Below are positions 1 through 39,509 of a stretch of 39,509 nucleotides of DNA, in pieces (position 1 is the stretch's first letter; every line of letters starts with the position of its first letter). Position numbers and translations under genes: made by a program. The notes beneath the pieces were generated by a model, which did not search any database, was not told the origin of the DNA, and saw only the letters and a program-made list of their open reading frames with translations. Origin of the DNA: a virus; the IMG/VR virus record IMGVR_UViG_3300001918_000034, positions 1 through 39,509 of that record. The stretch is one strand, 5' to 3'.

Positions 1-552
1 CTAGCCGTTGCCGGTCGCGGCCTCGGCGAGGGCCTCGCTGAGACGCTCCTGCAGCCAGGTGGAGTCATCCGCCGAGATGCCCAGGAACGGTCGCGCCGGG
101 ATGTCGCCCCACGGGGCGCGGCCGCCGGAGAAGCTCCTGGCCGCGGCGCCGAACTGCTGCACCCGGGCGTAGATCATGGGGCTTCCGATGTCGACGAAGC
201 CAGCCCCCACCTGGTAGTTGATTGTGGTCTTCAGCGCCCCGGTCTCGCCGACCAGGGGCTTCTTGCCGCTGGCGCGCTCCGCGCCCTGCTTGCTCAGCTT
301 GCCGGTCTTGGCGCTGAAGCTGCTGCGGAACTTGCCGAGGAAACGCTCCAGCGTGGTCTGGGTGTTGGCTGCCCAGCGGCTGCCGTCCGGTGCGCGGCTC
401 GTGTCGAAGCGCTGCTTGGTGGTTTCGGCCAAGCCCTCGCCGATCTCCTGCAGCAGCGGCTTGGTGTTGGTGCCGAGCTTGCCTAGGCGGTCGAGCATGG
501 CTCGAACCTGTCGGTCATCGACCTCGACGACGACTGCGTTGCGCTGGGTCAT
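1..552 (-). CDS. G: Mu gpG-like virion morphogenesis / tail completion protein
   Basis: 183-residue protein of the phage virion morphogenesis family (Mu gp31, gpG), which acts at head completion and tail joining. Seen: an N-terminal helical segment, a basic middle region and the C-terminal block GDIPARPFLGIS (about residues 149-160), the typical signature of this family. The stop codon TAG occupies bases 1-3, so the gene is complete but is the last one visible on this side. It follows gpF in the Mu order (terminase, portal, F, G). Unlike the other junctions in this operon, F and G are separated by 76 bases carrying possible regulatory repeats. In Mu the next gene would be I; here I lies 22 kb away on the other strand. 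Confidence 0.87.
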   Translation of the reverse strand: MTQRNAVVVEVDDRQVRAMLDRLGKLGTNTKPLLQEIGEGLAETTKQRFDTSRAPDGSRWAANTQTTLERFLGKFRSSFSAKTGKLSKQGAERASGKKPLVGETGALKTTINYQVGAGFVDIGSPMIYARVQQFGAAARSFSGGRAPWGDIPARPFLGISADDSTWLQERLSEALAEAATGNG

Positions 553-575
553 GAGCTATCCTTGAAGCGCGCCGT

Positions 576-611
576 GGCACATACCGTCTGGCTCATACCC
601 AGAAGCGTTTC
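576..611 (-). promoter_or_regulatory. possible promoter/regulator repeats upstream of G
   Basis: The 76-base F-G gap contains, read on the minus strand, GAAACGCT (604-611) followed by two direct repeats GGTATGAGCC (590-599) and GGTATGTGCC (576-585) spaced 14 bases start to start. GAAACGCT is the core of the motif shared by the regions upstream of the holin and of gene I. A second GAAACGCT lies in the F coding end (654-661). A regulatory role is inferred only from position and repetition. Confidence 0.35.
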
Positions 612-628
612 GGACGTTAGGGATAAGG

Positions 629-1855
629 TCACGGCTTCATCACCCGGATGTAGAGCGTTTCTAGGGCCAACATCCGGCGCTGCTTGCGCAGCTGGAATAC
701 CGCAACAAACTCCTCGCCCCCTACCTTCTTGCGAAAGCGGACCAGCGGCTGGCCTGACGTCGCGGCGCGGCCTGCGTCCTCGATCGCATCCGGTGCGTTC
801 AGAACCGCGGGCACGCGGCCGTAGTCCGCGGGCACCACCGCACGCTGCCCGCGACGAGCCTCAATCGTCTGGTTCCCGTGCTGCTCACGCACGTGCAACG
901 GGCCAAACCGATCCAGCGCAAAGTCAAATCGGGTGACGTCGACGGTTTTGAGCGCTTGGACGGTCGCGGATTGCGCCGAAGTCAGCAGGCCCAGGGTGAA
1001 GTACTCGTCGCGCGGCAGCTTCTCCAGCACTCCCTGCGCATAGACCCGGGCCGCCTCTGCCACGCTCGGCAGCCTGCGGTAGGCCTCAGCCAGTCGATCG
1101 CTTACGGCTGCAGGGACGTCCTGCATGTAGGCCTTCGCCAACGTGTACTCCCACTGCTGGGTCTTGGCCGCCATCGCCTCCACGATGTCGGAGACCGTAT
1201 CGCCCGGCCTGTAGTCCCAGCCTTCGTCGATACCCTTCGGCGCGCCGGTGGCCGGGTCGCGCGCATCCCAACCGTCCGGCAGCGTCTTGCTCGGATCACC
1301 ACCCAGCCGACGGGCATCCTCGGGCCGGCGTAGACCCACCACGCGGCAAGAGCAGCCCCAGCCGTTGGGCGGCGTGTGGCTCTGCCAGAACGGATGATCG
1401 GCAGGCAGCACGAGGCCATCCCACGCGAGGTGCTGTGGACGCGGGTCTGTGGAGCCGCCGTGCTTGTAGAGCAGGAACGGAAAGCCGCCCTCGCGCAGCT
1501 GCGCGGTGCGGCCGGCTGCATAGCTGGTCCGCAGGTTGGTGCCGTAAATCGTGCGCGTGCGCTGGTTGAACTCGCCGCTCGGCTCCCAGCCGGTCTGGCG
1601 CACCAGCTGTCGGAAGTCGCGCCGGAAGTCCTCAATGCTCGTACCCTGCGCGATCGCGCGGTCGATTGACGCCGCCAGACCCGCCAGCAAGTCCGCGTTC
1701 TGCGCGCCCGCGACCATGAACGCGCGGTCATGCTGCTGGCGCATCACGTCGCGCCATGTTGCGGTCGGCACCAGGTTGCCGAGCTTGCCGCGAAAGAAGG
1801 CAACCTGCTGTGCGAAGGGCCGCCGCAGCACGCCCTGGATGGCTGGATCAGCCAC
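629..1855 (-). CDS. F: Mu gpF-like head protein with C-terminal BECR-type nuclease/toxin-like domain
   Basis: 408-residue minor head (MuF) protein that connects portal and capsid and is thought to be ejected with DNA in some phages. The MuF core spans roughly residues 95-172: RTIYGTNLRTSYAAGR followed by a His/Pro-rich section and PPNGWGCSCRV with C168 and C170. After a linker, residues about 310-408 look like the phage-encoded BECR nuclease (PBECR) domains often fused to MuF proteins: REQHGN with H326, E332, RRGQ, an xPDAIED segment near 355-360, a FVAVFQL strand and a terminal ALETLYIRV strand with T400. Mu's own F is not, to my knowledge, described with such a domain. Start overlaps the portal stop by 8 bases. 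MuF assignment is firm; the toxin domain is probable from the pattern only. Confidence 0.87.
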   Translation of the reverse strand: MADPAIQGVLRRPFAQQVAFFRGKLGNLVPTATWRDVMRQQHDRAFMVAGAQNADLLAGLAASIDRAIAQGTSIEDFRRDFRQLVRQTGWEPSGEFNQRTRTIYGTNLRTSYAAGRTAQLREGGFPFLLYKHGGSTDPRPQHLAWDGLVLPADHPFWQSHTPPNGWGCSCRVVGLRRPEDARRLGGDPSKTLPDGWDARDPATGAPKGIDEGWDYRPGDTVSDIVEAMAAKTQQWEYTLAKAYMQDVPAAVSDRLAEAYRRLPSVAEAARVYAQGVLEKLPRDEYFTLGLLTSAQSATVQALKTVDVTRFDFALDRFGPLHVREQHGNQTIEARRGQRAVVPADYGRVPAVLNAPDAIEDAGRAATSGQPLVRFRKKVGGEEFVAVFQLRKQRRMLALETLYIRVMKP

Positions 1856-3389
1856 GCACCGACTCCTCGCTCAGCTCGTAGCGTCCGGCCAGCTCCGCGG
1901 CCGCGAAGGCCATCGCCATCACCTCGCCCAGCTGATCCTTCGACAGCTCGCCGTAGGCCTCACGCAGCTGTGCGCGCAAGTCTTCCAGCGACTCGGCGCG
2001 CTGCACGATGGCCTCGACCTGGTCGAGCACGGACTCCCACGCGGGCGCAGCGTCGCGGGAGAGCGTCTCGGCCTGCAGGGCGGCGGCATCGGCCTCAGTG
2101 CTCTCGCGGTTCAGCGCCCGATTGATCGCGGGCGCGGTCGGCGCGGCCGGCGCCCTCAGTAGCACGCCCTTCGGGTCCGGATCGGGCAGCCCCAGCTTGT
2201 CGCGGATGACGCTCTGTTCCACTTCCAAACCCAGCGGCACCAGCCTCGTGAGTGCATCGACCAGTGCCGCCACGTCTTCCGGCTGCGGCACCTGCACCAC
2301 CAGCTTGGGATAGCGCCCCGGCCCGAAGTTGAGGTCAACGAACGGCCGCACGAACTGCCGGTTGAGCGTGTTCTGCAGTGCGTTGGCGTCGGCCTCCAGC
2401 AGGTCCATGCGGACCTCGTTGTGCACCTTCGCTTGAGCCATAGACCCGCCGTCGTCGGAGGTCATGGTCTGGCCCAGCACGCCCTTGCTGATCTGCTTGT
2501 CCCACCAGTTGGTCAGGCGCTCGAAGAAGTCGGCGGCGCCCGCCACGTTGGCAGCCTGCTCGAACTCGATCCGGGTGCTGTCAGGCAGCACGGCCGCGGC
2601 ATCGCTGCCGAGGTTCGCGACTGCTGCCATGAGCTTGCTGATATCGGCCTTGCTGGCGCCCGGCCCGTAGCGGCCGACGCGCATCGGCAGCCCGAAGATA
2701 TCGGCGAAGGCCATCCAGTCGCGCCAGCTCCAGGCCTTGCACATGTAGCCGGGCGCGGCGAGGCGCGCGAGTCCGCCGCGGATCGGCAGCCCGGCGCGAA
2801 TGCGCGGTCGGTGCACCACGAACTTGTAGGGCGCCAGCTGCAGCCCTTCGGCTGGCGCGGTTGCGTCGAGCAAGCGCAGTTCCTGGCCGGTCTCGCGGTC
2901 ATAGCGGAACCACCTCGGATCGCGGTGCTTCAGGCTCTTGGGGCGCCACTCGCGTCCGCTGGAATCCCACAGGATCTCGACCACGCTGTACGCCTTGCCC
3001 AGCGCATCGGTCAGGTCGGAGACCGCTTCGCCGAACATCGGGTCATCCACCAGCTCGCGCACCGCATCCGCGATGCGCACGTCAGCCTTGTCGTCGCTGA
3101 GTGAGTCCACGCGAATCTTGAGGCTGCCCAGCGCCAGCTTGCGCGTGCCCAGCACCGAGGCGTAATGCAGGTCGCGCTCTTCCATCTCCTCGGCCAGCGT
3201 CAAGTAGGCCGTCGCCTCGCCTTGCGCGGCGTCTTCGAGGATGCGGGCGAGCTTGCCCGGCGTCAGCCCCGTGGCCTCGCTCGGGTGCCAGACCTGCCGA
3301 ATGCCGGTGAGGCCGCCCGCGGCGACCTCTTCCTTCAGCACGTCGTATTCGATGGGCTGGCCGTCCGGGCCGAGAATGCGTGACTTCAT
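1848..3389 (-). CDS. Mu gp29-like portal protein (DUF935)
   Basis: 513-residue portal of the DUF935 family, the ring at the capsid vertex through which DNA is packaged by the terminase and to which the tail joins. Seen: the opening MKSRILGPDGQPI and the segment GLTPGKLARILEDA typical of the family, a central KHRDPRWFRYDRETG block, and the block KGVLGQTMTSDDGGSMAQAK preceding the C-terminal helices. Length is normal for Mu-like portals. It sits directly after the large terminase (3-base gap) and overlaps gpF by 8 bases, the standard Mu late-gene order. No sign of truncation. Confidence 0.92.
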   Translation of the reverse strand: MKSRILGPDGQPIEYDVLKEEVAAGGLTGIRQVWHPSEATGLTPGKLARILEDAAQGEATAYLTLAEEMEERDLHYASVLGTRKLALGSLKIRVDSLSDDKADVRIADAVRELVDDPMFGEAVSDLTDALGKAYSVVEILWDSSGREWRPKSLKHRDPRWFRYDRETGQELRLLDATAPAEGLQLAPYKFVVHRPRIRAGLPIRGGLARLAAPGYMCKAWSWRDWMAFADIFGLPMRVGRYGPGASKADISKLMAAVANLGSDAAAVLPDSTRIEFEQAANVAGAADFFERLTNWWDKQISKGVLGQTMTSDDGGSMAQAKVHNEVRMDLLEADANALQNTLNRQFVRPFVDLNFGPGRYPKLVVQVPQPEDVAALVDALTRLVPLGLEVEQSVIRDKLGLPDPDPKGVLLRAPAAPTAPAINRALNRESTEADAAALQAETLSRDAAPAWESVLDQVEAIVQRAESLEDLRAQLREAYGELSKDQLGEVMAMAFAAAELAGRYELSEESVRG

Positions 3390-3392
3390 GGC

Positions 3393-4958
3393 TTACAGCC
3401 CCTTCTGCGCGCGCCAATTGGCGCCAGTGCGGATCTGGTTGTCTTCTTCGAAGGTGTCGTCGGGCCGCACGCGGTGCGAGTCGATCACCTCCACGTCCTG
3501 CCGGCTCGCGTAGTGCATGAGCGCGATCGCAATACCGGCGTCGCCATGGCGTTGGCCACCGTCGCTGCCCTTGGCCTTGCCATCGGGCACGCGCGCCACG
3601 CCGCGCACCACCTTGATCGCGCGCAGGTCCGCGAGCACGTCCTTGTCGCGCGGCAGCTCGATCTGCGCGTCTTCGAAGGCCGACTTCATCGGCGGCATCT
3701 GCTCGCGGTACCAGGTCTCCGTCAGCATCACCAGCTCGACGCGCTCGTACCCGTAGGCCTGCGCCAGGAACTCGGACAGCGCATGGCCGTTGCCGCGCGC
3801 GTCGAGCGCCGCCTTCCGGAAGCGCGGCAGCCGATCGAGGATGAACTTGGCCACTTGCTCCTGCTGTCGGTGCGGCATGTTGCGCAGCTCGACCAGGAAC
3901 GGCACTCGCCGCGTCAGGCATTGCAGGATCTGCGCGGACACCATCACTGTGAGGTCGCCGCTGCGGCCGAAGTCCTGGCCGAACACACTGTCGAGCTTCG
4001 GATCGAGCCTCTTCAGGTGGGGCTCGACCTCGGATTCCAGCCAGTCCTGCACGGCCTGCCAGCGGTCATGGTCCGAGCGCTGCTCGAAGCCCTTCGGCGC
4101 GGTGAAGCGCAGCACCGGCGCCTCGAACATCCGCGCCTCGATCAGGGTGGTGGTCAGCCATGCGCCAGAGCCCTGGCTCGGGATGACGTCAAGTTCCTCG
4201 TCGGCCGCGTCGCCGTAGAAGTCGTAGACGCCCTGCACCCAGGCCGCCTGCTCAGCCTCGTCATGCAGCTTCCGCAGCCGCAGGCACACGCGCTTGTACA
4301 GGCCATCGCCCACTGCGTGCTGGAAGTCGATGCGATGCACGCTGCCGCGGCGCTTACCGGATCGGATCTCGGTGACCAGCTCATTGAACGGGTTCTGATC
4401 GCCATCGTGGGTGCTGATCACGCGCACGCGGCCGCCCCAGATCAGCAGCGCTAGCGCTGCCTTGAGCAGCTCGCCGAGCTGGCCGTGGAATGCAGCTTCG
4501 TCGATCACCACCACGCCCTGCTTGCCGCGTAGGTTCGCCGGGCGGCTGGACAGCGCCACGATGCGGAAGCCGCTGGCGAAGCGGATGGTGTAGGTCTTGA
4601 TGTGGCGCTCGTCGTCGCCCTCCTTGAAGACCTCCTCGCCTTCTTCCACGGCGCTTGCGGCCTGGTTGAAGACGCGCGCCCACATGGCACAGGCCTCGAT
4701 GTACTCGATGGCCATGTCCATGTTGTAGCCGATGTAGTAGACGTTCTGGCCGCCGGCCACACGCGTCGAAGCCGCGGTGAGCACGTTGTCCGCAGCCTCT
4801 GCCCAGGTCAGGCCGATGCGGCGGCTCTTCTCGGCCACCTTGAGCTGGCTGGTGTCCTCGATCCAGCGCTGTTGGTAGGGCAGCAACACAGCCGGCGACG
4901 CCGCGTTGTAGAGCGCGGCGTCCGATGCGGGCAGCTGGTTGGCGAGCGTCTGGCTCAT
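3393..4958 (-). CDS. Mu gp28-like terminase large subunit
   Basis: 521-residue packaging motor/nuclease. The ATPase part shows a deviant Walker A around residues 43-51 (EKSRRIGLTW), as usual in Mu-like terminases, and a Walker B VVVIDEAAF near 149-157. The RNase H-like nuclease part shows acidic residues in GQDFGRSGDL, LDARGNGHAL and GDAGIAIAL. In Mu-like phages headful packaging starts near the left phage end and runs into host DNA on the right. Start ATG at 4958 overlaps the stop of the small subunit by 4 bases, indicating coupling. Length and motifs are intact. Confidence 0.93.
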   Translation of the reverse strand: MSQTLANQLPASDAALYNAASPAVLLPYQQRWIEDTSQLKVAEKSRRIGLTWAEAADNVLTAASTRVAGGQNVYYIGYNMDMAIEYIEACAMWARVFNQAASAVEEGEEVFKEGDDERHIKTYTIRFASGFRIVALSSRPANLRGKQGVVVIDEAAFHGQLGELLKAALALLIWGGRVRVISTHDGDQNPFNELVTEIRSGKRRGSVHRIDFQHAVGDGLYKRVCLRLRKLHDEAEQAAWVQGVYDFYGDAADEELDVIPSQGSGAWLTTTLIEARMFEAPVLRFTAPKGFEQRSDHDRWQAVQDWLESEVEPHLKRLDPKLDSVFGQDFGRSGDLTVMVSAQILQCLTRRVPFLVELRNMPHRQQEQVAKFILDRLPRFRKAALDARGNGHALSEFLAQAYGYERVELVMLTETWYREQMPPMKSAFEDAQIELPRDKDVLADLRAIKVVRGVARVPDGKAKGSDGGQRHGDAGIAIALMHYASRQDVEVIDSHRVRPDDTFEEDNQIRTGANWRAQKGL

Positions 4959-5503
4959 TCGATGCCCAGCACCTGTTTGCGCAGCGTGTCAGCGAATTCC
5001 TGCGACAGGCCGCCGGCCTTGACCGTGCTCGACAGCCGCTCCTGCTGCTCGCGCAGCAGCCGCTTGCGTGCGGCTTCTTCGATCTGCTCACGCTCCGCCA
5101 GCGAGATGCGGCGGGTGTCGATGGCGTGCTTCGCGGCCTGTGCCAGCTTGCGCACCTCGTCGACGGTGATGTCGTCGTTCTCCTGCGCGCGCAGCGCCGC
5201 ATTGGTGGCCAGGGTGGTGACCGCCTGCGCCAGCAGCGCACCGGCCTTCTCGCCCACGCCTTCGCCCAGCTCGCCGACCAGCGCACTGGCCGCGTGCTCG
5301 ATTTCGCGCATGCGCGCGGTCATCTCGCGGAAGCCCGCCTGGTAGCGGTACAGGCCGCTGCGGCTGACGTCAGCCTCCGGCCAGCGCGCGCGCACCTCGC
5401 CGACGATCTCGTCGAGCGTGTAGCGATCCTCGCGCAGCAGCGATTGGATGAACTCGCGCTGCTCAGGCGGCATGCGGTGGACCTTGGACTTTCGGCTGCT
5501 CAT
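4955..5503 (-). CDS. Mu gp27-like terminase small subunit (DUF3486)
   Basis: 182-residue DUF3486 protein, the presumed DNA-recognition subunit of the Mu-like terminase. Seen: the N-terminal basic motif RKSKVHRMPPEQREFI, then a helix-turn-helix-like stretch (TLDEIVGEVRARWP...VSRSGLYRYQ, residues about 29-56), followed by long helices. Position between the gp26-like winged-helix gene and the large terminase is that of Mu gp27. It overlaps the large subunit by 4 bases (ATGA). Confidence 0.9.
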   Translation of the reverse strand: MSSRKSKVHRMPPEQREFIQSLLREDRYTLDEIVGEVRARWPEADVSRSGLYRYQAGFREMTARMREIEHAASALVGELGEGVGEKAGALLAQAVTTLATNAALRAQENDDITVDEVRKLAQAAKHAIDTRRISLAEREQIEEAARKRLLREQQERLSSTVKAGGLSQEFADTLRKQVLGIE

Positions 5504-5506
5504 CGC

Positions 5507-5800
5507 TTACGCGCTCGGCCGTGCGACGCCGTCGACCACCGCCAGGCCGCGCGCGGACTCCGCACCGCGCTCGGTGAGCGTCGCCACGAGCACCGGCCCG
5601 ACGTCTTCGAGCTGCACCAGACCCTGCTCTTCCAGCCAGCGCAGCTGGGTGCGGGTGTAGTCGCGGGTGATCGCGTGGCCGTAGTGGTCCATCGCTGCGG
5701 TCAGCACCGAGCTGTTCGCACGGCGTGCGTTCTGCTCAAGCAGGACCCGCAGTAACACCAGGCGGCGGTCCTCGGTCAGGCGTTCGGCGAACGACTTCAT
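5507..5800 (-). CDS. Mu gp26-like small winged-helix protein
   Basis: 97-residue protein matching the small winged-helix proteins found at the Mu gp26 position (VpaChn25_0724-type family). Seen: N-terminal SFAERLTEDRRLVLLRVLL, a central helix pair, TRTQLRWLEEQGLV as the likely recognition helix and a beta-wing ending in VATLTERGAESA. The exact role is not known to me; a DNA-binding or packaging-accessory role is inferred from the fold and from lying just upstream of the terminase. Start overlaps the DUF2730 gene stop by 4 bases. Confidence 0.82.
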   Translation of the reverse strand: MKSFAERLTEDRRLVLLRVLLEQNARRANSSVLTAAMDHYGHAITRDYTRTQLRWLEEQGLVQLEDVGPVLVATLTERGAESARGLAVVDGVARPSA

Positions 5801-6195
5801 TGCTTGCTCCCCAGGAGGAAGTTCTCGATCCGCACCACGGCTTTGTGGGTGCTTGAGGTGCGTTCGTTGAGTGCGGTGATATGGCCATTGAGCGTGGCCA
5901 CCTGCAGGCGGATGCCTTCAAGGTCGCGATGCGCCGGCGCTTCAGCGATCGCCTTCTCTGCCAGCGCCATGCGCTGCGACAGCGCGCCGGTGGTGGTCTT
6001 CAGCTTCTCGATATCGTCGGCACACTCGGACTTCAGCGTTTCGATATCGGCAGCGCAGTCTTCCACCGAAGCGCGCAGCGCGGCGCGCTCTGAATCCTTG
6101 CGAGACCGCAGGTACACCCACAGCGTCACCGCGCCACTGAAGAGCACAGCCAGCACCTGGGCCACCTGCAACAGCGTCGTGAGATAGGCCGGCAT
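5797..6195 (-). CDS. Mu gp25-like membrane-anchored coiled-coil protein (DUF2730)
   Basis: 132-residue DUF2730 protein. Seen: one N-terminal membrane segment (about residues 5-28, LTTLLQVAQVLAVLFSGAVT), a basic stop-transfer RSRKDSER, then a long coiled coil to the end (ETLKSECADDIEKLKTTTGAL and LNGHITALNERTSSTHKAV). Function in Mu is not established. The anchor plus extended coiled coil suggests it is an inner-membrane protein. It overlaps the upstream zinc-finger gene by 1 base and the downstream gp26-like gene by 4. Confidence 0.86.
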   Translation of the reverse strand: MPAYLTTLLQVAQVLAVLFSGAVTLWVYLRSRKDSERAALRASVEDCAADIETLKSECADDIEKLKTTTGALSQRMALAEKAIAEAPAHRDLEGIRLQVATLNGHITALNERTSSTHKAVVRIENFLLGSKQ

Positions 6196-6407
6196 CAGCG
6201 CGCCCTCCGCTCGTAGTCATGGGCGCAGCTCGCGCAGCGATTCGTGTAGGGCAGCACCTTCAGCCGCTCGGGCTCGATGCTGGCGCCGCAATCCTCGCAC
6301 TCGGTGCAAGGCGCACCTGCCACGGGCTGGCGGCGCTGGTGCGCCTCCAGTGCCAGGCGCAGATCCAGCTCGGCGCGCTCGTTGGCGGCGTCGATCACGT
6401 CAGACAC
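6195..6407 (-). CDS. TraR/DksA-type zinc-finger protein
   Basis: 70-residue protein of the short TraR/DksA family: an N-terminal acidic helix (residues 1-28, SDVIDAANERAELDLRLALE) and a C4 zinc finger C37-x2-C40...C58-x2-C61 (CEDCG...CASCA). Family members bind in the secondary channel of RNA polymerase and alter promoter choice. Phage copies are common in Mu-like and P2-like genomes, though not all act on RNA polymerase. Start is GTG at 6407, overlapping the upstream stop by 8 bases. Confidence 0.87.
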   Translation of the reverse strand: MSDVIDAANERAELDLRLALEAHQRRQPVAGAPCTECEDCGASIEPERLKVLPYTNRCASCAHDYERRAR

Positions 6408-6684
6408 AGGGACGTCTCTCCACGTTCTTGCCCTGCAGGGCGGTTTCCAGGTCAGCTAGGCAGGCGCTGAAGGCGCTGTACTGGCCGTTGAAGCCCGCGC
6501 GGATCGCGGGCGTCATGCGCTCGCCGTCGACGGTGCCTCGCTTGAGGCGCGCTTCGAGCGTGTGCACGTAGCTGCGCAGGTGTTCGCGCAGCTGCAGAAC
6601 CGGGTCACGGCTGCGGGCAGTGCTCGCTGTCGAGCCCTGCGGCTCGGAGGTCGGCGCAGTAGTTCGCCTGGACGGCCTGCTCAT
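6400..6684 (-). CDS. hypothetical protein overlapping the Rz/Rz1 genes
   Basis: 94-residue protein of unknown function. ATG at 6682-6684 overlaps the Rz stop codon as ATGA, which supports this start by translational coupling. Its first 27 codons lie over the end of Rz1 in another frame. From about residue 30 it becomes a helical protein (LQLREHLRSYVHTLEARLKR, then FNGQYSAFSACLADLETALQ). The Ser/Thr/Arg-rich first 27 residues are low complexity and may be a by-product of the overlap; no convincing later SD/start was found. It is followed by the zinc-finger gene with an 8-base overlap. Confidence 0.6.
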   Translation of the reverse strand: MSRPSRRTTAPTSEPQGSTASTARSRDPVLQLREHLRSYVHTLEARLKRGTVDGERMTPAIRAGFNGQYSAFSACLADLETALQGKNVERRPCV

Positions 6685-6958
6685 AGGTGGTGAGCCCCTC
6701 CGCCAGCGAGGCCTGTCGGCGTCGGCACTGCTGGTACTGCGTCGCCGCTCGCTTCCACGTCCGCAGCATGTCCGCCACGCTGGCGCCCTGCTGCAGCTCT
6801 GGTAGGGTCTCCGGGCAGGGCCTGCGCAGCTCGGCCGCTGGCGCCTCCGGCGGCGGGCTGGGCAGGATCGGTGCCGCGCGCCGCGGTGTTCCAGAGGCGC
6901 ACGCCGTCAGCATCCAGACGCACAGCATCCAGCTCAGGCCGCGAGGCCAGGTACTCAT
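6605..6958 (-). CDS. Rz1: o-spanin (Rz1-like outer-membrane lipoprotein)
   Basis: 117-residue outer-membrane spanin subunit, starting inside Rz in another frame and running past its end. Seen: a short signal sequence with lipobox, MSTWPRGLSWMLCVWMLTAC, so lipidation is expected at Cys20. A proline-rich segment follows (APILPSPPPEAPAAELRRP), typical of Rz1. The C-terminal part (RTWKRAATQYQQCRRRQASL...) is longer than the roughly 40-residue mature lambda Rz1, as in other overlapped-architecture spanins. With Rz it would bridge and fuse inner and outer membranes in the last step of lysis. Confidence 0.85.
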   Translation of the reverse strand: MSTWPRGLSWMLCVWMLTACASGTPRRAAPILPSPPPEAPAAELRRPCPETLPELQQGASVADMLRTWKRAATQYQQCRRRQASLAEGLTTYEQAVQANYCADLRAAGLDSEHCPQP

Positions 6959-7301
6959 CCAAAGCCGCGCCTTGTGCCGCGGCGATGCGGTCGATCTCAT
7001 TGAGCGAATCCTCGTAGCGGGTGCGCACCAGCTCCAGCGCCAAGGCCGAGCGGCGGAAGCGGTCCTGTGCAGCGATCGACTCGCGGCGGATGGTTTCGGC
7101 GTGCTCTGCGAGCGCCACGTTGTTGGCGCGAAGCTCGGGCAGCGCAGCCAGTGCGGCCTTGCCTCGTTCGAATTCTTGCCCGGCATAAAACCCGCCAGTC
7201 GCGCTGAGGAGTGCCAGCGCGACGGCGGCCACCAGCGCGTAGGGCAGCAGCTTGGCGCCGCCGACCTTTGCGAGCCCTGTGGTGGAAGTGATTACGGGCA
7301 T
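6681..7301 (-). CDS. Rz: i-spanin (Rz-like inner-membrane protein)
   Basis: 206-residue inner-membrane spanin. Seen: a membrane anchor (about residues 18-41, LLPYALVAAVALALLSATGG) followed by a long periplasmic coiled coil (residues 45-115: RANNVALAEHAETIRRES...RTRYEDSLNEIDRI) and a low-complexity tail. ATG at 7301 overlaps the transglycosylase stop by 10 bases. The embedded lipoprotein gene in a second frame is the classical Rz/Rz1 pairing and makes the assignment firm despite weak sequence conservation. The C-terminal 60 residues are constrained by the overlap with Rz1. Confidence 0.83.
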   Translation of the reverse strand: MPVITSTTGLAKVGGAKLLPYALVAAVALALLSATGGFYAGQEFERGKAALAALPELRANNVALAEHAETIRRESIAAQDRFRRSALALELVRTRYEDSLNEIDRIAAAQGAALDEYLASRPELDAVRLDADGVRLWNTAARGTDPAQPAAGGASGRAAQALPGDPTRAAAGRQRGGHAADVEASGDAVPAVPTPTGLAGGGAHHL

Positions 7302-7987
7302 GCGGGGGCACCGTCCCAGCCCGCGCGGATGTAGGCCGGCTCCAGCACCAGCAGGATTCGACGCACGTAGTCGCGGTTCTCGCGGATGGCCCACCTCGCG
7401 CGTGGCGAGTTCAACTCGACCTGCCCGAACCAGCGCATGTCGTCGCCGCCGTGTGCGGTGGTCATCACCACGTCGCGACGCACCCAACCAAGCCCGCCGT
7501 TGTAGGCGGACAACGTGAATGCCCAGCGGTCGCAGTCCGTAGTGCCGGCGACACGGTCGTACAGCCACCGGTTGTAGCAAGCGGCTGCGCGGATCGACTG
7601 CGATGGGTCCCAGGGGTCGAAGCCCCACAACTCCGGGCAGACCTCGGGCAGCCACCTCGCCGTGGCGGGTGTGAACTGAGCGAGGCCTTGGGCGTAGGCG
7701 CTGGCCGCTGTCGGGCGCCACGCCGACTCCTGGTGGATCTGTGCCGCGTGCCGCGCCGGACTCGCCTGCAGGCCGAAGTATTCAGCGGCAGCACGCTCCA
7801 CCTGCAGGCGATAGCCCACGCTGGCGGATGGGATGCGAACCGCAGCCACGGCCGCGGCGTCGACACGCCGCAGCTGTTGAGTGCCAGCTCCAGCAGCGGA
7901 CTCCGGGGCTGACAGAGCGCGTACACCACCAGCAGCCGCCAGGAGAAAGGCGGCCAGCAGAAGCACGAGAAGGCGGTGTCCATTCAT
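7292..7987 (-). CDS. secreted lytic transglycosylase endolysin (SLT family)
   Basis: 231-residue peptidoglycan-degrading endolysin. Seen: an N-terminal hydrophobic signal or signal-arrest segment (LLVLLLAAFLLAAAGG, residues 6-21), then an SLT fold with the catalytic motif IHQESAW (E87), AYAQGLAQFTPATARWLPEV and the downstream ALTLSAYNGG-type motif (TLSAYNGGLGWV). ATG at 7987 overlaps the holin stop by one base (TGATG). The frame is open further upstream to 8362 but that extension overlaps the holin antiphase and lacks SD support. The signal segment implies Sec export, so the holin would act mainly by depolarising the membrane. Confidence 0.88.
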   Translation of the reverse strand: MNGHRLLVLLLAAFLLAAAGGVRALSAPESAAGAGTQQLRRVDAAAVAAVRIPSASVGYRLQVERAAAEYFGLQASPARHAAQIHQESAWRPTAASAYAQGLAQFTPATARWLPEVCPELWGFDPWDPSQSIRAAACYNRWLYDRVAGTTDCDRWAFTLSAYNGGLGWVRRDVVMTTAHGGDDMRWFGQVELNSPRARWAIRENRDYVRRILLVLEPAYIRAGWDGAPACP

Positions 7988-8295
7988 CAGGGCACCAGCG
8001 CGCCAGCGATGATCGCCGCCGCCACGATCAGGCCCTTCCGCTTCCACGCGGTGCCCTGGGCAATGCCGTCGAGCTGCTCGGGCTGGGCGCGCTTGAAGAT
8101 GCGGCTGTCGACCCAGTCCCCTGCGAAGGCAAACGCGGTGAGCTTGGCGATGCCGTACAGCATCAGGCCCAGCTTCATGGGGTTCAGGAACAGCACCACC
8201 GCGAAGGTGGCGATCGCGACCAGCAGCACGGGCTGGCTGGTCAGCTTGTCGAACGCGCGCCGCGCGCGCGATGCAGTCTGCTGAGTGGTTTGCAT
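7987..8295 (-). CDS. putative holin
   Basis: 102-residue membrane protein at the head of the lysis cassette. Seen: a basic N-terminus, then two or three hydrophobic segments (VLLVAIATFAVVLFL about residues 24-38, LGLMLYGIAKLTAFAFAG 43-60, GLIVAAAIIAGALVP at the C-terminus). No family is recognised by sequence. The holin call rests on size, topology and the order holin-endolysin-Rz-Rz1. First gene after a minus-strand terminator and a candidate late promoter motif, consistent with Mu Plys position. Confidence 0.68.
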   Translation of the reverse strand: MQTTQQTASRARRAFDKLTSQPVLLVAIATFAVVLFLNPMKLGLMLYGIAKLTAFAFAGDWVDSRIFKRAQPEQLDGIAQGTAWKRKGLIVAAAIIAGALVP

Positions 8296-8406
8296 GCCGC
8301 TCTCCGAAAGGGGGCGGCAGGCCCGACGCCCGCCGCCCCGAGACCCACGAGGACACCAGCACGCGGTGCGCTGGTGGACTCAGAGTGCTTTGGCGGAGAA
8401 CGTTCG

Positions 8407-8417
8407 AGCGTTTCAGC
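8407..8417 (-). promoter_or_regulatory. candidate late promoter element upstream of lysis operon
   Basis: Minus-strand GCTGAAACGCT; with flanks, CCTGCTGAAACGCTCG, 14 of 16 bases match CTTGCTGAAACGCTAG upstream of gene I at 22238-22253. It lies between a terminator and the holin, 112 bases before the holin start. Next to it are short dyads (AACGTTCGAGCGTT region, 8401-8412). Position matches Mu Plys, which is activated by C; here it would be the single Mor/C-family protein. This is inference from motif sharing. Confidence 0.5.
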
Positions 8418-8422
8418 AGGCT

Positions 8423-8454
8423 GAAAACGAACAGGCCCGCGCGTGGCGGGCCTG
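8423..8454 (-). terminator. rho-independent terminator after the membrane-protein gene
   Basis: Perfect 9-base-pair stem CAGGCCCGC / GCGGGCCTG (8432-8440 and 8446-8454) with a 5-base loop. On the minus strand it is followed by TTCGTTTTC. It ends the transcript of the 8482-9054 gene before the lysis operon, so the two are separately controlled. Confidence 0.82.
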
Positions 8455-8481
8455 GTGGTTGGTGTTCGAAGTTTCGCTCGG

Positions 8482-9054
8482 CTAGAACCGGAGGCCAGCG
8501 GAGAACCTTTCCAATGCTACCCCGGCCAAGATGATCTGCGAAGCCACAAGAACGAAGTGGACTCTAGCGGCCTTCACCAGGACACGACCTGTCAGAGCAA
8601 GGTCGCCAGCCATGACTCGATCTTGGTAGATCTGCGCGAGCCAGCGAAACCCCCAAGGCACGCCACGCCGCATCTCTCGAAAGAGCACGCTGAAGTCGAC
8701 GTTGACGTCACCCTTCTCCAGCCTCTTGCCCATTTTCTCCCCTGCCTTAACAGCAGCGAACTTGCCTTGAATCCAAGTGGCTAGGAACTTCTGAACTACA
8801 CCAAGGAGCATTGAGAAATAGAGCCAAGTGCCGGCTGCGAAGGCTGCGTTCTGTTCCACCACGCTGAGCAGGAACTCAGCGCTACCCACCAGTAGGGTCA
8901 GCGCTGCGGCCTGGCCAGCCAAGAACCAAGTGGCGAACTTTTCCATGTGCGTGGTCATCGTTGACGCCACTTGAGCCATCAGACTTCCAGCCTCGTTTCG
9001 ACCGATGATCTCGGCCGAACCAAGTGCTTCGATCTTCGACATTTCCTTGCTCAT
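8482..9054 (-). CDS. membrane protein of unknown function, probable moron
   Basis: 190-residue protein not recognised. Seen: two hydrophobic segments near residues 44-66 (FLAGQAAALTLLVGSAEFLL) and 70-95 (AAFAAGTWLYFSMLLGVVQKF), a basic/acidic cytoplasmic stretch, and a third hydrophobic segment near the C-terminus (VHFVLVASQIILAGVAL). Its base composition is visibly less GC-rich than its neighbours. It lies between mor and the lysis genes and has its own terminator just downstream. Together these suggest a horizontally acquired add-on gene rather than a core Mu function. A superinfection-exclusion or lysis-modulating role is possible but unsupported. Confidence 0.72.
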   Translation of the reverse strand: MSKEMSKIEALGSAEIIGRNEAGSLMAQVASTMTTHMEKFATWFLAGQAAALTLLVGSAEFLLSVVEQNAAFAAGTWLYFSMLLGVVQKFLATWIQGKFAAVKAGEKMGKRLEKGDVNVDFSVLFREMRRGVPWGFRWLAQIYQDRVMAGDLALTGRVLVKAARVHFVLVASQIILAGVALERFSAGLRF

Positions 9055-9087
9055 GACTGCCCCCCATTTAGACCGCGACTGAACGTA

Positions 9088-9528
9088 TCAGGGAAGGGTG
9101 TCACTGAAAAGCCGCCCCTGCCGGCGCTTGAGCTGCCGGCGCTTCTCCCGGGCGATCACCTCGTACAGGTGGATCGAGGTCATGCCGAACTCGCGCGCCA
9201 GGTCGTCGTGGTTGGCCTGACCCTTGTAGCGGGCGTAGATGATGGCGTCGCGCACCGCCTGGCGCAGCGCATCGCCGCGAGGCAGGTAGATGCTGCTGCC
9301 GCCGAGGTAGTCGGCGATCAGGATGGTGCGCGCCCCGGCGTCTGCCGAGGCGCTCTTCTCGTCCATGCTGCGGCGGGAGTAGCGCAGCTCGATGTCGAAC
9401 AGCTCCTGCAGGCGCTGGGGCCAGCGGCTGGTCTCAGCCAGCGCTTCGCCGCCGCGCTCGATCAAGTCGAGTGGGTCGCAGGTCAACGCGTCGAACAGCT
9501 CGGGCTGCTCAGCCTTGGAGGTATGCAT
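9088..9528 (-). CDS. mor: Mor/C-family transcription activator
   Basis: 146-residue activator of the Mor/C family, which in Mu turns on middle (Mor) and late (C) promoters. Seen: the dimerisation/beta part TILIADYLGGSSIYLPRGDA (residues 68-87) and the helix-turn-helix NHDDLAREFGMTSIHLYEVI (106-125) followed by a basic tail (REKRRQLKRRQ). These are the two diagnostic blocks of the family. Only one such gene is present in the window, so it probably serves both middle and late roles. Start ATG at 9528 overlaps the preceding gene by 20 bases. Confidence 0.93.
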   Translation of the reverse strand: MHTSKAEQPELFDALTCDPLDLIERGGEALAETSRWPQRLQELFDIELRYSRRSMDEKSASADAGARTILIADYLGGSSIYLPRGDALRQAVRDAIIYARYKGQANHDDLAREFGMTSIHLYEVIAREKRRQLKRRQGRLFSDTLP

Positions 9529-10066
9529 CGGCCTTCTCCTGTGTCCAGGTGCCCAGGTCCACCAGCTGGCGCGCGAACGCGCGCCGCGCCGCGGCCTTGT
9601 CGTCGGGCTCCGCTTTCGCGGGCGCTCGGTGGCGACCGGCCTTGCGGTCTTCCTCTATCTTTCGCTCAGCTGCTGCGGCGGCTTCATCCGCAAGCCCCCA
9701 CACCACCGCGCGCAGGTAGTGGTGGTTCGCCAGCGGCAGGCCGCTGGGTGGGCTGGCGAGCATCTGCTCCATCCCTGCAGCCCACAGCGCCTGGGGCGCC
9801 GCGCGCCGCGCGCCGCTCCGCTCGTCACGGCAGACCGTGCCGGGCTCGATTAGCTCGACCAATTCCTCGACCAGCTTTGCCGCGCGCGCTAGGCGCAGGG
9901 CTTGCTTTGCTGGCTTGAAGAGTCGCAGGTAACCCAGCACCGCGCGGCCCAGCGCAGGCTCCATTGAGGCGAAGCGGGCCGCCAGGCGCTTGGCTTCGTC
10001 CTCGGCGAGGAACGCCTCTGCATCGCCCTGGCAGCCGCACGCGGGGCATGTGAGGCGAACGCTCAT
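9509..10066 (-). CDS. hypothetical phage protein with N-terminal CxxC motif
   Basis: 185-residue protein common in type (not characterised) between gemA and mor of Mu-like prophages. Seen: N-terminal CPACGCQG (residues 7-14), like a half zinc ribbon, although no second CxxC pair is visible. An alpha-helical core follows (RAVLGYLRLFKPAKQALRLA, a segment typical of homologues), then a charged coiled-coil region (ADEAAAAAERKIEEDRKAG) and a helical C-terminus. It overlaps gemA by 4 bases (ATGA) and mor by 20. Function unknown; a DNA-replication or regulatory accessory is an inference from its position. Confidence 0.75.
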   Translation of the reverse strand: MSVRLTCPACGCQGDAEAFLAEDEAKRLAARFASMEPALGRAVLGYLRLFKPAKQALRLARAAKLVEELVELIEPGTVCRDERSGARRAAPQALWAAGMEQMLASPPSGLPLANHHYLRAVVWGLADEAAAAAERKIEEDRKAGRHRAPAKAEPDDKAAARRAFARQLVDLGTWTQEKADAYLQG

Positions 10067-10686
10067 GCTTCGCCGGCCTCCGGCTCAGGATAATCTCTCG
10101 TGAGCCTTTCGCCGGTCGTCTTCAGGAGCTTTCGGTTGCGCCGCCAGCCCTTAATGCCGCCGAGACCGTAGCGGACCTCAAGCTGATCGAGACTGATGCC
10201 AACGCGCTCGCAGGTGCGCTCGATGTGGCCGAGCAGCGCGCGCTTTTCCAGCTCGACGTCAAGCGCCGCGATGATTGACCGTAGCAGATCCTGCGTCCGG
10301 CACCAGGCGACTCGATCGATGCCGAACTGCCGCTTGGCGATCGCATCGGCGTAAGACCAGGGCAGCCTCATGTCGGCGAGAAGCGCCTCGACCTTGGTGA
10401 TCATTCTGGGTATGCCGTCGCTGTCGAAGTTTCGCGGCTTACCCTTGATCTTGGAGGGTGGCTGCAGTCCGCCAAGGCGCTTGAACTCGTCCAGCACTGC
10501 GGCGAGCTGGTCGGGCTCCAGATCCTTGGAGCTGCAGACCCTTTTGCCGATCGACGAACTCACCCGAGCCAACAAGGAGCGATACGCATCTTCCTCCATC
10601 CGCAGCGATCTTCTCGCAGCATGGATTGCTCGGAGCGCTCGATGCCGGTACGGGCCCTCGGGCCCAGTCTGTCCATTAGTAGTCAC
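10063..10686 (-). CDS. gemA: GemA-like regulatory protein (Mu gp16, DUF1018)
   Basis: 207-residue GemA-family protein. In Mu, GemA affects host gene expression and DNA supercoiling. Seen: the opening helix RHRALRAIHAARRSLRMEED with AYRSLLARV, the middle GIPRMITKVEALLADMRLPWSYADAIAK block and the C-terminal YGLGGIKGWRRNRKLL; these are hallmarks of the family. Located between gam and mor as in Mu, but separated from gam by a gene on the opposite strand. Confidence 0.88.
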   Translation of the reverse strand: MTTNGQTGPEGPYRHRALRAIHAARRSLRMEEDAYRSLLARVSSSIGKRVCSSKDLEPDQLAAVLDEFKRLGGLQPPSKIKGKPRNFDSDGIPRMITKVEALLADMRLPWSYADAIAKRQFGIDRVAWCRTQDLLRSIIAALDVELEKRALLGHIERTCERVGISLDQLEVRYGLGGIKGWRRNRKLLKTTGERLTRDYPEPEAGEA

Positions 10687-10759
10687 ACTGTGATCCTCGC
10701 TGCATCATCGATCGACGTGACAAGCGCGCTTCATCAATTCGCCCACCAAGGTTCAACAC

Positions 10760-11377
10760 ATGTCCAGTGACACGCTCTCCATTGCCCGCATCGCCAGCTT
10801 GCTTGGCTGGCTGGGTTACCCGGTGTCCGCTGCTACCTTGGCCCTTGCCGGTTCGAGCTACGGGCCTTCGGATCAGATCACCCTCTTGGTTGGTGTGGTT
10901 TCCGTTGGCCTGGCAGCTTGGATTCCTCTGGTGCTCCACCACCTCAGTCGCCGCGAGCAGAGAGACCGGGAGATAACGGCAGCGAGGAGCGCCATTTTGG
11001 TATTGAAGCCCTTGCTCGCCGAGATGGCGGAGAGAACTAGGCTGGTCGCTTCCGCATATGAGTATGATTCCGGATGGATTTTCTTTGAGAACAGTCGGGG
11101 CGTCACCAACAGCTGCGGATTGGATGGGCTGCTCCATCAGTTGCAGCTTGATAGTGCGGTCCCCAGAGTTGGTGAGCTTTCTGTGGCAGCCAAACCGGTC
11201 CAGAAAGCGCTGCAGCTTTTCATCGATGCACGCCAACTTCAGGAGTCGCTGAAGTACGAGTCCCCGCCAAAGACTCACGAGGCCTTTCGTGAGCTCCAGA
11301 GCGGATGCGTCCTTGCAACTCAGGCGATCGAGCAGGCGATTGAGGCAATGAACAGGATGTGGAAGCTCGCTCCCTGA
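10760..11377 (+). CDS. opposite-strand two-TM membrane protein, probable moron
   Basis: 205-residue unrecognised protein, the only rightward gene inside the leftward arm. Seen: two adjacent membrane segments (residues about 9-30 IASLLGWLGYPVSAATLALA and 40-61 ITLLVGVVSVGLAAWIPLVL), then a cytoplasmic helical domain of about 140 residues beginning SRREQRDREITAAR. AAGG lies 8 bases before the ATG. It is convergent with gam (14-base gap) and divergent from gemA (73-base gap, probable promoter). Composition is less GC-rich than its neighbours. Layout resembles the 2-TM protein at 21692. Cargo expressed from the prophage is the likely role. Confidence 0.75.
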   Translation: MSSDTLSIARIASLLGWLGYPVSAATLALAGSSYGPSDQITLLVGVVSVGLAAWIPLVLHHLSRREQRDREITAARSAILVLKPLLAEMAERTRLVASAYEYDSGWIFFENSRGVTNSCGLDGLLHQLQLDSAVPRVGELSVAAKPVQKALQLFIDARQLQESLKYESPPKTHEAFRELQSGCVLATQAIEQAIEAMNRMWKLAP

Positions 11378-11391
11378 TCTTGGATGATGGT

Positions 11392-11913
11392 TCATCGAGC
11401 CACGCCCTCCAGCTCATCCTGTGAAAGCAGAGCATCCAGCAACTTATCGATGCCATCGTCCGCCGGCTTCACGAATGGCGCCTCGCTGTCTTCAGTAACG
11501 CAGACGCCCAGGCGCTTCAGGTCCTTCGCGGGCAGGTCGGCGAGTGCCTTCTTGTCCGGATCCTTCTTCGTGCGGATCAGTGCAGCTGCCTGATCCGGCA
11601 GCAGCTTCTCGATCAGGTCGACCACGCGCTGTGCGTCTTCAATCTCCAGCTTGCCGCGTTGCTTGACCCACCCGACCCTCACGTTGTGCAGGGTCCGGGT
11701 CTTCGGCTTCGCGAACAGCTCGGGGTGCGCCTCCACCAGCTCCAGCAGGTGCGCGTGGGTTTCGCGAAACTTCGCCAGCGCGTTCTTGATGCCGGTCAGC
11801 AGCCTGCGCTTGATGGCCTCCTGCTCGTCGCGCAGGTTCTGCACGCGCTCGGCCAGCAGGGTGCGCGCTTCGTTGAAGGCCTTGGCCTTCAGCTCAATCT
11901 CGTTCATCGACAT
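11392..11913 (-). CDS. gam: Gam-like host-nuclease inhibitor
   Basis: 173-residue protein, almost the length of Mu Gam (174), which binds DNA ends and shields them from exonucleases (Ku-like). Seen: an N-terminal long helix (FNEARTLLAERVQNLRDEQE), then the Gam core with VRVGWVKQRGKLEIED and LLPDQAAALIRTKKDPDKKAL, parallel to the Mu segment around FIRTKQEINKEAI, and a C-terminal VTEDSEAPFVKPAD. The ATG at 11913 (MSMNEIEL) is chosen over upstream frame extension; it overlaps the preceding small gene by 20 bases. Confidence 0.85.
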   Translation of the reverse strand: MSMNEIELKAKAFNEARTLLAERVQNLRDEQEAIKRRLLTGIKNALAKFRETHAHLLELVEAHPELFAKPKTRTLHNVRVGWVKQRGKLEIEDAQRVVDLIEKLLPDQAAALIRTKKDPDKKALADLPAKDLKRLGVCVTEDSEAPFVKPADDGIDKLLDALLSQDELEGVAR

Positions 11914-12034
11914 GCGTGTGTTCCTCTTCTGCGGGCGCGGCGTGCTGCTCGGCGTGGTGTTGGTTTGCGAAGATGTCGTGGAAGGCGTCCTGGAACGCGG
12001 CGCCCAGCCAGGGCGGTAGCTCGTCGTCATCCAT
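11894..12034 (-). CDS. small acidic/His-rich early protein
   Basis: 46-residue predicted protein (MDDDELPPWLGAAFQDAFHD...HAEQHAAPAEEEHTHVDERD), strongly acidic with several histidines. The ATG at 12034 overlaps the upstream stop by 8 bases and its end overlaps gam by 20. No family recognised. Support is the tight packing and coherent composition; function unknown. Confidence 0.5.
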   Translation of the reverse strand: MDDDELPPWLGAAFQDAFHDIFANQHHAEQHAAPAEEEHTHVDERD

Positions 12035-12266
12035 CGGTCCGCTCCTCAATCGAGGCCAGTGCCTGGACGGAAGCCACGCGGTCGGCATGGATCTGACGCA
12101 GCGTTTGACCGAGGGCCTCTTCGGCGAGCAGTGCCACACGCACCAGGGCGATCACCCGCAGTGCCTTTGCCGGGTAGAGCATCAGCGGCAGCAGCTCGGC
12201 AGCCACACGCTCCACCTGCGATTGCAGTGCCCTCGGCAGCGGAGGAAGGGCGTCGGCCGGCGTCAT
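12027..12266 (-). CDS. hypothetical early protein
   Basis: 79-residue helical protein of unknown function. ATG at 12266 forms an ATGA overlap with the upstream stop (12263-12265), which favours it over the GTG at 12281. Seen: a proline-rich start (MTPADALPPLPRALQ) and then continuous amphipathic helices (VERVAAELLPLMLYPAKAL, VIALVRVALLAEEALGQTL). Part of the coupled early operon between B and gam. Confidence 0.6.
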   Translation of the reverse strand: MTPADALPPLPRALQSQVERVAAELLPLMLYPAKALRVIALVRVALLAEEALGQTLRQIHADRVASVQALASIEERTDG

Positions 12267-12556
12267 CGCGGCACCTCCCACTCCAGCAGCGCGCCAAAGC
12301 GCAGCGCGACCATGCGCACGTGCATTCGTCCCCCGCGGCTCTCGCGCTTGCGCATCGCGCCTGGCAGAACGTGCGGATGCTGCGGCGGCGTGATCAGCAA
12401 GCGCGGGTTCGGTCCGCTGATGTCGATATGCAGGACGCAGCTGCCGGCGTCATGCGCCGAGAAGACCGCGGACAGCGCTGCGCAGCAGCCACGCCGAAAC
12501 GCATCGTTGCCCGGGTCGAGCGGGCCGCCGGTGGCCAAAGCGAGCACGGCGCTCAA
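12263..12556 (-). CDS. hypothetical early protein with TTG start
   Basis: 97-residue predicted protein, unknown function. The TTG at 12554-12556 overlaps the upstream stop as TTGA, the same coupling as in gene B, with AGGTG just upstream on the minus strand. Residues about 38-90 look like a small beta-rich domain (SCVLHIDISGPNPRLLITPP... RMHVRMVALRFGALLEWEVP). It overlaps the next gene by 4 bases. A longer in-frame extension to 12826 would overlap two other genes and is not favoured. Confidence 0.55.
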   Translation of the reverse strand: MSAVLALATGGPLDPGNDAFRRGCCAALSAVFSAHDAGSCVLHIDISGPNPRLLITPPQHPHVLPGAMRKRESRGGRMHVRMVALRFGALLEWEVPR

Positions 12557-12768
12557 TGGACACCTCCCGGCTGAGCCTGGGCAGCAGCTGGCGTCGACGT
12601 GGAGAGCGGCAGGCAGTTCGCCAGCAGCGCTATCTCGATCACCACGAGCTGGAACAGCAGGCTGCGAGCGTCGGCGGCGATGGTCGTGTCGTGCGCCAAC
12701 TCGCGCGCGGGTTTGACGATGGCGTCCACCTTGCCCATGTGGCGGGCGGCTTCCTGCAGGGCCTTCAT
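12553..12768 (-). CDS. hypothetical early protein
   Basis: 71-residue protein, unknown. ATG overlaps the B stop as ATGA. Mostly helical (MKALQEAARHMGKVDAIVKP; DARSLLFQLVVIEIALLANC) with one moderately hydrophobic helix (residues 38-55) and a Ser/Thr/Ala-rich tail. Size and position right after B suggest a small early accessory protein; no family recognised. Confidence 0.6.
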   Translation of the reverse strand: MKALQEAARHMGKVDAIVKPARELAHDTTIAADARSLLFQLVVIEIALLANCLPLSTSTPAAAQAQPGGVH

Positions 12769-13937
12769 GCCACACCTCCGAACGCGCCCTTGGTGACCTT
12801 CGGCGCGCCCAGCTCAGCAGCAGCATTCATCGCGCCCGCCAGGGCGTTGTGCACCGCTAGCGGGTACAGCAGTGATCCGCGCTGGCGGCCCTGTGCCGGC
12901 GTCAGTCGCGCGCGCAGCGCTTCGAGGCCCGAGGCATCGACCACGTCGGCGAGCTTCACTCCGGCGCGCTGAAAGCGGTGCTGCAGGTAGGCCTCCAGGT
13001 GCTGATCGAGCGGCGCGAGCGGCACCAATTCAATCCGCTGCACCACCTCGCGCACGCCCGGGTCTTGCTCGTTGAGCTTCAGCGCCAGCTCGGGCTGGCC
13101 CAGCAGGATCACGCTCATGAGCGGCTTCATGCCGTCCTTGAGTTCGAGGTAGCGCTTCAGGTGCTTCAGGGTCGGCACCGGCAGGCAGTGCGCCTCTTCG
13201 ATCAGCAGCACGTGGCGCGCGCCGGTGCGGTGGCTGTCGCGCAGTACCTCGTGCAGCTGGCGGAAGCGCGCCTCGGGGCTGCTCATGGTCTTCGAGAGCG
13301 GCGCGACCGCGCGCACGATCGCCTCGGCGATGTGCTGGCTGCGCAGGGTCTTGCCCACACTGTCCTTGTCTTCCATCGCGAGCACGTAGGGCTGCACCAG
13401 GATCGTGCCGGGCGCTTCGGCCTGAATGCGCTCGACCAGCTCTTCTCGCAGCGTGCTCTTGCCGGCGCCGGACTCGCCGACCACTGCCAGGAATCCACCG
13501 TGCCGGCACACGCTCCACATCGCCTCGCGCACATACCGCGCATCGGGGCTCAGGAACACGTCAGCCGGCTCGCGGCATTCGGCGAAGGGGTCGCGGGCCA
13601 GGTGGAAGTGCTGGCGCGCCGCAGGGGTGAGGGATTGCTTTCGCAGTAGCATGTCGGGGTCCTCGTTTGTGGTCTCAGTCGGGGTTACAGCGGGGGCAAC
13701 CGGCCCTGTCGCGTTGGCGCGCGGCAGGGCCTTCTTGAACGCGTCGGCGGCCGGTAAGCCGCGCGACACCAGGAACGAACGAATCGAGCTGCGGAGCTTC
13801 TTGGCGGTCTCGGCGCCCTGCGGCCACTGGCCGTTGCAGAGGTTTCCGATCAGGCTCTTGCCCACGCCAACGGCGTCAGCGGCTTCGCGGTAGGAGATGC
13901 CGGCCTCTGCCAGCACCTGTTTCAGCACCAGGCTCAA
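12765..13937 (-). CDS. B: Mu B-like AAA+ ATPase (target-DNA binding, transposition)
   Basis: 390-residue ATP-dependent DNA-binding protein that in Mu selects target DNA and stimulates the transposase. Seen: an N-terminal helix-turn-helix of about 60 residues (SYREAADAVGVGKSLIGNL), an AAA+ module with Walker A GESGAGKS (154-161), Walker B HVLLIEEAH (242-250) and sensor segment SVILLGQPEL (275-284), and a C-terminal helical part. The AAA+ module is close in style to ExeA/TniB-type ATPases. TTG start (13935-13937) overlaps the transposase stop as TTGA. About 80 residues longer than Mu B (312) because of the linker after the HTH. Confidence 0.9.
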   Translation of the reverse strand: MSLVLKQVLAEAGISYREAADAVGVGKSLIGNLCNGQWPQGAETAKKLRSSIRSFLVSRGLPAADAFKKALPRANATGPVAPAVTPTETTNEDPDMLLRKQSLTPAARQHFHLARDPFAECREPADVFLSPDARYVREAMWSVCRHGGFLAVVGESGAGKSTLREELVERIQAEAPGTILVQPYVLAMEDKDSVGKTLRSQHIAEAIVRAVAPLSKTMSSPEARFRQLHEVLRDSHRTGARHVLLIEEAHCLPVPTLKHLKRYLELKDGMKPLMSVILLGQPELALKLNEQDPGVREVVQRIELVPLAPLDQHLEAYLQHRFQRAGVKLADVVDASGLEALRARLTPAQGRQRGSLLYPLAVHNALAGAMNAAAELGAPKVTKGAFGGVA

Positions 13938-15742
13938 GCCGCACCTCCCACCAGGCGCAGGCCGCCGCGAAGTAGCGCGGTGGCGCAGGCATCGAGCTCC
14001 TCCTCCATCACGCCGTCAGGCCAGCGCTCGGCCATCTGCGCGAAGAGCGCGGCAGACCAGGTGCCGCCGAGCGCTTCCACCCGGCGCTTCAGGCCGCGCG
14101 CCATGTCCTCGTGCGACAGCACCTGTGCCTGCCAGACGGGATTGATCTGCGGCAGCCGCGGCGCGGGCTCGACCTCGGCGGGTGCTGCGACGGTGCTGGG
14201 CGTTGAGGCGCGCGGCAGCGCCGGCACCACCTCCAGGTCGCGGCTCGGCTTCAGCGGGTCCACGGTGCCGCCGAAGGCCAGGCGCTTCGTCTTGCGCGCT
14301 GCGGCTGCCTCGGCGTCGCTGGCCACGCCCATCGCCAGACGATCGATCTCCTTGCGGGCAGCGTCGGTCGGCGTCTCAGGCGGTGCGCGGAAGTTCTCGC
14401 CGATGGTCGCTGCGCCCAGCTCGAAGCCGTACTCGCCGGTGCGAATCTCAGGTGCCAAGTAGTAGCCAGGGCGACCGTCGTCGGCGGTCACGACAACCCG
14501 CAGCGTGGTGGGGTCGAGCGCGTTGATCACCACCTCGACCTGGGCGCCGTTCAGGACGCCCGGCAGACCGGTCAGGTCCCACATGCGGCCGCCGTGCTTG
14601 ACGCGGTAGTCGCGCACCCGGCGCGGCACCGGCACCGTCGTCGCCAAGGCGCGCAGGGTCTCCACCTTCGGCGCCTCGATCAGCTGCTCGCGGGTGATGC
14701 GAAGCCAAGCATCGCGGCGCGTTGTTCCGGTGCGGCTGTGGATCGCGGTGGCGTTGAAGTTTCGCGCGAACTCGGCCGCCAGCCGGTTGATCTCTTCCAG
14801 GCTGGTCACCGGGGCGCGCAGCTTCAGGGCCGCTTCGAAGCTGCGCTCCCACAGGTATTGCGCGTTCTCGACCTGGCCCTTGGCGCGGGCGTTGCCCACC
14901 TCGTTGATGATCAGGTTGATACCCAGCGCAGCGCACAGATTCGCCGTGACTTGGCTCTTCATTGCGCTGCCGGGGTCGGCCATCAGGTGCCGCGGAACGC
15001 CGTGCATGGTGCCGTCCGCGCGGCGCGTCATGGCGTGGATCAAGGTGGCTAGCACGTTGGCGCTGCTCTCAGCCCCGCGCACGTACAGCACCTCCAGCGC
15101 GCCGCTGGCGTGGTCGGTGACCACGTAGCGCCATAGCCGGTACTCGTTGATCGCGACCAGGTTGCCGGGCTTGCCGCGGTAGAACTCGCGCTCGGGCATT
15201 ACCCGCATGCCGTCGTCGGCCAGGTAGAACTGCCGGCTCACCGAGGCGTCGATCTGCCAGCACCAGTTGGGGTGCGGGCTCTGCAGGCGCGCAGCTGGCG
15301 TGGGCTCGGCCAACTGCTCGGGGTGCATGTTGTAGTGGCGCAGCGCGCGGCGGATCGCGCTGACACTCAGCGGCGTGAACTCGCCAGTGTCGGTGTCGAC
15401 GCGGCCGGCCGTGATGCGCCCGTTGCTGCGCAGAATGTCGACCGCGTGTTCGAGGGCCAGCGCGCCGGTACCCGTCAGGCGCCTGGTCTCTTCAACGGTC
15501 GCGGCGATCAGGGCCGCTTCGTCGCGGCTGAGTGCATGGCCGCCCGCGTCGGCGCGGCGCTTGCGGGGCGCACCGACCCGCACCAGCTTCAGTCGCTGAT
15601 GCAGGGTCGCGAGCGAGCAGCCCATGCGCTTGGCTGCCGCCTCATAGACGCGGGACTTGCCGCCGTGGCCAGCCGCAGCCGCCTGGCGGGCGACTTCTGC
15701 CAGCTCCTCCAGCAGGGCGGGCGAATGGACGGCGGCCATCAT
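13934..15742 (-). CDS. A: Mu A-like DDE transposase
   Basis: 602-residue transposase that pairs the phage ends and catalyses strand transfer for integration and replicative transposition. Seen: N-terminal DNA-binding helices (residues 9-60), and a DDE core with D165 in WQIDAS, D256 in MADPGSA and E292 in KGQVENAQ. A Mu-type beta-barrel follows the core, and the C-terminal region is probably the B-contact part. ATG at 15742 overlaps the upstream stop by one base (TGATG). Shorter than Mu A (663), mainly at the N-terminus. Its expected binding sites are seen at the right phage end (36901-36948). Confidence 0.94.
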   Translation of the reverse strand: MMAAVHSPALLEELAEVARQAAAAGHGGKSRVYEAAAKRMGCSLATLHQRLKLVRVGAPRKRRADAGGHALSRDEAALIAATVEETRRLTGTGALALEHAVDILRSNGRITAGRVDTDTGEFTPLSVSAIRRALRHYNMHPEQLAEPTPAARLQSPHPNWCWQIDASVSRQFYLADDGMRVMPEREFYRGKPGNLVAINEYRLWRYVVTDHASGALEVLYVRGAESSANVLATLIHAMTRRADGTMHGVPRHLMADPGSAMKSQVTANLCAALGINLIINEVGNARAKGQVENAQYLWERSFEAALKLRAPVTSLEEINRLAAEFARNFNATAIHSRTGTTRRDAWLRITREQLIEAPKVETLRALATTVPVPRRVRDYRVKHGGRMWDLTGLPGVLNGAQVEVVINALDPTTLRVVVTADDGRPGYYLAPEIRTGEYGFELGAATIGENFRAPPETPTDAARKEIDRLAMGVASDAEAAAARKTKRLAFGGTVDPLKPSRDLEVVPALPRASTPSTVAAPAEVEPAPRLPQINPVWQAQVLSHEDMARGLKRRVEALGGTWSAALFAQMAERWPDGVMEEELDACATALLRGGLRLVGGAA

Positions 15743-16632
15743 CAGCCCCCGACCTTCTTGAGCTGCTGCTCAATCCAAGCGCCGTCGTTCACCGGCGGCA
15801 GCCCGAAGGTATCGCGCAGGCGGCGCAGCTGGCCGAGCAGGTCGCCGACCAGGCCGGCCATGAAGTCGTCGTGCTCGCCAGCATCACCCGCCAGCTCGGC
15901 GGCCTCGCGCAGGCTGCGGAAGCGCTCGAACAGGCTGTCGGCGTCGTCGCCTTGGGCATGCACCGCGGCCACCAGGTGCATCTGAGTGGTTGTGGCCAGC
16001 GTGCGCAGTTCGGCCGCACGCTCATCCGGTGTGGCCCGCTCGCGCTGGCCCTTGGCCTTGCGCAGCTCCTTCTGCAGCGCCTCGATCTTGCGTTCGCGCT
16101 CTGCGGCGCGCTCGTCCTTGGCATCAAGGTCTGCGCGCGCTTCGCGCACCGCGTTGCGCAGGTCGCGTACGCCCATCTTGGCGACGTCGTCGAGGCTCAG
16201 CTCGCCGGTTTCGCCTTCCTCGGCTAGCTGAGTGAACTGCTCCTCCGGCAGGCTGAGCAGCTCGATCAGCTTGCTGGGGCTGCCGGCGGCTTCGAGCAAA
16301 TGCGTCGACGTCGACGCATTTGGAAGCGCGGCGACACGCTTGGCGGCCTCCATCATCCGCTGCGCCTGGCGCGGCTCCAGGCCGAGCCGTTCGATCATGC
16401 CGGACCACTCGCCGTGGCTGGCGCAAGCTCGGGCCACTACCAGCAGGCGGCCAGCGCGCAGGAAGGCTTCGCAGCCGCGCTTCATCTCCGCGGCGATGGC
16501 CGCGGTGTAGTGGTCGGGGTCCCAGTGCAGGCCTTCGCCAAACTCGGCGACCAGCAGCTGCTTGTTGCGCTGATAGTCCGCCTCGCGCTCAACCAGCTCG
16601 CCAGCAGCAGTGGGGGTGTTCTTCTTTGCCAT
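15742..16632 (-). CDS. early coiled-coil protein, DUF3102-like
   Basis: 296-residue protein resembling DUF3102-type proteins found upstream of the transposase in Mu-like prophages. Seen: an N-terminal helical domain with HYTAAIAAEMKRGCEAFL, LLVVARACASHGEWSGMIE and LEPRQAQRMMEAAKRV (residues 41-105), a middle section with SPSKLIELLSLPEEQ and SLDDVAKMGVRDLRNAV, and then a long coiled coil (ARADLDAKDERAAERERKIE...). The function is unknown; a DNA-binding plasmid-partition-like role has been suggested for related folds but I cannot show it. The gene contains a perfect 26-base palindrome at 16297-16322. Confidence 0.75.
   Translation of the reverse strand: MAKKNTPTAAGELVEREADYQRNKQLLVAEFGEGLHWDPDHYTAAIAAEMKRGCEAFLRAGRLLVVARACASHGEWSGMIERLGLEPRQAQRMMEAAKRVAALPNASTSTHLLEAAGSPSKLIELLSLPEEQFTQLAEEGETGELSLDDVAKMGVRDLRNAVREARADLDAKDERAAERERKIEALQKELRKAKGQRERATPDERAAELRTLATTTQMHLVAAVHAQGDDADSLFERFRSLREAAELAGDAGEHDDFMAGLVGDLLGQLRRLRDTFGLPPVNDGAWIEQQLKKVGG
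16297..16322. repeat. perfect 26-base palindrome inside an early gene
   Basis: Half-site CAAATGCGTCGAC is followed immediately by its exact reverse complement. It codes for the segment PNASTSTHL of the DUF3102-like protein, so the palindrome exists within coding sequence. A 14-base part, GACGTCGACGCATT, recurs at 32044-32057 in the tape measure gene. A protein-binding site (partition, regulator or transposition enhancer) is possible. Confidence 0.8.
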
Positions 16633-16647
16633 CGTGGGTGTCCTCGA

Positions 16648-16950
16648 TCAATCAGGGGTGCGGGTGTAGTTGCGGTCGGTGGCTTCCAGCCGCTCGCGCA
16701 GCCGTGCCATCTCGTGCTGATGCGCGTGGGCCAGCTGCACCAGGCGAGCGGTGAGGCGCCAGTTGTCGGGGCGACCCGGCAGGCGTTCCGCCAGCCCGAG
16801 GTCTTCCAGCGCTTCGAGGTCGCGCAACGTGGTGGGTGCTGCTTGCTTGACCGCCTCGGCGACGTCCTTCAGGCGGCGGCCGTCGAAGGCGTGCCCGGCG
16901 AGCGCTTGGATCACGGCCCAGGCACGGGCCAGCGGTGCGGGCGCGCTCAT
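16648..16950 (-). CDS. winged-helix DNA-binding protein (IclR-type HTH)
   Basis: 100-residue protein that is essentially a winged helix-turn-helix domain: LARAWAVIQALAGHAFDGRR, LKDVAEAVKQAAPTTLRDLE (recognition helix region) and the wing ALEDLGLAERLPGRPDNWRL, followed by a helical tail. The pattern is that of IclR N-terminal domains. ATG at 16950 overlaps the upstream stop as ATGA; a GTG three codons earlier is the less likely start. Probably an early regulator of phage transcription. Confidence 0.72.
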   Translation of the reverse strand: MSAPAPLARAWAVIQALAGHAFDGRRLKDVAEAVKQAAPTTLRDLEALEDLGLAERLPGRPDNWRLTARLVQLAHAHQHEMARLRERLEATDRNYTRTPD

Positions 16951-17069
16951 GGCAGCCACCCGAACGCTGCTGCGGCCAGGACCGCCCAGCCGGCGATCAC
17001 GATCAGCGCGGTGATCACCAGGCCCGGCGAAGCGCGCCGGGCATCTGTGGAGCGGCGGCGCGGGCTCAT
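16947..17069 (-). CDS. 40-residue single-TM peptide
   Basis: A 40-codon gene with ATGA overlaps at both ends (start over the 17066 stop, stop over the 16950 start). Basic N-terminus MSPRRRSTDARRASPG, then one clear membrane helix LVITALIVIAGWAVLAAAAF. The two coupling overlaps are the main argument that it is real. Function unknown. Confidence 0.62.
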   Translation of the reverse strand: MSPRRRSTDARRASPGLVITALIVIAGWAVLAAAAFGWLP

Positions 17070-17290
17070 GCCCGCACCTGCTCGAAGTAGCGGGCGACTT
17101 CCCCTGCGCTCGCGTAGCACTCGCCGCTGCAGGGCTCGCCCTCGCAGGAAATGTCGAGCGTCATGAACACCAGGGGCGGGCGTCCGGGCTTGCGGCGCTC
17201 AAGCCGCAGCACCCTCCAGATCAGGGCGCTGCCAGAGTGCGAGGACTTGCGGCGGATGCGATCGCCGGGGCGGAGGCTTGAGGGCTTCAT
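17066..17290 (-). CDS. hypothetical early protein with Cys-rich C-terminal part
   Basis: 74-residue protein of unknown function. N-terminal basic beta-rich part (RPGDRIRRKSSHSGSALIWR) and a short CEGEPCSGEC cluster (three cysteines) before a terminal helix. ATG at 17290 overlaps the ner-like stop as ATGA and its own stop overlaps the next start. Small beta-barrel or metal-binding protein is possible; no family recognised. Confidence 0.6.
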   Translation of the reverse strand: MKPSSLRPGDRIRRKSSHSGSALIWRVLRLERRKPGRPPLVFMTLDISCEGEPCSGECYASAGEVARYFEQVRA

Positions 17291-17535
17291 GCGGCCGCCT
17301 TGCCGCGCTTGGCGGCGGGTTTCTCGGTGGGTGCCAGCCCTGCCTCGATGGCGAGCTTCAGGCGCACTGCGCGGCCGCGCGGGCCATCCCAGCTGCCCAG
17401 CAGCGCCTGGCGCGCGTTGGACTGGTCGACCTTGTTGTCGCGGCACCAATTCGCGAGCGTGGTGCCCTTGGCGACGAAGTGGGCCTTGACCTTCAGGAGA
17501 AGTTCGCGGCTCGGTGTTGGCGCGTGGGTTTTCAC
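17287..17535 (-). CDS. ner: Ner/Cro-like small DNA-binding protein
   Basis: 82-residue protein, first gene of the leftward early operon, facing the repressor gene. GTG start at 17535 is chosen because AGGA lies 8 bases upstream on the minus strand; the open frame to 17601 would run through the promoter and operator. Seen: a helix-turn-helix TTLANWCRDNKVDQSNARQALL (residues about 25-46), then a basic Ala/Lys-rich tail. Position and size match Mu Ner, which represses early and c transcription, although the sequence is only HTH-like and not a clear Ner match. Confidence 0.7.
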   Translation of the reverse strand: MKTHAPTPSRELLLKVKAHFVAKGTTLANWCRDNKVDQSNARQALLGSWDGPRGRAVRLKLAIEAGLAPTEKPAAKRGKAAA

Positions 17536-17572
17536 TGCTATCCTGCCTGCCTGTTGTACACGGGGTAGGCAA

Positions 17573-17601
17573 AGGATGGTGCAGAAATCTGCACCTGTCA
17601 A
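17573..17601 (-). promoter_or_regulatory. early promoter with embedded operator
   Basis: Minus strand: perfect -35 TTGACA (17596-17601), 17-base spacer, weak -10 CATCCT (17573-17578). The spacer is filled by the perfect dyad GGTGCAGAAATCTGCACC (17578-17595; arms GGTGCAGA/TCTGCACC around AA). The first gene downstream starts at 17535. A repressor bound here would block polymerase, so this is the expected lysis-lysogeny switch of the phage. Confidence 0.78.
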
Positions 17602-17606
17602 CCGCT

Positions 17607-18026
17607 ATGAGTGCAGAAAAGCACCCTGTCGGAGAACGGCTTCGCGAGGAGCGCCAACGGCGCGGCCTCAGCCAGCCCGCGCTTGGAGAGATCGCGGGCG
17701 CAGCCAAGCGCACCGTCATCGACTGGGAGAAGGGCGCCAGCTCGCCGAGCGCGGTGCAGCTTTCTGCACTAGCCGCGGCAGGCCTGGATGTCCTCTATGT
17801 CGTCACCGGCGAACACAACGCCCAGCTGTCAAAAGAGCAGCCCGTAGCGCTCACCGACCATGCTCGACTTCAGCTCGCGATCGAAGCGGTTGAAGAGGGG
17901 CTGGCGGAGATCAAGCGGAAGCTGCCACCGGCCAAAATGGCCGAACTCATCGTTGCTGCGTACGAACTCATGGCACAGCCAGAGCAGGCGAAGAACGTCA
18001 TCCGCCTGGTACGCGTCGCTGCCTAG
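17607..18026 (+). CDS. c: phage repressor, XRE-type HTH
   Basis: 139-residue repressor of the lytic cycle, divergent from ner. Seen: an N-terminal XRE helix-turn-helix (GERLREERQRRGLSQPALGEIAGAAKRTVIDWEKGAS, residues about 9-44), then the WEKG...P...L...GLDVLYVVTG segment found in many phage XRE repressors. It has a helical C-terminal oligomerisation part and no LexA-type Ser-Lys peptidase domain, so induction is unlikely to be by RecA self-cleavage. ATG at 17607 has no clear SD (possibly a leaderless or weakly translated message). Operator dyads lie just upstream and inside the gene. Confidence 0.85.
   Translation: MSAEKHPVGERLREERQRRGLSQPALGEIAGAAKRTVIDWEKGASSPSAVQLSALAAAGLDVLYVVTGEHNAQLSKEQPVALTDHARLQLAIEAVEEGLAEIKRKLPPAKMAELIVAAYELMAQPEQAKNVIRLVRVAA
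17754..17769. promoter_or_regulatory. second operator dyad inside the repressor gene
   Basis: GTGCAGCTTTCTGCAC has the same arms and 4-base spacer (GTGCAG-N4-CTGCAC) as the operator in the early promoter. A partial copy, GTGCAG followed by AAAAGCAC, lies at 17611-17624 over the first codons of c. Multiple sites suggest cooperative binding and autoregulation of c. Confidence 0.65.
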
Positions 18027-18102
18027 TCGCAGCGGCTGAGATGGCTATGCCCTGGTATTCGCACCCGCGCGGCGGCACCGCGCGACGATGGAGAAACGGG
18101 GG

Positions 18103-18732
18103 ATGGATGATTCACCGCAGGACCGCATCAAGAGGCTGATCAGAGAAAGCAGCGCTTCAAACGTCACCCACATCGGCGAAGCCGCGAGGCGCAGGGGCCG
18201 CAGTCCCAAGGCCGCAGCGGCGCCCGTTGCGCCAAGCACAGCACTGACCGTGCGTGGCAACGGCGCTGGCATCGTGGGGAACAACAACCAGGTGACGATC
18301 CACGTGCGGCCGGTTTCCAGGCCGCGCCTGCAGGTCACCGTGGCGCCGAGCGCGGACCAGATCAACGCCACCCAGGCCTTCGAGCTGCAGCAGCTCGTGC
18401 AGCGCGTGGTCAACGTCAGCGACAAGAACCACGCGCAGGTGTGGGGCGCCTTCCGGCGCAAGTTCATGGTCCCGTCGTACCTGCTGCTGCCTGCCGACCA
18501 GCACGAGCAGGCGCGGAACTACCTGCAAGCCTGGGCCGCGGCCGCACAAGCGAGCGATGCTGCGCCGGAGCCCGATCGCAAGCGACTGTTGGCGCGCATC
18601 CACGTGGAGGCGCGTGGCAAGCCTGATCTGTTGAAGCGCGTTCGCGATGCTGCAGAGGCCGCGTTCGGCACGCGCAGTCTCAGTGAGCTGGATGGCGGAC
18701 AGCTGGCACAAGTACTGCAGGCGGCAAGGTAG
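18103..18732 (+). CDS. ORF6C-like phage regulatory protein
   Basis: 209 residues from the ATG at 18103, chosen because GGAG/GGGGG precede it; an upstream ATG at 18088 lacks an SD. Seen: a basic N-terminal region, a central GAGIVGNNNQVTIHV motif, then a C-terminal part resembling the ORF6C domain of phage antirepressors: LQQLVQRVVN followed by QVWGAFRRKFMVPSYLLLPA and ARNYLQAW (residues about 95-140). Located 76 bases after c in the same direction, so it may be co-transcribed with c and act as a second regulator or antirepressor. Domain call is by pattern only. Confidence 0.6.
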   Translation: MDDSPQDRIKRLIRESSASNVTHIGEAARRRGRSPKAAAAPVAPSTALTVRGNGAGIVGNNNQVTIHVRPVSRPRLQVTVAPSADQINATQAFELQQLVQRVVNVSDKNHAQVWGAFRRKFMVPSYLLLPADQHEQARNYLQAWAAAAQASDAAPEPDRKRLLARIHVEARGKPDLLKRVRDAAEAAFGTRSLSELDGGQLAQVLQAAR

Positions 18733-18745
18733 GAAATCTCCTACC
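18728..18745 (+). terminator. hairpin overlapping the stop codon
   Basis: GGTAGGA / TCCTACC (18728-18734 and 18739-18745) around a 4-base loop, including the TAG stop of the ORF6C-like gene. No T-run follows, so it is a weak terminator or an RNA end-protecting hairpin. The rest of the gap to 18894 holds no recognisable gene; GGAG lies about 12 bases upstream of the next ATG. Confidence 0.4.
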
Positions 18746-18894
18746 CGAACTTCGGCATTTCGCCGATACCGGTGGCCGCTTCCGCGCGCCACCATGTCCT
18801 TGCGCTGCCGGAAGCCCAATCGCGCAACCCGGCGCGGCCAGTTCCGGGGTCAAGCTGAGCCGGCAGCGTTCTCGCGTCTCGATGGAGTCGATCA

Positions 18895-19842
18895 ATGAAA
18901 TCAGGGGTCACTGCAATCTTCTCGGCAGCGCTGCTCGCGCTGCTCTTCGCCTGCCTGCCGCAGGCTCACGCACTCGCGCCGGAGGACGGCGTGTGGTGGA
19001 ACCCGAGCCAGTCCGGCCGCGGCTGGTTCATCGTTTCCCAGAACAACACCATGGTGGTGGCCAGCTACACCTTCGCTCAGGACGGCTCGCCGCAGTGGTA
19101 CATCAGCACCGGCACCTACAGCCCCAGCACGCGCACCCTCAACGCATCGCTGCTGGGTTTCCGCAACGGCCAGTGCATCGGTTGCGCCTACCGTGCGCCG
19201 GAGCAGACCGCCAGCCCAGGCTCGCTGCGCATCGAGTTTGAGGGTGATGAGCGCGCGACGCTCACGCAAGCGGGCGAGACGGTGCAGCTGCAGAAGTTCA
19301 TGTTCGGCTATCCGCAGCGCGATGACAGGCTCTGGGGCGAGTGGGCTTTCGCCATGAACGTCGTGGGTCTGGGTGATAGCGAGTTCCTCGTGTTCGACCG
19401 CCCCTTCACTGGCAGCAACGGAACTCAGTACGTTCAGATGCGTCGCCGGTACAGCTCCGCGGGTCTGGGTCTTGCGTCCTTCGAGCAGTCGCGTGGTGAG
19501 TACTTGGCGCTGCTCGACTCCTCGACCAGCTACTACAAGCTCTTCGTCTATCCGGCAGGCGCGAATCGCTCGCTCGGCGGTCGCTACTGGCTCTACCTCA
19601 AGACCGCATCGCCCACTGGCAGCGGCAACCCCATGGTGGCAATGCGGGTGCGCGATCGAGCAGACGTTCCCACGCCGCTCAGCGGTGCTGCAGCGCAGGA
19701 CAAGTCGCTCGCAGCGGATGTGCGTGATGCTGAGCTGGCCAAGGCGATGGAAGTGCAGGGCGAGGCTCCCGCCTACATCCAGCAATGGGCGGCAGAACTC
19801 GCCGCGGAGATGGAGAACGCGAAGCGAGCGCAGGCCAATTGA
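18895..19842 (+). CDS. exported host-type protein with WWNPSQSGRGW motif
   Basis: 315-residue protein with a clear Sec signal peptide (basic MKSG, hydrophobic core AIFSAALLALLFACL, cleavage near AHA-LA around residue 27). The mature N-terminus carries EDGVWWNPSQSGRGWFI, followed by a beta-rich domain (MVVASYTFAQDGSPQWYIST). This type of exported protein is frequent, often in many paralogues, in Xanthomonadales chromosomes. Function unknown; extracellular or envelope location is inferred. It is neither a phage core gene nor a known moron family, so it is either cargo picked up from the host or evidence of a rearrangement in this region. Confidence 0.78.
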   Translation: MKSGVTAIFSAALLALLFACLPQAHALAPEDGVWWNPSQSGRGWFIVSQNNTMVVASYTFAQDGSPQWYISTGTYSPSTRTLNASLLGFRNGQCIGCAYRAPEQTASPGSLRIEFEGDERATLTQAGETVQLQKFMFGYPQRDDRLWGEWAFAMNVVGLGDSEFLVFDRPFTGSNGTQYVQMRRRYSSAGLGLASFEQSRGEYLALLDSSTSYYKLFVYPAGANRSLGGRYWLYLKTASPTGSGNPMVAMRVRDRADVPTPLSGAAAQDKSLAADVRDAELAKAMEVQGEAPAYIQQWAAELAAEMENAKRAQAN

Positions 19843-20152
19843 ACTGAGCTGCCGCGATCGCTGCTTGGCTGGTCGCGCAATGCTCTGCAGCCTGGGTGAA
19901 TTGCTCCCCGCTGTGCGCGCCTGTGAGGCCCAGCAGGCCCGACCCGCGGCAACGACTCGCCCAAGTCTTGCATGGCTGTCCATGGACGCCCGCAGGCGGC
20001 CGTGGCGCGGCTTGCGAGCGTGACCGTGACACTCAGTCAGGCTGGCGGGGTTAGGCCAGCAATCTTGCGGGGCGGCAACCCAAGGTTGCGCGCCCCGTTG
20101 CCACGTCGTTGCCGCGCGGCTGGCTTCGACTCGAAACAAGGGGGAATGCGGA
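19843..20152. other. 310-base intergenic region with tandem hairpins
   Basis: No gene is supported here. Two hairpins stand in tandem: GCTGGC/GCCAGC (20041-20046, 20055-20060) and GGGGCGGCAACC paired with GGTTGCGCGCCCC (20069-20080, 20084-20096, one bulged base). Without T-runs they may be rho-independent-like pauses or transcript 3' ends for the exported-protein gene. The promoter of the following restriction-type gene should lie here, but no good -35/-10 pair was seen. Confidence 0.5.
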
Positions 20153-21235
20153 ATGGACCTAATTGATCGGCTGCGAGACCTCGCAGCGCGTGCGAACCGC
20201 CTGGCGGCGAGCATTCAGACCGAAGAGGCGTGCAAGAACGCTTTCATCATGCCGATGCTCGGCGCGCTGGGTTACGACGTCTTCAACCCCGAGGAGGTGG
20301 TGCCGGAGTTCGTTGCCGACGTCGGCATCAAGAAGGGTGAGAAGGTCGACTACGCCGTGCGCAAGGACGGCAAGATCATCATGCTCATCGAGTGCAAGTG
20401 GAACGGCAAAGCGCTGGTCATCGAGCATGCCTCGCAGCTCTTCCGCTACTTCGCGGTCACCGAAGCGCGCTGCGCCATCCTGACCAACGGCCTCGTCTAT
20501 CAGTTCTATACGGACATCGACGAGCCGAACAAGATGGACAAGCATCCGTTCTTCGTCTTCAACCTGCTCGACTTCAACGAGAGCCACGCGGATGAGCTGC
20601 GCAAGTTCACCCGCGAAGCATTCGATATCGGCAACGTCATCGGCGCGGCAGGCACGCTGAAGTACACCAACCAGGTCAAGAAGATCCTGGCCGAAGAGTT
20701 GGCAAAGCCGTCCGAGGAGTTCGTGCGCCTGTTCGCCTCGCGCATCTACGACGGCCGCATGACGCAGGCTGTGCGCGAGCAGTTCGAGGGCATCGTGCAG
20801 CGCTCGTTCGCGGACTTCATCCGCGAGCGCATCAGCGACCGCCTGAAGAACGCCCTGCGCGAGGACGCAGCACCCGGCGCGCTGATCGATCCGCTGCCCG
20901 ACGGCCGAGCGCTGTCGTCCACGGCGCCGGCCGAAGAGGTTTCGGACATCGTGACCACCGATGAGGAGCGCGAGGGCTTCAACATCATCCGCGCCATCCT
21001 GCGCGAGGTGGTGGATGCGAAGCGCGTGGTGATGCGCGACGCCAAGTCTTACTGCGCGATCCTGCTCGACGACAACAACCGCAAGCCGATTGCGCGCCTG
21101 CACTTCAACGCGCAGAGCAAGCGCTACGTGGGCCTGTTCACCGACAAGGTCGAGGAGCGCGTGGAGATCAGCTCGCTGGACGATATCTTTGCACTGGCGC
21201 CGAGGCTGAAGGCGACTGCCTCTGAGTACAGTTGA
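20153..21235 (+). CDS. stand-alone PD-(D/E)XK protein, type I restriction HsdR N-terminal-like
   Basis: 360-residue protein of the solitary HsdR_N-type family. Seen: FIMPMLGALGYDVFNPEEVVPE (residues 31-52), then the nuclease core D66 (KVDYAV) and E80-x-K82 (LIECKW), followed by LFRYFAVTEARCAILTNG, typical of the family. The C-terminal half contains an acidic linker and a beta-rich domain (RLHFNAQSKRYVGLF). No HsdM/HsdS or helicase motor is encoded nearby, so it is not a complete type I system. Such orphans are frequent in prophages and mobile elements. A defence role against incoming DNA is plausible but not shown. Confidence 0.85.
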   Translation: MDLIDRLRDLAARANRLAASIQTEEACKNAFIMPMLGALGYDVFNPEEVVPEFVADVGIKKGEKVDYAVRKDGKIIMLIECKWNGKALVIEHASQLFRYFAVTEARCAILTNGLVYQFYTDIDEPNKMDKHPFFVFNLLDFNESHADELRKFTREAFDIGNVIGAAGTLKYTNQVKKILAEELAKPSEEFVRLFASRIYDGRMTQAVREQFEGIVQRSFADFIRERISDRLKNALREDAAPGALIDPLPDGRALSSTAPAEEVSDIVTTDEEREGFNIIRAILREVVDAKRVVMRDAKSYCAILLDDNNRKPIARLHFNAQSKRYVGLFTDKVEERVEISSLDDIFALAPRLKATASEYS

Positions 21236-21385
21236 CGACTCAAGGACTGTTGACTATCCGCTGCACCTTGTAGGTGGTGCTAGCGACCTCGCTCGACGCG
21301 CACGCTGCAGGAATTCGGACCGAGCGCCAGGCCCTAAGCAAAAAACTTCAACCAACCAAGAGTTGCACAGAGAAACGGAGTGGGC

Positions 21386-21688
21386 ATGACTGCATTCGAC
21401 CTTGAGGGGATCAAGACGCATCTTGCGGACAAATGGCATGGGAAGTGCCCGATGTGCGAAGCAAACATCTGGCACATTTCAGAAAAGCTATTCCAGCTCA
21501 CTGAGTTCTTCGAGGGTGCGACGGTGGTAGGAGGCAGCGTCGTGCCGGTACTTCCGATTGCGTGTCAGAACTGCGGCTTTACTGTCCTTGTCAGCCCTCT
21601 TGTCGCCGCACGCGCGACCGCTTCCCCCTCGCCAAGTGAGGGCAGCGCCGTCAACGCTGCCAAAGATGGACAAGGCGGGGAGGGCTAG
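21386..21688 (+). CDS. small zinc-ribbon protein
   Basis: 100 residues from the ATG at 21386, seven bases after a GGAG; a GTG two codons earlier is too close to the SD. Seen: CPMC (C21, C24) and CQNC (C60, C63) forming a four-Cys zinc ribbon, with W17/W29 and a GGSVVPVLPIACQNCGF segment of the kind seen in a widespread uncharacterised family of about 80-100-residue proteins. A low-complexity Ala/Ser tail follows. Three bases separate it from the next gene, so both are co-translated. The upstream 150-base gap contains an A-rich segment near 21340-21350 but no certain promoter. Confidence 0.72.
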   Translation: MTAFDLEGIKTHLADKWHGKCPMCEANIWHISEKLFQLTEFFEGATVVGGSVVPVLPIACQNCGFTVLVSPLVAARATASPSPSEGSAVNAAKDGQGGEG

Positions 21689-21691
21689 CCA

Positions 21692-22216
21692 GTGTCCCAA
21701 AAGCCAGATTTTCAGATTTCCCATGATCTTTCGATCATGAAGCCCAGCGCCGATCAGGCCTACCCTATCGCTCGCGCCGAGTGGAGAAGTATCCGTGAGC
21801 GCTTAGGTGGCATGTCGGGCGAGCCCTTTGCGCTTCAGACTGCAGGGTCTCTGACACTGGGTGTTGTTTTTGCCCTGGTCATAAACCTGGCCACGGGCGC
21901 CTATAGCGCCGATAGCCAGCGAGTCGCCTTCGCCGTTGCCGCGACGGCCTCTTGCTGCCTCACGCTCGTTGGCATCGCGTTCTACTATTTGGCAGGCGAA
22001 CAACGCAAGCTGTATCGAAGCCGCATTTCAGACATCGTTGACGAGATGAAGAGGATAGAGGCGCGATTTGCGGCCGAGAGCCCGCCGAAGGCTGACGCCT
22101 CCGACCCCTTGGATCTAGCGGATTATGTGAAGCACCTACGGAGCCTTAATCAGGCGATGAAGTCGAAGGTAGAGATCCTGATTACGCCTAAGGATCCTCC
22201 CGACAGGCCGCGCTGA
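21692..22216 (+). CDS. two-TM membrane protein paired with the zinc ribbon
   Basis: 174-residue membrane protein, unrecognised. GTG start at 21692 with GGGAGG upstream; an ATG at 21737 is an alternative start, and a perfect hairpin CATGATC-TTTC-GATCATG (21722-21739) ends on that ATG. Seen: two membrane helices (about residues 52-72, LTLGVVFALVINLATG, and 78-103, VAFAVAATASCCLTLVGIAFYYLAG) and a charged cytoplasmic C-terminal half with coiled-coil tendency (ISDIVDEMKRIEARFAAE). The 2-TM plus cytosolic tail layout and linkage to a zinc ribbon resemble effector/sensor pairs, but no known system is recognised. Confidence 0.72.
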   Translation: MSQKPDFQISHDLSIMKPSADQAYPIARAEWRSIRERLGGMSGEPFALQTAGSLTLGVVFALVINLATGAYSADSQRVAFAVAATASCCLTLVGIAFYYLAGEQRKLYRSRISDIVDEMKRIEARFAAESPPKADASDPLDLADYVKHLRSLNQAMKSKVEILITPKDPPDRPR

Positions 22217-22237
22217 AGGTCTAGACACGAATCTCAT

Positions 22238-22282
22238 CTTGCTGAAACGCTAGTCGCGCGACGCGGGGCGAATCATCGCCCC
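22238..22282 (+). promoter_or_regulatory. candidate late promoter element and start-blocking hairpin for I
   Basis: CTTGCTGAAACGCTAG (22238-22253) matches the element upstream of the lysis operon in 14 of 16 bases. It is followed by the palindrome GTCGCGCGAC (22253-22262) and a perfect hairpin GGGGCGA-ATCA-TCGCCCC (22265-22282) ending directly before the ATG of I. In Mu, a C-dependent promoter PI lies at this point. The hairpin would hide the ribosome-binding region, so a translational control or a pause is possible. Confidence 0.6.
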
Positions 22283-23254
22283 ATGCACCGCATAACCACC
22301 CTCGCTCTCTGCACCGAACTCGGCCTGCTCGCCGCTGGCGACGCGCCGGGTGTTCCGGGTGCCATCCCACTGATTCCGGCCGGCCCCACCGTGCGGGGGC
22401 GCGATGGCCGCGAGTGGACCTTCGACCAGCCTTCGATTGACGCCGTTCTGCAGGCCTTCGAAGCGCGCGGCGTCGAGCTGCCCATCGATTGGGAACACGC
22501 CACCCAGCACCGCGCGCCGCGTGGCGAGGCCGCGCCCGCCGCTGGCTGGATCACTGCGCTCAATGTGCGCGGCGGTGCCCTGTGGGCTGACGTGCAGTGG
22601 ACCGACCGCGGTCATGACCAGGTGCTGGCCCGCGAGTACCGCTACATCAGCCCCGTCTTCGACTTCGATCCCAACACCGGCCGCATCGTGCGGCTGGTGT
22701 CTGCCGGGCTGACCAACACGCCCAACTTGCCGCTGCAAGCCCTCAACCAGGAGCAACCCATGAAGCTCAGCCTGACCGCCGCCCTGGCGGCCGCCCTTGG
22801 CGTGTCCGCCGATGCCGATGAAGCCACCGCCCTGACCGCCATCGAGTCGCTGAAGACCGCCACCAACCGCGAGGCCACCAACCTGGAGCGCTACGTGCCG
22901 CGCGCCGATTACGACCAGGTGCTGCAGCGCGCGACCAACGCCGAGCAGCAGCTGCTCCAGCGCGACACGGTTGCGCACAAGACGGCCGTCGACGCGGCGA
23001 TCGAAAGCGCGCTGCAGGCTCGCAAGATCGCCCCGACCTCGGTCGATTACCACCGCGCCAGCTGCAGCGATCGTAGCGGCTTGGAGCGCTTCCAGGCTTT
23101 CGTGGCCAGCGCACCGGTCATCGCCCCGGACGCGGGCATCGAGGGTCCGCCGCCGGGCGCTACCAAGACCGCGCTCAACGCCGAGCAGCAGCAGGCCGCG
23201 CGCCTCCTGGGCCTGACGCCCGAGGAGTACGCGAAGCGCCTGCCCACCGACTGA
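22283..23254 (+). CDS. I: Mu gpI-like head maturation protease
   Basis: 323-residue Mu prophage I protein, the protease that processes scaffold and itself during head assembly. Seen: the opening ITTLALCTELGLLAAG and IPLIPAGPTVRGRDGREW, the ELPIDWEHATQ motif (His near residue 73) and AREYRYISPVFDFDP (Ser near 121), both conserved in the family, then a linker and a C-terminal helical scaffold region. First gene of the rightward structural operon; the usual upstream gene G lies 22 kb away. A hairpin occupies the bases directly before the ATG. Confidence 0.92.
   Translation: MHRITTLALCTELGLLAAGDAPGVPGAIPLIPAGPTVRGRDGREWTFDQPSIDAVLQAFEARGVELPIDWEHATQHRAPRGEAAPAAGWITALNVRGGALWADVQWTDRGHDQVLAREYRYISPVFDFDPNTGRIVRLVSAGLTNTPNLPLQALNQEQPMKLSLTAALAAALGVSADADEATALTAIESLKTATNREATNLERYVPRADYDQVLQRATNAEQQLLQRDTVAHKTAVDAAIESALQARKIAPTSVDYHRASCSDRSGLERFQAFVASAPVIAPDAGIEGPPPGATKTALNAEQQQAARLLGLTPEEYAKRLPTD
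22760..23254 (+). CDS. Z: internal in-frame start: scaffold protein Z
   Basis: ATG at 22760 inside I, same frame, preceded by an excellent SD (AGGAG, 5 bases upstream of the ATG). Product of 164 residues (MKLSLTAALAAALG...) corresponding to the C-terminal scaffold part of I. Mu expresses its scaffold Z in exactly this way. The scaffold would guide capsid assembly and be removed by I. Confidence 0.82.
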   Translation: MKLSLTAALAAALGVSADADEATALTAIESLKTATNREATNLERYVPRADYDQVLQRATNAEQQLLQRDTVAHKTAVDAAIESALQARKIAPTSVDYHRASCSDRSGLERFQAFVASAPVIAPDAGIEGPPPGATKTALNAEQQQAARLLGLTPEEYAKRLPTD

Positions 23255-23318
23255 TGCCTCGCGACTCGCGAGCACCGCGCCCCCACGCGCCCCACCACGC
23301 AACCGCTAGAGGCTCCTC

Positions 23319-24215
23319 ATGGCTCTCATCACCAATGCACTGATTACGGCCCTGTTCCAGGGCTTCCGCGGCGAGTTTCAGGCCGCCTTCGATGCCACGC
23401 CCACCGACTGGCAGAAGGTGGCGACGATGGTGCCCAGCACCACCGCCGGCAACACCTACGGCTGGCTGGGTCAGTTCCCGAGTCTGCGTGAGTGGATCGG
23501 CCCGCGTGTCATCAAGGACATGCAGGCAGACGCCTACCAGATCCTCAACAAGACCTTCGAGGCGACGGTCGGTGTGAAGCGCACCGACATCGAAGACGAC
23601 AACCTCGGCATCTATCGCCCGCTGTTTGCCGAGATGGGCCGCGCCTCGGCGTCGCACCCGGATGAGCTGATTTTCGCGCTGCTGGCTGCCGGTGGCAGCA
23701 CGCTCTGCTACGACGGCCAGAACTTCTTCGACACTGATCACCCGGTCTATGCGAACACCGATGGGACCGGTGCTGTCACCCCGATCAGCAACGTCAACAC
23801 CAGCGGCAGCGGCCCCAACTGGTACCTGCTCGACGTGAGCCGGCCGCTGAAGCCGCTGATCCTGCAGGTGCGCGCGAAAGCCGACCTGCAGGCGATGACC
23901 GACCGCAACGATGAGGGCGTGTTCACCAACGACGAGTACCGCTACGGCGTTCGAGCCCGCCACAACGCCGGCTTCGGCTTCTGGCAGATGGCCTACCGCA
24001 GTAACCAAGCGCTGACGCCCGAAACCTACGGCGCCGCGCGCGCTGCGATGCGGGCCTTCAAGGCCGATGGCGGTCGCCCGCTGGGCATCCGGCCGAACCT
24101 GCTGGTGGTGCCTTCCTCGCTCGAAGGCGTCGCCCGGAAGATCGTGGTGAAGGACGAGGACGGCGGTAACGAGTGGGCCGGCACTGCCGAAGTGTTGGAC
24201 AGCGACTGGATCTGA
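23319..24215 (+). CDS. T: Mu gpT-like major head protein
   Basis: 298-residue major capsid subunit of the Mu gpT family. Seen: MALITNALITALFQGFRGEF, then YGWLGQFPSLREWIGPRVI and DDNLGIYRPLFAEMGRASA with the typical GQNFFDTDHPVY motif (residues about 130-142). Good SD (GAGG) before the ATG. It follows I by 64 bases that include a small hairpin (CTCGCG-ACT-CGCGAG, 23258-23272). A strong hairpin after T probably sets its relative abundance. Confidence 0.94.
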   Translation: MALITNALITALFQGFRGEFQAAFDATPTDWQKVATMVPSTTAGNTYGWLGQFPSLREWIGPRVIKDMQADAYQILNKTFEATVGVKRTDIEDDNLGIYRPLFAEMGRASASHPDELIFALLAAGGSTLCYDGQNFFDTDHPVYANTDGTGAVTPISNVNTSGSGPNWYLLDVSRPLKPLILQVRAKADLQAMTDRNDEGVFTNDEYRYGVRARHNAGFGFWQMAYRSNQALTPETYGAARAAMRAFKADGGRPLGIRPNLLVVPSSLEGVARKIVVKDEDGGNEWAGTAEVLDSDWI

Positions 24216-24238
24216 TCCCAACTCTCACCGACTGATCC

Positions 24239-24266
24239 GGCCGGCGGCGCGTGAGCGTCGCCGGCC
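24239..24266 (+). terminator. hairpin / possible attenuator after major head gene
   Basis: 11-base-pair stem GGCCGGCGGCG / CGTCGCCGGCC with one G-U pair and a 6-base loop, between T and the next gene, no proper T-run. A partial terminator or an RNase-protecting 3' hairpin would raise T expression over downstream genes. Confidence 0.5.
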
Positions 24267-24280
24267 TTCAGGAGACACCC

Positions 24281-24733
24281 ATGTCCCAGCGCTTCTTCCG
24301 CACCCGCACGGCTGCACACGCGCGCTACTTCCGCGGCGGCATCCAGTTCGGCCCGCAGGCCACTGCGGTGCCGGCCAACCATCCGCGCATCGAGCTGCTG
24401 CTCGCTGACCCGCACCTGGTCGAGGTCGCGGACAGCGCAGAGCGCGAGGACTCGAACACCCCGCAGAGAGAGGGCGATGCGTCGCGGTCTGACGCGACAG
24501 CCTCCCGCAGCCGTGAGTCGACGGCTGCGGGCGGTAAGCCCACCTCGGAGGCGACGCCGGAGGGCTCGACCACCTCCGGAACCGCTGGCGGCGTTCCCCC
24601 CGACGTCGACAGCGGTAGCCGTGGCGAGGGCGCCGGACACGGGCCGGTCGCACCGGTCTCCAGCGCCCCAAGCCGAACCACCAAGACCCCTGCCGCGAAG
24701 GCAGTTGCCAAGCCCACCAAGGCGAAGGTCTGA
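24281..24733 (+). CDS. Mu gp35-like protein with low-complexity tail
   Basis: 150-residue protein at the gp35 position. Seen: an N-terminal domain of about 55 residues (RFFRTRTAAHARYFRGGIQF, then HPRIELLLADPHLVEV) resembling the small N-terminal domain found in Mu/FluMu gp35-type proteins, followed by a disordered Ser/Thr/Gly/Ala tail ending in a Lys/Ala-rich stretch. SD GGAG before the ATG. Function in virion assembly unknown. Confidence 0.72.
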   Translation: MSQRFFRTRTAAHARYFRGGIQFGPQATAVPANHPRIELLLADPHLVEVADSAEREDSNTPQREGDASRSDATASRSRESTAAGGKPTSEATPEGSTTSGTAGGVPPDVDSGSRGEGAGHGPVAPVSSAPSRTTKTPAAKAVAKPTKAKV

Positions 24734-24736
24734 TCC

Positions 24737-25258
24737 ATGTATGTGACGCCCGCCCAACTCTCGACCGGAGCCGGTGCCAGCCTGGAGCTGGCCCAGCTCT
24801 TCGAGCTGCCGCTGGAGCTGTGGCAGCTGACGCTTTCGGGCGGCGATCGCAGCGCCTACAGCGCAGCAGAGATCGACGCGGCGGATGCGGCGCTGGCTGC
24901 GGTGCTCGACGCCTGCGAACGCGCCGGCGGCGAACTTGAGGCTTACCTCGCGCAGCGAGGCTATGAGCTGCCGCTGGACCTTGCGGCCTTCCCGGTGCTC
25001 GGCACCTGGGGGCGAGCGATCGCCCGCTACCACGTGCACCTGTCTCGCGAGCGCGCCAGCACGGAGCTGGGCCGCATCGAGCGCGACTATCGCGAGGCGC
25101 GCGCGGCATTGGAGCGAGTTGCCGCTGGCCAGCTCAGCCTGGGCGCCAACGATCCACTGGCGCCCGGCGACTCGGACCCGGATGCCGAGGACACAGGGCC
25201 GATTCGCTTCACTTCGAAGCCGCGCCTGTTCTCGCGCCACAGCCTGGACGCGCTGTGA
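24737..25258 (+). CDS. Mu gp36-like head-tail connector (DUF1320)
   Basis: 173-residue DUF1320 protein. Seen: the family opening MYVTPAQL, AEIDAADAALAAVLDACERA, YLAQRGYELPL and a helical ARYHVHLSRERASTELGRIE with RDYREARAALERVAAGQLSL. Homologous proteins are head-completion adaptors. It is translationally coupled to the next gene (GTGA overlap). Confidence 0.88.
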   Translation: MYVTPAQLSTGAGASLELAQLFELPLELWQLTLSGGDRSAYSAAEIDAADAALAAVLDACERAGGELEAYLAQRGYELPLDLAAFPVLGTWGRAIARYHVHLSRERASTELGRIERDYREARAALERVAAGQLSLGANDPLAPGDSDPDAEDTGPIRFTSKPRLFSRHSLDAL

Positions 25259-25695
25259 GCTTTCCCACGGCCTCAGCGATTGAGCGGCTGCAGGGCGTCA
25301 GCGCGCTGAAGTTGATCGGCGACGCAGCGGACCTCGCCACCGCGATCGCGCAGAAGCCGCGAGCGGCGCCGGCCGCGTATGTGGTGCACCAGCGCCAGGG
25401 TGAGCCGCCGATCGGCGTGAGCAATGGCGTGCTGCTGCAGAACATTCGCGTGAGCCTGCAGGTGGTGCTGTTCGTCAGCCATGCCGGCACCGTCGAGTCG
25501 GGCTCTGCAGCCCGCCGCGTGATGGATGCCCTGCAGGCCGATATCGACGCGCGCCTCATGGGTTGGAGCCCGGACAGCTTCACGCGCTTCGGCGCGCTGC
25601 ACTTCGTCGGCGCGCGCGACGAGTTCTACGCCACCGGCTGGCTCTGCAGTCAGGTGATCTACGAAACCAAGTACCGAGCGGAGGTTCGCCAGTGA
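25255..25695 (+). CDS. Mu gp37-like protein (DUF1834 / tail terminator type)
   Basis: 146-residue protein, GTG start overlapping the gp36-like stop. Seen: SAIERLQGVSALKLIGDAAD, LLQNIRVSLQVVLFVS, then DALQADIDARLMGWSP and VGARDEFYATGWLCSQVIYE. The size and position of a gp37/tail-terminator protein, which caps the tail and joins it to the head. GTGA overlap with the next small gene. Confidence 0.8.
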   Translation: MSFPTASAIERLQGVSALKLIGDAADLATAIAQKPRAAPAAYVVHQRQGEPPIGVSNGVLLQNIRVSLQVVLFVSHAGTVESGSAARRVMDALQADIDARLMGWSPDSFTRFGALHFVGARDEFYATGWLCSQVIYETKYRAEVRQ

Positions 25696-25931
25696 ACGCC
25701 CTTCCCATGCCGCGCGACGGCGGCAGCTACCGCCGCGAGCCAGACGGCAGCCTGACTTGCCTACAACCCACAACGGCCGACGCCGGTTCGGTAGGCACCC
25801 CCAGCCAGCACGTCGAGGGCGAAGTGGAGGTTCTCGACCTGGCTGAGCAAACCCACGACGGCAGCGCCACCGCACTGCCGCCCATCGAATCCGCGCCGCG
25901 CCGGCGCACCAGCGCCCGTACGAAGGAGTAA
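25692..25931 (+). CDS. small tail-region protein, disordered
   Basis: 79-residue protein with GTG start overlapping the previous stop (GTGA). Opening MPRDGGSYRREPDGSLTCLQ (from residue 6) is a motif seen in short proteins at the gp38 position of other Mu-like phages; the rest is low-complexity Glu/Thr/Pro/Ala with a basic end. It may be an accessory of the tail tube gene that follows 3 bases later. Confidence 0.62.
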   Translation: MNALPMPRDGGSYRREPDGSLTCLQPTTADAGSVGTPSQHVEGEVEVLDLAEQTHDGSATALPPIESAPRRRTSARTKE

Positions 25932-25934
25932 CCC

Positions 25935-26864
25935 ATGCCTTTCCGCAGTTCTGAAGATCGCGTCGGCCTGCTGGCCATCGAGACCACCTACGGCGTCGCC
26001 GCCACCATCACCGCCGCGAACGCACTGCTGCTGATGAACAGCAGCATCGAGCCTGCTGCCGACAAGCTGGAGCGTGCGGTTGATCGACCGTACTTCGGCG
26101 GCGACCCCTTCGTCCTGGTCGGGAAGCGCATCACCTTCCGTGCCGAAGTGGACCTCATCGGTGCGGCTGCAGCGGGCACTGCCGCGCCCCTGTCTGCGTT
26201 GCTGCGCATCTGCAGCCACAGCGAGACGCTCACGCCCACCACCAGCGCGGTCTACGCTCCGATCAGCACGGGCGTGCCGAGCGGCACCTTCGACTTCTAC
26301 TGGGCAGGCATTCGCTTCCGCATGCTCGGCGTGCGCGGGTCGATGGACATGACCTTCAACATCCGTGAGTACGCCAAGGCCAGCGTGCAGCTCACCGGCT
26401 TGCTGGTGATCCCGCAGGACGGCGAGGCGCCTGTCGGCATCGACTGGTCTGCCTTCCAGACGCCGCCTGCGATCGAGACCGAGACCTGGAACTGCCAGGT
26501 CGGTGGCACGGCGGTCCACGCTCGCCAGCTGAGCCTGAACGCCAACGCGACCATCCCGCTGATCGAGACCAGCGAAAGCCGTCAGGTCATCGTGACCGAT
26601 CGCAAGCCGGCCGGCAGCCTGCAGGTGGTCAAGAACGATCTGCTCTCGGTCTGGAACCCGTGGGCGCTGGCGGATGCGCAGAGCGTCGTCACCATCACCA
26701 ACACCATCACGCGCTCGGCCGGTTTGAACGTCGCGGTGCCGATCCGCGCCCAGCTCGAATACCCGCGGCCGATCGACATCGAGGGCGTCGCTGGCTTCGA
26801 GATCCCCTTCACCGCTGTGCCCAGCGGTGCCGGCGGCGACGAGTACTCGATCACCTACACCTGA
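25935..26864 (+). CDS. tail tube (major tail) protein of a siphovirus-type tail
   Basis: 309-residue major tail protein. Seen: PFRSSEDRVGLLAIETTYGV and LMNSSIEPAADKLER at the N-terminus and beta-rich sections throughout, with FDFYWAGIRFRMLGVRGSMD and AFQTPPAIETETWNCQVGG. Homologous in style to tube proteins of B3/D3112-type Mu-like phages with flexible tails. No tail sheath gene follows, in contrast to Mu (gpL), so the tail is non-contractile. A strong hairpin follows the gene. Confidence 0.83.
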   Translation: MPFRSSEDRVGLLAIETTYGVAATITAANALLLMNSSIEPAADKLERAVDRPYFGGDPFVLVGKRITFRAEVDLIGAAAAGTAAPLSALLRICSHSETLTPTTSAVYAPISTGVPSGTFDFYWAGIRFRMLGVRGSMDMTFNIREYAKASVQLTGLLVIPQDGEAPVGIDWSAFQTPPAIETETWNCQVGGTAVHARQLSLNANATIPLIETSESRQVIVTDRKPAGSLQVVKNDLLSVWNPWALADAQSVVTITNTITRSAGLNVAVPIRAQLEYPRPIDIEGVAGFEIPFTAVPSGAGGDEYSITYT

Positions 26865-26897
26865 TCCACCGCACTCAGCGGACCGACCGCGACATCC

Positions 26898-26926
26898 GGC
26901 GGCCGCGCGCGATCGCGGCCGCCTTT
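26898..26926 (+). terminator. terminator/attenuator after the tail tube gene
   Basis: Perfect 10-base-pair stem GGCGGCCGCG / CGCGGCCGCC (26898-26907, 26914-26923), 6-base loop, then TTT. It lies between the tube gene and the chaperone gene in one operon, so it probably acts as a partial terminator that keeps tube protein abundant. Confidence 0.68.
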
Positions 26927-26946
26927 CCCCAAGCACGAGGACCGAC

Positions 26947-27360
26947 ATGCTCAAGCTCACCCAGACCAGCACCTTCGCCACCACCGTCAAGGTGCGCCTG
27001 CCCACCGACAAGCCGGGCGTATTCAACGAGGGCGACTTTACTGCTCGCTTCAAGTTCGTCGAGCCGGACAAGTTTCTGGAGTTCGTCGACGGCGTGCGCG
27101 AGGTCGGTGAAGTGGATGACCACGGCAACCGCCAGCTGGCCACCACGCTGGAGATCACTCAGTACCAGCGCGAGGTGCTGGGCCAGGTGCTGGAAGGCGT
27201 CGAGGGCATCGGCGACGGCCACGGGACGGCCTTCGAACCGGAGAAGCAGAAGGAGATGGTGTTCGCACACCTGACGCTCCTGCAGGCGACGTTCGATGCC
27301 TTCTTCAGCGGCTATCGCGCAGCCCCGGCAAAAAACTCGAAGCGGTCGCCGAAGCGCTGA
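26947..27360 (+). CDS. tail assembly chaperone, short form (G-like)
   Basis: 137-residue protein preceding the tape measure, the position of lambda gpG. Seen: beta-rich N-terminus (MLKLTQTSTFATTVKVRLPT), then VEPDKFLEFVDGVREVGE and helical TLEITQYQREVLGQVLEGV. Near its end, at 27330-27336, lies a canonical slippery heptamer; ribosomes that do not slip stop at 27358-27360. Confidence 0.82.
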   Translation: MLKLTQTSTFATTVKVRLPTDKPGVFNEGDFTARFKFVEPDKFLEFVDGVREVGEVDDHGNRQLATTLEITQYQREVLGQVLEGVEGIGDGHGTAFEPEKQKEMVFAHLTLLQATFDAFFSGYRAAPAKNSKRSPKR

Positions 27361-27695
27361 GCGGCGGCCGCAAGTCGATCGATACCAAGGGCATCGCCGA
27401 ACAGCTGAGAGCGTTCGGCGCACCCGCTGAGGTGATCGCCCGCGTCGAGGGCACACCTCAGAGCAACAAGGTGGGCGTGCTGCCCTGCAACTGGCTCGCG
27501 GTGCGCATCTACCGGGCCTGCCAGTGGACCCTGCTGATGGGCTACGGCGCAGCGATGTGGCAGGGCATTTCTCAGTCCGAGCTGCGATCTGCGCTGCTGG
27601 TGCATCGGGTGCCAAGGCAGAGCTGGGAAGACGTGAGCGATCGGGTGGCGAGTCTGGTGGCAGCAGCGCGGCCACTGCTCAACGCCAAGCGATGA
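26947..27695 (+). CDS. tail assembly chaperone, frameshifted long form (GT-like)
   Basis: Predicted fusion product of 249 residues: 130 residues of the short form, a -1 slip at A-AAA-AAC (27330-27336), then 119 residues in the -1 frame starting LEAVAEALSGGRKSIDTKGI and containing LPCNWLAVRIYRACQWTLLM and ending at the TGA 27693-27695. The -1 frame has no SD/start of its own immediately after the junction. In lambda the GT form binds the tape measure while G binds the tube. Arrangement, signal and position all agree. Confidence 0.82.
27330..27371 (+). promoter_or_regulatory. programmed -1 ribosomal frameshift signal
   Basis: Slippery heptamer A-AAA-AAC in the correct phase (zero-frame codons GCA AAA AAC), 5-base spacer (27337-27341), then a 9-base-pair stem GCGGTCGCC / GGCGGCCGC (27342-27350, 27363-27371; one G-U pair) with a 12-base loop containing part of the zero-frame TGA. 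This is the textbook layout of tail-chaperone frameshift sites. Confidence 0.87.
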
Positions 27696-27726
27696 GAACG
27701 CCGACCCCGGCCAAGTAGGAGAGCCC

Positions 27727-30700
27727 GTGGCAGACCAGACCGTAACCCTTCGCATGACGATGAACGCCGATGGCGTCGGCGCGGGCGCCGGCCAGGCGCG
27801 TGATGCGATCGGCAGCATCGGTCCTGCTGCGGAGGCGACATCGGATCGCGCGACGCGGGCGATGGATCGCACCGCCCAGGGCGCGGACTTCCTCACGGCG
27901 CAGATCAGCAAGGTGCGCAACGAGGTGCTCGCGCTCGGCGCCGCCTGGGTGTCGATCGAGGGCGTCCGCGAACTCGCAGGAGCCGCGGATGCCTACTCCG
28001 ACATGCAGGCACGCATCCGCCTCGTCACCGATACGCAGGCCGAGTTCTCGCGAGGCCAATCCGAGGCGTTCCGCGTCGCGCAGGACACCTCCTCGCAGCT
28101 CGAAGCTACGGTCGGGCTGTACACGCGGTTGGACCAGGCCTTGGAGGATGTTGGCTCCGGCCAGGCGGAGGTCCTGCGGATCACCGAGACGGTCAACAAG
28201 AGCTTCGCGGTCTCCGGCGCGAGTGGTGGCGCGGCAGCGGGTGCGATCACCCAGCTCGGCCAGGCATTCGCCGCAGGTGCGCTGCGAGGCGACGAGTTCA
28301 ACTCGGTGAATGAGGCCGCGCCGAGATTGATGCAGGCGGTCGCTGCGAGCCTGGGCGTCACGCGGGGCGAACTGAAGGCATTGGCCGATGATGGTCAGCT
28401 CACCGCTGATGTGTTGCGCAAAGCGCTCACCGGCGACCAGGCCGATGCGATCGCCGAAGAGTTCGCCCAGCTGCCGCTGACCATCGCGCGCTCGATGCAG
28501 CAGCTGAAGAACGCTGCGGTGCAGTTCATCGGCGAGTCCGACCAGACCTTCGGCGCATCGCAGGCGGTGGCCAGCGCGATCCAGCTCGTCGCGCAGAACC
28601 TGGACCTACTGGCGGAAGTGACCCTCGCAGCTGCCGTGGTCTACGGCGCCCGCTTCCTGCCGGCGCTGCTGCCCTCGGTGGCCACGCTGAAGGCGGTGTC
28701 AGCCGCGATGGTGATCGCCACCACCAGCGCCAGTGGCTTCGCGATCGCAAGTCGCACGATCGGCGCAAGCCTGCTCACCCTGGTCGGCGGCCCTGTGGGC
28801 GTGGCTGTGCTCGCAATCGGCGGCCTGGCGCTGGGAATCAAGGCAGCGATGGATGCCGAAGAGGCGCGCGATGCCGCGTTCAAGGCCGGCGTCGACTCGG
28901 TGGAGCAGTCGACGGAACGTGTGCGCGAACTCAACGGCCAGTGGCAGCAGTACTCGTCGCTGCGCCGGCCGGATGTGGCCACGTCGATCGCAGCGTTCGC
29001 GCGCGAATCGGAAGAGATCCGCGCGAACCGGATCGAGCTGGAGCGGCTGACCGAGACCTATCGCGACCTGATCAACAACGCGGGCCTCGTCGCAGGCGAC
29101 GTGAACAGCACGGAGACCGCCCAGCGTTGGCGGGAGCTGACCGAGCGCATTGCCGAGCATGACCAGCAAAGCGCGCGCCTCGCCGACACCTTGCGCCAGC
29201 AGCTTGCCCCTGAGCTGGATGCACTGCAGGCATCGATTGATCGCCTGGCCGACTCCGATGGGGTCAGCTCTGCTCTGGACGGCATCGCCGAGGCCTATGG
29301 CGCGTTGCTGGGCCTTTCGAGCCGGATCGCAGCGGACGCCAAGTTCGACGACCTGTACCAACAGATCACCGAGGGCTCCGAAGCCGCGTCGACGGCGCTG
29401 GAGAAGGCCCAGCTCGGCGTGGTGGGCTATGCGCAAAAGCTGGCCTCTGAGTTCGTCACCACCGGCGTAGCCACGGGCCGCAGCCGATCGGAGGTCGAAG
29501 CGCTTGGCGCCGAGTACGTGCGCCTGGTCGAGCAGCTGGAGGCCACTCGCACCGCGCAGCAGCGCGCAGCCAACGAGACGCGCCGCGCCACCACTGAGGC
29601 AGCCAAGGCGCAACGCGAGCTGGAGCAGGCGAACCGTCGCTCGGCGCAGGCCAGCACTGAACTCTCCAAGATCCTCGACCGACAGGCCATCGCGCTAGGC
29701 GGCCCCGGCGTGGCGGCAGCCATCGCGTACCGCGATGAGCTGACGCAGCTGCTCGATATCGAGCGGACCCTGGCAGCGACCAATAGCCTCTCTGCCGAGG
29801 CTGTGGCGGGGCTTGCGCAGGCCCGCGACAACGCAGCAAGGGAGTTCACGAAGAACCTCGAGGACGCCGTCGAGCAGAGCCAGGAGGCCACGCGCTCGGT
29901 TGAAGACGTGCTGGCAGACCTCGCCGACACGCCGCTGAACCGCCTGCTGCAGGACATCGAGCTTGTTGGCGATGCGCTTGAGCTGGCGCTGGCGGGCAAG
30001 GGGACGCAGTCGGTCGAGGAGCTGCGAGCAGCGATGGCTGAGCTGCAGGGCTACCTTGATGAGATGCGCGGCTCGCTCGGTGCCGGCATCGTGGAGGCGA
30101 CTTCCGAGGCACTTCGCGGCATGCAGTCGCTCACCAAGAACGGCAGCGATGCCTTCAAGGCGATGCAGGTGGCCATCGACGCGTTGGCGCTCGTGCAGGG
30201 CATTTCGGCGATTCTCAACCAGGGCACGGGTGACCCGTACTCCGCACCGGTCCGCATGGCGGCTATGGCAGCGGCGATCGCGCCTCTCATCGCGAATCTG
30301 GCCGGCAGCATCGGCGCCTTCGGTGGATCGAGCGGCTTCACCGATACGGCGCGTATCCGCCAGGAGAGGCAGGGCACCGGCACGGTCCTGGGCGACGAAG
30401 CGGCCAAGTCGGAGTCGATCCTCAACGCGACGGAAATCACCGCCGACGCGACGTCGGAACTGGTGGGCATCAACCGCGGCATGCTGCGCGCTCTGCAGCA
30501 ACTGCAGAGCGGCATTGACTCGGCGGGCGGCATGCTGGCGCGAGGCGCAGGCGCAGTTGAGTTCAGCTGGCCGCGCGACACCGAGCTCAATGAGGTCGGC
30601 TGGGGGCGCTTCTTGTCCCGCTTGGGCGACCCGATCTTTGGCACCGGACTGCTGGGGCGCTTCCTCGGTGGCTCTTCGCGCGTCACGGATCAGGGCTTGG

Positions 30701-33225
30701 CGCTTGGCGGCGGCAGCCTGGGGAACATCGACGTACGCGCCTACGAAGAGCAGCAGTACCGCAGCTGGAGATTCGGCAGTCGCCGGACGCGCGAGCAGTT
30801 CGCACCCGTCGGGGAAGAGTTCGAGAACCAGTTCCAGCTGATCATCAACTCGCTGGTCGAGACGGTGCGCCAGGGCGCGCTTGCTCTCGGCATGCTGCCC
30901 GAAGACATCGAGGACGCGCTGGAGCGCTTCCGCTTGGAGGAGATCCGAATCTCCCTCAAGGACCTGACACCCGAGGAGAAGCAGGCGGAAATTCTCGCGG
31001 TCTTCAGCTCGATCTTCGACAACCTCGCGGGTGACGTAGTCCCCTATGTATCGCAGTTCCAAAGGCTGGGCGAAGGCTTGGGCGAGACGCTGGTCCGCGT
31101 GGCGACAGGCGTCCAGGTCACACGCGAAGCGCTTGATCGCCTCGGCTTCTCGTTGGACGCGGCCAGTCCGGAGCAATTCGCGCAGATCAGCGAGGGCCTC
31201 ATCGAGCTGAGTGGCGGTATCGAAGAGTTCCTCTCGGGCATGGCGTCCTTCATGGACAACTTTGCCCCCGAAGGCCGCAAGTTCGAGCTGCTACAGAGCG
31301 ACCTCACCCGGGCGCTCACTGAGGCTGGCCTGGCTTTGCCTGCGACCCGCGAGGGCATGTGGGCGCTTATGCAGAGCCTCGATGCGACGACGGAGAGCGG
31401 CCGCGAGCAGATTGCGACGCTGCTGCGGCTGTCGGGCACGGCGGATGCCTACTACACGCTGCTCGAAGACCGGCAGGAGAGTGCGGCCGAGGCGCTCGAA
31501 GCGCAGCTTCAGGCTGCCCAGGACTATCGGAACCTGGTCGCGGAGCTGAGCGACGAGCTGACCTCGGCAGGCATGAGCGACTTCGCGCGCGAGATGCGCG
31601 ATATCGACCGCTGGGCGGCTGACGCCCGCGAGGCCCTTCACGAGGCGGCCCGGGCTGCTGGCATGCAGGCCGCTGCGGAAGAGGACCTGGCGCTCGTGCA
31701 CCAGATCGCCTCGCAGCGCGCGGCCGCGGCGATCGCTCGCCTGCGGCAGGCGGCGGCCGACCTCGTCCAGGATCTGTATGGCTCGCCGCTCGACGATATC
31801 GACGCGCAGATCCGCGAGATTGAGGAAGCCCAGCGCGCCAGCACCGACAGCCAGATCGGCAGCATCTCGGAAGTCGGCGACGCCGCACGTGGCGTCTACC
31901 AGGCGCAGCTGTCAGCGCTGCAGAACATCCGCGCCTGGCTGGACAGCCAGCTGCTGGGCGACACCTCAAGCCTTACGCCTGAGCAGCGCCTGGCCGAGGC
32001 ACGTCGACAGTTCGACGAAGCCGTCGCGGCCGCTCAAGGCGGTGACGTCGACGCATTGCAGCGGGTCACTCAGCTGGCTGACCTGCTGCTGCGCGAGGAG
32101 CGCGACTTCAGCGCCAGCGGGCAGCAATTCACGGACACGGAAGCCTATATCCGGGCGCGGATGCAGGGCCTGCTGGGGCTGCAGCTCACAGACCCGGGCA
32201 CCGGCAGCACGGGCGGCGGCGCTGTAGGCGCTGGCCTTGGCGCGCCCTACGTCTCTCCGGAGCTACAGGCGCTCTACGAACAGCGCGATGCGCTGCTCGA
32301 TGAGCAGTTGGCGGCGCAGCGCGAGGAAATGGTCCGCGAGCTGGGTCTGATGGTGCGCGAGTTGATCGAGCGCACCGGCGAGCCTCTGGCAGAGGTCGCG
32401 CAAACCATCGGGCTGAACCTCACCGCGTTGGCTGCTGACCTGGGCATCAACCTGGAAGAGCTGAGCGCGGAGACGGCCGTCAGCTTGACTGCCCTGGCGC
32501 GGCAGCTGGGGGGCGATGTTGCCGAGCTGGCCACCAACGTTGGCATCGAGCTGGGCGACCTCGCGGACCGGCAGTCGTTGCTCAACCAGGCGCTGGATCA
32601 GACCCTGCAATCGATCCCTGAGGAGTTCCGCACCCAGCTGGCAGCACCGCTCGATGCCATCCGGACTGCCACCACGGATGCCGATGCAACCGCGGCTGTC
32701 GAAGACGCGGAAAGGGCAATCAGCGCCATGCCTCCGGCGATCCGCGACATGCTCGCGCCGTTCTTCGCCGGCATCGCGCCGCCTCCAGTGATCAGTGAGC
32801 TGAGCACCCTGCGGGACATCAACGCGACGGCGACGGCGCAGCTCGTCGAACTGGGCGCCATCCGCCTTGCGATCGAGGCGATCGGCCGCCGCAATCTGCC
32901 CGAGGGCGTTGGCGGCCTCGATAGCTTCGACGTTGGCACTGCCTTCGTGCCGCGCACCGGCCCGGCACTGATTCACCGCGGTGAAACCATCCTGCCCGCC
33001 GCGGTGGCGGACTTTGCTCGTCGCTCTGGCCTGACGCTGGGGCCGGCGGGCGGCGACTCGGCCGCCGTGGTGGCAGAGCTGCGCGCTCTGCGCGAAGAGA
33101 ACAGCCGCGGCCAGCGCGCGCTGGAGACACGCCTCCAAGATCTGGAACGTGCGCAGCGCGAAGGCACGCGGGAGCTGACGGACGAGCAGCGCCGGGCCTA
33201 CGACCGCATGATGATGGGAGCTTGA
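27727..33225 (+). CDS. tail tape measure protein
   Basis: 1832-residue tape measure, GTG start with TAGGAG upstream. Seen: an N-terminal lambda-H/TMP-type region (residues about 55-260; ISKVRNEVLALGAAWVSIEG, GAITQLGQAFAAGALRGDEF), a hydrophobic section at about 295-380, long coiled-coil stretches (620-670, 1280-1330), and a C-terminal motif with AFVPRTGPALIHRGETILPA (around 1740-1760). At roughly 0.15 nm per residue this predicts a tail of about 270 nm, long for a Mu-like phage. Contains repeated LxELxxxVGIxLxxLAxxxx-like units near 1560-1620 (NLTALAADLGINLEELSAET, VAELATNVGIELGDLADRQS). Confidence 0.93.
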   Translation: MADQTVTLRMTMNADGVGAGAGQARDAIGSIGPAAEATSDRATRAMDRTAQGADFLTAQISKVRNEVLALGAAWVSIEGVRELAGAADAYSDMQARIRLVTDTQAEFSRGQSEAFRVAQDTSSQLEATVGLYTRLDQALEDVGSGQAEVLRITETVNKSFAVSGASGGAAAGAITQLGQAFAAGALRGDEFNSVNEAAPRLMQAVAASLGVTRGELKALADDGQLTADVLRKALTGDQADAIAEEFAQLPLTIARSMQQLKNAAVQFIGESDQTFGASQAVASAIQLVAQNLDLLAEVTLAAAVVYGARFLPALLPSVATLKAVSAAMVIATTSASGFAIASRTIGASLLTLVGGPVGVAVLAIGGLALGIKAAMDAEEARDAAFKAGVDSVEQSTERVRELNGQWQQYSSLRRPDVATSIAAFARESEEIRANRIELERLTETYRDLINNAGLVAGDVNSTETAQRWRELTERIAEHDQQSARLADTLRQQLAPELDALQASIDRLADSDGVSSALDGIAEAYGALLGLSSRIAADAKFDDLYQQITEGSEAASTALEKAQLGVVGYAQKLASEFVTTGVATGRSRSEVEALGAEYVRLVEQLEATRTAQQRAANETRRATTEAAKAQRELEQANRRSAQASTELSKILDRQAIALGGPGVAAAIAYRDELTQLLDIERTLAATNSLSAEAVAGLAQARDNAAREFTKNLEDAVEQSQEATRSVEDVLADLADTPLNRLLQDIELVGDALELALAGKGTQSVEELRAAMAELQGYLDEMRGSLGAGIVEATSEALRGMQSLTKNGSDAFKAMQVAIDALALVQGISAILNQGTGDPYSAPVRMAAMAAAIAPLIANLAGSIGAFGGSSGFTDTARIRQERQGTGTVLGDEAAKSESILNATEITADATSELVGINRGMLRALQQLQSGIDSAGGMLARGAGAVEFSWPRDTELNEVGWGRFLSRLGDPIFGTGLLGRFLGGSSRVTDQGLALGGGSLGNIDVRAYEEQQYRSWRFGSRRTREQFAPVGEEFENQFQLIINSLVETVRQGALALGMLPEDIEDALERFRLEEIRISLKDLTPEEKQAEILAVFSSIFDNLAGDVVPYVSQFQRLGEGLGETLVRVATGVQVTREALDRLGFSLDAASPEQFAQISEGLIELSGGIEEFLSGMASFMDNFAPEGRKFELLQSDLTRALTEAGLALPATREGMWALMQSLDATTESGREQIATLLRLSGTADAYYTLLEDRQESAAEALEAQLQAAQDYRNLVAELSDELTSAGMSDFAREMRDIDRWAADAREALHEAARAAGMQAAAEEDLALVHQIASQRAAAAIARLRQAAADLVQDLYGSPLDDIDAQIREIEEAQRASTDSQIGSISEVGDAARGVYQAQLSALQNIRAWLDSQLLGDTSSLTPEQRLAEARRQFDEAVAAAQGGDVDALQRVTQLADLLLREERDFSASGQQFTDTEAYIRARMQGLLGLQLTDPGTGSTGGGAVGAGLGAPYVSPELQALYEQRDALLDEQLAAQREEMVRELGLMVRELIERTGEPLAEVAQTIGLNLTALAADLGINLEELSAETAVSLTALARQLGGDVAELATNVGIELGDLADRQSLLNQALDQTLQSIPEEFRTQLAAPLDAIRTATTDADATAAVEDAERAISAMPPAIRDMLAPFFAGIAPPPVISELSTLRDINATATAQLVELGAIRLAIEAIGRRNLPEGVGGLDSFDVGTAFVPRTGPALIHRGETILPAAVADFARRSGLTLGPAGGDSAAVVAELRALREENSRGQRALETRLQDLERAQREGTRELTDEQRRAYDRMMMGA

Positions 33226-33226
33226 G

Positions 33227-34768
33227 GTGACGTTCGCGACGCAGGGCCTTCCGCGCGTGCTGGTCGAGCTGGAAACCGGCTCCGGCAGCCGTTGGTATTC
33301 GGATGGCCGGTACATCGATCCGTCTGCGGGCGTCTACGCACAGGCGAGGCTGCCTGGCGGTCGCGGGATCGCGTTTGAGCGGCGGGCAAACACGGTCTAC
33401 TGGTCGAAGGGTGGACGCGCGACCGCAGGTGTCGGCGCGATCGAGCTGATCAACACGGACGGCGCGCTCGACGAACTGCTCAGTCTGTCGCTGCGCGGGC
33501 GCGTGGTTCGCATTCGGCTCGGGACGGAGGCCACGACGGTCGCGGCGATGCCGATCGTCGCGCGCGCCATCGTCGAGCGTCCGGAGAGCGTTGGTGAGTC
33601 GGCTGTGCGCTTGGTGCTTGGCGATGCGACTCGCGAGCTGGAGGTGCCCCTGCAGGAGACGACCATCCCATCAGGGCCACTGGCTGGCACGCCGTATCCG
33701 GTCACGCTCGGCCATTGCCTCGGCATTCCTGCGCTATCGACCGAGCCGACGCTGCTCCGGTTCGGCATCCATGATTCCGCCGTCGCGGGATCAGGCCTCA
33801 CCGCAGTCACGGAGGTTCGCGACTCGGGCGTGCTGCTGACCGCTGGAACCCAGTGGGCCGATCACAACATCGCGCCCACCTTCGGTTTCCGGCTTCTCCA
33901 GTCGAGCGCGGGGCGAATCACCTGCACGGCGTTCGGCCCCGGCCCTGGTTCGGGCCTGGACAACGGGCGCTTGCCCCGCATCGTCGCCTACCTGCTGCAG
34001 ACGCGGCGAGGCTGGTCGAGCGCTCGGATTGATCTGGCTGGCATCGACGCGCTCAGCACGTCCCTCGGACTTCCGCTCATGGGGCGCTGGTGTTCCCAGG
34101 CAGAGACCTACGCGCAGGTGCTCGATGAGCTGGCCGACACCATCGGCGGCTGGTGGAGCATCGGCACCGACGGCGTGCTTCGGATGCAGCCGCTGCGGCT
34201 GCCGAGCGGCTCGCCGGTGCTGGAGATCAACCGCTCGCGCCTAGACGGCCCTGTACAGGTCGAGTTCGACTCCGCACCTGGTCTGTCGTCGATCGTCTGC
34301 GGCGCCCGCAACTGGCACGTGCTGACGTCTTCCGAGCAGGCGGGCAGCGTTCGCCATACCAACGCCGGTGTCGAGCAGTCGCGCGACTTCAGGTTCCGCG
34401 TGCCGTTCTCTGTGGCCAGTGACTACGCGCGCGCTCGCGCCATTGGAGCGCTCCAGCGAGCCGATAGCCCGCTCGCGGGCATGCCGACGCTATTCACCAC
34501 TATCGCTGGCACCACGGACGAGGCGAGCCGCCGCGGGACGCTCTGGGCAACAGCCAAGTGGTGGTACCGCGTGCCCGTGCTGCTCGATGCGTTGACCGCA
34601 GCAACGCTGCCGCTGGGCTCGGTGGTGCGCCTCACCCTGCCGCGCTTCGGGCTGGCCGCAGGCCGCCTGCTGAATGTCATCGGCGTGAAGGGCGAACTCG
34701 GCAGCCGGCGGGTGACGCTCGATCTTTGGGGCGAAGGCCCGAGCTTGGTTGGAGGAGACAAGGGATGA
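33227..34768 (+). CDS. tail tip/hub protein
   Basis: 513-residue protein directly after the tape measure, GTG start with GAGG nearby. Not a firm family match; beta-rich with segments such as GVYAQARLPGGRGIAFERRA, GAIELINTDGALDELLSLSL, LADTIGGWWSIGTDGVLRM and FGLAAGRLLNVIGVKGELGS, in the style of distal-tail/baseplate hub proteins of B3-like phages. Its stop overlaps the next start as ATGA. Assigned from gene order. Confidence 0.65.
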   Translation: MTFATQGLPRVLVELETGSGSRWYSDGRYIDPSAGVYAQARLPGGRGIAFERRANTVYWSKGGRATAGVGAIELINTDGALDELLSLSLRGRVVRIRLGTEATTVAAMPIVARAIVERPESVGESAVRLVLGDATRELEVPLQETTIPSGPLAGTPYPVTLGHCLGIPALSTEPTLLRFGIHDSAVAGSGLTAVTEVRDSGVLLTAGTQWADHNIAPTFGFRLLQSSAGRITCTAFGPGPGSGLDNGRLPRIVAYLLQTRRGWSSARIDLAGIDALSTSLGLPLMGRWCSQAETYAQVLDELADTIGGWWSIGTDGVLRMQPLRLPSGSPVLEINRSRLDGPVQVEFDSAPGLSSIVCGARNWHVLTSSEQAGSVRHTNAGVEQSRDFRFRVPFSVASDYARARAIGALQRADSPLAGMPTLFTTIAGTTDEASRRGTLWATAKWWYRVPVLLDALTAATLPLGSVVRLTLPRFGLAAGRLLNVIGVKGELGSRRVTLDLWGEGPSLVGGDKG

Positions 34769-35580
34769 GCGGTGGCATCGCGTACGAAAACTGGGTGACC
34801 CCCACAGCCACGGCCCTGAACGCGACCGGCACGAGCAACGTGATCGGCAGCATCGCGAACCTGCGCTCTCCCCAGCTCAGCGACGTGTGGGGCAGCTCGA
34901 ACAATACCGGCGGACTGATTCAGCTGGTCGCGTTCTGGAACGACAGCCGGCCGCTCTCGGCGATGGGGCTGCTCGACTTCCGATTCACCACGCTCTCAAA
35001 CGTCCGCTTCCGCTTCGGCTATCTCAACGCGGCGGGCTCGAACGTCTACTTCGACACGATCGTCCGCGCCCCACAGGCCTATCCGGATGGCTTCCTGCGA
35101 CACGACATGCTGATCCTGCCTGCGCCGGTGACTGCGCGCGGCGCGTTCATCGACATCAGCGCGGTCAGCGGAGGACTCGGCGCGTTCTCGATCGGCCGCA
35201 TGTGGGCCGGCCCGTTCTGGCGACCGTCGACCGCGATCCTGCGGCCGTGGCGCGCAGGCGTTATGGACCCTGGGCAGATGGCCATCTCCCGGGGCCGACA
35301 GGGCTACGAATCGCTTGAGCAGAAGGCACGGACCTTGGAGCTGCGCTACGGCGCGGCCCCGCTCGGCGACTGCATCGGCACGGGCGACAACTCGGTCATG
35401 GACCTGCAGCAGCTCGCTATGCGCATCGGCACCACGCGGCACGTCTTCGCGACGCCACGGACGGACGCCCACTCAATGCACCGGCTGGGCTTCTACGGCC
35501 ACTGCACCGAGGGCCTGCAGCTCGAACACGCCGGCGGCGACCAGCTGACGGCAGGCATGCGCTTCGTCGAGCTGATGTAG
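34765..35580 (+). CDS. second tail tip protein, possibly receptor-binding
   Basis: 271-residue protein, ATG overlapping the previous stop, SD GGAGGAG. Starts with a jelly-roll-like part (NWVTPTATALNATGTSNVIG, LIQLVAFWNDSRPLSAMGLL), then segments GAFSIGRMWAGPFWRPST and QGYESLEQKARTLELRYGAA, and ends GDQLTAGMRFVELM. It is the last virion gene visible, with no fibre or fibre chaperone behind it, so it may form the tip that touches the cell. No family recognised with certainty. Confidence 0.6.
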   Translation: MSGGIAYENWVTPTATALNATGTSNVIGSIANLRSPQLSDVWGSSNNTGGLIQLVAFWNDSRPLSAMGLLDFRFTTLSNVRFRFGYLNAAGSNVYFDTIVRAPQAYPDGFLRHDMLILPAPVTARGAFIDISAVSGGLGAFSIGRMWAGPFWRPSTAILRPWRAGVMDPGQMAISRGRQGYESLEQKARTLELRYGAAPLGDCIGTGDNSVMDLQQLAMRIGTTRHVFATPRTDAHSMHRLGFYGHCTEGLQLEHAGGDQLTAGMRFVELM

Positions 35581-35599
35581 CGACGCGCAGAAACAGAGC

Positions 35600-35629
35600 G
35601 GCTGGACGGCGTTGGCGCGCCGCCCAGCC
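35600..35629 (+). terminator. hairpin after the last tail gene
   Basis: 12-base-pair stem GGCTGGACGGCG / CGCCGCCCAGCC with one A-C mismatch and a 6-base loop, 20 bases after the stop of the last tail gene. No T-run. A smaller stem CCACG/CGTGG follows near 35639. Likely end of the tail transcript, leaving the methylase gene under separate control. Confidence 0.5.
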
Positions 35630-35728
35630 CTCGAAATCCCACGTCTTCGCCGTGGAAATCCGAGCAAGGCTCCGTCCCCCTCGCGAGGGATGCGCAGGCT
35701 CGGTCAATCCCCTCTCACAGGCTGAGAC

Positions 35729-36499
35729 ATGAGCAAATCCATCATCCCCTGGCCAGGCGGCAAACGCCGTCTGCTGCCGACCCTCCTACCGATGCTGGAG
35801 GAGGTATCCCACAAGTGCTACTGCGAGCCCTTCGCGGGCGGCGCTGCCGTCCTCTTCGCCCGTGAGCCGGCATCGATCGAGGTGCTCAACGACATCGATG
35901 GCGAGCTGGTGCGCCTCTACCGCGTGGTTGCCGCCCACCTCGACGAGTTCATGCGGCAGTTTCGTTGGTCGCTGGTCAGCCGGGAGATGTACCGGTGGGC
36001 GCAGATGCGGCACCCGGACACCCTCACCGATATCCAACGCGCGGCTAGGTTCTGGTACCTGCAGAAGCTCGGCTTCGGCGGCAAGGTGCAGGGGCGCTCC
36101 CTGGGCGTGGGGCCGACCGCGGCGAAGCGGATCAACCTCCTGCGGCTGGAGGAGGAGCTGTCTGCGGCGCACCTACGCCTGCACCGGGTCACCATTGAGC
36201 ACCTGCCGTGGCAGGCCTGCGTGAGCCGCTACGATCGCCCCACGACGCTGTTCCTGCTCGACCCGCCGTATTGGGAAACCGAGGGCTACGGCGTCGACTT
36301 CGGCTGGGAGCAATACGAGGCCTTGGCCGACGTGCTGCGCACGCTCAAGGGGCACGCGATCCTGACCATCAACGACCACCCGCGCATCCGCAAGCTGTTC
36401 GATTGGTTGCCCCACGAGTTGGTCCCAATCCGCTACACCATCGGCGGCGGCGACGGCCCTGATCGGCGCGAAGTCATCTATCGAACTTGGTCGCGCTGA
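35729..36499 (+). CDS. DNA adenine N6-methyltransferase (Dam/D12 class)
   Basis: 256-residue D12-class methylase. Seen: N-terminal PWPGGKRRLLPTLLP, SAM-binding motif I CEPFAGGAAVLF (residues 31-42), catalytic motif IV LLDPPYWET (D-P-P-Y, about residues 178-182) and NDIDGELVRLYR. It methylates adenine, commonly in GATC, but target specificity cannot be read here. Complete and intact. It stands at the right end of the phage, where Mu carries its own DNA modification gene mom, so a role in protecting phage DNA from restriction is likely. Confidence 0.92.
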   Translation: MSKSIIPWPGGKRRLLPTLLPMLEEVSHKCYCEPFAGGAAVLFAREPASIEVLNDIDGELVRLYRVVAAHLDEFMRQFRWSLVSREMYRWAQMRHPDTLTDIQRAARFWYLQKLGFGGKVQGRSLGVGPTAAKRINLLRLEEELSAAHLRLHRVTIEHLPWQACVSRYDRPTTLFLLDPPYWETEGYGVDFGWEQYEALADVLRTLKGHAILTINDHPRIRKLFDWLPHELVPIRYTIGGGDGPDRREVIYRTWSR

Positions 36500-36557
36500 C
36501 CGCTTGCTATCGTTCATGGGTAGAGCGTTACTGGACTCCCGACGACGGAGACCGACC

Positions 36558-36788
36558 ATGACCCAAGCCGCCCGCACCGCAATCCAAGCCGCCCGCCTCC
36601 CGGGCATCACCTTCGATGAGGCCTCGCTGCTCCAGGTCGCCTCGACCACCTTCCTGCTGGCGGTAGCCCGCGGCCAGGTCGACCTCAACGCCCTGGCCAG
36701 GCACGAACTGGCCTGCCGGGGCTTGGACAAGGACGGCATTTGGGTTGGCGACGACGCCGCCCACCGGATCTGGTCCGCCGCGGATTGA
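36558..36788 (+). CDS. small conserved-type hypothetical protein
   Basis: 76-residue protein with SD ACGGAG before the ATG. Helical, RTAIQAARLPGITFDEASLL followed by QVDLNALARHELACRGLDKD and WVGDDAAHRIW. Similar short proteins (DLNxLARxELxxRGLDxxGxWVGF) occur widely in proteobacterial and phage genomes; function unknown to me. Last gene before the terminator and the right phage end, so it belongs to the prophage. Confidence 0.7.
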   Translation: MTQAARTAIQAARLPGITFDEASLLQVASTTFLLAVARGQVDLNALARHELACRGLDKDGIWVGDDAAHRIWSAAD

Positions 36789-36812
36789 CCCTCAACCAGC
36801 GGCACCTTGATC

Positions 36813-36844
36813 GAGGCGGCCTAGGGCGACCCGGCCGCCTCTTT
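36813..36844 (+). terminator. strong rho-independent terminator at the phage right end
   Basis: Perfect stem GAGGCGGCC / GGCCGCCTC (36813-36821, 36833-36841), 11-base loop, followed by TTT and TCGTT-like bases. Two more hairpins, CAGCCC/GGGCTG (36852-36868) and GTTGCGG/CCGCAAC (36876-36892), stand between it and the phage end, isolating prophage and host transcription. Confidence 0.87.
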
Positions 36845-36900
36845 CGTTCGTCAGCCCCTCACGGGCTGCAAACTTGTTGCGGCTCCCGCAACTTCGAGGC

Positions 36901-36948
36901 GCGGCATTTATCGCGCACAATGGGGCGGATTTATCGAGCGCCGCTACA
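36901..36948 (-). mobile_element. Mu-type right end (attR) with R1 and R2 transposase sites
   Basis: Read inward on the minus strand from 36948: TGTAGCGGCGCTCGATAAA, which equals the Mu right end TGAAGCGGCGCACGAAAAA at 16 of 19 positions (Mu sequence from memory). A second site CGATAAATGC (36904-36913) repeats 23 bases inward of the first CGATAAAT, almost exactly where Mu R2 has the same ten bases. The prophage therefore ends at 36948 (...CTACA). The next five bases GCGGG (36949-36953) should be the target-site duplication. The left end was not found in the window. Confidence 0.88.
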
Positions 36949-36977
36949 GCGGGCGGCCGTGAGCTGAGCTGGGCCGC

Positions 36978-39509
36978 TCAATCTTCCGGCGTCTCGAAGC
37001 CGTTGCCGAACAGACGGAGTGGCAGGCTGCCCGCATTCGCGCTGTTGTTGGCGGGGTCGAGTTCCCGGCTGAAACCGGCCGGGTCCAGGCTCAAGTTGGC
37101 GCTTGCTGTGATGGACGCCGCCGGCACGGCGCCGACGCTGCCGCTCAGCTGGATCTGCAGGCTGGCACCGGGACCCAGCGCTGCGATCTGCAGGTCGATC
37201 GCGCCGCTGCCGCTCGCGGCCGGACAGCCAGCACCGGTGCAGGTCCAGGCCGGACTGAGCAGGCCTGCCGGCGCTGGCGCCTGCAGGCGCAGTGCATAGG
37301 CGACATCCGGCCCCGGGTTCTGCACGTCGATGCGGAAGCGCAGGCTGTCGTCCGGCAGGTAGAGCGGGTCTAGCGCGAGCACGCCCACGGCCGGATCGGC
37401 CGGCGAGAGCAGGCGCAGGCCGTCACTGTCGCTGCTGTTGCCGAAGTCCGCATTGGCCGAGGTGAAGCGCGCGGTGATCACGTAGTCACCCACGGCAGCG
37501 CCAGGCCCGAACGTGATGCTGCAGCTCTGCACCCCCTCGACGCTGACCGGCGCGCTGCAGGCCAGCGTGCTCGCACCATTGACCGCGGTGACCGAGTAGG
37601 TGCCCGAGGGCGCGCCGCCCTCTTCCTCGATGACGTCGAGCAGGGCGTCGAAGACCACGCTCACCCCGCGATCGCGCGGGCTGGCGACCGGGCCCAGGGC
37701 GAGCGCGGTGCGGAAGGGCGGCTGGATCACCAGCGTGTAGCCTCGGCTCTCGCTGAAGGGGCCACCGAGCGCCGCGCTGCTGCTGTCGCTGACCGCGACC
37801 GTGAAGCTGAAGCTGCCGAATTCGGTCGGGGTGCCCGCGAGCAGGCCATTGCCGCCGAGCGTCATGCCGGCCGGCAGCGTGCCGGCGGTGCGGCTGAAGA
37901 CGAGCGGCAGGGTGGCGCCAGTGGCGGCCGTATCGAAAAGCTGGCTGTAGGCCACCCCGATCTGGCCGTCCGCCAGGCTGGCGGGCTGCAGGCGCAGGTC
38001 GGGCTTCACCTGCACGCTGCCCGTGCCGAAACTCTCGGCGAAGCCGGGCGCGCCGTTGTAGCGGGCGCGCAGGACGCGCGGCCCTACGGCGGTCGCACTC
38101 AAGCTGCAGCTCCCGGCGCCCGCGCTGAGGGTCGCACTGCAGCTGTTGCCCTGGTCGTCGCGGATCAGGACGTCGCCGCCCGGCGTCCCGCTTGACGCCG
38201 ACAGCGCCACACCCACGGTATACGCCTCGCCGATCCGGACCGGCGAGCCGGGCAGCTGGGTGAACTGCAGGCTGGTACTGCGGTTCTCGAAGGCGTAGGC
38301 AGCGCCGGCATACGTGGCTGCGCCATTGGAGGCGCCCGGTGCGCCGGAGACGGCAAAGTCTGCGGACTGCGAGACCGAGAACCCGAGCTGGGCCTCCTGC
38401 TCGCCATCCGGGGCGAGCATGCGCTGACTGAGCGACCAGCTGCCGCCTTCGAACAGGTAGGTCTCGAGGCTGCCCTGGAAGAGGTTCTCGCCAAGGGTGT
38501 CGCCGGCGAGCCCCACCAGTAGCCGCGAGCCACGCAGCGACAGCGCGTAGCCGAACTGTGCCGTGTCCGATCCTGCGCTGCTGCGCAAGGCTCCGGCCGG
38601 CGCCCAGCTCGCTCCGCTGCGCAGGAAGGTCTGGACCACGCCGCCGCCAGAGCCCGACACCGCAGGCGCATAGGGCGAGGCGGCCGCGGCGAGATTGCCG
38701 CTGACCGCCACCGCGGAACCGAAGCCTTCACCCGCCTGTGCGCCGGCGCGGCTCCAGCGCGCCTGCTGGGTCCAGCTGCTTCCGCTGCGAAGGTAGGCAT
38801 AGGCCACGCCCTGGCCACTGACGCTGTCCGTCTTGCCGGGCGCGCCGACGACCAGGGTGTCGGCGTCGATCGCCACGGCCTGGCCGAAGCGGTCATTGGC
38901 TGCGGCGTCCGCCGCTGTGATGCGCTGCGACTGCGTCCATGCGCCGCCCGAGAGGGTGAACAGGTAGACCACGCCGCGGCCGCCGCCGTTGCCGGGCGCG
39001 GAGGCCGCCAGCGTGCTGCCATCGAAGTCGAGGGCGGCGCCGAATCGCGCACCCTGGGCAGGGTCGGAGGGCAGCAGCTTGGCCTGTTGAGTCCAGGTGC
39101 CACCGCTGCGCTGGAACAGATAGACCGCCCCGCGCGCGGACTGGTGGTCCGGCGCGCCCACGGCTGCCCAGTCCCCCGAGAGCGCCACTGCCTCGCCGAA
39201 ATAGTCGAAGTTCACGCCGTCGGATGCCGCCAGCTTGGCCTGCTGTGACCACTGGGTTCCGTCGAAGCGCTGCACGTAGGCCGCCCCGGGGGTCAGGGTG
39301 ACGCCGGTGAACTCGTAGGGCATGCCGATCAGCACGCTGTCGCCGGATGCTGAAATGCTCCAGCCGTAGTAGCTCTCACGGCGCGGGTCGGCCTGGTCGA
39401 TGCGAACGCCGGGCAGATAGCTCTGCGGTGACGCCGGGCCTCCCGCAGACACGGGAACGGAACACACAGTCGAAACAGTGAACAGGCCGAACAGGGCAAG
39501 AACGCGCAT
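36978..39509 (-). CDS. host secreted FG-GAP / Ig-like domain protein
   Basis: 843-residue chromosomal protein. Seen: a signal peptide (MRVLALFGLFTVSTVCSVPV, cleavage near VSA-GG), about seven FG-GAP-like beta-propeller repeats over residues 30-410 (units like DYFGEAVALSGDWAAVGAPD and GARFGAALDFDGSTLAASAP), then Ig-like domains including a putative-Ig type (FSRTAGTLPAGMTLGGNGLL), a DUF11-like segment near 725-800 (DVQNPGPDVAYALRLQAPAP) and a C-terminus LFGNGFETPED typical of Xanthomonadales exported proteins. The start codon is at the window edge; a longer start cannot be excluded. The phage integrated about 25-30 bases beyond its stop, in the 3' intergenic region, so the gene is intact. Confidence 0.85.
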   Translation of the reverse strand: MRVLALFGLFTVSTVCSVPVSAGGPASPQSYLPGVRIDQADPRRESYYGWSISASGDSVLIGMPYEFTGVTLTPGAAYVQRFDGTQWSQQAKLAASDGVNFDYFGEAVALSGDWAAVGAPDHQSARGAVYLFQRSGGTWTQQAKLLPSDPAQGARFGAALDFDGSTLAASAPGNGGGRGVVYLFTLSGGAWTQSQRITAADAAANDRFGQAVAIDADTLVVGAPGKTDSVSGQGVAYAYLRSGSSWTQQARWSRAGAQAGEGFGSAVAVSGNLAAAASPYAPAVSGSGGGVVQTFLRSGASWAPAGALRSSAGSDTAQFGYALSLRGSRLLVGLAGDTLGENLFQGSLETYLFEGGSWSLSQRMLAPDGEQEAQLGFSVSQSADFAVSGAPGASNGAATYAGAAYAFENRSTSLQFTQLPGSPVRIGEAYTVGVALSASSGTPGGDVLIRDDQGNSCSATLSAGAGSCSLSATAVGPRVLRARYNGAPGFAESFGTGSVQVKPDLRLQPASLADGQIGVAYSQLFDTAATGATLPLVFSRTAGTLPAGMTLGGNGLLAGTPTEFGSFSFTVAVSDSSSAALGGPFSESRGYTLVIQPPFRTALALGPVASPRDRGVSVVFDALLDVIEEEGGAPSGTYSVTAVNGASTLACSAPVSVEGVQSCSITFGPGAAVGDYVITARFTSANADFGNSSDSDGLRLLSPADPAVGVLALDPLYLPDDSLRFRIDVQNPGPDVAYALRLQAPAPAGLLSPAWTCTGAGCPAASGSGAIDLQIAALGPGASLQIQLSGSVGAVPAASITASANLSLDPAGFSRELDPANNSANAGSLPLRLFGNGFETPED

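Follow-up and report, generated by a model that had tools for sequence, protein, structure and literature searches.

Overall map of the window

The DNA analysed here (the window, 39,509 bases, which is the whole of its IMG/VR record) very probably carries a transposable prophage of the Mu-like kind that is intact, encodes a B3-family transposase and has inherited its divergent map. From the left end this map reads G, F, portal, TerL, TerS and lysis genes, then Mor, GemA, Gam, B and A, all directed leftward, followed by the repressor, accessory genes, and I, T, the tail genes and Dam directed rightward to the right end. The layout and its termini are inherited across relatives, and the split between G and I is found repeatedly. 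What is new is that the split recurs at the same G/I boundary in separate lineages, with both orientations of the early module; in the open-access literature we found no paper on a map of the window type or on its recurrence.

Gene identities were assigned from PHROGs and Pfam profile matches together with an ORF scan of the window, giving the following features.

1..552, minus: G (neck1/tail completion), last gene of the left arm; PHROG 26, E=4e-32
629..1855, minus: F (minor head protein); PHROG 220, E=2e-78
1848..3389, minus: portal; PHROG 113, E=5e-156
3393..4958, minus: terminase large subunit (TerL); PHROG 2, E=2e-35
4955..5503, minus: terminase small subunit (TerS); PHROG 426, E=4e-39
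5507..9054, minus: small genes of the TerS-Mor interval, probably including lysis; ORF scan, Mu-like order by position only
7987-8295, minus: holin-like gene; Pfam Holin_2-3, E=2e-5, below the Pfam cut-off
9088..9528, minus: Mor-type late transcription activator; Pfam Mor, E=2e-20
10063..10686, minus: GemA; Pfam GemA, E=1e-16
11392..12030, minus: Gam-like end protection protein; PHROG 491, E=9e-16
12765..13937, minus: transposition ATPase B; PHROG 296, E=4e-59
13934..15742, minus: transposase A (B3 family); PHROG 310, E=1e-90, 40% identical to the B3 transposase
17514..18026, plus: repressor-like HTH gene in the middle of the divergent map; PHROG 8 and 4
18088..22216, plus: accessory genes of the repressor-I interval; part of the region varies among close relatives
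20153-21235, plus: HSDR_N protein (accessory); Pfam HSDR_N, E=9e-14
22283..23254, plus: head maturation protease I, opening the right late arm; PHROG 328, E=2e-85
23319..24215, plus: major capsid protein T; PHROG 371, E=2e-129
24737..34768, plus: head-tail adaptor and tail genes; PHROG 195, 209, 290
27727-33225, plus: tape measure; size and tblastn with B3/JY19
35729..36499, plus: Dam-type adenine methyltransferase; Pfam MethyltransfD12, E=3e-22
36906..36948, plus: right terminus; two CGATAAAT-type sites, final bases ..GCCGCTACA; alignment stops at 36948 in G002 and G003 and at 36949 in G006; motif inverse of the left terminus
36949..36954, no strand: GCGGGC, predicted 6-bp target duplication, from the 6-bp duplications in G002 and G007; only the right copy lies within the record

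The minus strand, from 15.7 kb down to base 1, carries A, B, Gam, GemA, Mor, the small genes, TerS, TerL, portal, F and G, with G, F, portal and both terminase genes placed beyond the early genes at the far left. On the plus strand are the repressor-like gene (17.5 kb), the accessory genes and, rightward from 22,283, protease I, capsid T, the tail genes and the Dam-type methylase. The preliminary description had everything from the repressor c to G running leftward and I to tail running rightward; the profile matches bear this out for G to A and for I to tail, but the repressor-like gene is itself on the plus strand, with the left arm beginning immediately to its left.

Membership in the transposable (Mu-like, saltovirus) phages is indicated by the DDE transposase A and ATPase B (PHROG 310 and 296), by GemA and Mor above the Pfam cut-off, by the Mu-type portal of PHROG 113, and by TG..CA termini with inverted transposase-type sites, the right one in the window and the left one in relatives.

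Termini and target duplications

The 5' flank of base 1 lies outside the record. Since the record opens at the final base of the G stop codon and closes exactly at the start codon of a host ORF, base 1 points to a trimming boundary at a gene edge rather than to a break. A Bise-like prophage (L311, IMGVR_UViG_2876695881_000001; T 98% identical) has the identical split and is likewise cut exactly at the G stop codon.

As the left terminus is absent from the record, it was read in relatives from other assemblies whose sequence continues past G, namely G002 (3300037462_000666), G003 (3300042486_001501) and L003 (3300002461_000602). The Mu-like left end that the preliminary description advised looking for left of base 1 is present in them: in all three the similarity stops, 113 bp past the G stop codon, at a TGT(C/T)CC..GCTTGATAAATACC..GCTCGATAAATCC terminus beyond which the DNA is unrelated. 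Inverted, this terminus corresponds to the right end, ATTTATCG..GATTTATCGAGCGCCGCTACA, and the window's own left terminus is accordingly expected 113 bp left of base 1. The interval between G and the terminus contains a hairpin resembling a terminator, TTGCGGGAGCCGCAA-CTTTGTTT (one found versus 0.3 expected, which is weak alone). The right end proposed at 36948, where ..GCCGCTACA is followed by GCGGGC and then by the host ORF, coincides with the end of alignment in G002 and G003. The unit length is about 37.06 kb, the standard size.

A perfect 6-bp target duplication, TTCACT, is present on both flanks of G002, and another, CTCAGG, brackets G007, a related prophage on a Lysobacterales MAG contig. 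No duplication was seen in four of the six contigs with both ends visible; two exact duplications among six at the expected position, each with a chance of about 1 in 4,096, are far beyond chance. Because the duplications bracket two split prophages, the split genome is the transposing unit. A 6-bp duplication is described for the B3/Tn552 family (PMC8705779) and, since the relatives show 6 bp, the window's expected duplication is GCGGGC and not the 5-bp GCGGG first suggested. In the portion of G009 examined, neither the right end nor a duplication was found. The prophage with the CTCAGG duplication (L084 / G007:C80) has lost its middle: about 17.6 kb is left, in which a C-terminal remnant of T adjoins TerL, and I, the early genes and the repressor are gone.

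Inheritance and intactness in close relatives

Gene order in related genomes, the comparison that the preliminary description called for, shows the layout to be common to relatives at 75-92% DNA identity. The full map was found in G002, G003 and G005, the same left part in G004 and L003, and the right part in G006; G002 aligns collinearly to window positions 11400-21235 and 22241-36948. The core genes on either side of the split are intact and under purifying selection, with no stops in the genes compared and dN/dS values against G002 of 0.02-0.15, the exception being GemA (0.36). In G005 the transposase groups with that of JY19 and I and T are placed elsewhere on the tree, so modules have been swapped while the map is unchanged. 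Of the two earlier suggestions, a stable lineage of standard size is therefore upheld. A recent, probably defective prophage inversion is rejected, because divergent relatives keep the layout and the core genes are intact.

Comparison with known phages

Gene order is regarded as strongly conserved among Mu-like phages. In the preliminary description no transposable phage was known to be split within its head genes; Bise and KS10 are, and so by report are some Leptospira prophage groups (PMC8705779).

Bise (Pseudomonas phage, OR683401) has the same map as the window, with G, F, portal, TerL, TerS, Mor, Gam, B and A leftward to the left end and repressor, I, T, tail and Dam rightward, and it carries CGATAAA-type sites at both termini like the window lineage. 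It differs in its contractile tail, its distant proteins (A 30% identical) and its separate position on the tree. According to the portion of its report consulted here (PMC11846083, 2025), Bise was found as induced free particles; the layout is not remarked on in that portion.

KS10 (Burkholderia phage, NC_011216), a plaque-forming phage with a sister map, was described in 2008 as having a divided capsid module, called unique to KS10 and left unexplained (PMC2628397). It shares with the window F, portal, TerL and TerS with lysis genes leftward at the left end, central I and T, and tail genes running to the right end. However, its early module is rightward whereas that of the window is leftward, its G homologue follows T, its transposase is of another group, and TG..CA ends or a target duplication are not reported for it.

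From B3 and the B3-type phages Lsp-JY19 and phiSHP3 the window does not differ in its B3-family transposase, its leftward early module or Mor at the far end of that module, nor in the 6-bp duplication seen around its relatives G002 and G007, and window positions 9513-12555 are 83% identical to JY19. In the B3 type, however, TerS to G lie in the right arm beside I and the left end adjoins Mor. Within blocks the window follows the gene order of Mu, including A, B, gam, gemA and mor and then TerS, TerL, portal, F and G. In Mu, c is at the left end, the gyrase site lies between G and I, and the blocks are all unidirectional with G beside I; the window has neither this single direction nor adjacent G and I. 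The Leptospira transposable prophages TG1, TG2 and NN, reported in 2021, also have separated head blocks, although by description their breakpoints are others and their head and tail genes reportedly lie in the same orientation (PMC8705779).

Module maps and recurrence of the split

With all maps oriented so that the tail reads rightward, the early module occurs in both orientations with each of the two positions of the G block, giving four combinations in all. In the Mu type both the early module and TerS-G are on the right-reading strand. The B3 type (B3, JY19, phiSHP3, G012, G016, G026) has the early module leftward and TerS-G rightward. The window type (window clade, Bise and the divergent G021) has TerS-G leftward at the terminus and the early module leftward, and the KS10 type (G030, G018, G019, G024, G009, and KS10 with G relocated) has TerS-G leftward at the terminus and the early module rightward. 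One inversion of the segment bounded by the left end and the G/I gap converts Mu order into window order, and B3 order into the KS10 type; the earlier proposal that inverting 1-22.25 kb restores the Mu order holds in this comparison. That inversion was the mechanism is an inference.

Three records showed unusual arrangements. The record of Leptolyngbya phage Lsp-JY19 (L002, PP438411) has left-terminus-like sequence, TGTCCCCGCTCTTGATAG.., within its final ~130 bases and begins inside Mor, and therefore was deposited in permuted form. Microcystis phage Mae-JY22 (L306, PP438414), in which the early genes read rightward but TerL/TerS and the tail block read leftward, was considered as another map and set aside as probably a permuted record, possibly of B3 type. 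In the prophage at G314:C14:281143-296196, portal and T are on the same strand 14 kb apart, possibly through an insertion or rearrangement between them.

On a 32-row tree of TerL and portal the split label requires four changes (bootstrap 5-95% range 4-4), with the window clade, G030+G007, G009+L101 and Bise as separate split groups; KS10 was too divergent to be placed on it. On the tree of I and T the label requires seven changes, at least four of them forced. The transposases of split phages scatter in three groups, the B3 family, Bise and a KS10-like group formed by G009 and L101 (40% identical). As modules recombine, these counts need not equal the number of inversions. The similarity-fetched set, a biased sample, held 186 unsplit and 13 split records. 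In GTDB samples of 369 genomes of the class of G007 and 300 of its order, about 13 prophages had portal and T on a single contig and none of these except the seed G007 was split, which suggests that split prophages are uncommon in sequenced genomes.

Gyrase site

The preliminary description placed a Mu gyrase site at the G/I boundary. The annotation of Mu indeed has the cut site at 17879-17880, with G ending at 17859 and I starting at 18056; its central position matters in Mu replication (PMC10052514). Several unsplit near relatives (L009, L010, L085, L168 and others) share a conserved element similar to ATTTAAACGGGTTTTAAACGG, roughly 100-120 nt past G. By eye this element resembles the right arm of the Mu strong gyrase site, and such elements are candidate gyrase sites in other transposable phages. 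TTTAAA, which is present in the Mu site, occurs nowhere in the window, and the KS10 authors found no similar gyrase site in KS10 (PMC2628397). A helical-phasing scan for gyrase-like sites did not single out even Mu's own site and was uninformative. Since unsplit B3-type phages are also without a Mu-like site, any link between the gyrase site and the break is offered as a hypothesis only.

Proposed explanation and alternatives

In the arrangement that we propose, the early operon and the late operon from lysis to G would be read leftward from the regulatory centre and the I-to-tail operon rightward. The two late operons would not need to adjoin because a Mor-type activator would act in trans. 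The CGATAAA-type sites at the two termini would be recognised by A and B, which would move the unit as a whole by replicative transposition. Compared with that of Mu, the map would differ by one inversion, of the half genome bounded by the G/I gap and a point just inside the left end.

It is hardly credible that the order reflects a recent inversion within a single integrated prophage that left a defective element. One internal inversion of a Mu-type map would give this order, but identical layout and termini occur in independent assemblies of relatives down to 75% DNA identity, selection is purifying on both sides, and Bise is an inducible isolate with the same map. Equally little probability attaches to an assembly or binning artefact, with arms misjoined or taken from different phages: there is a single record and base 1 is its end, yet separate metagenome contigs cross the same junctions, G002 matches both segments in order, Bise and KS10 are independent isolates, and target duplications bracket split units. 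The half genome from the left end to the G/I gap might instead be an actively invertible segment, present in both orientations within one phage population, and related phages do show both orientations of the block with the same two breakpoints. We consider this very improbable, as every window-clade member with enough sequence has one orientation, and end-type site matches in G002 and G003 lie at the termini only, with none at the centre.

Our tentative reading, with a real chance of being right, is that inversions in transposable phages have repeatedly broken at the G/I gap, that the half from left end to centre flipped several times in separate lineages to give all four maps, and that a central gyrase site of the Mu type was lost or substituted in split lineages. 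The gap may recur as a breakpoint because, we think, breakage is tolerated at this operon boundary, which is perhaps also prone to recombination. Module exchange could also have spread the layout. That it arose only once or twice and then spread by recombination among transposable phages, rather than by repeated inversion, is rather unlikely though to be taken seriously: exchange is clear in the window clade, where G005 combines a JY19-like transposase with different I and T, but split phages are scattered on both trees and carry three groups of transposase. An oddity published for KS10 recurs in several lineages with both early-module orientations, and so becomes a pattern. This indicates that the two late operons can function at a distance from each other, and opens to testing whether the transposable-phage map is fixed by its transcription units, by the central gyrase site or by insertion of accessory genes.

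Accessory genes upstream of I

The accessory cassette just upstream of I (20153-22216) encodes the restriction-like HSDR_N protein; a second product, of 102 aa, has a weak PtuB-like match (E=0.002), and a third, of 174 aa, has no matches. These could be defence or counter-defence genes. In D3112, anti-CRISPR genes have been reported at the position matching this cassette.

Follow-up and report, generated by a model that had tools for sequence, protein, structure and literature searches.

The tail assembly chaperone of the Mu-like phage analyzed here is almost certainly encoded across a -1 ribosomal frameshift of the lambda G/GT type. The window (the whole stretch analyzed) is an IMG/VR virus record of 39,509 bases, and the features that lead to this assignment are the anatomy of its slip signal, the order of the surrounding genes, the conservation of the heptamer and of both frames, and the RNA structure downstream. 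The site is a further example of a known mechanism, since database records already note the shift in the related phages RcapMu and Smarc2. According to PMC5009743 and to Xu et al. 2004 as cited in PMC4378225, the frameshift of lambda G/GT is established and widely conserved.

The 0 frame is a G-type tail assembly chaperone ORF of 137 amino acids (26947-27360, + strand) that begins with ATG downstream of a GAGGA, and its translation ends in AAPAKNSKRSPKR at the stop codon. Counted from this ATG, a slippery heptamer A_AAA_AAC (AAAAAAC; 27330-27336, +) lies in phase, and the 0 frame across it reads GCA AAA AAC TCG. It is followed by a 5-nt spacer, TCGAA (27337-27341, +), and by a putative stimulatory hairpin (27342-27371, +). 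The original prediction had placed the heptamer and spacer correctly and had also called the stem-loop, to which it gave 9 bp; folding gives one pair more, with 10 bp (27342-27351 with 27362-27371), a 10-nt loop, and a stability of -19.4 kcal/mol. The short form ends at a 0-frame TGA (27358-27360, +) after seven sense codons past the heptamer, while most relatives have none. The open -1 frame runs from 27118 to a stop at 27693-27695. Its T-type extension (27336-27695, +), which is assigned to the DUF1799 family and is predicted to be reached by frameshifting, comprises 119 amino acids plus the stop when counted from 27336. A slip on AAA AAC would produce a predicted fusion of 249 residues. Both of these lengths agree with those first proposed, and the accompanying reading of the product as a GT-type protein is supported by conservation and gene order.

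Dinucleotide shuffles of the 243-nt overlap contain an in-phase RRRAAAC in 1.1% of cases and any XXX(AAA/TTT)N in 5%. The fold of the 35 nt at 27342 is matched in stability at only 0.6% of + strand positions between 20 and 36 kb. Because the window is 67% GC, shuffling the same 30 nt shows the hairpin to be only modestly unusual (z = -2.0, 12/200). An Rfam search returned no match, and a 124-nt stretch around the site with one substitution is not significant as a sign of suppressed substitution (P = 0.10). The sole other AAAAAAC in the window (21340-21346, +) is intergenic to the predicted genes and has no frameshift context. Taken alone, the window sequence is suggestive of a frameshift signal, and the assignment becomes firm once conservation is added.

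Both frames sit between the tail tube and tape measure genes, which is the position of lambda G and T. The tube gene (25935-26864, +) has a weak match to Phage_tube_2 (E = 2.9e-4, below the cut-off), corresponds to phrog_290, and is homologous to annotated tail tube proteins; the tape measure gene (27727-33225, +) is identified by a profile match to TMP_3 and encodes 1832 amino acids. These two genes belong to a Mu-like set that also includes a portal, a protease, the major head protein gpT, Gp36, and a tail terminator. An ORF with an integrase core (rve; 13934-15742) has an AAA ATPase as its neighbor, as in transposable phages, and may encode the transposase. The Mu-type portal (1848-3389, -) and the integrase-core ORF are opposite in strand to the protease, capsid, and tail genes (22283-33225, +). 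This layout is probably not an assembly error, since two near-identical contigs also carry portal and chaperone on opposite strands. The window further contains an ORF with a type I restriction R-protein N-terminal domain (HSDR_N; 20153-21235, +) and a D12-class adenine methyltransferase (35729-36499).

The near-identical contigs share 97-99% identity with the window. More divergent relatives in a Pseudoduganella prophage, a Gemmatimonadaceae bin, and an Alcaligenaceae genome (37%, 34%, and 35% identity in the -1 part, respectively) keep A_AAA_AAC at the same junction, and DUF1799 (PF08809) is matched by their -1 parts. Neither half of the window had a match as query in the collection of named phages, which were reached by way of relative L008 and of the genes for tube and tape measure; a viral scan with the G-part alignment as query recovered the near-identical contigs alone. 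For a broader survey, DUF1799 loci were gathered whether or not they had a slip site; the sources were named phages together with 299 genomes of the Pseudoduganella phylum, 369 of its class, and 200 of the phylum of the Gemmatimonadaceae bin. Both ORFs are present at 53 loci, or 47 clusters at 80% identity, with VW-6B (L019) left out for its different chaperone arrangement.

An in-phase heptamer joins the two ORFs at all 53 loci and in all 47 clusters, as AAAAAAC (A_AAA_AAC) in 32 clusters and GGGAAAC (G_GGA_AAC) in 15. Conservation of the heptamer in homologues had been named as a check on the original prediction and is borne out by this survey, in which the window's signal is typical of its family; to call it unusually perfect was an overstatement. 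The sole DUF1799 locus without a junction heptamer (L076:1-960) has no upstream chaperone ORF either. It is likely a rearranged prophage remnant, because it is abutted by an antisense ORF that, we presume, resembles a Mu F-type head protein. Across the surveyed loci, which are not independent of one another, the 60 nt past the heptamer are among the most stable 10% of their neighborhood in 58% of cases, and the main stems of many relatives often begin 6-8 nt past it. An L-x-A-A-R-type start of the -1 part directly past the heptamer is kept family-wide.

The three near-identical genomes differ by substitutions that change frame at the heptamer. Before it, 25 of 27 substitutions fall at third positions of the 0 frame; past it, 12 of 16 fall at third positions of the -1 frame (Fisher P = 1.3e-6 for the switch). 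The switch is bounded by 27324 and by the first -1-frame wobble changes past 27393. This pattern of wobble changes suggests that both frames are translated.

Membership of the window's -1 part in the DUF1799 family (PF08809, phrog_680) is supported via relatives, by sequence similarity. The window -1 part itself has no Pfam match and a weak one to phrog_680 in a PHROG profile search (E = 2.8e-4). The -1 part of relatives L007/L008, which is 37% identical to it (E = 2e-15), matches PF08809 (E = 1.2e-17) and phrog_680 (E = 2.9e-19). The window G part matches nothing in Pfam, PHROG, or NCBIfam. Among the G parts of relatives, Phage_TAC_4 (PF08748) matches that of L009 above the cut-off (E = 1.4e-11) and that of L008 just under it (E = 5e-4), and PF08809 adjoins in nine of nine genomes that bear PF08748. 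In phrog_17368 (213 positions), G parts match the start of the profile and T parts its end, so this family appears to represent the joined form. The fold predicted for the -1 part has low confidence (mean pLDDT 68.6), and no PDB match was found by fold or profile. Both phrog_680 and phrog_569 are labeled 'tail length tape measure protein', as are entries in several named phages (e.g., L061 and L063), but what these PHROGs match is the chaperone, in its frameshift extension and its G part.

If the second frame were instead an independent gene, it could be translated from its own GTG (27432-27434, +), which gene callers would choose. The original prediction expected annotators to call the second half separately, and in relatives the two frames are indeed annotated as separate genes (RcapMu49/50, Lsp-JY19, VarioGold). 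A functional independent start was among the outcomes that had been set against the frameshift, but this GTG has no ribosome-binding site, while such sites are present before 26947 and 27727, and it lies inside a conserved block, QLRAFGAPAEVIA, that begins upstream of it in the -1 frame. Starting at 27432 would lose this conserved sequence, since the residues QLRAFGAPAE precede the GTG in frame, and the family-wide L-x-A-A-R-type start directly past the heptamer also speaks against the GTG. Independent translation would also leave the conservation of the heptamer in 47 of 47 clusters without a reason, and we consider it very improbable.

The six A residues of AAAAAAC could also permit slippage by RNA polymerase, in which case the fusion would come from altered mRNA rather than from ribosomes. 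GGGAAAC, which lacks a long homopolymer, occupies the same place in 15 of 47 clusters, and hairpins follow the site at ribosomal spacing, which together make transcriptional slippage even harder to credit than a separate gene. Finally, the chance of 1-5% obtained by shuffling leaves some room for a heptamer that lies beside two overlapping frames by coincidence. This is refuted by the family-wide conservation of the heptamer together with the switch in substitution frame, and its probability is negligible.

Under the ribosomal frameshift that we favor, most ribosomes would terminate at 27358-27360 and yield the 137-residue G-like form. A minority would pause at the hairpin while tRNA-Lys and tRNA-Asn occupy AAA AAC, slip backward by a single base onto AAA AAA, and read on to 27695, yielding the 249-residue GT-like form. 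The roles may follow those in lambda, with a G part that coats the tape measure and an extension of the DUF1799 family that recruits tube subunits in tail polymerization. In E. coli, A_AAA_AAC is less slippery than A_AAA_AAG (PMC5009743). That slippage takes place in vivo is inferred, and its rate and the division of labor between the two forms are likewise presumed.

A stop codon in the 0 frame directly after the heptamer is a common feature of the family. It is the next codon in 37 of 47 clusters (27 TGA, 5 TAA, and 5 TAG) and lies no more than one codon past the heptamer in 41 of 47. Loci with an adjacent stop are found within L016-L080 (e.g., L055:1399-1408 and L053:1498-1507). Elsewhere, 12% of -1-frame CTN leucine codons create a stop of this kind. 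The rare AGR codons occur in four of the six cases in which arginine is the next -1 residue (background 5.9%), and the rare CTA occurs in four of the six in which the next codon starts with G (background 6.5%). This rare codon usage suggests that the adjacent stop is selected rather than a by-product of the amino acid sequence. The window is one of ten exceptions; CTC replaces CTG here, so that the stop is lost and the short form is extended by SKRSPKR.

According to work cited in PMC4373837, -1 shifting in E. coli is reduced when a stop stands at such a place, an effect that is sensitive to RF2 and was interpreted as slippage in the E and P sites. Phages may use the adjacent stop for tuning the ratio of the two forms. 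It is conceivable, though we lean against it, that competition by release factor at this stop sets the ratio, and that the window lineage and a few others that lost the stop rely on the heptamer and hairpin alone. A clean ending of the short form is a simpler reason for the adjacent stop. The pattern seems to be new; a literature search found no paper on it, which is not proof of novelty. If the adjacent stop tunes frameshifting via release factor, then this could be tested directly in a bacterial system that occurs in nature.

These results give an uncultivated Mu-like phage a well-supported frameshift. They also show that, wherever both ORFs were found, DUF1799 forms the frameshift extension of the chaperone; this family has no assigned function and often bears a tape measure or hypothetical label. 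Many phage annotations could be corrected on this basis. The VarioGold paper lists the chaperone and DUF1799 separately and leaves the shift unmentioned.

The window resembles lambda gpG/gpGT in that the genes lie between tail tube and tape measure, encode a short G and a long GT form, and are joined by a -1 slip near the end of G. The 0-frame tail past the heptamer is short in both (five codons in lambda and seven in the window). The lambda heptamer is G_GGA_AAG rather than A_AAA_AAC, and the likeness is one of layout, with no protein similarity claimed. Rhodobacter phages RcapMu (49/50) and RcWaterboi (47/48) also resemble the window, as Mu-like siphoviruses with the same gene order and a DUF1799 -1 part, and the 'potential -1 frameshift' noted in the RcapMu record coincides exactly with the GGGAAAC of that phage; unlike the window, both have G_GGA_AAC with a stop codon immediately next. 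Leptolyngbya phage Lsp-JY19 shares the site (A_AAA_AAC TCA AAG CGG, with the 0-frame tail KNSKR), and its -1 part is 36% identical to that of the window over 78 amino acids. However, its stop lies five codons past the heptamer, its portal and tail genes share one strand, and its TAC and next ORF are annotated as separate genes. Serratia phage Smarc2 has a TGA immediately past the heptamer, which the window does not, but it carries the same type of DUF1799 -1 part across A_AAA_AAC, and its record joins the two as a 'pre-tape measure frameshift protein'.
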